From Cornus controversa (lineage: Eukaryota > Streptophyta > Magnoliopsida > Cornales > Cornaceae): a stretch of DNA of 64,000 bases. The notes below the pieces were generated by a model. That model was not told where the DNA came from. It saw nothing but the letters and a program-made list of their open reading frames with translations, and did not search any database. The position numbers were made by a program, and so were the translations under genes. Position 1 is the first letter of the stretch. Each line of letters starts with the position of its first letter. The stretch spans positions 13,169,975 through 13,233,974 of the forward strand of contig CM048846.1 in assembly GCA_026545225.1 (NCBI GenBank), read 5' to 3'. Below, one piece after another: positions 1 through 64,000 of this stretch.

Positions 1-159
1 TAATACTTCTATCAGCTCTTCCTTTTCTTTGTTCTGCAGCATCGTCCCGATCTGCGTACATTTATTTTCACCCAGGCTGCCTAGTTGAACTGTTTGGAGA
101 GGCTCCATGGGTTGGGCTATACTTTCGGCCTCCGACAGTTCCGGCGTGCCCGATCTCTG

Positions 160-172
160 TGGTTGCTATTGG
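160..172 (-). promoter_or_regulatory. UAG stop in readthrough-type context between protease and RT
   Basis: On the - strand the codons are CAA TAG CAA CCA. The six bases after the stop fit CAR-YYA, the context known from the tobacco mosaic virus readthrough stop and reported for the soybean retroelement SIRE1. The downstream frame is the same frame as gag-protease and is open to base 1, so readthrough would give a gag-pol fusion. It may equally be a chance nonsense mutation. Confidence 0.45.
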
Positions 173-2103
173 ACGTTAACCCCTGCGGCTTCTGTACTTT
201 TCGAAGTGCTTCTGATAGTGAGCGAATAACATTCTTTTGCTGCTACCTGATCTCCCCGAAGATCTACCGTTCCTCTTCCGTTAGGGGTAAGACATCTCAT
301 CACTTGGTGCAGGGTTGACGGTACCCCTTGCATCCTGTGTATCCAACCTCTTCCCATTATAAGGTTATAGGACGAACGAACGTCTGCTATTACGAACGTT
401 TCCCTGAGTGTTCTCTGCGTGGCCGTTACCGACAACGCGATCGTTCCGCACGGTAGTACCTTGTTTCCATCAAAACCCACGAGCGGCCCGTCGGCTCGTT
501 TGATCTGGTCACTCCCGATTCCCACTTGCTTGAAAACTTCCAATGTCATTATATTCGCACTTGATCCGACATCAATAAGCACCCTTTTTATCCAACAGTT
601 TGCAACTAGTAGGCTGACTACTAATGGATCTTCGTGGGGGAGCTGCACTCTTAGTAGGTCCGGATCTCCGAACGTGATCTGAGCATCGGCCCCCATGTCT
701 TGAACGGAATTGATCTCCGTCATCTTCTGTAATTTTTTTGCTTGGCGTACGACCGATCTGGACGATCCATGGTCTCCTCGGGTAGCGTAACCATGTATTG
801 TGTTGATCGTCCTGACCGTGTTTGGATTTGGGTTTTCTCTTCGTTCGGGCCCTATGCGTTCATTCGGCCTTGATTGATCTTTCACCACGTATTCTGTCAG
901 TCCCCCTTTTACAATGATCGCCTCTACTTGTCCTTTGAGATTGCGGCACTCGTTGGTGGTGTGCCCATAATCCTGATACAGAGCGCAATGCTTGCTCTTA
1001 TCTCTGAGCTCGACTGGGATCCGGATGGGTGGGGGTGTTCGAAATATGCCCCTACTCTTGTTTTCCTGGTACAGCCTCGACAGTGTGCACTTCAGAGGTG
1101 TGTTCTTCTCCTCGAATTTGGGACGCTTCCCTGACGTTGGGGGTGGAAGCGGGACTCTGCTTTTCTGCTTATCACCTTTCTCCTTAGGTAACGGGCCGAC
1201 GCTTATCAGAGCTGTCCTTTGCTGGCGCAAAACTTCATCTTCCTCGAGACTGAGGTATCCTTGTGCCTTTGCGTTCAGGTCCCCCATGGTTTTGGGGGTT
1301 TTTCTGACCAGAGATGAATGGAATTTCGAGCCAGGGATCATGGCTATTTTGAACGCTTCCACCGCCGCTGCTTGGTCGCATCCATCAATCAGGAACATTT
1401 CCAGATTGAATCTGGTCATAAAGGACTTCAATGGTTCTCCTTTTGCTTGCCTCATGGTGAAAAGAGAGGAAATTGTCTTCTTCTGTCTTCGGTTGCCAAT
1501 GTATTGTGCGATGAAAAGCTCGCATAATTTCATAAAACTGGGGATGCTACCCGAAGGTTGCTGTTTAAACCATGTCAGGGCAGCGCCGGACAGACTGGTT
1601 GGAAAAACCTTGCACATGAGGTTTTCATCTTCTGCGTGCAAAGTCATCCTCTGCTGCACATGAAAGAGGTGGTCAACAGGGTCTGTCGTTCCGTCGAAGG
1701 TGATGAAACTTGGGAGTGCGAATTTCCTTGGGTTCGGTGACCTCCTTATCTCGTCTGAAAAAGGAGATTGTATCACTTTGCTGGCAACTTGTGTTGCTAG
1801 ATCTGCTGGGGTCATGTTCTTCAGGTCTTTAATGTTGGCATTAACTTCCTCCAGACGTCGGGTCAGTGCATCGAAGCTGGCTTCGGGTCTGGTGGTACGG
1901 GACTCTGGAGGTTCCGCGATTCGTCCTTCATTTCGAGCGGAATTGTATTCCACGGATGCTTCCCTCTCGGGTGGGGCAGCCTCCGGCTGTTTTTCGGTGA
2001 GCCGCGCGATCTTCTCTTGTAGTAGGTCGTTCCTTCGATTGGATTCCTCCAACTGCCTTCGCAGTTCTTGCAATAGTAGTTCCTGTGTCTGATTTTGATC
2101 CAT
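166..2103 (-). CDS. Gag-protease polyprotein of Ty3/gypsy element
   Basis: The frame codes for 645 residues. Residues 1-40 and about 75-98 look like coiled coil. The retrotransposon gag domain follows (about 127-235, starting FALPSF and including a TWF core). A basic stretch (about 300-345) precedes a degenerate CCHC-like knuckle near 375 (CALYQDYGHTTNEC). The aspartic protease motif VLIDVGSSANIM lies near 510, with DVG at the active site where DTG, DSG or DGG is usual. The product would form the virus-like particle and process the polyprotein. The start is the ATG 93 bases inside the primer-binding site. The frame ends in a single TAG (166-168), beyond which the same frame stays open to the window edge with sequence typical of the region just before RT. 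Confidence 0.9.
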   Translation of the reverse strand: MDQNQTQELLLQELRRQLEESNRRNDLLQEKIARLTEKQPEAAPPEREASVEYNSARNEGRIAEPPESRTTRPEASFDALTRRLEEVNANIKDLKNMTPADLATQVASKVIQSPFSDEIRRSPNPRKFALPSFITFDGTTDPVDHLFHVQQRMTLHAEDENLMCKVFPTSLSGAALTWFKQQPSGSIPSFMKLCELFIAQYIGNRRQKKTISSLFTMRQAKGEPLKSFMTRFNLEMFLIDGCDQAAAVEAFKIAMIPGSKFHSSLVRKTPKTMGDLNAKAQGYLSLEEDEVLRQQRTALISVGPLPKEKGDKQKSRVPLPPPTSGKRPKFEEKNTPLKCTLSRLYQENKSRGIFRTPPPIRIPVELRDKSKHCALYQDYGHTTNECRNLKGQVEAIIVKGGLTEYVVKDQSRPNERIGPERRENPNPNTVRTINTIHGYATRGDHGSSRSVVRQAKKLQKMTEINSVQDMGADAQITFGDPDLLRVQLPHEDPLVVSLLVANCWIKRVLIDVGSSANIMTLEVFKQVGIGSDQIKRADGPLVGFDGNKVLPCGTIALSVTATQRTLRETFVIADVRSSYNLIMGRGWIHRMQGVPSTLHQVMRCLTPNGRGTVDLRGDQVAAKECYSLTIRSTSKSTEAAGVNVQ

Positions 2104-2195
2104 TGAGTGGCTCAGGGTGGATGGTTGTTGCCCCGTTATAGTTCCGGAACGTAGCTATATAGGCATAAACTCCCAAGGAATCTATGGATTGCTCG

Positions 2196-2213
2196 TTCCC
2201 ACAGACGGCGCCA
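2196..2213 (-). other. Primer-binding site of the Ty3/gypsy element
   Basis: The + strand reads TTCCCACAGACGGCGCCA, so the - strand starts TGGCGCCGT just inside the LTR. This is the position and the TGG start of a tRNA primer-binding site; the first nine bases agree with the 3' end of plant tRNA-Asp, but the primer tRNA is not certain. The identical 18 bases recur at 45696-45713 in another element. Confidence 0.75.
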
Positions 2214-2216
2214 AAG

Positions 2217-2498
2217 TGTAGGTACAGAAAAAATTGCCAATACCCTCCTCACCTTGGCCTTTTTATATCTTTTTAAATACAATCCTCACGCCTTTAATCT
2301 CTCTCTTTATCTCAATCTAAGGAATAACACCTTTCTTTCCTCCCCCATTTCATTGCTTGATTGTAGGTGCAGTTAGAGGAAATTCTGGGATTCTTTTCGA
2401 TATTCGCATTTCCTAAATTAGGTGACATGGATGGTGACGTGGATGCCACGTATTGGGTTGGTTACACGTGTCACATAACGGCTCTTTTTCCCACTACA
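2217..2498 (-). repeat. 5' LTR of the Ty3/gypsy element
   Basis: The segment has matching inverted ends: TGTAG at 2217 and CTACA at 2494-2498. Its inner end lies three bases from the primer-binding site, as expected for a 5' LTR on the - strand. At about 282 bp it is short. The outer boundary rests only on the TG...CA ends, because the second LTR is not in the window. Confidence 0.65.
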
Positions 2499-3478
2499 AC
2501 TATATATTAACAATTGAAATAAATAATAAAAGATCAATTTTTGGTTAGTAAAAAAAATATGTAAACAAACAATATGTAACTTGGATTGCATTGAAGTTTT
2601 TGACCCTAGTGTCTCATCAAATATCAAGTTTGCGGTTAAAAAAAAATATTCTAGATTGCATCAAATAATTGGTGATGGGCGATTTTTATATCCTTAAATT
2701 TGAATTCTTTATGTAATGACGACTACACTTCTTGATAACTTTCCTAGTTCGTGGCGGAGAAGTCAAGGAACTATTTCATACCTGAACAATACTACCAATA
2801 CTTTTTTCTATAAAAAGGAGAGCTGAGCATATCAAAAAGTACCCCTAAATCACAAATAGAGTTACTTTTTGTTTTATATCATCAAATACTGAATTGATCA
2901 TTGGAGTGACTCTGATCGTCCTAACTTCTTTACTTTGCAGGCAACTCGCTCTAAACCGTCAACATAATCGATCATATATCTTGGCAGAGAATTAATAAGA
3001 TATATTTTCAAGTCATAATTGTTATTGCTGTCATAAGCTAGCTATCTAAATAGAAGAAAATTGAATATTGAGTTTAGTAGAATTAAGTTTTTTCGTTTGG
3101 ATAATAAACATAAATTTAAAGTGTTTCAATGTTGTTTCTTCTGCTGCGTTTTGAATTCATATATTGCCATATCAATACGCAAATAAATGACACTAAAATT
3201 ATGGTTGTAATAGAGCTAGGTTTTCGGTTCTAGTTTAAGTTTGTGCTTGATTATCAAGCTCTAATAATAAATTTTGATTCCAATCTCACTTGAGCTTAAA
3301 CGTAAGCCTGAGATCAAAAATTTTTAAGGAGAGAAAAAATTATAAAACTTGTTCATGAATATCAATCATAATTAGATTGGGAAAATTATAAGTTACTAAC
3401 CCAACACTACAACTACGTTGCTGAAATCGAATTTCTTTACGGGTACTTGTATGGGTCCACCAAAGAAACCAAACATCA
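2499..3478. other. AT-rich intergenic stretch
   Basis: I see no credible gene, RNA gene or bounded repeat here. It holds the flank of the gypsy LTR and the upstream region of the broken PPR gene. Confidence 0.6.
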
Positions 3479-4855
3479 ATGCTACCGCCAAAAACAAACT
3501 TCTTTAGAAAACGGCCTCTCGCTTCTCTTCCCTGCTTCACATCCCTTCCTCACCCACCATCCAACCACCACCGTCAAAACCTCCACGTCTCTCTCTCCTC
3601 GCAGACAAATGCACTTCAATGCACCAACTCGATTGCCGCTCTTTCAGATTCCGGTGACCTCAACTATGCTCTCAAGCTTTTTAGCAATACCCAGGGCCCA
3701 ATTCATTTATGTGGAACACCCTCATTACGGCCCAAGCCAGTGGTCCAAACCCTTCAGAATCTGTGTTTCTTTACGTAAAGATGCGAAGGCTCTGTGTTGT
3801 ACCAGGTAAACACACTTTTCCTTTTCTTCTCAAGGCTTGTTCGAATTTGCGATCACTTGAATGTTGTAAACAAGTGCACACCCATGTTTTGAAATTCAGT
3901 CTGGAACTGGATTTGCATGTTGTTAATGGTTTGATTAGGGGTTACTCTAGTACAGACAATTTGGACGATGCCCGCCAGTTGTTCGAAGAAATTCTGGATA
4001 GAAATTTGAGTATATGGACAACTATGATATGTGGTTATGCTCAAAACTATTGTTCAAATGAAGCTTTATTACTTTTTGATCAAATGATTTTGGATGGGTT
4101 TGAGCCCAATGGACCGACTCTGGCTTCTGTGTTATCTGCTTGTGCTCGATCAGGTTGTTTGGATTTAGGGAGACGGATTCATGTTTTTATGGAACAGAAT
4201 AGGATTGAGGTGGGAGTGATTCTTGGGACGGCATTGGTGAACATGTATGTGAAGAATGGAGTAACTTTGATGGCTCAAAAGTGTTTTGATAGCATGCCTG
4301 AAAGGAATATTGCAACGTGGAATGCAATGATTTGTGGTTTGGCTGTTCATGGACATGCTGAAGGAGCACTTGATCTCTTCCGGAAGCTAGAGAGGGAGCA
4401 GACTGTGCCAATGATATCACATTTGTTGGGGTTTTATCTGCATGTTGCCATGCTGGCTTGCTTGATTTTGGTGGTAAGATTTTTCATTCCATGAGAAGTT
4501 TGTATGGCATTGAGCCCAAGATAGAGCATTATGGGTGTATGGTTGATCTTCTTGGGCGAGGTGGGAGGTTGTTAGAGGCTGAGTAGCTGATAAAAGGAAT
4601 GACATGGAAGGCCGATGTGGTGATTTGGGGAGCTCTGTTGGGGGCTTGTAGGAACCAAGGAGATATTGAGATTGCTGAGCGAGTGGTGAAAGAAATTCTT
4701 GTTCTTGAACCTCATAATCACGGAGTTTATGTTGTTTTGTCTAACATGTATGCAGAGGCTGGACGGTGGGATAATGTTTCAAGACTGAGGAAGGCGATGA
4801 AAGAAGGAAACTTGAGGAAAGCACCTGGATGGAGCTTTGTGGATGGTCATAATTA
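3479..4855 (+). pseudogene. Pentatricopeptide repeat (PPR) protein gene, broken
   Basis: An organelle-targeted RNA-binding PPR protein of the PLS/E class is encoded in three frame pieces. The first (from ATG 3479) is rich in Ser, Arg and Pro like a transit peptide and reads into the first repeat. The main piece (3709-about 4410) holds P, L and S type repeats such as WTTMICGYAQNYCSNEALLLF. The last piece carries an E-type end (SNMYAEAGRWDNVSRLRKAM) finishing at 4855. Three lesions separate them: a one-base loss near 3700, a one-base loss near 4410, and GAG to TAG at 4584-4586. Both losses shorten AAA to AA after CC. There is no DYW domain. The gene has no introns, as usual for this family. Assembly error is possible for the two indels but is less likely for the nonsense codon. 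Confidence 0.85.
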
Positions 4856-4856
4856 A

Positions 4857-5609
4857 AGTTGTGTTATATGTGTCTCACGAGCCTCATCTGGTTAACTCGA
4901 TGAAGATTCAAATACAGATGATAATATAGAGATGATTAGGGTCTTGATTAAGTGAAGAAATGGTTCATGATAGTCTTTCATTTCAGTAAGAACATTGTGG
5001 TGCCCTGCCTGCAAGTGGTCTTCTTCAGCTGAAAGTTGAAAGTATGCATTTGGGTGGCCTGTTTGTTGGAATCGCTTGTCAAGGCTCCCGCCTTCCAATC
5101 TGCATATAGACCAAAATAATATAACACGGTAAAATTCATTGACATCACATTTGGTGAGCTTTAACGAATATACCACCCAGCTCCTAGCAAAAAAGATTGT
5201 AATTTCTTTTTCTTTTTCCTTTCTTTTTTTTATGTAAATGTCCAGCAGAATTGTTTTTTTGCCGATTCTTTGTATACAATAAACTTAAGCCAATAAAATG
5301 AGTATTTATTGGTTTAATAATGGCAGGTCAAAATTCTAACACAGATTGTATTTGATTTATGCTATTATTTGACCTCATCTCATCTTCCATCAAATGCTAC
5401 AATAGTCAGTTGAAGTCAATCCAAAAAGTATTGTTTACTGTAGCTTGAACAAATTGCCACGTGTAGTTTTACATTTGCATGGTATTCATAATTGCCTTGC
5501 AGTCTGTTGTTAAAAGTGTGCTATAGCCTATAGGGTCTGTTTAATAACTTACATAGAATTTGCCATACTGAGACCTTTTTTTTTTCCTGGTACATACTTG
5601 ACCTTTTAA
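4857..5609. other. Intergenic stretch without recognisable gene
   Basis: This is the 3' flank of the PPR relic. It holds T-rich runs and no frame with recognisable protein similarity on either strand. Confidence 0.55.
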
Positions 5610-5618
5610 GTCCTGTGT

Positions 5619-6491
5619 GAAAGCTTCACCTTTTCACACTGAAAATTTGGATCGCCAATTCCGCAAGTGGAGTCAAGGGTGGGCTTTCCTGGTTGATCAA
5701 TGGTCAAAAAGTTCACATAAAGATTTTTGTTGTAGTATGGGGGCTATCCTTTGTTGGAATGTGTGGAAGGCTAGGAATGACCGGATTTTTTTGCATATTC
5801 GGAGATCAGAAATCGAGATTCTCTCACAGGCCAACTCTGAGTTCTCAGAGTTCATGGTAATCTCCAAACATCAAACCCTTTTCTCTGCTTCCATGGCTTC
5901 TCCTCCAAGTCCTTCTAAATGGAGTCCCCCTGCGGAAGGTTTCTTCAAACTCAATTTGGATGCTTCTTTTTCTTCGATGCTGTCGGAAGGAAGGGGGGGG
6001 GGGGGGGGGGGGGGAATAATTATCAGAAATTGAAAAGATAGACCGATAAAGGTGGCCTATGTGTTCTTTCCAAACGTTGGATCAGTTGAGTTGGCTGAGG
6101 CTCTTGTGCTACGTGAGAGTATCCTTTTGGTCAAAAATTGGGGGTATTCGGCAGTAATTTTTGAAGGGGACTGTAAGTTTGTGATGACTCTCCAACCTCA
6201 AAATCCCATGGTTTCAGTGATTTTAGAGGATTGCGACTCGCTTTTGCAATCTATGGAGGAATGCAGACTCAATTGGGTGTCTCACTCTTGTAATGGTGTT
6301 GCCCATTGTGTGGCTCGTGAGGCTGCTAGATCTAAATCTTCAGACCTTCTTTGGAATGTTTGGCCTTCTTGACTTATTCAAGCTCTCCACAAGGATCTTC
6401 CCCAGCCTGTTGGGTGATTCGGGCTTTGTTTTGGAGGGTTTGTGTTGGTTCTGGTTTGTTTCTTGATTGCAATGATAAAAAAAAAAAAAAT
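5619..6491 (+). mobile_element. 5'-truncated L1-type LINE insertion
   Basis: The insert codes for the end of a plant LINE ORF2: the linker after RT (RQFRKWSQGWAF, AILCWNVWKARNDRIF) and an RNase H-like domain (KLNLDASF, then LAEALVLRESILLVKNWGY and EGDCKFVM). It ends in an A-rich tail at 6478-6490. A 9-bp duplication, GTCCTGTGT, flanks it at 5610-5618 and 6492-6500, so it is a single target-primed insertion whose 5' end was lost. A run of 22 G (5993-6014) sits inside the RNase H region where a glycine-rich turn is normal, and TGA at 6031-6033 replaces an expected Trp. It is dead. Confidence 0.85.
5993..6014 (+). repeat. Homopolymer run of 22 G
   Basis: The run lies in the RNase H glycine-rich turn of the LINE fragment. 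It is extreme for this AT-rich window and its length in the assembly may be unreliable. Confidence 0.9.
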
Positions 6492-6500
6492 GTCCTGTGT

Positions 6501-7225
6501 TACTGACTGTCTGACTAAGAGTGAATTGTGCATTTATAAAAGTGGCAAAGAACATGCGCCGACTGAAAAAATGTTCCACCTGATTAGATGCAATAGAGAA
6601 TTAGGACCTCCTACAATGGAATTTCTATTTTTCTATCTTTTTTGCCCTTTAAATTGGCATTGATGTTTTTGACGGGTATGAAGTGGTTAGGTATAACCTT
6701 AAGTATAATATAGTAGAGCATTGAGGTTGCAGAAAAGTATCATGATTGGTCAACTTCCAATTTTGTATGTTTGTTTGACTGGTTCTTCCTTCACCTTCCA
6801 TCTCAATTTCTATAGACCCTTAAAATTCCCATTATTGTAACGGGTAGTCTTCTCATTTTGACCTTCAAAGCTTTTGCCGCAAGTAATGATGATGATAACA
6901 TCCTACGGAGAAGCAATGGCAAGGTTTTATTGAACTGCCTGTGATGGGGCATTCATGATTCATCTAATGCATCCAATGGTAAATCCCTCGTCTCCAGTTC
7001 ATTCTGTATCCACTTGTTGTTTAAGGTCTGCTTCTCTAATGCTCAAAAGACATGTTTTTCTAGCGATCTAGCAAAGGAAAAAGTCACTTTTATGTTGTTC
7101 TTTACTTCTCTCTTGAAAAATGCCTTTCTAACATCATCCTTCACTAAAATAAGAAAGTATAGATCATCCTAATCTTACCATTTTGTAGGCATACGTTGAG
7201 TACACAATGATCATATAAATAAAAC
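6501..7225. other. Intergenic stretch without recognisable gene
   Basis: I find no supported gene or bounded repeat between the LINE target duplication and the TRIM-like pair. Confidence 0.55.
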
Positions 7226-7490
7226 TGTTAGAAATTAAAAAAAAAAAAGAATTGTATTGAATTGATATTGTTTTTTTATGAACAATACATAAAGACTTAT
7301 TTAGACACATAATTTTGGAGGTTAGGTAAATTTAGGAGACAAGAAATTCTAATCCTATATGATTTAGAAAAAGATATATAATCTAACAACAAATATAGCC
7401 ATTTTATACGATCGACAATGAAGGCTACAAAGAATTGATAGGCTCTAATATATATACCACTGTTATATTTTCCTCTTTTATTATCTGCAT

Positions 7491-7530
<40 letters not shown>

Positions 7531-7863
7531 TGGAAAGTTATTTTCTACGATTGACCGCCGGGATGAAGCGGATGGTGTCATCCCCAGCGGTGAGAGCAAT
7601 TGACAATGAAAGCTCCCAGAAATTGATAGACTTTGATATCATGTTAGAAATAAAGAAAGAGAATTGTATTGAATTGACATTAATTTTTATGAACAATACA
7701 TAAAAGCTTATTTATAGGCAAATAATCTTATAGGCTAAGTAAACTTAGGAGATAAAAAATTATATTCCTAAATAGTTTAAGAAAATATGTAAGATACCTA
7801 TATTGGTTTAGAAAAAGATATATAATCTATCAACAGATATAATAGGAAACATATAGTCTAACA
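7226..7863 (-). mobile_element. Degenerate Ty1/copia-type TRIM-like element
   Basis: Two related direct repeats face the - strand: 7226-about 7388 and 7642-7863. Each begins TGTTAGAAAT on the + strand and ends near CTAACA, so on the - strand they end like copia LTRs. Just inside the right copy (about 7628-7641) the - strand reads TGATATCAAAGTC, a mutated form of the TGGTATCAGAGC initiator-tRNA-Met primer site. The inner part is only about 250 bp, lacks coding capacity and has a long (AT)n run. Flanks AAAAC and AAAAT are an imperfect 5-bp duplication. The left copy has lost sequence relative to the right one. Confidence 0.6.
7496..7528. repeat. (AT)n microsatellite
   Basis: An uninterrupted AT dinucleotide run lies inside the TRIM-like element. 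Confidence 0.9.
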
Positions 7864-8256
7864 AAAATGAATGTCTTTTTGTGCTTTCTTTGCTCGTGAA
7901 ATGTTGTATGATATACATTTTAGTTCTTAGAAGTGCATTTTTCTATTTAGCTTTTTTTCATGGATCCTTTTTGCTAAAAATACATTAACTGCAACCAAAT
8001 CCAGCCTTAATTCTACTTGGGGTCTAGGCATATAGGATCAAATTCAACCATCATAATTGTTTTCGTTTTTCTTTCTGTTTTTTTTTCTTCTTCTGTGCAA
8101 TTGAAGTCAAGCTCTGCCAGATAAGTTTGGGCGGAAGGTTTATGCCATGGAGTGGCCTAGCCAGCAATGAGTCTAAACGAGATGAACTTCATACCCATAA
8201 TAAATTTCTATAGTTGCACACGACAACCCTTGGACCAATTGTTGCCCAAAATTTAT

Positions 8257-8842
8257 TCCCTAGCTTCCTTTTCTCTCTCTAACTTATCTTCAGAGATCTG
8301 GTTCTTCTCCCCGTTCCCATCCATGGCAGCGTGGAGGCACAATTTCATGCCGTTTTCCTTTTCTTTTGACTAGATTTTGCTTTGGATATGCTTGTTTGCT
8401 ATTAATGGCAAATCTTGTTTTTTATGTGTTTATTTGGTTTTGCTCCCGTCTGGATCAGATCTGATCTGATCTTGAGTCGGGTGTTTGCTTCTATCCAGTT
8501 CAAATTTGGTATCAACTAAATTTGATCTTGTGGTGGGTTTGTTTTTGCTAATGGCTGCTTTGTAACTGCGACTATGGAGCTGTTGCCATAGATCTGGCCT
8601 GGCCTTTGGGTCACTTCTGCTGTTACTTCTCTCCCGTGGTGATGTCTGTTCTGTAACTTTGGCTCTTCTCTCAATAGATCTGGAGCATGTTCTTCATTTT
8701 ATTTGTATTACTTCAAGATTTGTATTGACTTTATGTCTCATTCTCATTCTGGCTTAGCTTCGTGCCTTTGTAATGCCTTTGAAATTGGCCTTCAGCGACT
8801 TTGCAATAAAAATTGCCACTTTCGACAAAAAAAAAAAAATTA
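8257..8842 (+). mobile_element. Poly(A)-tailed retroposon with 12-bp target duplication
   Basis: The direct repeat CCCAAAATTTAT occurs at 8245-8256 and 8843-8854. The right copy follows an A run (8827-8839) that comes after TTGCAATAAAAATTGCC, a poly(A)-signal-like end. This is the structure of a target-primed insertion of about 586 bp. No protein similarity is visible, so it is probably a LINE 3' untranslated end or a long SINE. Confidence 0.7.
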
Positions 8843-9223
8843 CCCAAAATTTATCATGCCTTTTTAAGTACTAGTGAAGAACACTATCCAATTGCATGAT
8901 GGTGGGACCTTCCCTGCTTTAACTTATTAATGGACGTGCACCCCCACCTTCTTCAAGCGTATGTGTAACTTTGATCTTATTTTTAAATATTTTATATGTT
9001 TATCTTAAGCAAATACTAAACGTCATGAAATTTTATCATGAATTACCTTCATGAATAATGTGACAGGTAATAATATCATTGAGATTCCGTGTAGGGGGGA
9101 ATCCCACCAATACTAACTCCCCATTTTATTGCTACATCATTCAAGATAAAAATTTATGAAATATTTTCATGACGTGTAGCATTGCTCTTTATCTTACCTC
9201 TATCTATTTTTTTCTCAAATCAG

Positions 9224-10581
9224 ATGAAGCTGACCATGGTTCTGATCCCATTTCTTTTCCTAGCTACTGCATCTGCAGGTAATTCAACAATTTTTTTTAG
9301 CTTCTCAACAGACAGTATCAGTGAAAAATCTTATGAACTATTGAAAAATAAATCTATTTTCATTGAACAGATCTTTTACAGAATCCAGATTTTGAAGTCC
9401 CGCCAACAAACTTACTGGGAAACTCCAGTGCCTCATTTGTGCTCTTGAATAAAAGCAATACGATTCCTGGATGGTCATTTGAAGGCACAGTCCAGTATGT
9501 AAAAGCCGGTCCAACTATCTCGTTGCCTGGGAATGGACATGCTATAGAATTGGGTCAAGATGGCAAGATCAACCAAACTTATATTGCCAATGGCGATTTG
9601 ATGCAGTACCTACTGACCTTTACCCTTGCCTTGGGTGGTCAGAACTGTTCAAGCAATGTCAGCTTTATAATTTGAGCTCCAGATAGTGCCTCAGCATTTT
9701 CTTTGAAACAAAAATATGGGAAAGTTATGGCCACTACTTGGGCAGTTGGGGTAATGGAGAGACCATTAACCTAGTGTTTCAAAGCCAAACGACTGAATCT
9801 GATACTGCTTCCATTTGTTGGCCTGTGGTTGACACACTTCTGCTCAAGCCCGTCAAGACACTCATTCAAGGCAATGGTATGTAGACATTCATCTCACATG
9901 TCCTCCATCATTTGGAAAATGAGTTGCATTCCTTCTAACTCAAATCTTGTTTAATTTTGGAACGAATCCTTGGAAAAACAGATAACCTAGTGCTTAATGG
10001 CGGGTTTGAATTGGGTCCACAATTCCTGAATAACTCTGGTGAAGGGATTTTACTTGAACCAGAACCAAGTCCTGTGGAATCTGTGTTGCAACAATGGTCT
10101 GTGATAGGTTCTGTTAAATACATAGACTCCAATAACTACTTTGTCCCAGAGGCAATGCCGCAATTGAGATTGTATAAGGTGTTTCAACTGGCATACAAAG
10201 TTACAAACAGCAAGAACACTCTCAGAAGGTTCAGCTTATAACCTGGAATTCACGCTGGGAGATGCTAACAATTCGTGCATAGGAGATTTCACAATAGGGG
10301 TTCAAGCAGGATCAACAGTCCAGAATTTTACTCTGCAGAGCAACGGGACGGGATCGGCCAAGAAATTCTCTCTCACATTCAAAGCAGAATCATCGAGTCC
10401 AACTCCAATCAGCTTTCTCAGCTATACTACAAGCCAGACTCAAGATCGCGCCTTCTGTGGTCCTGTGATTGATGATGTTTTTTTGCGTGCTTCTTATGGG
10501 CTGAAACCATACCCATGGAATATTCTACTGATGACTTGTATTCTCCTGGTAGTTTTGCAAATCAATGAAAAACTACATTGA
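9224..10581 (+). pseudogene. DUF642 cell-wall protein gene (BIIDXI-like), broken
   Basis: The layout is that of plant DUF642 secreted proteins. Exon 1 (9224-9278) is a signal peptide (MKLTMVLIPFLFLATASA). Exon 2 (9371-9876) holds the first galactose-binding-like domain (NPDFEVPP, IPGWSFEGTVQYV, GHAIELG). Exon 3 (9982-10581) holds the second (NLVLNGGFELGPQF, YNLEFTLGDANNSC, FCGPVIDDVFL) and a hydrophobic C-terminus. Intron borders are canonical. It is interrupted by TGA at 9673-9675, a frameshift near 9717, a further shift plus TAA around 10150-10176 and another near 10225. Family members act in the apoplast, binding cell-wall polysaccharide and influencing pectin methylesterase. This copy cannot make a full protein. 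Confidence 0.85.
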
Positions 10582-11005
10582 TCAATATAATTGGTATCAT
10601 ATTAGTTCTTCTCTTGATAATTATGTTAAACATTCATATTGTGAAAGTTTGATACTTTCTCTAAAAAGAAACATAACTGATTCCTTACATGTAATACAAT
10701 CATTCCCTTTGCTAGCTTCTCATCAATATGATTAACAACCCAAAAATTAGAAATAGAGATGTAATGCGGTTTATTACCATCAAGTGCCTACTAGCCTCCT
10801 ACAAATGTGAAGTGCAAGATCATGGATGAAGAATCAGTTTTTCAATCTCAAATTTGTAGTTTTACATCAGTCGACAAGGATTGCCAAAGAAAAATAATAA
10901 TTACTCAAACACAAACACACAATAAATATGACAAATGTTAATTTGTTTAGTTTAGTTCATATTGTTGAGTGACTACTTGCCATACAGATAACTTAGGTGA
11001 TTCAC
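10582..11005. other. AT-rich intergenic stretch left of the MULE
   Basis: I see nothing recognisable. The last bases are the left flank of the MULE; no clean 9-bp target duplication could be matched to the right flank at 41481. Confidence 0.5.
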
Positions 11006-11337
11006 GAAAAATTATTAGGTCCTAGTCCACAGCATCACTTAACTTATTTGGTGGACTACACAAATCAGCTCATGACACTTTATTATAATGTCAGTCTTTT
11101 ATATTAGTTGACACATTCAGCACAGTAAAAACATTTAACGGAGAGAGATATTCGTTCTTTTATCTAAACAGACGTTAACAGAGAGAAATATATGTTCTCT
11201 CTTTCTAAACAGACGTGTTCTCACTCTCTAGTTTTATTTTTCCCGCTTTGTCTCTGAAAATTCTCTCTCATTAAACCATTCATCTTCTCAAAGAATATTT
11301 TTCTTCTAACTTAGCAATCTCCATTCATCCTGTAACA
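11006..11337 (+). repeat. MULE left terminal inverted repeat (uninterrupted)
   Basis: It matches the reverse complement of 41363-41480, then 29941-30029, then 17180-17256. Shared landmarks are GGTCCTAGTC, CTTTATTATAA, CAGTCTTTTATAT, CGGAGAGA, TCTCTAGTTT and TAGCAATC. It contains a local duplication of about 45 bp around 11139-11220 that the right TIR lacks. It serves as the empty-site control for both Harbinger insertions. Confidence 0.85.
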
Positions 11338-11754
11338 AATTCTTCACCCCAACACAACAAAAGGTTACTACTCTGTTTTTTTCTCTTCACCCATAAGTTT
11401 CTCAAGTACATTTCTTTCATCCTATTATCAAATGTGATTTGAGAGTGGGTGTGTAGATTAAAGTGTTTGTTTGATTGATATTTTTGAAATCATAGTTGTG
11501 ATTAAGACAAAGTCTAATTCTATCTAGAAATCCCTAATTTTCTTTTTTTAACTTCTTAATCTATATTTCTCCAAATCATTTCTTTAAAGTATAAGATTGC
11601 TAAGTTTATTTCTTAGCTTTTTATGAAACATATTTATGAAATTGATGTTTACACACATTAAATAGGAAAATAACTTAAGGAAACTATTAATAATATTATT
11701 GGTCTTTGTTTACTTGCAGCTGGTATCTAAGGCAGGGAGTAAACCAAAAGCATA

Positions 11755-14344
11755 ATGGCATCTAAAGGCACAATTATTTTACTTGAGTATCTATTTTTAT
11801 TTTTATTTTTATTTTTATTTTTATGTTGAATTAATTTATTGATTGTTGTGACATTACCAATATTTTTCTATTTGTTATTAAAATTGTAGATGTTGGAATT
11901 GATAACAATGAAAAAATCATTATTGATGACAATGATGATAGCATTTATGTTATACATCAGAGCGGCGATGATAAGCCAGAGCTAAAAGTTGGAATGTTGG
12001 TCTATAGGGAGGAAGAAGCTTACAATTTGTATAATAGTTATGTTATAAACAAAGGATTTAGTGTGCGAAAAGGAAAAGTTCGGCGGTATGAAGGCACAAG
12101 TGATTTGCGGTAACATATTTTTTTGTGTTCATGTGAAGGAGTTAAGGAAGCTAGTCCACCTTTTCAAGATAAAAAGTTTGAAAGAATACTAACTAGAACT
12201 AGTTGCAAAGCTCGTGATGTATTTAATGTGGAAAATGGTGTTTGGGAATTTCACTTCTGAACATAACCATACACTTGCAAAGTCCAAGCAAAGACACTTG
12301 TTGAGGTTAGGGAGAAAAATAACCAGTACTTGTGCAGCTGTCTTAAGTTCCATGTCCAAAGCCGGTATAAGAGCGACTAAGGCATACTCATACTTGTCTA
12401 AAGAAGTCGGTGGGGTAGGTTCAAATTGTTGGGTTCACAGAACGTGATTGCCACAACTTTCTGCAGTCTGAAAAATCAAAATCAATAGAAGCATGGGATG
12501 CTCAAAGTCTTATCAATTATTTCAAGTGTAAGCAATCAGAAAATCCAATGTTCTTTTACACAGTTCAAGTGGATGATCAAAATCGAATGTCGAATTTTTT
12601 TTGGAGAGATGGTTCCTCCAAATTGGATTATGAATGTTTTGGTGATGTCGTTATATTTCATACCACCTACCGCACAAATAAGTATAATATGATTTATGCT
12701 CCTTTTGTTGAAGTAAATCATCATTGGAAGAATGTATTATTCGGTTGTGTTTTTTTACTGAATGAAACCACAGCTTCTTTTGTGTGGTTGTTTGAAACAT
12801 TTTGGAGGCGATGGGAAATAAAGCTCCTAAAACAATTTTCACTGACCAAGATGGGGCAATGGCAACTGAGATACGTAAGGTGTTACCTAACACTCGATAA
12901 CGCCTATGTACATGACATATCTTGAAAAATGCAGCTCTTTCAAATCCAATGTTCAAGGAGAAGTTTACAAAGCTCTTTTATGGTTGTGAAACAGAGGAAG
13001 AGTTCGAGCCCATGTGGGGCAAGATAAATGAAGAACATGACATTGCAGAGAATAAATGGTTGAGTAAATTGTATGACCTTCATGAGAAATGGTACCCAAC
13101 TTTCAGTCGTGATACATTCTCGGCTAATATTAAATCAACACAAAGAAATGAGAGTACAGATAATATATTTCAACATACTGCTTGTAATACCATGACTCTT
13201 ACCGAATTTGTGCAGCATTACGATGAAAGTGCAAGCCGAATGCGTGAAATTGAATTGAATGATGATTTTTCATGTTCTAGAGGTAAACCTCACTTGGTAA
13301 TACCTAATAATGGTATTTTAATTCATGCAACTCAGATGTATACACATATCATATTTAGAATGTTTCAAGATGAATTCTTAAAAGCAGTAAATGAAGTGAT
13401 TGTTCGGGTTGATTCTGTTGGGACACTTCTCATTTACACTTTGAAAGTCATGGGTTGTCACAGAGAGCATATTGTAGAATTTCACTATGCTAATTTCACT
13501 GCTCAGTGTAGTTGTAAAATGTTTGAATCTTTGGGCTTCTTGTGTTGACATGGTTCAAGGGTATTGAACCTTAATGCCATCCAAAAGATTTCTAGTGAAA
13601 ATATATTGAAGAGGTGGACAAAAGGTGTAAAGGAAGGCATTATCATTGATAAGTATGGTGAGTCATTCAAGAATGCAACAACGTCATCAAAGACAATATT
13701 TTTGAACAAGCTTATGTGGAAGGCTTTTAATGTTATGAGTTTAAGTGCATATGATGAGGAGATAGTTGCACTTACGAATGAACATCTAGACCAAATCGTA
13801 CAAGAAGTTAGAAAGATAAAATCAAAGAATGTGATGGATAGTTGTGATGTTACCAATGGAGTACATGGCTCAACTGATGAGAAGCTGGTGTTGGATCCTC
13901 CACGTATGAGACCAAAAGGGGTAACATATGGTAGGCTTAAGGGCGCTTGGAGAACCAAAAAGAAAAAGGCAAAAAAAGGTGCAACAAAATTCCTAAGAGA
14001 AGAAGTTTCACTTGTCCCAGTTTTCTCTCAACAAATGGGCTCTAATCCACATACTCAGGTGCAATATAACACAAGGTGTATGTATAGTCATATAAAGATT
14101 ATCCTATAACCATTATTTATTGATTAAGTTTGTTACAATTATTCATACAAGTTTTTGGACATCATTATAATCCTTTTGTAAGTTTTCAACAAATACAGTC
14201 CTTTTTGCCAAATTGGAGTCAGGTAATATTTTAAGTGGTGCCCAGCTTGAATTTTCCACATACATTATTATTATGTGTTTGTAGGTATCATATAACAATG
14301 TTATATCTGCTGAAACAAACCAAAAAATTTTGAACTTTAATCAG
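11755..14344 (+). pseudogene. FAR1/MULE-type transposase, multiply broken
   Basis: The order of domains is intact. A FAR1 DNA-binding region (EEEAYNLYNSYVINKGFSVR, about 11960-12290, with the EHNH end) is followed by the MULE transposase domain (GDVVIFHTTYRTNKYN, then FTDQDGAMAT) and a SWIM zinc-finger region (CSCKMFESLG, about 13505). Lesions include TAA at 12111-12113, shifts near 12255, 12425 and 12801, stops near 12897 and 12915, and TGA at 13546-13548. The first catalytic Asp of the usual DTTYRTNKY motif is His here (CAT at 12659-12661). Short downstream exons may lie at about 14180-14221 and 14284-14344. It cannot mobilise the element by itself. Confidence 0.85.
11791..11823 (+). repeat. 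(TTTTTA)n-like simple repeat
   Basis: Four to five hexanucleotide copies lie in what is probably the first intron of the MULE transposase. Confidence 0.8.
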
Positions 14345-14469
14345 GTATGAATTCTTCACTTTCATTTTTAGACATGAATAAATGTTTAAATTGTCCTCCA
14401 TATTCTAACTGTTATGTTTTTTTAATTGTTTTCTGTTTAGGATATTGCAAAATGAGACAGCTGAAAACA

Positions 14470-14775
14470 GTGAAAATTCCTAAAAACTATTATGTTTTTT
14501 TAATTCTGTTCCTTTTGGTCTATCTGATGAAAATGCAGTTAATTATCTTGTTTAATGCTTTTGTTAAACAGTGGAAATTTCTAAAAACTGTTATATATAT
14601 TTTTTAATTATGTTCCTTTTGGTCTATCTGATGAAAAAGAGTATCTTTTGCTATTAGTTATCTTGCTCAATGCTTATGTAAAACAGTGGGAATTCCTAAA
14701 AACTGTTATGTTTTTTTAATTATGTTCCTTTTGGTCTATCTGATGAAAAAGAGTATCTTTTGAAGATACTTATCT
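14470..14775 (+). repeat. Diverged tandem repeat in MULE interior
   Basis: Units containing CCTAAAAACT, GTTATG, GTTCCTTTTGGTCTATCTG and ATGAAAAAGAG recur about three to four times. No coding role is apparent. Confidence 0.7.
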
Positions 14776-15019
14776 TGTTTAATGCTTCTGTAAGGTTCCT
14801 ACATGCTGCCTAATGGTCATTCTTTTGTCATCTAATGCTATGGGTTTTATTTGCTATCTTTGTAAAGAGTGTAAATGGTTCTTAGATTCATAAACTTTCT
14901 TTCTTATTAATACAAATTATAGTTACCCATGCCTGAAATAAAGTTGTTGTCTGTGCTTTTGATGAGCTGCTGAGAGTCCTTGCTTTGTTATTTTTGCTTT
15001 AAATTTCTAGTTTTTGAAA

Positions 15020-15220
15020 GTGTTTTTTTCTTCTTTATGTTTCTCAGTTGAGTGAATAAATAAGTTATATTGTGTCTGCTTGTGTTGTTTCCTGAAGGTA
15101 GATTTAAAATTTTTGTTTTTCGAACGTTTCTTTTTCTTCTTTATGTTTCTCAGTTGAGTGAGTGAATAGGTTGTATTGTGTTTGCTTGTATTGTTTCTTG
15201 AAGGTGTGTATTAAATTTCT
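15020..15220 (+). repeat. Tandem duplication of about 105 bp in MULE interior
   Basis: The block with TCTTCTTTATGTTTCTCAG, TTGAGTGA and TTGTGT(C/T)TGCTTGT occurs at about 15025-15115 and again at about 15130-15215. Confidence 0.7.
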
Positions 15221-16930
15221 GGTTTTTTCGAAAGTGATTTTTTTCATTAAGTAAGGTCTGATGTCCAACAGGATGATAATTTTAGTGTTCGTCAGAAGCT
15301 GCAATCTCTTAAGCTAAAAATAAAAAAAATTCAATGTAATAGATGATTGGTGGATCAATGGGAGCTTAAAGAAATTTGCTTTAGATAGTAGCTTGATCAG
15401 AAGTGGTAATTTTCAGATGCTTTTGGTAGTGTCATGAGACTGTTTCAGTGTGCAGATGGCTTAGCTTTAGAGTGCTTTATTTGTTGCTTCTATTTTGTCC
15501 TCATTAGTTTGCTTGTTAAGTTCTGTCTGAGTAGAGGTATTGTGTTCTGCTTTCCTTTTTTGTGCTGTTGTCAATGTGAATATGTATTATCAGGAATACT
15601 AGGTATGTGTGTGTTAGCTGCTCTATTTTGTTCTTTGCCTTAGTTATGAGAGGTGAAGGCATACTTCACATTACATCAAAAAATGAAATGAATACCACCA
15701 CTTCCAGTACAAAGGAGAAACAAAAACTGAAACAGAAGTGACAACTTAACGGACTCTAGTCTAGAATTCATTCTAAAAGTTGGGCAAGGGAAATAGTAGC
15801 CTATGGAGTTGAAACATTCAAGATCTCAAACAACTTCCCCCACACAACTTTAGCATACGAACAAGTGAAAATCATCACTATTCTTCACTGACTTAAGAAC
15901 CCAATACCACATTTTTGAAGAAAAATGCCACTGAGACATTTTTATATCCCAATGTGTTAAATAGAGACAAAAGAAAGTCACAGTCATACTACATATGATT
16001 CTATTTGATGAAAGTCGTCAAGTGATTTTATTTGCAATCCAAGTGTGGGTAGATGCTGATAATAGTTGGATGTATCTATATTAGAAAATACGAATAATTC
16101 AAAATTTTCAACTATTAATAAATAAGGATGGTCCAAGAGTCCCAATTATACTAAAGGCAATGCAATTATAATTTTAAAGAGCTTAACACGCCGGAGAAAG
16201 AAAGGAGAAAAATGTCTTGATATATAAAGTGCAAGAATACCCAATACCGTTTCATACATTACATGCCAAGAAGTAAAATTCATAACACCACCGGTAGGCC
16301 ATTTGACCTTTACAAATGAGGAGCAAATTAAAAAGACATTCCCAAATAAATTTTAAAATTATACAATTCAAAGGAAAATGTCTACAATCTTCAAATTGTG
16401 GAATAATCTTCAAATTTATCATCGAGAACATCCTTCTTTCTATCATTGTCACATCCTTGTAACTCTAATATCTACCAACTTATCACCAAGAACATACCTA
16501 AAAAAATAAAAAAGAGAAGTAAATAATTATCAAAAAGTCATTCACATGAATAAAAATTTAATTAAAAAAGTTGTCAAAATAATTACCGATAAGCTTAGGT
16601 ATAACTAACAAGAAACACAAGGAACATGTTACAATAATATTTTGTTGTAACTTTTGGCGGTAATCATGAGATTTGTGATAATAATGGATTATTACTGAAG
16701 AAAATGCCTCAAAAGCACAAAAGCTTAAACCAAAATGGAAGCATGTTTCTCATTAATTTTCTCAAAAATTTTCAAGGGTTTCTAAAAAATCTAACCACAA
16801 TATTAAACAGAGAATTACATAGGTATAAAAAAAACATAAAATTCGCATTATTTTCCACAAACAAACTCAATTTCACCAATTAGATCAATTGGGACTTGAT
16901 TTCCACCGGCAGTTCAATGGTTAATTGGTT
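15221..16930. other. MULE internal sequence without recognisable gene
   Basis: This part lies between the transposase relic and the right-TIR side. Short frames exist but none has recognisable family motifs. Confidence 0.5.
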
Positions 16931-16939
16931 TAACAACAA

Positions 16940-17180
16940 AGAAATGGAGGCAACTCCACATAGATGAGAGAGAAAAAATTTGAGGGCAACTCCACATAGA
17001 TGAGAGAGAAAAAATTTGAGGGCAACTCCACTGGGATGGTGGTTGAAGCAAGCGATGGTGGAATCTTTTCTTCTTCAAGCTCAAGAATTCCACATAGATG
17101 AGAGAGAAAGAAATTTTGAGGGCAACTCCACTGGGATGGTTGCTGAAGCAAGCGATGATAGAATCTTTTCTTCTTCAAAC
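16940..17180 (+). repeat. Tandem repeats next to the MULE right TIR
   Basis: Units with CAACTCCACATAGATGAGAG and CAACTCCACTGGGATGG, AGCAAGCGATG recur: a short unit twice (from about 16945) and a longer unit of about 112 bp twice (to about 17180). Confidence 0.75.
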
Positions 17181-17256
17181 TCGAGACTTTCGCAGTAACG
17201 GCGTGAATGGGGATTGCTAGGTCAGAATAAAAATAAGCTTTCAGTATAGGAACAGT
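17180..17256 (-). repeat. MULE right TIR, innermost piece
   Basis: Its reverse complement aligns with left-TIR positions about 11275-11337 (shared TATTTTT, TTCT, TAGCAATC, CCCATTCA). It abuts the TTA duplication of Harbinger element A. Confidence 0.8.
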
Positions 17257-17450
17257 TTAGGGGCTGTTTGGTAGGGGCTTCTGTTTCATGTTTCATGTTT
17301 TCACAAGGGTACTGTAGGTGTACAGTAAATGGCAACGTGTTTGGTAATGAGTATTTTGTTTTGCACAGTTCACTACTTGCTTTAAAAATTCAGGCCCAAA
17401 TACGAAACAAAAAAATGGTGTTTCATCTTGTTTTGTACTGTTTATTGGGC

Positions 17451-17463
17451 TACTGTAGCGCTA
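17451..17463 (+). promoter_or_regulatory. Subterminal TACTGTAGCGCTA motif, element A
   Basis: The same 13-mer occurs inverted at 41170-41182 in element B at a similar distance from the end. Shorter CTGTAG copies lie at about 17310, 17476 and 17499. It is a candidate transposase- or Myb-binding site by position only. Confidence 0.45.
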
Positions 17464-17510
17464 ACACTTTAAACACTGTAGCAGGACTGAAGTTGGTACT
17501 GTAGCCCACA

Positions 17511-17518
17511 TATATAAG
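17511..17518 (+). promoter_or_regulatory. Probable TATA box of element A
   Basis: TATATAAG lies about 250 bp inside the terminal repeat, just upstream of the leader region. Element B has a comparable TATATA at 41093-41100 at a similar distance. Confidence 0.5.
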
Positions 17519-17596
17519 CTTATTTCTGAAACATTTCGGCCCTAATCTCTTCAACGCCTTCGTCTCTATCATTGGCGATTTTGCTGGAGAAGTCTC

Positions 17597-18190
17597 TGCC
17601 GCGCTGGAATCTCGCTTCAACGTCGGCGACCTCGATTCAGAGACCGTAGTATTTGGTAAGTTGATCCGGTTTCGCATATCTGGCCATTTCTTCTTGATTT
17701 TGCTAAGAAGGAGCCCTCTTTTCTTCTACAACTACCCTAGATATGAGCCGATCTTTAGTTTATACTATATATTATTGTAGATCTTACAATTTTACCGATT
17801 GTTTTTGTTTGAAACCCTAGTTTCTCATAAACACTAGTTTTCTTCTTTACAAAATCTTAGATCTGACCGTGTATGTTGTTTATACTATATGCCGCCGCTG
17901 GAATCTCGCTTCACCGTCGGCGACCTCGATTCAGAGACCGTAACATTTGGTAAGTTAATCGAGTTTCACATATCTAGCCATTTCTTCTTGATTTTTCTAA
18001 GAAGGAACCCTCTATTTTCTTCTACAACTACCCTAGATATGAGCCTATCTTTAGTTTATACTATATATTATTGTAGATCTTACAATTTTACCGATTGTTT
18101 TTGTTTGAAACCCTAGTTTCTCATAAACACTAGTTTTCTTCTTTACAAAATCTTAGATCTGACCGTGTATGTTGTTTATACTATATATTA
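17597..18190 (+). repeat. Tandem duplication of about 293 bp in element A leader
   Basis: The block beginning GCTGGAATCTCGCTTCA and containing GGCGACCTCGATTCAGAGAC, then a GTAAGTT splice-donor-like site, occurs at about 17597-17889 and 17890-18190. A further partial copy of its end is at 18188-18222. The donor sites suggest a duplicated 5' untranslated exon with its intron start. Confidence 0.85.
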
Positions 18191-18222
18191 TCTTTAGATC
18201 TGACCGTGTATGTTGTTTTCTT

Positions 18223-21096
18223 TTTTTGTGTTTTTTGGTTTGCCTTTGATTTTGTCCGAATTGATTCATGTTTATTGGCTCTTTTTATTTTTGGTTTGCC
18301 TTTGATTAAAGATGCTAAGCTTAAAGAGATTATTACTAAAATTTTGAATTCACAATATTATGTAATAAATCTAGAATCTCTTTCCATTGTTAAAAATAGT
18401 ACTCAATGATTGTTTACCATTGGAGGGAAAATGCTAGCAATCTGTGATAGTTCAGCAACTTGGAACTCACTAGCCGTTTGCATTACTTGAATATCTCAAT
18501 CTGAATTAGTTGGTTTCATAGCCACTTTCCATGATTTGATTTCCTACTGAAAATTAGAGAGGATGAGTAATTTAAGTGAAATGAGACTTCACTTCTTTGT
18601 TGAAAATATCCTTCTAAAAGCCTTTTTCTCAGCCATTATATGAGATTATTTTAATTATATGATAAAGTATATTTTTTCAAAAGTTAATTACTATATGATA
18701 AAGTTGATATTCCACTTGTGATACAATAATTAGAATGAGAACTGACGTTTTAATTTACTATACAATAATTAATTGGTTTGCAACATGAGCTGATTGATTG
18801 ATTGTTTACTTGTGAACTAATTTCAATGCATGAATTATTTTTCATTATATGCAGAGATTTTAAAAAGTGCAAAAGTATATGACATGAGTGACTTGTGTTT
18901 TTTTTTCACCCCTGGATTTGGTTCCATTGTTATTATTCAATGTACCCACATTGTGATTCTACACTTTTTATTCTCTTGTCATGCAAAGTTGTTTGAGTTA
19001 AATTTCTTGCAATTTTAGTGGGCCACTTGGGCAGCAGAAAAGGGTTGAAGAAGAGGAAGAAGAAAAAAAGAGAAGTATAGAATTTTATTTTGTTTTTGGT
19101 GCATGTGGTACTACATGCAATTGAAGGAAAAAGAACAAAAGGGAAAGTAGGGGATTAAGAGGAAGAAATCATATTTCTTCCCTCCTAAAGCGGGAGGAAA
19201 AAAAGGAACAAAATGATTTGAAGCAGTTACCTTTTATTATTATTATGTGAATTGAAATATAATCATTTCTTCAAAGACATAAAACAGTTTCATACTTTTA
19301 TTTTGTGGTTGTGGAAAGCTCAAGTCCACATTTGATGAATTGACAAGGTGTGTGTGTGGGGGGTAGGGGTCAAGAAATTTAGAAAAGAGGAGAGCAAAAA
19401 CATGTCAATTCAACAACACACATCCAAAATATATCAACATTACATGATTAATGAAATTGAAGCAGAGATGCTTTGGAGTTGATTTATAATGCAAAAGCTT
19501 AGAAGTGCTATGCCTAAATGAAACAAAATGGGGTCCTTGGTGGGGAGCTTTTAAACTTTAAATGTTGTAATGAAAAAGATAGAATGTTTCCAAACAGAGA
19601 GATATGGCTAAGCACAAGTCCATTTCTAACCTTACTCTTTCTTTTGGCTTCTTGTGAGGATTTGATTATGAATTGAAATGGGTGTCATAAGCAGTTGTAA
19701 AGAAAGCCTCTCCAAAAGTAGCATATCTCCTTTTCACAATTATTAATTGTGACTAGCCAACCCATGCCTGCCACATCACACAAAATATTAATTGAGAATT
19801 TCTTAAACTTAAATATTATTTTTATTTGATAATTATGGTATGTTGGTGGTATTTTGACAAGGAGACACTTACCTCACCATTGTCATTAATAATATATGTG
19901 TATGTGTGTATATATGTATAAGTATATGTATATGTATATATGCATGTATAGCAATGAGATTTGGCACCTAACCTTGTCCCCTACAATGCCATGTCAAGTC
20001 GAGTTCGAGTCGTTACATCCACTGTCCCAATGTATGGAATGACCCATGTCATCCATTATAAGTGAGGCCCAGAACTTGACACCCAGAGAAGGATGCCTTG
20101 GATGCATGTTTTTGTTTCTTTCAGAACCTGAGATGAAGATGTCTAATAATTGTTTAAAAGGCCACAAAAGCTACTAATTGTTTACAATGAGTAACACACC
20201 CACCCGATAGTTGTTAAGATAGAGAGACAATGGCTTCTTTGCTAGTTAAGGGTTTGTGCCCCTAGTCATATTAGTATCACAATGGCTTCTTTGTTGATCT
20301 ATTATACATTATCTTCAAATTTGACCCATTTTCATTATTTTTTTATTTATTTTGCATGATGGAAAGACTCGTGGCTCTCTGTTTTATTTTTAGTTTTCTT
20401 TCAACTTGAACTTCAACGCTGCTCCACTACACTTCAGAGGTACGCATACTGTTTCTATCATTTGCATAACATTTTGATAACATATAAAGCACTGTTCGAA
20501 AGTTTAATACAATTTGTTAGTTTTATTTTGATCGTTGTTTATTTCTGTCAAATTATTATATTCATTGGTGCATTATAATTCTGAATTCTATCTGATGTCA
20601 AATCTCTCAGTTTAAAGAATAATAAGTCGAGGTAATCTATTCAGTTCATATAATTTCTCATAATGAAGTATGTATTTATCAGTGAAAAAGTGAAATTGTG
20701 AATTAGATATATCTTACATATGCATCATGATTTAGACCCTCGTAGTTGAGAATAACAAAAGCAAACTAAAAGCTTATTAGGATTCTTGATATACATTTTT
20801 TTGTCTTCTTAAGGTGTTATTGGTATTCATGTTTACTGTTTTTTTTTAAACAATGATGTATAGTTACTTTATATTTCTTAAGATTGGATTGTCATAATTA
20901 GAACTCTAAACTTGGTCCTAAAAGGTAGGAGCATCCTATATATATTCTGTTATCCTATACATATGCATGAGGTATTTAGGTTATCCTATACATATGCATG
21001 GTGGCTGAATTATTTCATTATATTATTTACTTCACTTCGGCTATAACACAAGTAGCATATTAATGTATTTTTTATTGGATGTGCGTTTGGAATTAG
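18223..21096. other. Element A 5' region without coding sequence
   Basis: This is AT-rich leader or intron sequence before the Myb-like gene, with TA/TG microsatellite near 19890-19950. The distance from the element end to the first gene (about 3.8 kb) matches that in element B. Confidence 0.6.
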
Positions 21097-22185
21097 ATGG
21101 ATATCAACTCCCAGAATATGTACGAATTTGCTGATGACATAACTTTGAATGACACTGAGGAAATAGGGGAGGTGACTGAGGATGGGAAAGTCCTATGGGA
21201 TGATGCCCTTGAAGAGAAGTTTATATTATTGATGGAGGAAGAAGTGAGACTTGGTAATCGTACCACTTCAACTTTTTCCACCATTGGGTGGAGACATTTG
21301 GAGGAGGGGATGAAGGCTGAAACTGGTAGGGAATACAAAAGACACCAACTTAGGAATAAGTTCAACTCTTTAAGGTCTTATCACAAAGATTTTAAAAAAC
21401 TCTTACAAGAGACTGGGGTGGGATACAATCCTGAGACTGGCATGGTTGTCGTAGAGGATGAGAGATGGGAGAGGTTGGTTAAGGTTAGTTATAAAATATT
21501 ATTAAATCAATTTTTTTTCATTAAGTTAAATATTTATTTACCTTACTGTTGTTTGGAGTTAACAACATATTAATATTAACATTATAACTTGTAGGTGTTT
21601 AAGAATGCAAAAAAGTTGAGAAGGAAGGGATGCAAACATTATTACAAGTTGAATACAATATTTGGGGACACACATGCCACAGGTAACCTTGTTCATCCAT
21701 CCACTAGAGCTCCCACATCCATCCCAGTGGTTCCAAACACTGGTGGCTTGAACACCATAGATGACCTTTTGACTGAGGAGGTAGCTGAGGGGGGAGGTCA
21801 TGAGAGGAGTCTCTCACCACAACCTCGTCCTAGGAAAGTGCAGAAAGAAAGTTTTGCATCCACAATGTCTCAAGTTATGGCAACCATGACTGAGAACTCG
21901 AAGAGGAAAGCCGATGCCATAGAAAAGGTGGCTTTGGCAGCAGCTTCCTCTTCGACCCACATAAATGCATCTCATGATACACATAAAGATGTTCTTTCTC
22001 CCTCCCAAAAAGAAAAGGAACTAGCACAGTGTGATTTATGCATTAGGATTTTAAACCAATTGCAGGGGGTTGATGATATCCATTATACTAAGGCCCTAGG
22101 GATGCTTCATGATGATGCATTGTGGAGGGATTTCTTTTTGCGCATTCCTAATGAGAGGAAGGTTGGATGGGTGATGAATCTTTGA
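21097..22185 (+). CDS. Myb/SANT-like DNA-binding protein of element A
   Basis: Two exons (21097-21483 and 21595-22185; AAG|GTTAGT donor, TTGTAG acceptor) code for 325 residues. A Myb/SANT-like domain occupies about residues 30-130 (FILLMEEEVRLGNRTTSTFS, then LRNKFNSLRSYHKDFKKLL). The rest has a low-complexity linker and a conserved C-terminal block ending RKVGWVMNL. In PIF/Harbinger elements the second gene encodes such a protein, which binds the element ends and helps the transposase act in the nucleus. It lies 387 bp upstream of the transposase on the same strand. All codons are open. The start ATG is preceded in the genome by a long leader. Confidence 0.9.
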
Positions 22186-22261
22186 TAGTGATGCTTATGA
22201 TATGGACTTGTTTTATATGACTCTGTTTCTTATGTTATTTTTTCGAACTGAACTTTTTTTT

Positions 22262-22500
22262 ATTTGGATGACTGTAATAACCTCTATAATTACGTCTACC
22301 TGGATGACTGTAATAACTTAATTTACTTTTTTAATTAGCTAGATGATTGTATTAACTATATGTGTATCTGCTTATACTATTATATGACTTTAGAACTTAT
22401 TGTGTGAAGTACTTTGATATGATTTAGAACTTATTGTGTTAAATACTTTAAAATGACTTTAGAACTTATTGTGTTATATATTTGAGTACCTGTTGTGGGA
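22262..22500 (+). repeat. Short repeats between Myb-like and transposase genes
   Basis: GGATGACTGTAATAAC occurs at about 22266 and 22301 with a diverged copy at about 22343, then TTTAGAACTTATTGTGT recurs three times (22386-22480). Related GATGACTGTAATAAC copies follow the transposase gene (about 23970-24045), and inverted ones lie in element B. Confidence 0.7.
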
Positions 22501-22572
22501 AGTAGTTATATAATTAGTACTTAGTTGCTTACTACTACAATTGTTGCTTTCTTTTAAATTAGGGTACTTTAA

Positions 22573-23968
22573 ATGGATTTATGGAGTCTCGTTCAGTTGT
22601 TAGATGATGATGATGATGATGAGGAAGAAGAGTGTATAGTTATTACATGTACGATGCTTGAATACGAAAGACAGTTTTATTCCAAACGACCCTGTAGGAC
22701 TTCAATGTTACAAGGTCAAGATTACATAGTTGAAGTATTGAGTGGTCATGAGGAAAGATGTTATCAAAATTTTAGGATGCACCCACCTGTATTCATCGCA
22801 CTATGTGAGCGATTGAAATCATTAGGTCTGGAACATTCAAGGTACTTAAGTGTACAAGAACAAGTAGCAATTTTCCTACTTATCATATCTCACAATGAAA
22901 GGATGAGGGTTGTCGCCGAAAGATTCCAGCATTCAACATGGTCAATTTCTCAATACTTTCACATTGTCTTGAACAAAGTTTGTGAACTAGGCATGACAGT
23001 TATTGCTCCTCCAGATTTGAGTGTCACCCCTCCAGAAATTCGATTCAATCCTAAGTTCTATCCATTCTTTAAGGTTAGTTGAAAATCATTTACAGATTCT
23101 TTAGATCCCTATTATTCTCACTAATCTAACAAGTCTCCATATGTCTTTATAGAATTGTGTTGGAGCGATTGATGGAACCCATATACATGCACATGTGCCA
23201 GCTGATATGCAAATTCCATATCGTGGCAGAAAACAAGATACAACTCAAAATATCATGTGCGTGTGTTCTTTTGATATGCGGTTCACATATGTCCTAACGG
23301 GGTGGGAAGGGTCAGCCAATGATTCCAGAATTTTAAATGAATGTTATAACAATCCCACACTTGGATTCCCACGAGCACCTACAGGTACTTATTATTTGGA
23401 TAATACTATGATAGTACATGTATTTTACAATAATTGTTTGCATAATTATGCCAATGTTGATAACATAATATAATTTACAGATAAGTTTTACTTGGTTGAT
23501 TCTGGTTATGCAAACCAGCCTGGCTTCTTGGCCCTGTATCGTGGTCAACGATATCATATGCAAGAATACCGTAGGGGTAGGAGAGCACCTCGGGGTCGGG
23601 AAGAAGTTTTTAACCATAGGCATTCATCTTTGAGAAATGTAATAGAGCGGTGTTTTGGTATGTTAAAGGGTCGATTTGCAATTTTAAGAGAGATGCCTCC
23701 TATGAGCATGCATGCTCAAAGACTCATTGTCATTGCTTATTGCACGCTACACAATTTTCTTAGAATGCAGGGTCATACTGATAGAATTTTTCAGCAATTT
23801 GAACCCCAGGACATGGTACCTCCTGAATCAAGCTCGGAGGGTACAAGTCAAACTGAAATTGATCCTACTGTAGGTGTCAACATAACACAGAGTCAAGTAC
23901 GACAAATGGATCGCGTTCGTGATACAATTGCTGACAGTATCTGGCAAACTGTGCGCAGACCATCATAA
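22573..23968 (+). CDS. PIF/Harbinger DDE transposase of element A
   Basis: Three exons (22573-23073, 23153-23384, 23481-23968) give 406 residues with canonical GT-AG borders. An acidic N-terminus (DDDDDDEEEE) leads into the helix-turn-helix-like region (VAIFLLIISHNERMRVVAER). The DDE core then shows Asp174 (AIDGTH), Asp224 (GWEGSANDS) and Glu300 (HSSLRNVIERCFGMLK), all present. It would cut and paste elements with GGGGCTGTTTGGTA-type ends into TTA/TAA. It is fully open and the right length for the family. Element B carries a copy with the same exon lengths but a nonsense codon. Confidence 0.93.
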
Positions 23969-24132
23969 ATTCATGGATAACTGTAATCTTTAACTTGTTG
24001 GATGACTGTAATAACTAATATTTAACTTGTTGGATGACTGTAGTAACTAATAACTTATTAGTACTTCTAATAACTAACTAATTTTCGTAATTCTTATTAG
24101 TACTTGTAACTATATGACATGCATATGTAGTA

Positions 24133-24562
24133 ATGTTCAAAGTAGAGGGTGAGGGACCACCATGTGCTTGTGGGAGAGGTCCCATGAATCTTTTCATGGC
24201 AAGGACTACCAAAAATTACGGGCGCTACTTCTATAGGTGCCCAGCATGGCAGGTATTAAGCGTAATGACAATACATATATTATAATGGTGTACCATATAT
24301 GTGCTTTCTATTCATAGTGATTTTACATGTGTAACTTTTGTAGTCACGCGTTAATGCCTTTCTATGGTCGGATGCCTTGCACGAAGGTGCACATGTTGAG
24401 GGTGATGTGGATAATGACTTGGAGAATGTCATTGCAGTGATGAAAGCTGAACAAAATAGACACAAGTTATTTCTAATTGCTGGTTGTGGTTGTGCTGCTA
24501 TCAGTATAATATTCATGATGGTTATTGTGTTCTTCTTGCTCATTGTTGTTCTTGAGAAATGA
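24133..24562 (+). CDS. Small GRF zinc-finger protein with C-terminal membrane segment, element A
   Basis: Two exons (24133-24252 and 24344-24562; CAG|GTATTA donor, TTGTAG acceptor) give 112 residues. The N-terminal part fits a GRF-type zinc finger (CACGRGP, then NYGRYFYRCP), although a fourth Cys is not obvious. The middle is a short helical stretch, and residues about 85-109 are strongly hydrophobic (a probable transmembrane helix) ending LIVVLEK. Plants have many such proteins, often annotated At4g04775-like. It is 164 bp downstream of the transposase on the same strand, and element B carries the same gene in the same place. Its role in the element is unknown; the membrane tail makes an ordinary DNA-binding job doubtful. 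Confidence 0.8.
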
Positions 24563-24794
24563 TGTTTGTGAAATTTAGATTAAAACTCCGTTACTTGTAT
24601 TATATGCTAGTTTATGAACTTGTTGACTATTGCATTATTTATTTCGTTGTATGGTATGGAATAGAACTATTTGTATAAATGTCCCTATGTCATATGTGAC
24701 GACTTTGAGAATGGGGCATGGGAAAGTGGCAATGATTCAATTCCATTACTTTTGCATCATTTGAACGTTGAGATTTGGAGACTCTAACGAAGTC

Positions 24795-25105
24795 TGAAAA
24801 AAGGTATATTTTAATTACTTTGACTTTTCATTTCAACAACTTTATACCTAATCTGAATAATCTAATATATATTATTGTGTCTGAATGCACTTACTCTGTA
24901 TGTGGGAGAATCTACAGACATTGATATGGATAACAATAAAGTATGAAAAAAGGTATATTTTAATTACTTTGACTTTTCATTTCAATAACTTTATACCTAA
25001 TCTGAATAATCTAATATATATTATTGTGTCTGAATGCACTTACTCTGTATGTGGGAGAATCTACAGACATTGATATGGATAACAATAAAGTATGAAAAAA
25101 AGGTA
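24795..25105 (+). repeat. Two-copy 149-bp tandem repeat, element A
   Basis: Units run through TATGTGGGAGAATCTACAG, ATATGGATAACAATAAAG and TATGAAAAAAGGTATATTTT; GTGGGAGAAT starts at 24902 and 25051, giving the period. Each unit has a CTACAG acceptor-like and an AAAAAG|GTATAT donor-like site about 35 bp apart, so it could be a repeated noncoding exon. A related 173-bp array occupies the same place in element B. Confidence 0.85.
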
Positions 25106-26164
25106 TATTTTCTTTTGTATATGTGATTGATTTTGCTGATGATGAGTGTTATTCTTTAGTTTAGATAGTTATTTTGTTGCATTTTTAATATCACTTTACT
25201 CTTCTAATATCAAGTCCTTTTCGCTTCTTTTTTTATTGGTGCTGCCTTTGATGAGTTTGGTGGGATTACACTAAGTTTGAAGTTGGTGGTTCTGAAGCAG
25301 GACTATTAAAAAGTCACGGGCCTCTCAGTTTTCTCAAGGTCTCTCTCACTCTCTCTCTCTCTCTATATATAGAATTTTAATAGATTCTATTAGCGAAGAA
25401 AAGGAAAATAAAAATTAATGAAAACTGACCAGACATTAAAGAGTGAAGGATAATGCTTTCATTTTTTCTGACAGTTATTCTTTTGATATGTTTTTCCTGT
25501 TCTATTTCTACCTATTAAACTATCCTGGATTCTACATACAGTATGCCCAATAAACAGAAAGAAGCTTTGCAAAATTATGCTATTTACAAGTTCCTTTTAC
25601 AAAAACTACATTAACTCAACTGCTTGCTTTGTGATTAGGAGTTTCCACTTGTGCAGTTATTTAGGAATGTAGTCATATGACTTTGTTCAACTGTAAGAAT
25701 GTTTCTTTGCTTCTCTGTCACCTCTTAATGCAACTTGAATAGCATGTCTGTCTAACTATTAGACCAATCACTAGCAAAAGATGACCATTTCAATTATAGT
25801 CATACTGATATTTGAATTATGTTAAAATGTGATATATATTGTTTGGCACATTGCTCAACAATTTAAGCTTTAAAAGTGGTTACCTGACATCGTATTGGAG
25901 TTTTGGATCTTTTTAGACTTGGATTCAGTCAATCTATTTGTTCCCTTATTCTTTTTGTTTCTTTCCACTCTCTATATAACTACATTTTATTTTATATTGT
26001 TCAACAAAATAGGTTTTCTGAAACGCATTGATATGCATCCTAATATAATCTATGAAAAGTTTTGAACTTCTAAAAAGTATGTAGATAGTTGCAGTGTATG
26101 TCTTTCTTACCTTGTGAAAAATGACCCACCTCAAGATTCCATTTTCTTCATTTCTCTTTTCCAG
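25106..26164. other. Element A 3' region, no recognised gene
   Basis: This AT-rich stretch includes a short (CT)n run near 25345-25365. It may be an intron of the captured thioesterase sequence that follows. Confidence 0.5.
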
Positions 26165-26579
26165 GATGAGTTTCCACAGGTCGCTTAGAGCTGATGACTG
26201 GTTGTTATTTGCGGTATTACTAGAAAGCATTATTTTTCCTTGTTTTTGTTCATTGAAGTGTTCCTTCCTCTCTGCTGTCTCATGGTTAACGTGTTGAAAT
26301 GTTACACAATTTTTTTCAGATGGCCAGTCCTTCCGCCTATAATGCACGTGGCTTTTGTTCAGTCCAAATGTTTAATAGGAAGGGAGAGGTAAAGTTATCA
26401 CTAAAAATTAATATATTAGTGCTATTTGTTTCTTTCACTTATTCTTCCATCCGATTTGAGAGTTCAACTTTTGACCTTCTTCTATGCTTGTTGATGGGCA
26501 GCTTGTTGTATCAGTGACCCAAGAGGGCCTAATAAGGAAAGGAAAAACACCAGATTCTGCTATCAAATCGAAGTTGTAA
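26165..26579 (+). pseudogene. Captured 3' end of a peroxisomal acyl-CoA thioesterase gene
   Basis: Three exon-like blocks with intact splice sites (26165-26213, 26320-26388, 26502-26579) join in frame. The first reads FHRSLRADDWLLFA and the second ASPSAYNARGF with QMFNRKGE. The third reads LVVSVTQEGLIRKGK and ends KSKL, a type-1 peroxisomal targeting signal, before TAA. This is the C-terminal hotdog part of a TesB/ACOT-like thioesterase, which hydrolyses acyl-CoA in peroxisomes. The N-terminal majority is absent. It lies inside element A, on the element's coding strand, downstream of the GRF-TM gene. Confidence 0.8.
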
Positions 26580-29047
26580 CAGGGTGTTTTGGATAATTGC
26601 CTTCTGAGAGTTTTGGTCCAGTTCCTTTTCATCATTGATGGAATAAACTAGAACAGAAGGGCCTGCTTGGTTTGTAACTTTCAAAACTGTTTTCTGTTTT
26701 GAGAGTGACAAAAATTCAGGAAACAAATTTTGCCCCTGCTTGGAACTGTTTTCAAAGAACAGTTTTTAAAGAATTGAGTCATTAGAGTATGAGTTTTTAG
26801 AGAACAATAAAAAGATTAGGGTGTGTGGTTTTTCAAAAATCCTATTTTTGGTGAAATCTAATACAATCTTAATTTCAATTTCTCAGTTCTGTTGATACAT
26901 CAGGATTTTAACAATTTTTTAGGAGTTGTAGTTTAGTTGACTGATTAAATTTGTATAATTTATGTGTTAGATAAGTCTTTAAATTAAATCCCTTGTGGAA
27001 AGTAATCTAATATGTATTCTTTTTTATTATAATCTGACATTTGTGATGGGCTAGGAATCGGAGTTTTCATGAAGGAGCATCTTTTAATCACCCTTAAATT
27101 GGTAGACAAATTATTTAGAATGTAGCATATACTTTGAGGTGTCCATATGCATAATTTGGTGGAGCTGTTTATTCTTTAATTGCCATTTTTGTGATAGTTG
27201 TTTAGTTTGTTATAGCTGGTTGGTGCAGAGTGATTTATTGTTGCTACTTGTTCGTATTGCCTTTAATTTTATAGAGTTCTTTTTGTTGATTTTTCAGTTA
27301 GCCAACTTATGAAAGTGATGCTTCTTAGTTGACTTGTTTTCTTTGTACTAGAGGGGTATGCTTCTCTGTTTCTTGTATGGTGATTTGCTGTGCAATGAAA
27401 TTTGACTTAGGAAGAACAAAATCATTTTCAATTGAAAAAAAAATATTTAGCTTTTATTAGTGTAATCGAATCTAAGGATTTAGATTGAATTCATTTAAAT
27501 GTATCTGGTAAATTGAACCATTGTAAAACTAATTTGAAAATTGTGTTGAATCCTTTTATTTCATTTCTTGTGTCTAGTGTTGGATAGAGAACCATGATGG
27601 TAACATCAAATGTTGCAGGAGGTTGTTTGGAGTGGCCACAGGGTGGCCGTTGGCTATGGTCTATGCTACAACAAAGAAATGAGTCCCAGCCAATCATATT
27701 GTGATGACTATTACAAGTTCACCTACCCCTCCTCTCCTGGAGCTTAATACTATAGCCACAGTGCTTTGCCTCTCTACTGGTATAAATCCTTCTTCTTGTC
27801 ACTTATCACACTACATATTCATTTTCACATTTGAGGTTTTCTTGTTTCCTTTTCTGGTCTTACCATGTTTTACCTAGTTGCTCTTGATTAGTTTATATTA
27901 ACTTATAGTTAGGTTCTGCAATTATGTTTAGTAATTTATTTTTTAACTTGTTCAAATGAGTAGATGCACCTAATATTTTGTTGACTAAATGCCCAAGAAT
28001 TGTGATATTTTTTTCTTTTGAAAAACATATGTTATAGGTGATGCAAGTTATTATGCATTATTTCATTTAGTGGTCTTAAACTTAATATTATTTTTATTGG
28101 TTATTTCATAAAAGGAATTATAACTACGGAGCAACTGGGAAATTATTCAGGTTGATCTGTTGAACCATCTGCAATTTGAAGATGGATGACCCCGATCAAG
28201 AAGTCACAACCTTCAGCTCATGTTGTCGATCAAGAAGTCACAACCTTCAGCTCATGTTGTCTTTGTTGGCAACTGGAAGCCCACCAAGAAAGACACTTTG
28301 GCCAACTACAATTTGTGTTGCCTTCTTGTTATATTTTAGATATTTTAGGCACTTCTGTTTCATTTGGCTCGTGAAGTTATTGTTATACATGTATGTGTTC
28401 CAACAATTCTGCAATGAAAGAAGAAAAATTCCTATTGTTATACATGTATACTTGCATTACTATTTACTAGTTAACATGTTATACGTTTTTATGTGTTGGT
28501 TTAATACAATGGTGATGAAGTTCCAGGCATGTCTGTTTGTGTGTGTAAGAACATATATATATATATATGATATAGATTTAAAGGTTAAATGACTCACACT
28601 AATACATGCTAATATCTTATTAGATTTGGTTTTCTATCTACAAAGGTCTACTATAAGACTTCTCAGAATAGTCAAACTTGTAATCCAATCCTTTTCCTAC
28701 CCAAATTTTAAAATACAAAATAACACACACGTACTTATATATATGATTGAATGTTTTAAAAATTATATATCAATGCAGGCCACTGTATATAATTTTGATT
28801 GTTAATGTCACTTCTGTATGAGTTTATATTGGAAGTAGCAATATGGCCCTTATTGGAATCTTACTAGCTATATGGCCCTTCAAAGTCCATGTGGCACTCA
28901 ATATTAGTCTTCTTAATGTTGGAAATTAAACACAAGAAATGGAGTCTCAGAATGATTTGAATACACCAGTAAAATAGTCAAAATTCTCCCCTAATTACAT
29001 ACATGATGAAGATTAGTATCTATTATATGTGTGTGTATGTGTGTGTG

Positions 29048-29084
<37 letters not shown>

Positions 29085-29635
29085 GATAGATTTTTTACAC
29101 ATTTCTTCTTCTTCTTACTCGTTAATCTGTAAACTAACCAAAGGGAGGCTATTATTAAACGTCTTACTTTCAAGTGATCAAAAACTCGGATGCAAATGAG
29201 TCGAGTTCAATTATTGCTCCCGTGCATCAAAACTCTTTCCTTTTCAGGGAATGCTCTATGAGATTTTCCATATGAACTGATGGGAACATATGAACGTTTA
29301 TTATGATAATCAAATTTCACATAAAAAGTTTTGGAAATTAAGGTCATAAATATACCAAAGGTATAGTAGCTGCTGATGCATATCTTTCACTTTAGAGTCT
29401 ATACACGATTGTATTATGCTGACATCCATTTTAGAAATCATCCAAGTATTTTGGTTTTCTTTTTGAATTTTAGGATCTTCCAATGATAAGTGAAATTAAA
29501 AGAAATAAAATTCAAAAATTGCTTTAGCAAAATAAGTATTTTTTAGTGTTAGAAAAAAAAAAGGCGTGTACAATTTTTTAAAAGTCATTACAATGATGAT
29601 TATTAATCTAAAAATTAATCATATATAAAAGATTA
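26580..29635. other. Element A 3' tail region
   Basis: No gene was recognised. It holds a 33-34 bp direct repeat (GATCAAGAAGTCACAACCTT at about 28194 and 28228) and a TG/TA/GA microsatellite at about 29028-29085. A GGGCCTGCTTGG motif near 26660 resembles a terminal repeat but lacks a partner. Confidence 0.5.
29028..29085. repeat. (TG)n(TA)n(GA)n compound microsatellite
   Basis: Consecutive dinucleotide runs are directly visible. Confidence 0.9.
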
Positions 29636-30330
29636 AAGTAAATTTTAAAACAAAATTAAAACATTCATTACCAAACATGTTTTTTATTTTTGTTACAAAA
29701 TTTTTGGCAACATTTAGAGTTACCAAACATGTTTTCACTGTTTTGCTTACAAAAATTTTGCAACAATTTGATGTTACCAAACATGTTTTCATGTTTTTAT
29801 TTTCGAATTTCAAACAACAAATTTTACGTTACCAAACATGCTTCCAATCACTATTAAAAACACAACACAACAAAAACATTGTTTCTGTTTTGGATAAAAA
29901 CAAAAGCATAAAACATTTTCGGTTACCAAACGGCCCCTTAGTGAGAGAAATTTTCGGAAACAAAGCCAAAAAAAAATGAAACTAGAGAGAGAACGTGTGT
30001 TAGAAAAGAGAACGTATATTTCTCTCCGCTAAGGGCCGTTTGGTATGCGTTTTGTTTTAGATGTTTTGTTTTTAGATAAAACAGAAACAATGTTTTTGTT
30101 GTATGGTGTTTTGAATTGAAAGCGAAAGTATGTTTGGTGGCGAAATTTCGTTGCGGGAATTACTGAAACAGAAACATGTAAAACACGTTTGGTAACGTAA
30201 AAAATTTTGAGAACAAAACACTGAAAACATGTTTGGTAACTCCAACTGTTGCCAAAAATATAAAAAGCAAAAACAAAAAACATGTTTGGTACTGAATGTT
30301 TCTAATTTGATATTTCATTTTTAAAATTTA
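29636..30330. repeat. Long inverted repeat formed by the facing 3' ends of A and B
   Basis: The left arm (about 29636-29940) and right arm (about 30030-30330) are inverted copies rich in CATGTTTGGTAAC units with AAACAGAAACAATGTTTTTG shared. They enclose 89 bp of MULE TIR. Each arm is the subterminal 3' region of one Harbinger element, so the palindrome results from tail-to-tail insertion rather than from a separate foldback element. Confidence 0.8.
29941..30029 (-). repeat. MULE right TIR, middle piece stranded between A and B
   Basis: Its reverse complement aligns with about 11139-11273 of the left TIR (GCGGAGAGAAATATACGTTC, TCTCTAGTTT, GAAAATT.CTCTC), apart from a 45-bp duplication present only on the left. 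TTA and TAA target duplications border it on its two sides. Confidence 0.85.
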
Positions 30331-31071
30331 TTTATATAATTAATTATTTATATAATTGACATAAATTTTAGTAGTTGATTGGAAAAATTTGTACATATAA
30401 TATTTTAGTTTATATAAGTTAAAAATTTTGTAACTTAGACAGAAAAATAGATAGTACAAGGCATGATTTTTTTTTCTTTTTTTAAGTTCTCTAGTTCCAG
30501 CACTGTATAATAGAAAATAAAGACATTTTGGAGTTTCAATCAACAGTTAAATGGATATTAATATTTCAATAGATATTTTACTTCTAATATAAATCTAATC
30601 CGAAATTGAGGTGGATCTTTGAAACAAGACCGTTATATTTGATCTGTTGGATTTAAGATCAGTCAAAACCCGATAAGATGAACTTTGAATCAAAATTTGT
30701 CAATCTTAAACCTTGAAATGAACCTTGAACCAAGTTAATTATAATATGTTTTATGGTATGAGTCTGACTTTTAAATTTGTAAGAGCATAGTTGAATTTGT
30801 AAAAATATGAGTATGTAAGAGTCTTGAGATCATGGTTGCAGAAGGAAACAAACAGTTTATTAATAATTAGAGTTGAAGAAACTATATTCCTTTATTTAAG
30901 TAAGAAGAAATGATATTTGTCTGAACAGGAGGTAAATGCATCTGACAACTCAACCAAGTCCTACTCTCAAACAAGTTTCCCTTATCTTACAAAGGTACAG
31001 CGTGATTAATATATAGGAAAGCTGTGATACAACCCAGGAGCTAGAGCCAGAAACAACCAACTCAACATACT

Positions 31072-31725
31072 TCAATCCCCAAGCCATGTAATGATAGTGA
31101 TCTGATGCTCCCTCGCTGATTCTGCAACAGATCCAAATGCAGGCAAATGGTGCTCCTGCTGCAAGAGTTTCTGGACTGGTTCTCCTACGTAATAAGAAAA
31201 CTCATGACCTCGAAGTGAGATGTACTTCTTAACCCAGATAGCAATGTCCTCAGCACAGGCCTGCGCCTGTGGGGTTCTAAGGAGCATGTCAAGAGTTGCA
31301 AATTCATGAACTGCATCCTTGTACTCGAGAACAGGTGCATCAACATTTACCTTCCGGAACTCCTCTGAGTAAGCAATAGCTTGATCCCTCATCCAGTCAT
31401 GCTCTGCTACCACTATCAGTGTATGGGGCATGAGCTTTAATGGAGGCGCTCTACCGGGGATGAGGGGGTTGGCAAAGAGTGGTCCAGGCTGAACTCCTCC
31501 TCAGGTAAAAAGAGTTTCCATGCAAGTATGCACATGGCCTTGTCATAGAAGTAGGAGTTTGCCAATTTTATCTCAGAATGTGTTGGAACACTTCCAGTGA
31601 AGAATGGATACATCAATACCTACGCCACCACCTTGACTGGGTCTAAAAGTTTCTGTGCCTCGACAGCTTTCCGAGCCACAAAGTCTGCAATGTTTGCACC
31701 ACAGCTCACCCCAAGAAGAACACAC
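31072..31725 (-). pseudogene. Captured carboxylesterase (CXE11-like) 3' fragment
   Basis: The - strand reads CVLLGVSCGANIADFVARK, with the GXSXG nucleophile elbow of alpha/beta hydrolases, and YPFFTGSVPTHSEIKLANSY. It continues as PHTLIVVAEHDWMRD (the acid region) and AVHEFATLDMLL with the catalytic His. It matches the C-terminal half of plant carboxylesterases of the CXE11 type. An exon start (ACAG|GTG) is kept at 31725. TAG at 31620-31622 and a shift near 31480-31495 break it. The N-terminal half is missing. It lies in element B on the element's coding strand. Confidence 0.8.
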
Positions 31726-32347
31726 CTGTTTTAACAGTATCAAATTGGGTTAGAGGTTTGATAACATGGCCCTGCACAAGTTCTAATTTTCTTTTTTACC
31801 TTCTGTACTGAGAAGAAAGCAAGTTTGCGTGCACACATGCACACATAAATACATTATTATATACATGCACACATAAATACATTATTCCTAAAGTTGGCAA
31901 CAGGCCAGGTCTGAATGGGTTTGTTTCATTGGGATTTATTTTAAGCAGGTGCATAACAACTAAACCACCAACCTTTCACCCTTCATACCATAGGTGTCAA
32001 ATTTTCCCAGCTCGACACTCAAACATAGAACATCAACATGCCAACCTACTACTCTATTAGAATACATCTCAGCCCAATATTGACAAGCACGAAACTACCA
32101 CATTGTTAACAGAATAATGTCTGATGGTGTCCAAGCAATCAAATTCACATAGAATGAAATCACAAATTTGTATATGTCTCATGTTTTCAACTACCAAGCA
32201 TCAACAAAAAAGCAACTGTAATCATAAGGCCAATCATCTGCATTTCTCATCTGAATTTACTATGAGATGATTCACTCTTCCAAGTCCTCCCCCCCTTCCA
32301 ATGCATTTTATCACAATGGTAGCTCACTTTTAAATCAATAACTCAAA
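31726..32347. other. Element B sequence between the two captured fragments
   Basis: No gene is recognised. A short duplication with ACATGCACACATAAATACAT lies at about 31835-31885. Confidence 0.5.
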
Positions 32348-33337
32348 TTACGCCAAATAACTCAATTTGTTGGAAGCATTAAAAAGCAGCAGAACTGCAG
32401 CCTGAAAAAATGACACAATCATAAAGGCTGAGATTATATTGCCGTTTATATTGCAAGTCCCCAATGAGTAAATCCATGTAAGCTTTCTATGTTTTGTTTT
32501 CGTTTGATAAAATTCCTTAAAAACTTCAACACACTTCACCTGAAACCACCAAAAGAGAAATCCCAAGAGGAATTTAATGTCTCCATCTTCATCAAACCAC
32601 CAAAACTGAAACTAATAGCACTAAGATGGCATTTCTATGTTTGTAGAAGACATAGTAGATCCTACCATCTCCTCAGGAAGGCTGAGATCAGAGGATTTAT
32701 AACTTCGCCAGAATTCGGTAGTCAGGAGAATAACAGTCAAATCAATCCCAGGATTTGCAATCGCATTATTGGCAAGATACTCCTCAAAGTGGTTATGATT
32801 TTCCTTTGCCAGTGTCAAATCTGTGACCTAGGAGAAGAAAAAGTACCGAATGTCAAAAATTCCAACTGTGAAAAGCAGAGGAACTTAGCAGAATAATCAC
32901 ATGCTCAACTAACCATCCCCGAAAATCTTTGATGTGAGCTGTCCACCACACTGCTGCAGGAACTTTGTTACAATAAGTGTTTTATGATTATCATTGGCAC
33001 TCTTGTCAAAAATTAGACGACGAGAAAGCCTTTTCCAGCCATCAGTCATGATAAACAAAAGCGAAACGTCAGTGAATCAAAACACTAGTATAAACATGGA
33101 AGGATGTAAACCCTTACTTAAAAAATATATTTTACTTGTAAAATTCAGCGAAGAGATCCTTATCACTAACATAAGCAAGCAGCTTAACCACCTGTAGAAT
33201 TGACCGGTGTAGTTAATAATCATAAACCAATAGGACTCAAAGAAAACTTTTTATAACTAAAAATAATTAAAGGTTACCTTGTCTAGTGTGTCTTCAATGG
33301 CTTCATCACTCAATTTTTCACTCCCACCCTTCTTGAA
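32348..33337 (-). pseudogene. Captured cullin (CUL1-like) fragment
   Basis: At least six exon-like blocks lie in the correct order on the - strand. They read KKGGSEKLSDEAIEDTLDK (about 33278-33334), VVKLLAYVSDKDLFAEFYK (about 33136-33191), [11 protein letters not shown] and [10 protein letters not shown] (about 32915-33040), then [19 protein letters not shown] and [15 protein letters not shown] (about 32660-32830). [20 protein letters not shown] (about 32438-32545) and [13 protein letters not shown] (about 32348-32403) complete it. This is the central cullin-homology region of the SCF ubiquitin-ligase scaffold. Introns are retained, so the capture was of genomic DNA. The N-terminal repeats and the C-terminal neddylation part are missing. 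Confidence 0.85.
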
Positions 33338-33515
33338 CCAATGTGAACCATGTTAGTTACAACATTTTTTCAAATACTGGAACTTAGCTTGAGTTGATAT
33401 ATCAAGCACATATAAATAAATAAAGCACCTCTACTGCCTCTTGCTATAGTTTAGATACATATAAATAAACACATGGGATCAAACAATTACCACATGTTCT
33501 GCCAATTTATGTACA

Positions 33516-34150
33516 TTCTCCCACATGCAAAGAAAATGCATTGAAGAAAGTGTATTAGAATATTAATAAGTGGATTAGAATACTAATAAAGATAATTCAA
33601 TTTAAGTCTAAAACTTTTGAAATGAGAAAAAACACAGAACATATACCTTTTTTCAGACTTTGTTGTTATCCATTTCATTTTGTGTACATTCTCCCACATG
33701 CAAAGGAAGTGTATTAGAGAGAGTGCATTAGAATATTAATAAGTGGATTAGAATACTAATAAAGATAATTCAGTTTAAGTCTAAAACTTTTGAAATGAAA
33801 AAAAACACAGAACATATACCTTTTTTCAGACTTTGTTGTTATCCATATCATTTTGTGTACATTCTCCCACATGCAAAGGAAGTGTATTAGAGAGAGTGCA
33901 TTAGAATATTAATAAGTGGATTAGAATACTAATAAAGATAATTCAGTTTAAGTCTAAAACTTTTGAAATGAGAAAAAACACAGAACATATACCTTTTTTC
34001 AGACTTTGTTGTTATCCATATCATTTTGTGTACATTCTCCCATATGCAAAGGAAGTGTATTAGAATTCAAATAAAAATATTCATATATTCAGTTTAACTC
34101 TAAAAAATTTGGAATTAGAACAAACATAGAACATATACCTTTTTGAGCCT
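33516..34150 (-). repeat. 173-bp tandem array (about 3.6 copies), element B
   Basis: CTCCCACATG or a close variant starts at 33518, 33691, 33864 and 34037, giving the period. On the - strand each unit has GTGGGAGAATGTACA, ATGGATAACAACAAAG and TCTGAAAAAAGGTATAT. These match the 149-bp units of element A at the same position relative to the GRF-TM gene. Confidence 0.9.
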
Positions 34151-34392
34151 AATATAGTTATCGCAATGTCATTCGTTCCCAACTTGTTAAAATTGCTTAC
34201 TCTCCAATCATCATCCCTCAACCACAAGTGATATACAATATGATATTTTACATATCTATTATCATCTAAGATTAAATGTTACATGCCGAAATATATATCA
34301 TAACAAAATAAGTAGCATTAATATTACATGCCAAAATATAAATTATAACAAAATAAGTAGCATAATTAATTTACAAATATATTACAAACCCA

Positions 34393-34829
34393 TCATTTCT
34401 TCTCAACCAATACAATAAGCATCATGAATATGACAATCAACATAAAGATTATGCAAATAGTAACGCATCCACAACCACCATATAGGAGGATTTTTTGTTT
34501 ATATTGTTCAACTTGCATATTTGCAACGATATTCTCCAAATCACCATGAACATTTTCATGAACCTCTTCACCTTGGTGTAATTCATCCAACCATATAAAA
34601 CCATTGATGTGCGACTACAATAATAAATAGAATTGTTTTAAAAAATATTTTTACTTAAGTACGAAAATAATATAAATAGCACACCAATAATTTTCAATTG
34701 ACATATTTACCTCCCAACCTGGACACCTATAGAAGTAGCGTCCCTTATTCTTGTTAGTTTGAGCCTGATAAAGGTTCATGGGACCCTCCCACATGCACAG
34801 AAAGGTCCTTCACCTTTTACTTGATACAT
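34393..34829 (-). pseudogene. GRF zinc-finger/membrane protein of element B, frameshifted
   Basis: Exon 1 (34829-34711) and exon 2 (34614-34393) match element A's gene. Exon 1 is 119 instead of 120 bases: a single base is missing within the CACGRGP motif (GGGAGGGTCCC against GGGAGAGGTCCC), which brings a stop. Exon 2 is fully open and keeps the hydrophobic tail (IFMLIVIFMMLIVLVEKK). The conserved tail across diverged copies suggests past selection. Confidence 0.8.
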
Positions 34830-34984
34830 TACTGCATTATATAATACTAAACACATTAAATAGAGTTCAAACTCATTAAGTTATTACAGTTATCCATTTG
34901 TTTAGTAATTACTTACTACAGTTATCCATATCTTAAAAAACTATAGTTATATAGTTATCCATTTACTACCTCTTGGCATATTAA

Positions 34985-36282
34985 TCAAGAGTGCTGCACA
35001 CTCTGCCAGATTCTATTAGCAATACAATCACGCATTTGATTCATTTGTTGAAGCGTAGGTGTCGAAACATTTGCATTAATATCAACTTCAACATCAACAT
35101 CAACTTCAACATCTTCAACAGGTGCACTTTGTGAAGAAGAAGATGACTCAGTGGCTTGACCATTAAAGATAAGATCGGTCTGACTTTGGATTCTTATGAA
35201 ATTATGAAGTGTACAACATGCCATTACAATAAGTACTTGAGTTTCAAACTTAAAGGGAGGCATTTGTTTCAAAATAGGGAATCTCATCTTCAACATCCCA
35301 AAACATCGCTCAATTACATTTCTCAAAGATGAGTGTCTATGGTTGAACAATTCCTCTCGACCACGAGGTGCCCTAGTCCTACGGTATTCTTGGAAGTGAT
35401 AACAATGACCCCGAAAAGGGGCCAAGAACCCAATCTGGTTGGCATACCCGGAGTCCACCAAGTAATACTTTCCTGCCATATTTACCAACTATAAATAAAA
35501 GTAGACTATGCATAAATAGCCATACAATCATTAGCTTATAAAATATTACCTGGTGGTGGAGATGGAAATTGTAATTCCTCATCATTAATGCATTCGTTTA
35601 AAATCTTTGAATCATTCGCAGATCCTTCCCACCCAGCTAAAACATATGTGAACATCATATCAAATGAACAAACGGCCATAACATTTTGGGTGGTATCACC
35701 CTTCCTCCCACGAAATGGGATTTGCATATCTGCTGGCACGTTCGCATCGACATGGGTTCCATCTATAGCTCCCACACAATCTTTAAAGAAAGGGTAGAAT
35801 CTTGTAGACCTTTTTATATGATCAGGAATTATATTCAAATCTGGGGGAACAATAATCATTCTGCCTAACTCACAAACTTTATGCAACACACCGTGAAAGT
35901 GTCTAGAAATTGTCTCGGTTGAGTGTTGGAATCTTTCTGCTACAACACGATTCCTTTCATTGTGAGCTAAAGTAAGTAAGAAAATTGCCACTTATTCATA
36001 GACAGACAAACTTTTTGAATCTTTCAACCCTAAAGCTTTAAGCTGATTACACAATTTCCTAAATACATTGGGCCACATCCTAAGGTTCTGATAACATCTG
36101 TCTGGGTTGCCATTTAGAATCTCCAACACATATGCTTCACCTTGTAAGATAGAATCCCTACAAGGTATCTTCTCGTAATGCTGTCTATGATACTCGAACA
36201 TACATGCCACCATAATGACACTCTCATCCTCCTCCTCATCATCATACAACTCAATGATTGTTCTGATCTTATCCCAATTCAT
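34985..36282 (-). pseudogene. PIF/Harbinger DDE transposase of element B, one nonsense codon
   Basis: Exons 36282-35550 and 35472-34985 match element A's transposase: 733 and 488 coding bases, exactly A's 501+232 and 488. The intron that A has before NCVGAIDG is absent here (FFKDCVGAIDG is continuous). The catalytic residues are present (AIDGTH, GWEGSANDS, HSSLRNVIERCFGML). Gln of the motif SVQEQVAIF has become TAA at 35992-35994, so no full protein can be made without suppression. Confidence 0.88.
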
Positions 36283-36424
36283 AATATCCTAGGTGAACAA
36301 ATAAATGTAAGATGCAAACTATAAGCAAGAGAAAAATATATAGCATCATTAATACATAAATAGCAAATAAAATACACATAAGTGAATATCATAAAGTCAT
36401 AAAGTAATTTAAAATATTCAGCAA

Positions 36425-36535
36425 GCCATAGAGAATCTAAATTAAGTTATTACAGTCATCCAACAAGTAAATTAAATAGTTGTCTATAAACAAGATAGTA
36501 AAATAACAGTTATTCATACAGTCATCCAAGAACAA
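36425..36535 (-). repeat. GATGACTGTAATAACT-type spacer motifs, element B
   Basis: GTTATTACAGTCATCC lies at about 36437 and a diverged copy at about 36511. Related AGTTATTACAGTTATCCAT copies lie between the transposase and GRF genes (about 34876-34960). They correspond to the direct motifs of element A's spacers. Confidence 0.65.
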
Positions 36536-36537
36536 CA

Positions 36538-37612
36538 TCAAAGGTTCATAACCCAACCAACCTTCCTCTCCTCAGGCATGTTAATAAAGAACTCCCTCCA
36601 CATATCAGAATCATGAAGCATCATGGATGCTTTAGTATAATGATAATTGTCAATCCCCTGCAATTGATCCAAAATCTTAATGCATGAGTTAAACATTTCT
36701 TTCTCCTTATCTTTTTTCACGGGAGATGTGACTTCAAATCCTTTGTCACAAGATGCAGCAAGATTAGACGATGAAGCAGCAACTATGGTTTTTTCAATTC
36801 TCTCAGCTTTCATATTAGCATTCTCAGTCATGGTAACCATGACTTGAGACATTGTCGAATGAAAACTATTATTTTTTTTGGCTTTTTTATTTGAAAGTGG
36901 CTGCGAGGGACTGATCTCACGACCGTCAACCTCAGCGAAGTCATCACTCTCATCAAGGTCATGTATGCCTACATGGTGTGTGGGCACTTGGAACGTGGTG
37001 GGTGCTCTAGTGGAAGGGTGGATATGCGCACCTGTAGCATATGTATCCCCGAAAATTGTGGTCATTTTGCTGTAATGGGGACATCCTTTCCTGCGAAACT
37101 TTCTCGCATTCTTAACCACCTACAAATTATTATCTTTCATATTAGTAAATCCTAAATTCTAAAATTGATATAGAAGTTAATGTATATTTTATGGAATTGG
37201 ATAATACATTAACTTTTAAACTACTAACCTTGCTCAACCTTTCCCACCGTTCATCCTCTACTATAACCATGCCCATCTCGGAATTGAATCCCACACCAGT
37301 CTCTGATAATAGTTTTTTAAAGTTTTTGTAAATTGCCCTTAGTTGGTTGAACTTATTTCTAAGTTGGATCTTTGTGTAGACCTTCCCCGTTTCTAGCCTC
37401 ATTCCTTCAACTAAATTCCTCCAACCAATACTGTTAAAGGTGGAATTAGTTCGGTTTCCAACCCTAACTTCTTCTTCCATACGCAAAATGAAAACTTCAA
37501 TATGGGACTCATCCCATACTAATTTTCCATCATCACCTTGTTCTGTTAAGTCCTCTCCTTCTAATAGAATATCATTACCAAACTCAACCACATTCTCATC
37601 ATTGATATCTAT
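36538..37612 (-). pseudogene. Myb/SANT-like gene of element B, start codon lost
   Basis: Exons 37612-37229 and 37119-36538 match element A's Myb-like gene, including FILRMEEEVRVGNRT, LRNKFNQLRAIYKNFKKLL and the end RKVGWVMNL. The codon aligned with A's ATG is ATA (37612-37610). The frame is otherwise open, but the next ATG lies inside the DNA-binding domain. Use of a non-AUG start or a different 5' exon cannot be excluded. Confidence 0.75.
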
Positions 37613-38215
37613 TTAATTATCCAAAAAAAATTACTAAATTAGAAGACACCAAAAAATTAGATGAAAGAATTATAGTTTAAGAGTCACATGTCCACATACC
37701 ATTGATAACTATTTCATTGTTATTATTATTATTTCATTAAAGTTGGTCTCTTGGAAGTAGCTTCTGAAGCGCAGTATTAGAAGACACAAATTTAAATGAT
37801 AGTAAGGTTCAAAGACAAGCCAATTGAGAGGTGCAATGACTAACATAACTTAAAGAAATTGTAGATTATTAAAAGCAGAGCATAATGTAGCAATTATTAA
37901 TCCTAATTTAAATGTCAAAAGTTGTACAAACCTACAAGTTGTATATATAGAAATTATAAAATAAATATTATATGAGCCATTAATATTAGATCATTTAATA
38001 ATAGAAGATCATTGAAACAGAAAAGAAAAAGCAGACTCAGAAATTAATAACATTGTATAGAGAGAGAGACCAATGTGTGTGTGTAGTAAAGATATGCTTA
38101 TGTGCACATGTTTCCAATTTGCAAACAAAATCTACAGATTATTAAAAGCAGAGAGCATGATGTGGCAATTATTAATCCTAATTAAATGTCAAAAGTTGTA
38201 CAAATCTACAAGATG

Positions 38216-38256
<41 letters not shown>

Positions 38257-40640
38257 TAAATATTATATGAGCCATTAATAGAAAATCATTGACACATAAG
38301 GGAAAAAGCAGACTCAGAACTTACAATTTTAGTAGAAGTAATTTTTTTTCTTTTCCAATCAAGAAATTATCTACTCAACAAATTTGTACTCTTTTCATTA
38401 ATTTAAAAAGGTATTGAGAATCATGAGATTATATATTCATAATTGATTTAAAGAGACAGAGAATATGTGAGAAATAGAAAATGTGACTTGTATTATAATT
38501 TATGTGCGTAGAAAATAAATTAAATTATAGAAAACAAAAGAATGATACTGAGCAAAACATATTAGTCTGCTGACAACTTTAAAGTAATTTTGGGAGAAAT
38601 CTCCTTTAAACAGCAAAATAAGTATTTCAATATTTTCCTTATATTTCCTTTCAAAGATGAGAGTGCAAATTTCACGAGGATAGAAGTGTTCTTGTAGAAA
38701 ACCCACAACATAATGCATACTTTAAAGAAAAATGAAATTTAGTATTCTAAAAACAAAAAAGCAGGTCATTAATTAGTAAAAAGTTACTATCATGAATGAT
38801 AATTTGAGCAATGCTTAGAAGATCATCTAATGAGTTTCCTCATTTAATCTCGCTGACAATTTAATTGAAGCGCAAGACGTACCTAACAAGAAATTATCAA
38901 ATAATATTGCAATTCCTAATAATAGCATCTAACTTTGGAATTCAGGCATGACCATTTGAGCATGAACTATGCATGAAAGCTTTAGTATGGTTTTAAAACA
39001 AATGAGCAATATTAACTGACTTAATCCAACAAAATGAAATACAAAAATAAATAAATAAAATGAAAAGGATAAAAAAAAATATAATCTTAAATCACACGAG
39101 TAGTAGATGCACTAAGCACCTCTGGGCCACTAATTTCAGGAGTACGGATTAAGTAAACCCTAAATCCTAGTACAGTTAAGGAACATATAACTTTTTTTTC
39201 CATGGGCACAGGTTAACCGTGGCCTTTATCTTTTTAAAAACTAAAAAGTAATATAGACTAGAAGTTCCTGTCACATGAAGTAGCAATTTTCAGTTTCTAA
39301 TTCTTACTTTTTTTTTCATGCTTTTCTTCCAAATAGCTTTGCCCTAAACCTTTTCCTGGTACTCATTTCCATATTTATGGTGCCCTTATGTCAGCACATT
39401 CTGGACAAACTACATTGTTTCCGCCTACTGTTAAGTGTGAAACAACTAGTCACTTGTAAAAGTTGTGAGAAAAGCAACCAAACAGCTAGTTAGGTCTATT
39501 TGACCAATAAGGTACTGCTAGACTACACTTTTTTTACTCTGAAATTTTTTAAATACATTTAATTTAGTACTGTAAGCACTAAGAATGATTCTTGTTTACA
39601 TATAACCAAAAAAAGAAAAAAGAAGAAGAGAAATTCAAAATATTAGTTGGGTAATATTTTTTTGACAATTGTTATAAAAAATTCTGTCATTTCAAATCAC
39701 ATTTTATTTTATTGGTTTATTTATTTTTAAACCCTAAATTTAAAAACATATATAATAATTTGAAAATTCTTTTAAAAATTCCTAAAGCAAAGAGTTAAAA
39801 AGATATTCAATTTGAGGAAATATTGTTTTAAGAGAATGGAACCAAATGACTCTTATTGGTACATCAACACAAGTTTGTTCAATTCCTTTTAACAAATCAA
39901 GATCAGCTTATCATTAGAAACCAATTCTTCACTAATAAACCACCAACAACTAATATTCTCTCCAAGTCCAAGTAGGGGACACCAATAGCTAGGCAAACAA
40001 TTATTAATGTAAAGGTTAAATACTTGAATTCATTTCTTGGTATGGACTATGGGCTATTGGTTTCATCACCACATGAAGCCTATAAGCCTATAAATATGAT
40101 TCAACATGCTCAAATGATGCACTTTATATGCTATGGACTCTCAGTATGTTAATATTTTATTGGTAAATAATTTTTAGTATGTTATTTCCAAATCAACGAC
40201 AATAAAAGAAGACAAATAAATTTCAATTAAATTTTCTGATCATGAAAGAAATTGTTCTACCTTACATACCCTGTCCAAAATTAAGTTTAGTAATCAAATA
40301 TACCATTCAAGAAATCAACAAGTATCAATGTTTCAACAAATCATCATTGAGCATATAATATTGAACAACATCCATATATATATATATAAATATATATACA
40401 CACACACATATATATTGAACGACATCCATATATATACAGATAAATATATATATACACATACATATATATATGTTAACAAACACTGGAGCAAGAGAAAGAA
40501 GAGAACAAAACGAAGTGATTACAAATCATCATTGAACAAACCCATATATATACAGAAAATATATATACATCTATATACATATATATAAACAAACACTAAA
40601 GCAAGAGAAATGAGAGAGAACAGAGCGTATGCTTACAGTT
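37613..40640. other. Element B 5' region without coding sequence
   Basis: AT-rich leader with a duplicated block (TATTAAAAGCAGAG, CAATTATTAATCCTAATT at about 37870 and 38140), an (AT)n run at 38219-38252, and TA/CA microsatellites around 40370-40590. Confidence 0.6.
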
Positions 40641-40644
40641 GAGC

Positions 40645-41000
40645 CTGGTCTACTTCAAAAATTTGAGTCTCAAATACCTCGATTTGTCCTCCTTCAACAC
40701 AAAAATTTTATTTTCAGAATGAAATTATAGATAGTCGAACACGAAAAAATGAAATCGAATAGCGATGAGAGAGAAAGGAGAGAGAACATAACCTTTTTCC
40801 AAGATTTGCGTCTGAAACGCCTCGATTGGTCGTCCTTCAACACAAAACTACAAAATCGCCTTCAAAATCAATTTCAAAGAGAGTCGAACATAGAAGTGAA
40901 GCCGAATAGAGATGAGCAACACTCAAAAATAGAACATATTTTCAAGATTTGCGTCTCAAGAATGCCTCGATCAATCGTTTTCTAACACAAAACTTGGATT
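40645..41000 (-). repeat. About 135-bp tandem repeat in element B leader
   Basis: Units with ATTTGCGTCT, GCCTCGAT, CAACACAAAA and GAGTCGAACA recur about three times. Element A has an unrelated-looking tandem duplication in the equivalent leader. Confidence 0.75.
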
Positions 41001-41169
41001 TTCCATAGTCGCCTTGAGAGTCGCCTTCAGATCGCCTTCAATATTGCCACATAGGAGACAGAAAGGAACGGCAGCAAAACCCTAAAAACATCGATATATA
41101 CCTGTGTTGAGATTGGGCCATTTGCTTCCTCCGCTACAGTGTTTGGGCCAATTTTATTTCAGCTGATTC

Positions 41170-41182
41170 TAGCGCTACAGTA
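41170..41182 (-). promoter_or_regulatory. Subterminal TACTGTAGCGCTA motif, element B
   Basis: It is identical to 17451-17463 of element A and in the same orientation relative to the element end. A further TACTGTAGCAGG lies near 41302. Confidence 0.45.
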
Positions 41183-41362
41183 ACGAAACACCCAAAAACA
41201 CCATTTTGGTGTTTTGGGTTTGGGCCTCTTTTATCAAAATGTTATAGTATTGTGTAAAACATAACAGGCCTCTACCAAACATGTTTTGGGCCTCAATTTG
41301 GGTACTGTAGCAGGCCTGCAACATAAACACCCAAAACAAAACATATACCAAACACCCCCTAA

Positions 41363-41480
41363 ATTTTTTTACTTGATTATGCTGATTTGTTAACTAGATA
41401 TAAAAGACTGACGTTATAATAAAGTGTAGTCTACCAAATAAATTAAGTGATCTGATAGACTAGGACCATTCAATAATTTC
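41363..41480 (-). repeat. MULE right TIR, outer piece
   Basis: Its reverse complement aligns with 11006-about 11138 (GGTCCTAGTC, CTTTATTATAA, CAGTCTTTTATAT, GTAAAAA.ATTTA). It abuts the TAA duplication of element B. Confidence 0.85.
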
Positions 41481-41754
41481 TGAATTCAGAATGACGAGAT
41501 CAGAGAGAGATTGATGCCATAACCAAACATAGAAGCACAAATAATAGAAGAGACTGAAGCATAAACGCAGTGTCTCAACAGGGCCGACCTTGGGCACATG
41601 TCACCTTGGCGGCTGCTTTGGCTCCCAAATTCAAAGGGCTCCAAATTTATTTTGTATAAATGTAAATGTATATATATATATATATAAGCACAAATATATA
41701 TATATGTATATATGTACGTATGTATGTGGACAAAAAAATAATTTATATATATAT

Positions 41755-42122
41755 TGATGAAGCAGAAATTCATCCTGAGCTAGTCAAACACCAACCTGTA
41801 AAAAAGACAAAAAAAAGGATAGTCGAAAGGGCACCGGCGTGGTACCGGCCGACTACGCTCCGACAATCAAGTCAAAAATCGAAAGGGCTTTATTAATCTA
41901 TAAAGACATTTTTGAGGGTATTCATTACGTACCTGGCATATGGATCGTCTCTGTATTTATAGTGGTCAATTAGAACTGTGTCCTAGTAGGAGACTGGCTT
42001 TTTAGTTCCCCAGACTCATCTGGAGATAGAGAAGTCCTGGTCAAAGTAGACTTCTTATCCACGTCACCTTGAACTCAACCTACATGTTGTACGTTTCATA
42101 ATTGGAGTCAAATACTCTATCA
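41755..42122 (-). repeat. 3' LTR of the non-autonomous element
   Basis: It starts TGATGAAGCAG and ends CTCTATCA on the + strand, paired with 45716-46083. Confidence 0.9.
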
Positions 42123-42589
42123 GATGCACCCTGTTCATGAGGGTTGCTTGTCAGGTCTTAGGAACACTTTGGTTGGCCCGTCGGGTTGTAGAAACGGACT
42201 CCCATATTAAGAAATTTCTCTGACCTTCCATCTTGGCCTATGAATTCTGAATCCGAACCAGTTAAGCTCCTGGGCTGGCTAGCTTAGGCTAGCCTTTGGG
42301 GACCGGCTCGAGCCGGACCTAGTGGCCGGACTTGGCTGGATTTTAGGTGCCAGCCTTGGCCGGCATACTTTTTGTGAAACTTCTCTCTCTTCTTTGTGTG
42401 AGATTTCTCTCTCCGACATGTCCTCTGGTTTCTAAGAAAAAATATTTTATGGCATAATCCTGCAAAAGAACTTACGCAATGGACTCACCTTGTTATTGGG
42501 TAAAATTCCCTTAGGCTGGTTGTGCCTTATAGGGTTAACTGAACATGTTCTTAGAATTTACTTATTTCATCTTTTTCATTAAAGAGCTC

Positions 42590-43015
42590 CTTTAGAGGCA
42601 TCCCTCTTTGGGGTTCTTTGACAATCTTCTCAGGATTAATTCGTCCCGCTTTTTTCATTAAAGGCCATCTGTTAAAGGTGTGTCCCCGTAGGGATATGTC
42701 CCCGTAGGGTTGTTTGACAATGTTCTCGGAATTAATTCATCCCGCCTTTTTCATTAAAGGCCCTCTGTTAGAGGTGTGTCCCCGTAGGGATATGCCCCCG
42801 TAGGACTGTTTGACAATGTTCTCGGAATTAATTCATCCCGCCTTTTTCATTAAAGGCCCTCTGTTAGAGGTGTGTCCCCGTAGGGATATACCCCCGTAGG
42901 GCTGTTTGACAATGTTCTCGGAATTAATTCATCCCGCCTTTTTCATTAAAGGCCTTCTGTTAGAGGTGTGTCCCCGTAGAGATATGCCCCCATAGGGCTG
43001 TTTGACAATGTCGAG
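42590..43015 (-). repeat. 96-bp minisatellite, about four copies
   Basis: TTCATTAAAGGCC recurs at about 42654, 42750, 42846 and 42942, with GTGTGTCCCCGTAG and AATTAATTCATCCCGCC in each unit. The units are GC-rich relative to surroundings and lie inside the LTR element. Confidence 0.88.
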
Positions 43016-43024
43016 CTTCGTGAG

Positions 43025-43235
43025 CTCACCCCTTTAATAGGGGGGTTTATAGAGTTCTACTCCTTTAATAAGGATGTTTGTAGACTTTTGCTCCTTTATT
43101 GAGAAGGTTCGTTGATTGTTGATAACCCTTTAAATAGGGAAAATGTTGGCTCGCCCTTTAATAAGGGGAGGTCTCGACTCAACCCTTTAATAAGGGGAGG
43201 AATTGGCTCACCCTTTAATACGGGGGAGGTTTGGT
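43025..43235. repeat. CCCTTTAATAAGGGG hairpin-like short repeats
   Basis: About seven copies of CCTTTAATA-AGG(GG), each a small imperfect palindrome, lie 30-40 bp apart directly beyond the 96-bp array. Confidence 0.8.
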
Positions 43236-44399
43236 TTCAAGGTCCGGACAAATATGTCCTTTGTCTTTGACTGTGGATGGTTTTGTAATGCTTTTCTCAG
43301 ATACATCAAGAGATTATACAGGATAATAGCATAGCATGCACCCAAATCAAGATTTAAAAATCTCAATTTTTTATGCATCTTGATTTTTAGAAAAATCATA
43401 ACAGTTTGATGTATTTATAATATACAATTTTTCAACAAATAATCAAATTATTTGAATCTTTAGACCAATAAGAAAAATCAATACGATAGTAAATAACATT
43501 CTCAATACTCATGTGAGTTGATGCTGTGTGCTTATGCAACTCTATATATGTACAATTTTGCACATGCATTAATGGTCTTTTCAAGCAAAACTTCATCATT
43601 CTGCATGCTTTTTTATGTTACTTTATTTTTTCTCATTCTCTAAGAAAAAATAAAAATCTGACAAACTTCTATACTCGATCATGATCTCTATATTCAAGAT
43701 CAAAGATTAAAGTTTTTATTTCAGTGGTTCACTTAACCATCAATAAAATTTGGTGTACATGTATACATGTGGTTGTTACAAGGGAACACTGATTTAATGA
43801 TGCAAGGCACTGAAGGATTCATATATATAACATTTGCTGGACAAAGCAATAGGTATTCAATGATACATCAATTTCAACTTCAAAGTTTTACAATTTTCGA
43901 TTGTAGCCCATCATTACCGAAATCAGGATCCATATATCCTCATTGAAACTTGGTTAGCCAAGAAACCAAAAACTCATATTTTATATGCATTTCTTATTGC
44001 TTCCCTTATGTTTAGAAAAGGAATGATAAACTCATTAAGGCCAATGTTTGCTAATAGAACCAAGGAAATGATTATTGACACTTGGCATTAAATGCAGATT
44101 TAAATCTTGCATGTGAAGCTGCCATTAATCTTCCCTTTCTTGAGTGCATTGCAAAGCGTTGTTATTCTCTTCTATTATTTTCTAAAAGCAATTAAGGTAA
44201 CCCTATTTGTTTGTTCCTGCTTCGTCTAGAAAGAGAGGATATCGGCTTTGTATTTTTTTATTTTTATTTTTTTAACCGAGCAATAATATAATTTATTGAA
44301 TGATAGAAGGGAGATCTACAACAATAGAGGTTAAAGTCAAGAAGCATCGTGAAGGATGCAAACAGTTCATAAAATCAAATAAATATAATAATTGTGCAT
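43236..44399. other. AT-rich interior of the non-autonomous LTR element
   Basis: Composition changes sharply from the GC-rich arrays on the left. No gene is recognised; this may be captured genomic sequence. Confidence 0.5.
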
Positions 44400-44404
44400 A
44401 TATA

Positions 44405-44505
44405 ATTGAAAGCAGCTGATAGCTTGGTGGATAAGTTGACCTGCAGTAGGCTACGTGTAGTCCCAAGTTCGAACCTTGGTAATTGAGTTTTATTTTTTTA
44501 TCCAA
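44405..44505 (+). mobile_element. tRNA-derived SINE candidate
   Basis: An A-box-like TAGCTTGGTGG (44420-44430) and a B-box-like AGTTCGAACC (44466-44475) are 35 bp apart, the spacing of a type 2 polymerase III promoter. A T-rich stretch follows at 44487-44499, as in Au-type plant SINEs. The sequence does not fold into an obvious full tRNA and its ends are not defined. Confidence 0.5.
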
Positions 44506-45060
44506 ATATATTTGCTTCAGAATTATGAGATCCAAACTGATCCAATTAGGCTAGACTCCAAATCCAAAGGTACAGAGAGAAGTGCGTATATAGAAAGAAG
44601 TGTTATACTTATATTCAGTTGTAGGAGAGTTGAAGTGAGTTCTTATATGAAGAGTAGAATAAGCTAAACTTGTATGGATCTAACTTTGTTTCTGGTGCAA
44701 TAGTTTCCATAAGAAATGAAAAAACAAAAACAAAAGCTTTATTCTGAATCCATTTTTTATTTTTCCTAAATGTTTAAGAGTGTTAAAAAGATTTCTTGCC
44801 ATTTCAGATAATTTTCACTTTCAACTAGGAAAGCATGTACTTTTACGAGCCCTGTAATTTGCTACATAGAGGCGTTGAAACACAATATATGAGTTGTGAT
44901 AGAAATAAAGTTGTTTAACATTTAAAGTATCTCATATATTTGTGTTTGATGCCATTACAAACTGGGCCATTATACTTGATTGCTACTGTGTTTGGAATAT
45001 AATTAAATTTGTAATGAATTTATAAAGAAAGAACTTGTACTTTATGGGAATGCATAAAGA

Positions 45061-45061
45061 T

Positions 45062-45094
<33 letters not shown>

Positions 45095-45112
45095 TAGAGA
45101 GAGAGAGAGAGT
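45061..45112. repeat. (TA)n(GA)n microsatellite
   Basis: Directly visible dinucleotide runs in the interior of the LTR element. Confidence 0.9.
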
Positions 45113-45695
45113 TGAAGCAGCATATGCTAGGCATCAAATTAAAGACTTGTGATTTTACGTTTCCATATATATGTGGACACGTGGGATTGAGTTTTCAACA
45201 CCAATTCTGGTGATCAAGTAATATATGATCGTATTAAACTAATGGCAGTGGCATTAAAGGATGTACATGACCAAATTTACATAAGATATCAATCTTAATG
45301 GTCGACATATGGCAGTTCATTACGCTTATAAAAGTTTAACAACATACCTGACCTGGATTACAGTAATAGTTGGACCATATCTTGGAGAGACTACTCACCG
45401 TAGCATAACATGTTGGTTGCTTTTTGTATATTTCAAAGCCTGCCACTTGTTCATTGCTCTCTATACCTGTTTGACCATGCACCGAAACAGAACCTTTGAA
45501 CACTAGAACACTAGAACACTGACACGTGGCCCTGTGTGATGAGAACGCTTGCTGCTATGTGCGCTACCCCAGCATCGCTGCTAATGGATTACGATGGTGG
45601 CAATTTGGTGTTTTTGGATAGTGATCGATTCATTGAGATGTCTAAACCGAACCGGATCGTGTCTTGAAAGGTTAAGGAAACAACAAATTAGTCAT

Positions 45696-45713
45696 TTCCC
45701 ACAGACGGCGCCA
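45696..45713 (-). other. Primer-binding site of the non-autonomous element
   Basis: TTCCCACAGACGGCGCCA on the + strand, two bases from the LTR, is identical over 18 bases to the site at 2196-2213 of the coding gypsy element. Confidence 0.85.
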
Positions 45714-45715
45714 AC

Positions 45716-46083
45716 TGATGAAGCAAAAATTCATCCTAAGCTAGTCAAACACCAACCTGTAAAAAAGACAAAAAAAAGGATAGTCAAAAGGGCACCGGCG
45801 TGGTACCGGCCGACTACGCTCCGACGATCAAGTCAGAAATCGAAAGGGCTTTATTAATCTATAAAGACATTTTTGAGGGTATTCATTACGTACCTGGTAT
45901 ATGGATCGTCTCTGTATTTATAGTGGTCAATTGGAACTGTGTCCTAGTAGGAGACTGGCTTTTTAGTTCCCCAGACTCATCTGGAGATAGAGAAGTCCTG
46001 GTCAAAGTAGACTTCTTATCCACGTCACCTTGAACTCAACCTACATGTTGTACGTTTCATAATTGGAGTCAAATACTCTATCA
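45716..46083 (-). repeat. 5' LTR of the non-autonomous element
   Basis: It starts TGATGAAGCAA and ends CTCTATCA on the + strand. It abuts the primer-binding site and pairs with 41755-42122. Confidence 0.9.
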
Positions 46084-46332
46084 TATATAAATATATGTAT
46101 GCAATATAAATTAGAGATACATTTTTCTTTCGGAAAAAAAAAAAAGAGAGATATAAGTAGAATAAATAGTGATGGGAGGAAAGAGAGAGCTATATTATAT
46201 ATATATATATATATAGTCATGAGTGGAAGATAAAATAAAACAATGATGGGAGGAGAGAGATAACTATATTAAAGAAATAAATGTTGGCATGGAAAAAAGA
46301 ATAAAAAAGAAGCAAAAGATGAATAATAAAAA

Positions 46333-47573
46333 GGGTAAAATACACTGACCTTCCCTGGGGTTTGACCTAATTACACCTGGCATCAAACTATTGGATTTTG
46401 TTACAATGACCTTCCCTGAAGTTTGCTCTGTTAGACAAAGACCTCCCTCCATCCAAAATTCTGTTAGTTTTGTAAAAAAAATTAGGGTAATTTACACTAA
46501 CCTCCCCTGAAGTTTGGGGTAAGTTACACTGACCTCCCCTAAGGTTTAGCCTAATTAATATTTAATATAATATTTTAATTTTTATAATATAAATATTTAT
46601 TATATATAATATTTTAATAATATTATATATAATATTAAGATGTAATTATTAACATTATATAATATTATATAATGTTAATATAAAAAAATATAGAGGTAAA
46701 GGCATTTTTGAATCAAATTTTCTTGACAATTTAGATTTTCAAAATATCCATTTTGTCCTTGAAGCATATGTAAAGACATTGTTCTCCTCTTGAAAATTCT
46801 TCTGAAATTACCTAAATACCCTCATTCTAACAAAATGCAATGAGCAAAAATACCCTCATTAACAATTTAAAAGTCTCTCTCTTTATCTTCATTTTCTTGG
46901 CTTTTACAGATTTCGATCATGGAGAATTTGAGTTGGTAAGAGAATATTAAAGAGAGTAGAAGAGAGTTTTAGAGATGGATTGGCATGAAAAAGAAAGCAA
47001 GGAATAAAAGATAGGGCATAATGGTCTTTCTATTTTATACGATTTGTTTTAAAAAAAATCATTAAAAAGCATTAAAATAATAGAAAAATAGAAAAAAAAA
47101 AAAATATATATATATATATATTCTTTTTTAAAAAAAGAGTCCAACCTTGTGAACATATATTATTTAAACCTAAGATGGGTGAAATATATATTCTACCCTT
47201 AATATTATATTGATATAAAAATTAAAATATTTATATGTATAATATTATATAATTAAAATATACTTTTGCCCATCTTAATTATATATACACATATAAATAT
47301 TTTAATTATATAATATTATATATAATATTTATTAAAATATTATATATAATAAAATTTAATATTTATATTATAAAAATTAATATATTATATTAAATATTAA
47401 TTAGGCCAAACCTCAGGGGAGGTCAGTGTAAATTACCCTAATTTTTTTGACAAACGGAGGGGGGTCTTTGTCTAACAAAGAAAACCTCAGGGGACATCAT
47501 TGTAACAAAATCCAATAGTTTGATGCCGGGTGTAATTAGGTCAAACTTCAGGGGAGGTCAGTGTATTTTACCT
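46333..47573. mobile_element. Non-autonomous MULE (MITE-like) with 9-bp target duplication
   Basis: The ends are GGGTAAAATACACTGACC and its inverted partner, with TIRs of roughly 180-230 bp containing ACCTCCCCTGAAGTTTG-type units. The perfect duplication TAATAAAAA flanks it (46324-46332 and 47574-47582). The 9-bp length fits Mutator-like transposition. The centre is AT-rich and non-coding. Confidence 0.88.
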
Positions 47574-47582
47574 TAATAAAAA

Positions 47583-48480
47583 AACTCAAATACACCATCC
47601 GTTGACTATTGTAGACAAAGAAATAAGGACGAGGATAAAGACATATGCTATTGTTCTTTTTATGCGGATTCATGCATGCTATCTATATATATATTTTTTG
47701 TTTTAATTAATTTAAGTGATTTCTGTTGTGTTTTTTTAATTTTTTTTTGTTTTAATTAATTTAAGTGATTTATGTTTTTTTTTTAATTATCTATTTTTCT
47801 ATTTTATTTAAGATAAATAAACCTTATTGATATTCGATAATTTTTTATTTATATTTTTTGTAGCCCCAAATTCAAATCAAAGAAAGATTAATAACTTGGA
47901 CTTGGAGTATGACGATTGCTTAGAGTATCTACTTATAAAATTAGTTATTTTTCTTATGTTTACTCAAAATTTTGAATTTAAGCGTGAAAAAAGAAAAAAA
48001 AATTGATTCAATTTAAAAAAAGAACATTCTTAAATTTTTTTAAAAACTAATACACAAACAAAATGTGTCGATTATGGCATTGTAATAAAATATATACATT
48101 GCTATAATTTTTTTGCGCTTGTGAAATTAGACGTAAAAAGAGTCTCTTATTTGAAAACTTGCTTTGACCCCTTTTTATTTTCGGATTCTCAGGCGGGGCC
48201 TGTGTCTCAAGTTGAGTAAGTATAACTCAAAGACACCAAAATAATTGGTTTCTAATTTCCTACGAGAACAGATAATTTTTCTGCAAATAAAAGTTTCTGA
48301 ATCGCTAATCGACCGTACCAACGAACAAGTAATTAGAGCCGTGCAAGATTTCAAACTCTAATCTTCTTCAGTGCAATTCTAAACTATCTGCTGAGAATCG
48401 ATCTGCGAGTCATCTGGTCAGATGTGGAGAAACGAAAGATTGATGCTTTAAAATGATGGTGTGGGACCAAACACTTTGTT
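47583..48480. other. Upstream region of ENY2
   Basis: AT-rich intergenic DNA with a duplicated TTTTAATTAATTTAAGTGAT block (about 47700 and 47748). TATATAG near 48557 is a possible TATA box for ENY2. Confidence 0.5.
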
Positions 48481-48643
48481 TAATCAATGAAGGAACAAAC
48501 GGTGTCGTTTAAAGGAACTCATCCTCATCCTCAAAACAGAGCAACAATATTCATCATATATAGAGCTACTCCTCGCGAAGAAAAACTTCTCAACTCAGGG
48601 TCGATCAGATAGTAGCAGATTTAATACTTTGCCAAGGAAGCTC

Positions 48644-51600
48644 ATGTGCTCTCTCTCTCTCTCTCTCTCCCCTCTCCATACAAGAGTTAGCATATGTGTT
48701 TGTTTATATATATGTCCATCGTTATTCGGTCTAATTGAAGCTACTTTTCAGAAATTGGAAACCATCTTCTTCATGTTTAGCACTTGTTTTCTAAATACTT
48801 TTAATTTTATTTTGTTTAATTTGTGTGTATATTTGTTATGTTAAAAATAGGAGGCATTCCGTTAATCGTCCGCCGACACCAGACGCACGGGATGATCAAG
48901 AAAAAGAGCCTACGCTTCAAGAAATTATCAACATCAAGGTACGTTGCCACTTCCATTTTACACACACACACACACATATGTATATATACTATATAGCACA
49001 AGATGTTGTACTTTTACTTTTTCTATTTCTTTGAAGTTTTTAATTTTGAGATCTGAATAGTTACTTAGCTATGAATCTTAGGATTTTTGGACCTTGATGC
49101 TTCTGGGTATTATGATTTTATATTTCCACTTCCTTAAACACAAAATAAGTACTTTTGAGATGCTACTCGAAAGGTAACTCCGCTGCTGTTTGGTTAAAAT
49201 TTTAGAAGAACATTTGGTTTCCTGTCAACAAATATTACTTTATAAACTACTTTGTTTTCTTTCTTGTTTTCAATGTAGTTGTTTCAATTTCCTTTTTCTT
49301 TCTTTCTTTCTTTCTTTCTTTCATATATATATTTTTTTGTGGTTTTTCCTTCGAGTAAAGATTGGATTGGTGACAATACAAGATTAAAATGAACATGAGG
49401 GTTTAATTAGGGAAAAAAATGAACATGAGGGATTAAATAAACATAAAGTATGAAACTTGCGGGGCATTGAATTTCTCTTTAGTTTGTATATGGGGTGCAC
49501 TGAATGAACTGTATTATGGAATTACATTAATCAGTTTTATGATTTTGGGTGGTTGAATGAATTGGATATTTGGTTGCCTTTACACTCTACAGCTGATTGA
49601 GAGCGGGGAAAAGGAACGACTGATGGAGCTTCTGAGGGAAAGGCTCATAGAATGTGGGTGGAAGGATGAGATGAGAGCTCTTTGCAGGTTTTTGCCCTTG
49701 ATTTTCTTTTAACAGTTTCTGTAGCTTCAGTCATCAATGCATGCATTCACTGTGTTCATATCTTTTCAACTTTTGATAATATTTTGGATCCTTCTCCATA
49801 TGCTTTTAGTGTTGTCCAGTTTATTGATCGATAGCAGTTGCTTTTCCAATGCCAGACTGTTTGAGGTTCACGACAACCCGAGACCACACTGAAAAGAAAT
49901 AGCATTTCCTTGCTTTTTCCCAAACTAAAAAGGCCCGTATAACAAAATCAATATGCTTTTGAAAGTGAAATGTGGGGCAAGCCTCAACCAAGACCGAAAC
50001 TTGTTTATGTGACTATGTCAAGGCCAATAAGTAATGTTTTCTAAGTTATAAAGGAAAACAAGATGAAAGGCTAGACAATTGACACTAGAAACAAGTATAT
50101 TCTTGGGAAAAATTAGGAGAGGTCTAGAGCCCTGAACATGTGATTGAATGTAGAAACAGGGTTCTGGATAGTTTTTGTACTACTGGTTGAGATGTCCTAC
50201 TTTTAGTCATATTGGTTAGATAATATTTATGTTTCATTTCCTACATTTCAACCATGACGCTATTAGGTTACATTAAAAGGCTGCTGTTATAATAATGAGG
50301 GTTTTTGAGAACTATTGAATATGAAGATAGTAACTGTCTGTCTCTATGATTTGGATGTAAGAGGAAATAAGTTGGATATAGGCTCTCTCTCTCTCTCTCT
50401 CTCTTGGTGTGATAAAGATAGTTATTCAAGTGATTAATGAGACTTCTCAGTGGGTCTTCATTCTCTTGAATGAGTCATGTTTCAAGGTATTCTAAAGCTT
50501 AGGTAGTGCCTTCACATTGCACTCTTCAGTTCATTCTTGTTGACGATCGGTGTAGCTTCAGCATTATATTCTTTAGTCATCTGGAATTGGAGAGTTGAGA
50601 GTTGTTCCTTCTGACGAATTCTTGGAATCCCATGTCATGATCTATTTCCTTTCTCAGGCTTTTTTCCCTCAATTCGGGTAGTGTATATATTTGTGTAGTT
50701 GGGCTAGACCATTCTCCCTTCTTCAACTGGAAGTGGTACACGCTGTGAGTGTGCACACTTCTTAATTTTCAGTTTGTTTTACAATTTAAGGACAAGAACT
50801 TTCAAATGTCTTGGTTATTATGCATAATTGAGAGACCATGAGATTTTCAATGTAATGGGAGAACTTTTTAGTGGTTACAGTTGTCAGAATTTTCAAGGAT
50901 GGTTATTTTTGGTTGAGAGATTCTTGCATATGGTGAGAAATTTCTTTTTTTGGAATACGGATAAAATTTTAATAACATTTTTAATGGTAATAAAAATTCA
51001 GATTAAAGTAAAATAGGTAAAAAGCTTAGAGAGGGAATTACGGGTTTCAGTGCAGGACTACAGGTGGAGGCCTCATTAGGAATCACCTTAGTAAAGTTGG
51101 GTCACCTCCAACGTTGTTGCAGAAGTTCATTTTATAGCATATGGTCTCAGATCCTGTGAATCTCTTCTCGTTCATTTTCTTTCTTGATGCTCATGTCAGG
51201 GGAGGTTAATAGTAACAAAATTATGATTAATATATTATGGTTTTAATAATTTTTATCAAAAACTTTTAATGTTTAAGAGAAGAAGAATGAAAGCTGAAAA
51301 CAAAATGCAGCCCTGCCTTATATGTAACAGTAGATGTAATATAATATATTATATATCATTATATCTATTACAATAGTAAATATAAAGTCAGGACCAGGTT
51401 TGATCTTCAGTTTAATCTGTCACTGTATTACATATTGCATGTAACCCTAACATTTTTTAGTATATAACAAAAATAAATAAAGGGAAAGAATAGTGAAACA
51501 ATTAACCTCTAAGTGGTTTTGCTATTTAACTATAATTCACGTGCCGGTTAAACGAGGAAGACTAGTTGTAATAGAAGATAAGAGACGGAGAGGACGACCA

Positions 51601-54276
51601 AAAATTACATGAAATGAGGTTATTAAAAATAATTTTAAATAGTTAAATATAGTAGGTGAAATGACTTGTGATAGAAAAGTTTGGAGAGAGAATTCATGTG
51701 GCCGACCCCATTCATATGGGATTAAGGCAAGGATGATGATGATTTAACTCTAATTTAACTTCCACTACTACTAAAAAGTTTTCTTTCTACTAAAACACTA
51801 CACATCTCTCAGCCCACGTAAGATGTAACTCCACCCTAACTAAGGATTAGCACCAAGAAATACTTTATTTTTGGATTTTCAAGAAATGCTGCATGGGCAA
51901 TGCATATGGTTGAGACCCACGGACAAAGGAAGGATCAAAAAGAGGGGGGGAAATGTGGGAGTGGGGCAAGAAAGTGGTAGGAACTTAAAAGATGATGTGG
52001 CATTTTGATTTTTTTAAAGTGTTGATTAGTCTTTTACTTCTTGTAGATAAAAGGATATCTCATGGTCAAAACTGAGGAATACAAGAAAGATTGGTCCGGT
52101 AACCACCAGAATTGGTGACTCTCTTGTAGTCTTTAATGAAAGAAAGAAAAAAGTAAGAAACTCTGCTTTAATATTTGTAGCTACGCTTGTGAATAATTCA
52201 GTATTAGAAAAAGAAAAAAAAAACTCGTCAATTTAAAAATTAAAAGTTAATTTAGATTTTACCGAGCTATACAATATTGGTCTCGTGATTTTTTAGCAAT
52301 AATTTTTCTTTTCATGAATGTGATGCACTTGTTACACAGTAACTGAATGAATCACTATGATAAAGTAAATTAGAATGATTCAAATATTTTTGGTTCCTAA
52401 ATGACTGAAATGTCAATCAAACAAAGATTGCAATAGTATTTAAAGCAGAGTTCCAAAATTTTGAAAAGTACTACTGAAATTTAATTTTTTTAAAGGTAAA
52501 AATGATAATAGATAGGAAGATGTGCTTTTTCTAATAGGATCGTTTATTTATTGTTTGTTTGGTTAGAAAAATGCTTTTTCTAGTATATCTCCTGCTTTAT
52601 TAGGTAAACCCTGCATCCATACCCAATCACCAGTGACAATGTCACCTTCACTTTTCTTCCTCTTTATTTATCGGTAAAATTTTCATGGTTTTATGATATC
52701 AGGTCGTCTGGCATAGGATCTGAATATGCTGAGATTGATTTCACGTTTGTATGTGTCCTTCACGTACCTCTTCATTGTTCTAGCACCTTCAGTCTCTGCC
52801 AAAATATATCTCTGGAGTTCCTTCATGGGCCTAAGTTCAATATTTTTTAAAATGATCTTATTTCTGATCTTTCAATGCATTCCTCTCTTTATTTTATCTT
52901 GCCTTTTTTTTAATGAGTAAAAATAATCTAACTTCGTTGACTTAGAATTCTACATAATCATTTATCATGATACTTGAACTTTTTTTTTGCTGTGAGCTTT
53001 TAATTTGCTTTTTTTAAGTTGGTTGACCTTTGTTTCTATATTTTGATATTTAAATTTTTTATATATAGGAGAATCTAGCCCCGAGTAGTTGTTGCAAGGC
53101 TTCATTGACTTTAGTCGAAAATCTATTATTTTTCATTGATCTCCCTGTGTGTGTCATGCTCTTGCTTCCATGTGTGGATGATGGGTGGGTTGTATTTTTT
53201 TTTTTTTTGGTTGGGGGTATATATATCAAAGTTATACTCTTCTTTAGCACTATTCTTTTTGTAAAACCTTTGTTTTAACTTCTACTAATTTCAATCAAGT
53301 TATGTTTTGTGCAAAGCTCATATGTATATATAAATAGATGTCTTTTGCAACATTTGGAAATCTGTCTGAATTTTGTGATATCCTAGGGCATTTATAAAGA
53401 AGAAGGGGAGCAATAATGTTACTGTGGATGACCTTGTGCATGTGATTACTCCGAAAGGCAGAGGTAATTATTTCTCTCTTTTTTCTTATCTGTAATAGAT
53501 TTTGATCGTCTGCAATTTGAGCTTTATGTCTAGTTTTTCTTTTAATCATGTACATGGAGGCAACTAATCATGCCCTTTGGACCACCTTATTCTCTCTGGC
53601 TAGAAATTCAACTTATTTCATGCTTTTGAATCCCTCACCTTCATTGCATGGTATTACGGTGCTTCATTTAAGTAAAATTAGCAGACAACATAAACAATGC
53701 AATCATGGTGATCGAATGGAAGTTGATAGTGCAGGTTTTAGTGCAGTGATGGTAGAATAGTAGTGGGTGCAGTGATGGTAGAATAGTAGTGGGTGTTTGG
53801 ACGGAGGCAAGTGCAAGGTGATGAAATAGTGATTTTTTTGGTGATTTTGGCTGAGTTGTTGCTGTGTGTCATGTATGAGGGGATTTGCTGGCACCCATTC
53901 CATTGAAGTCACTTAAGCATTCTCCCTACATTTCATGTTAGGGTTTTTAAAGGTTTCGTAGAAATTAAATTGGCGTATCCTTGTAATATTGATTAGTGAT
54001 CCCAGTGATCTATTCTCTGGGTTTCCTTGGCTGATCCTTCTTTGCAATTTCAGCAGGTCAACTCCCTGATTGTAGATTAATGAATTTGGTTGTTTTAGTG
54101 GGCAGACTGATCATTCTAATTTTCTTAATTCTTTTGCATTTATGTTTTGACACTGAAATTATCTTGCTGGTTTATGAGCTGCTATCTTTTGTATATATGC
54201 AGCTTCAGTTCCTGATTCGATAAAGGCTGAGCTGTTGCAAAGAATTCGAACCTTTCTCGTTTCAGCTGCTCTTTGA
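48644..54276 (+). CDS. ENY2: Transcription and mRNA export factor ENY2
   Basis: ENY2/Sus1 is a small helical subunit of the SAGA deubiquitinase module and of TREX-2, coupling transcription with mRNA export in the nucleus. Exons 2-5 are clear: 48851-48938, 49593-49687, 53387-53463 and 54203-54276. They join in frame as [69 protein letters not shown] and [14 protein letters not shown], ending FLVSAAL. The protein is about 111 residues, the family's normal size. Exon 2 begins with a lone G, so the start ATG is probably split (AT|G) across intron 1. The AT may be at 48644-48645 or 48694-48695, so the start is uncertain. Intron 3 is unusually long (3.7 kb) and contains an RTE-type LINE remnant. 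The gene converges with NRP downstream. Confidence 0.9.
49298..49322. repeat. (TTTC)n microsatellite in ENY2 intron 2
   Basis: A tetranucleotide run is directly visible. Confidence 0.85.
51540..51745 (+). mobile_element. 3' end of an RTE-type LINE inside ENY2 intron 3
   Basis: The sequence reads, with stops, as the conserved end of plant RTE LINE ORFs (RRRGRPK, then [12 protein letters not shown], then SYGIKARM) and finishes in the usual GATGATGAT tail. It is only about 200 bp and dead. Confidence 0.75.
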
Positions 54277-55734
54277 TATATATATCTGCTTGATATGACG
54301 TGTGCTTGAAGATTTAGGAAAGCCATAATCCTGATGTTGAATGAAATACATTGGAAGATCTGTCCGCTGAGATTCATCTGGCACCCTTCACGGGTACAAG
54401 CCAGAGTCACAAATAGAATCATGTAACGTGATCAAGGAAAAGGATGATGCATGCGGCAGTTTAAGAAAGTTCAACATTCTGTATCAGTTATGTTAAAAAT
54501 TAAAATATAAATTTAAGGAACAACTTCATTTTGTAGGTTATTTTGAGTCCCAAATCTCAATCTTTTGTCCATTGATGTACTTGTCTGAATGCTGGTCTCT
54601 TTATTACTACCGTAAGTTTGACTACGAAGTAGAAGTGTTCATGATATTGGCCAAGAGTTCGTGCATCATATTTTTCATCTCTAATTTTCGTTTTCCCCCT
54701 CTTTTGTTATTATCATCATTGTTGTGTGCTGGATTTTGACTTTTGGTCCGTTCAACTTCGAGATTGTGTCGTAGTCCCTGATGAAAGAGCAGAGCCCAAT
54801 ACAAAGATCATAATAGCCATTAAAGATGGGTACTTTTCCTACATTTGTATGTATCAATGTTTATTGAGAGGTGTATAGAATTGCTTAAGTGTAGTCGTAT
54901 TAGAATAGCAGGTTAGTATTTCGTGTGTTGCCAATTTGTATTCGGTGAGTTATAATTTTTATCTTGCATTTTATTTATTTATTTATTTTTCTTTCAAGTC
55001 ACCACATTTGCACACGTAAAGACAATGTTGTTTTGTTCAATGTGTTCTCTAAATCTTGTTTTAACATTCATCCCAGAAAATAATGTTTTTTTAACAAGAC
55101 TGTAAATCAAACAAATTTTAAACTATGTTATCACTTTTCCCATAAAAGAATTTTCAATATAATTGAACCAAAGCAGTCAACATATCCATATGTCGCAACT
55201 CATGGTGAATGGTACTCGCCACCTCCAGGTAAGACTTTTATCTCTAATTTGCAACTGTAAAAACGAGCAACGCTATAAATTATACAATGAATTAACAATC
55301 CAGGCCCAGACTCCCCACAGATTCAAAGTTCAGTAAACAAATTTTATAATTAAAATCACCACACACAACAGTGGCAGGAAACTCAGTTCAATTGCACTTA
55401 ATAGAAACACATCATGGTCGTCATCTTTCGAGAACTTCACCATAATACAGTCGTTCTTATCTTACAAGATTACAAATTACATTGCTACAAGACACAATTA
55501 TACAGCTACTTGAGATACATCTTCACAACACGATTATATTTATTTAGCATGCCATATCGAGAAAATTCCCAACCAGACTTTGACTCCCAAGCTTACGCTC
55601 CAAGGAAAATTAAGCCCAAAGTCACTAACAACAGAAGTGCACGAACAACCGACATGCACCATAAAACCTATAACATTCAGTGCATACAACCAACATCTTA
55701 TGCTGCAGAGTAGATTGATGTAGGTGACTAGATT
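54277..55734. other. Convergent intergenic region between ENY2 and NRP
   Basis: It contains the 3' untranslated regions of both genes. No further gene is supported. Confidence 0.6.
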
Positions 55735-57695
55735 TTAAATGCCCGCTTGTTCGCAGAGATCTAACAAGTCCAGGGTCTGCAGCATCAAGCGGAATATATA
55801 ACAATCAGTATCAGCATAATAGGCAGGTTAGTGAAAGAAATATATAGGTATACAAGCTTGAACATTGACAAACACTAATAATTATCGTACCTCTGGGACT
55901 GAGAGCTCAAGACGAAACTTGGGACCGTCATAATGGTGCAACACGGGCCGAAAAGCATCTTCCTCCAAGGCCTTGGAGAGTTTCCTAATACGGATCCTTA
56001 CCTGATATCAGAAAAATGAAAGTGTCAGTCACTTGGCAGCCTGTAAAATGGTAATCCTCCAAACCCTTAAAAGAAACTGATATTCAAATTCATCATGTTT
56101 ACTTTACCTGTGCGGGGAACCTCGATTCACCTTTACATTTTTTATCTTCCCAAGCAGTTGGATCAATGTTTGAACCCCCAAAACTTGCGGCCTGTATACA
56201 ATCAGTTTGAGAAACAATTGTGTTCTAAAATTTATGTAAATAGCAAACCAATTTATATCACCAAAAAGCAAAATTAATCACAGAAATAGACATTCTCTCA
56301 CTTGCTCAAAGACAATTCTCGATTAATTATCACATACAATGTGATATAATCATCCACTACTTGGATTTACCAATATAAAATAATTCTGGAACAATGCAAA
56401 GAAAAATTTATTAAAGCTCATCTTGGGGAATATGATAATTTTCATGACATGCACCAATGTTCAAAAAGGAATACACATAAACAGTTTCAATTTAAATACA
56501 CCTGGTCACGAAACTAAGCTTTCCAAAATTAGTCACCAATTGAAACTCAGAGGAGGAAAGAAACAGAATTTAACCTGACACAGACTATCACACCTCAAGC
56601 ATTGCAGAATAATGCAACAGAAAATTTAACAAGAAGTTGACAACAAACCTCAAAAATTCCATGCAGCTGGTGAGTAGTATAATTATAGAGAAATAGGGGT
56701 AAGCCTGGTGTTATTGCCCGAACAGAGTCTCTATATCTTGGTGGCAAACCTACAAAGCAAGCATATGCATGAATCATTTACTTGTAAGTTGCAACTCCTA
56801 GTAAATAAAAAACAGAACATGTCTGATCATCATCAGCATATATTGGTACTTCCAAAACCTATCCAAAACAGTTTCGGGTATAGGTGTAATCACAATTCTA
56901 ACTCAGGTTCCATTTGGTGCTGTAGCAAACTCGTTAGATTCCAACTCAAATTCTTCATTTGTTCAATCATTTTGATTCTCGACATCCATCCAACAAAAGG
57001 AGTAAAAATATAAATAACAAGCAAAACTGGCTAGTTTATTTACCATGTATATCATAAACCAAGTCTTAACTGTTCCAAACTAATTACCCCAAGTCTCTTC
57101 AAGGTTAGAAAGAAAGGAAAGAAGCATAGTTACCAAATAGTTGCCGCTTCAAATCTTCCTGCATTGTGTCATTGTTACAAACAAAGATGTATCCACCAAG
57201 AACCTCATCCCTCGGGAGTGTCTCTGCTGCAGGCAAGGTCTTGAACCTTTTGTCAACTGCACTGTTTGTATTTGCATTTTCATTGTTGTTATTGCCGTTG
57301 TTGTTGGGCTCTTTGTTATGGTTGTTGCCACCATACTTGCTACCAGTGATATTTGCAATAATGTTACCATTGCCCTTCTGATACACTGCATTCATATTAT
57401 AGATACCATTCCTGAAGGAAGTTTTATTCACATTTTCGGTCATTTTAAGTTCGAAATTTAACATATTGAAGTTAAGGTTTTCGAATTTGTTATCTTCCTG
57501 AAACCCAATATTATCCCTCGTCCTTATTTCAGTTAGACCTTTTGAGAGATCAAGATTATTCCTTCTCTCCCCTTTGGACCTTGTCTGCTCAGCCAACTTA
57601 GAAGCAGCCATTAACCATTTGCGTTCCTCAGAGACTTTTGATTGTCCACGAAGTTCATCACCTAATTGCCAAAACGTATGTTGCATGCTCTCCAT
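55735..57695 (-). CDS. NRP: Asparagine-rich DCD-domain protein (NRP type)
   Basis: Five coding exons (57695-57134, 56749-56649, 56191-56108, 56001-55891, 55776-55735) with canonical borders give 299 residues. The N-terminus (MESMQHTFWQLGDELRGQSK) is the NRP signature. An Asn-rich linker (about residues 115-140) follows. The DCD domain then runs from LPRDEVLGGYIFVCNNDT through GLPPRYRDSVRAITPGLPLF and LHGIFEAASFGGSNID to VRIRIRKLSKAL. The protein ends DLLDLCEQAGI. In soybean and Arabidopsis NRPs link ER and osmotic stress to programmed cell death. An upstream in-frame ATG (57725) exists but lies before a likely splice acceptor. A 5' untranslated exon with donor AAAG|GTACTA lies at about 58576-58620. 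Confidence 0.92.
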
Positions 57696-58575
57696 GCTTG
57701 CAAAATCTAGTACATTTACATGCAAAAGGAATCCTTGTAAGAAGATTTCACAACCAATATATACATATATATCTATATATATGAAAAATGAAAAGAAAAA
57801 AAAAAAAAAAGGAGATGCAATATAAAGTGAGTTTGCACAAATTATAATAAATCAGTAATCTTTCCAACATACTGCTCAAAGATTCATGCACACAAAGATT
57901 ACCAAATTCTAATTGACCCAAATTAAATCTAAGCCCCTTCAGAATATATTTAGAAAAAGCGTACTTTATACTTGGTAAGCCAAATTAATATCAATACTGT
58001 CAAATGTAAATGATGAGACAGAAATACCAATGACATGTGTGCATAAACATGCATTTAATAACTCAACCCTAAACGAATATTTACATAAATAAATCTACCT
58101 GTTTTAACAGAAACAAGCGAATATAGGGTAAAAAACTTTAATAAGTCAACATAATTTAGAGAAAAAAATTAGTCCAGCATTCCTCCAAATTCAACAATAG
58201 CCAACTCAAATTGACCAACATTACTCCAAATCAAGACCTAACATGCACTAAGTGACTCGATCAACATGTGATACATACAGTTTTCAAACATCATCATACA
58301 CTTTTCAAACAATTCAACTAAAAAACATCCACAAGAGCATATCAAAACTGTGTACAGCGTCACAAAATATAAGCTGCAGAAAAGCACATTTGACTAACCA
58401 AATAACAGATAAACTATGCAGTTAAACAAAAGATAAAAAGCTTCAATTCAATTCATAAAGACGAGAATTGAAGTCTTAGATCTAACAGATCAGCCAAAAT
58501 ACTCAACATTCGTCAGATATAAGAACCCTAGATTTTGGGGATCCAACAAAGGTAGAGAGAGAAAGAGAGTAGTAC

Positions 58576-58654
58576 CTTTATCTACTTAGCTGCAAACCCC
58601 AGAAGTTGCGACAGAGATGAAGCTAAAGTAGATTTTTCAGTGGAATTTATATAC
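58576..58654 (-). promoter_or_regulatory. NRP 5' untranslated exon and TATA box
   Basis: On the - strand TATATAA (58654-58648) lies about 30 bp upstream of a plausible transcript start near 58620. The leader then ends at a GTACTAC donor at 58575. An intron of about 0.9 kb would separate it from the coding start. Confidence 0.5.

Positions 58655-64000: not shown

Follow-up and report, generated by a model that had tools for sequence, protein, structure and literature searches.

The question raised by this locus is how a MULE of about 6.5 kb came to occupy 30 kb of the Cornus controversa genome, and whether its right TIR was split by two Harbinger insertions whose empty sites are still preserved in the same element. 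The window is a stretch of 64,000 nucleotides (contig CM048846.1), and positions are counted from its first letter. The MULE spans 11006-41482 with its insertions (30,477 bp), and 6,463 bp are computed for it when the two insertions, called A and B here, are taken out; these sizes bear out the initial annotation, which had placed about 24 kb of transposon in one TIR of a 6.5-kb MULE. The right end had been put at 41480, which is off by 2 bp, since the relatives, whose ends read GAGAAATTATT, set the terminus at 41482. The left TIR (11006-11345, plus strand) is followed by the MULE body (11346-17179, plus strand), whose main blocks match a sister MULE (C1:44135337-44157108) at 87-96% identity. 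The right TIR lies on the minus strand in three pieces, namely an inner piece (17180-17259, which includes one TTA copy at 17257-17259), a middle piece of 89 bp between A and B (29941-30029) and an outer piece which forms the right end of the MULE (41363-41482).

The identity of all three elements was assessed from protein domains and ends. Part of a MULE transposase domain (PF10551, 42.7 bits against a cut-off of 27.6) is found at 12419-12925 on the plus strand, and it is followed on the same strand by a transposase piece at 12916-13548 that matches a SWIM zinc finger weakly (18.5 bits, under the cut-off of 19.6). The transposase coding region is scattered over several frames, so that later movement would probably need an enzyme from elsewhere. 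Element A is 12,678 bp long (17260-29937, plus strand) and carries a Myb/SANT-like DNA-binding protein piece at 21097-21573 (plus strand; PF12776, E 3.9e-18) and transposase pieces at 23153-23968 (plus strand; PF13359 DDE_Tnp_4, E 2.1e-8 and 6.3e-13); the break in its transposase, which by eye is placed as in B, is probably an intron. Element B is 11,327 bp long and opposed to A (30033-41359, minus strand), and its transposase pieces at 34985-35991 (PF13359 DDE_Tnp_4, E 8.4e-14 and 8.7e-9) and Myb/SANT-like piece at 37142-37612 (PF12776, E 1e-15) are both on the minus strand. PF13359 and PF12776 exceed their cut-offs in A and in B, a TWA duplication is present around each of them, and B has short TIRs, its end repeats of 37 nt being 81% complementary with the target duplication counted in. 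The domains therefore fit the earlier identification of one MULE and two PIF/Harbinger elements. The ends of A and B are homologous in mirrored order, and their core is 64% identical. A search of a piece of the A transposase against plasmids gave no match, and Rfam at gathering thresholds gave none across the window.

The split of the right TIR was examined by self-BLAST and by local alignment. Self-BLAST pairs 11009-11137 with 41479-41360 (outer piece, 72.7%, E 6e-13) and 11166-11274 with 30041-29938 (middle piece, 79.3%, E 1e-14), and the inner piece was not detected at E<=1e-3. In local alignment against the left TIR the inner piece scores 52, with a maximum of 32 among 4,876 random stretches of the window, and the outer and middle pieces score 114 and 95 with the same random maximum of 32 (4,882 and 4,889 stretches). 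For the scoring of arrangements, the pieces were joined with one duplication copy at each junction. The joined right TIR in the predicted arrangement scores 219, the best of 48 arrangements (the runner-up scores 170), far above the random maximum of 40 (n=1,928); this was the check proposed with the initial annotation, and the three pieces do run consecutively along the left TIR as it had claimed. In a join that left out three bases (TAA) at the A junction, the right TIR agrees with the left TIR at 211 of 275 aligned bases and with the right TIR of the sister at 233 of 287. The duplications read at the junctions are exact, with TTA at 17257-17259 and 29938-29940 for A and TAA at 30030-30032 and 41360-41362 for B, just as had been noted. 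Had the assembly been misjoined, duplications that match on either side of A, and likewise of B, would not be expected.

What the targets looked like before insertion can be read in two places. The left TIR had been proposed as a record of both of them, and this holds in so far as both target positions are unfilled there; it is an imperfect record, as the left TIR differs from the right one by about 23% and has a 40-bp tandem duplication of its own (11135-11216) which begins at the B target. The relatives of the MULE give the second reading. A search with the left TIR returned 16 matches outside the window, of which 11 were inspected, and all three right ends among them that are readable across both targets (L011, L012 and L013) have the outer, middle and inner pieces adjoining within two bases, with neither A nor B. 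Relatives lacking the insertions, which the earlier annotation had suggested looking for, are thus present. In a further right end (L015) about 200 bp separate the outer from the inner part and no middle piece can be recognised, two matches (L017 and L020) are too small for judgement, and the others inspected are left ends or partial TIRs. On the inner side of the right TIR the window has a 100-bp tandem duplication (16991-17186) that is not in L011 or L012.

From these data a nested history is very likely. A MULE of about 6.5 kb would have inserted at the locus long ago, and two PIF/Harbingers of different subfamilies and opposite orientations would then each have been placed by cut-and-paste into a TWA of its right TIR, with duplication of TTA and TAA at two targets separated by 89 bp. 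A and B would have come separately and later than the MULE. In keeping with a younger age of both, one relative of A (98.8-99.3%) and relatives of B (one at 98.1% over 5 kb, and one at 99% over a 1.75-kb chimera) are closer than the main blocks of the MULE are to its sister; copy-to-copy identity bounds the insertion times only loosely, and the C9 relative of B has other blocks at 79-93%. The relative of A at C9:48007061 is 5.3 kb long, has both ends in common with A in two blocks (99.3% and 98.8%), lacks the middle of A and is flanked by a TAA/TAA duplication. Two relatives of B lie at other targets, one with TTA/TTA on C2 (from 10664465) and one with TAA/TAA on C9 (from about 56153.7 kb). 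A 1.5-kb stretch of A (about 18572-20104) that is missing in four other copies was considered as a nested element and rejected, as it has no clean insertion signature.

The closeness of A and B and their homologous ends would agree with a joint arrival, in which the two formed one compound element enclosing the 89-bp piece, and adjacent PIF-type insertions are modelled as one unit in the available part of PMC8903248. The separate perfect duplications and the empty sites nevertheless rule it out for practical purposes: the 89 bp are a part of the right TIR found at exactly the same place in three relatives, a compound unit would not carry in the fitting MULE piece, and both A and B have solitary relatives at other sites.

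The age of the MULE and its own flanks leave a very small probability that the MULE copy hit by A and B lay elsewhere and that the 30-kb block was then moved here by transposition or segmental duplication. The MULE target duplication is usually 9 bp, and no convincing one was seen by eye around this copy, where 1 of 9 bases agrees with the end at 41482 and 5 of 9 if the end is taken as 41480; hence the insertion of the MULE itself at 11006-41482 is not proved. The flanks of the sister, ATAAGAGCG and ATTAGAGAG, form by eye a near-match of 9 bp (7 of 9). Against a later move, neither A nor B was found in a MULE TIR among the 11 of 16 outside matches to the left TIR, the direct comparison with A and B being that of the sister alone. 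It is also unlikely, though compatible with the nested history, that the MULE TIR is a favoured Harbinger target in this plant. Two insertions fell within one TIR, 12 of the 23 copies having a simple-pattern end (40 loci scanned) show C directly before TWA, and the two window targets read CAC-TAA or CGC-TAA on one side, near a half-site of the maize PIF target motif, CWCTTAGWG. However, the right ends of L011, L012 and L013 are without either insertion, the sister MULE has no match of A or B, and a single locus picked after the fact is no test.

The nested insertion of two Harbingers in a MULE TIR is thus a real and unusually readable history of an ordinary kind. Nested insertion is common in plant genomes, where one element splits another, targets are duplicated and empty sites can be recovered, and the same is seen here; ordinary nested transposition is indicated by the abundance of DDE_Tnp_4 loci in this genome and by the sister MULE, which other insertions have likewise enlarged to 21.8 kb. 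The mechanism is no different, and what makes this history so direct to read is that one TIR was hit twice while the opposite TIR keeps a record within the element. A single element shows each of the two target sites both filled and empty, and three relatives confirm this. The locus documents itself cleanly and is of use in teaching and in tests of TE annotation software; programs working by TIR pairing would probably overlook this MULE or get its size wrong. This copy resembles other MULEs in its transposase domain and in TIRs of more than 300 bp, the near-match of 9 bp being that of the sister copy, and is unlike them in the divergence of its two TIRs and in its transposase spread over several frames. 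There is a slim chance that the outer ends of A and B (17260 and 41359) could move the 24-kb block and that an outside MULE enzyme could move all 30 kb; if true, the block of two transposase genes, carboxylesterase and cullin fragments and a MULE TIR piece would be part of a two-level mobile nest.

The available part of PMC2528002 describes grapevine Pifvine elements with a PIF transposase, a second ORF and TAA/TTA duplications, the long copies of which have transduplicated gene parts common to several copies. The same features are seen at this locus, where A and B measure 12.7 and 11.3 kb; the extra sequence given there for Pifvine-3 is <=3.5 kb. In B, a captured carboxylesterase-type fragment (30903-32119, minus strand) is 93.1% identical to C2:12668635-12669888, the donor being on this very chromosome at a distance of about 0.5 Mb, and a captured cullin fragment (32152-32863, minus strand) is 94.1% and 95.7% identical in two blocks to C7:54973300-54975184; the latter may extend past 32863, where the compared donor stretch stops. 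The C7 locus has 1,172 bp, bounded by two GTTATT copies, which are missing from B. Intron-like stretches are kept in B, so a spliced copy was rejected and an internal deletion between the GTTATT copies fits better. Host gene fragments between PIF ends, with similar loci elsewhere, are a Pack-PIF feature, and adjacent insertions of one type, like A and B, serve as raw material for larger Pack-TYPE units in the part of PMC8903248 available. Pack-TYPE elements are non-autonomous there, whereas B retains transposase and Myb-like coding pieces and is not classed as a Pack-PIF because of its own DDE_Tnp_4 pieces; 12 of the 13 maize PIF pairs given there have the same orientation, while A and B differ in orientation as well as in subfamily. 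PIF gene capture as such is already published, and the two-fragment chimera, common to a second B copy at 99% over 1.75 kb, is a modest addition to the known PIF-mediated gene shuffling.

The left TIR of the Mutator-like transposon (MULE) in the window (C2:13169975-13233974; genome size 771.7 Mb, 61 contigs) extends from 11006 to about 11345, and its reverse complement was found in three separate pieces of the right TIR, the outer at 41363-41482, the middle at 29941-30029 and the inner at 17180-17259. Two of these pieces were detected by plain self-BLAST of the window (E 6e-13 and 1e-14). The third was absent from self-BLAST at E<=1e-3 and was scored directly against the left TIR, giving 52 against a maximum of 32 among 4,876 random stretches. 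The in-silico joining suggested by the initial annotation, done here with one duplication copy kept per junction, gave a score of 219 against the left TIR, which was the highest of all 48 orders and orientations (runner-up 170; maximum 40 among 1,928 random stretches). In a multiple alignment, where the join was taken without three bases at the A junction, the joined right TIR was identical to the left TIR at 211/275 aligned bases and to the right TIR of a sister MULE at 233/287.

The pieces are separated by two PIF/Harbinger elements, A at 17260-29937 (12,678 bp, between TTA copies) and B at 30033-41359 (11,327 bp, between TAA copies), and the length of the MULE is 6,463 bp without them and 30,477 bp with both. 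The junctions of A and B were placed correctly in the initial annotation, and only its right terminus of the MULE needs to be moved, by 2 bp.

Related copies lacking A or B, which had been called for as a check, were found by searching the genome with the left TIR. The search gave 18 matches, 2 of them inside the window, and 11 of the remaining 16 were fetched, including both ends of the sister MULE. Three right ends, L011 (C1:44157 kb), L012 (C1:102724 kb) and L013 (C6:46354 kb), are readable across both targets; in all of them the outer, middle and inner pieces adjoin to within two bases, with A and B both missing. This MULE's own left TIR and three other copies therefore show the unfilled state. 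In a fourth right end (L015) the outer and inner parts lie about 200 bp apart with no recognisable middle piece and no A- or B-sized insertion between them, the exact targets being unreadable there. The other fetched matches were left ends, or too little of the TIR was matched. Both the observation of a split TIR and its interpretation hold; there is good support for the MULE having come first and A and B afterwards, and A and B may have entered in either order.

In the MULE a transposase domain was identified (PF10551, 42.7 bits), together with a SWIM match too weak to reach the cut-off, and the coding matches are scattered over several frames. Its main blocks share 87-96% identity with the sister at C1:44135337-44157108, which has itself been enlarged to 21.8 kb by other insertions, one of them a block between 1.4-kb direct repeats of 90% identity. 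By eye, the nine bases on either side are equal at 7/9 positions for the sister and at 1/9 for the window MULE, or 5/9 with the initially annotated terminus. An LTR retrotransposon at 41755-46083, 272 bp past the MULE right end, is bounded by direct repeats with TG...CA ends that span about 370 bp and share 97.8% identity; TATAT was read on both sides by eye, in AT-rich DNA.

A and B each contain a Myb/SANT-like piece (PF12776) and DDE_Tnp_4 transposase pieces (PF13359); their cores share 64% identity in opposite orientation and their ends match each other in mirrored order. Tandem arrays, of 149-bp units at 24790-25111 in A and 173-bp units at 33506-34064 in B, occupy corresponding places downstream of the transposase. 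Searches of the genome gave at least 27 matches to the left end of A and at least 41 to the end of B, the window's own included. The end pattern used for scanning 40 loci, which itself demands T[AT]A, fitted 23/40, with C preceding T[AT]A in 12 of the 23 (manual count). A shares both ends with a 5.3-kb relative at C9:48007061 that is flanked by TAA/TAA (99.3% over 3,045 columns and 98.8% over 2,238 columns). In L041, a 5.3-kb internal-deletion relative of A, 9 columns (about 3195-3203) are common to both BLAST blocks and contain mismatches, so no exact repeat is shown at the break. Four other copies (L026-L029) have about 6 bp in place of the 1.5 kb of A at 18572-20104, a stretch that may have been either gained or lost.

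Relatives of B were found on C2 from 10664465, flanked by TTA/TTA with ends about 11.1 kb apart (as judged from its ends and a match to the gene-fragment chimera described below), and on C9 at about 56153.7-56165.5 kb, flanked by TAA/TAA, where identity is 98.1% over window 34832-39883 and 79-93% in other blocks.

B has also captured gene fragments, a carboxylesterase-type and cullin chimera extending from 30903 to at least 32863, in which the cullin fragment begins 32 bp after the other. The carboxylesterase-type fragment gave an Abhydrolase_3 hit (E 1.7e-10) and matched 17 PDB sequences at E<=1e-3, the best of them with E 1.3e-7. Over 1,255 columns it shares 93.1% identity with the esterase donor at C2:12668635-12669888, about 0.5 Mb from B on the same chromosome; the last exon of the donor has an uninterrupted frame right through, and that of B is broken. 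The cullin fragment (PF00888, E 6.4e-16) matches C7:54973300-54975184 in two blocks (94.1% and 95.7%), and 1,172 bp of that locus, between two 6-bp repeats, are missing from B. This matching locus on C7 is possibly a pseudogene itself, and further similar places are C6:64956-64958 kb and C7:4366 kb. The two fragments derive from different loci. The entire 1,751-bp chimera query is present at 99% in the second B copy (C2:10665383-10667132), therefore B moved after the capture; comparison with the C9 copy of B showed the chimera to be absent from it.

Nesting of one element in another is commonplace in plant genomes, and the present example, though neat, belongs to a known kind. Searches of the open-access literature found no paper about this locus, which has no name to search by. 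Transduplication is described for grapevine PIF elements (PMC2528002) and Pack-PIFs for maize (PMC8903248), the latter with neighbouring PIF pairs in the same orientation in 12/13 cases. A and B, in contrast, are opposite, which argues a little against their common origin as a local pair.

DDE_Tnp_4 loci are plentiful, since at least 152 matches were obtained from the 150 scored of 1,023 first-look candidates. Among the matches listed, 13 fall within 3 Mb at C2:51.1-54.1 Mb; every one of them lies on the minus strand, and their frames are open for 229-407 aa. This cluster may represent a transposase-derived gene family multiplied in tandem. The content of the window is plant-like (PPR repeats at 3685-4494), and the end of an open frame at 57105-57851 gave a weak PF10539 match (Development and cell death domain; 18.3 bits, cut-off 27.8).
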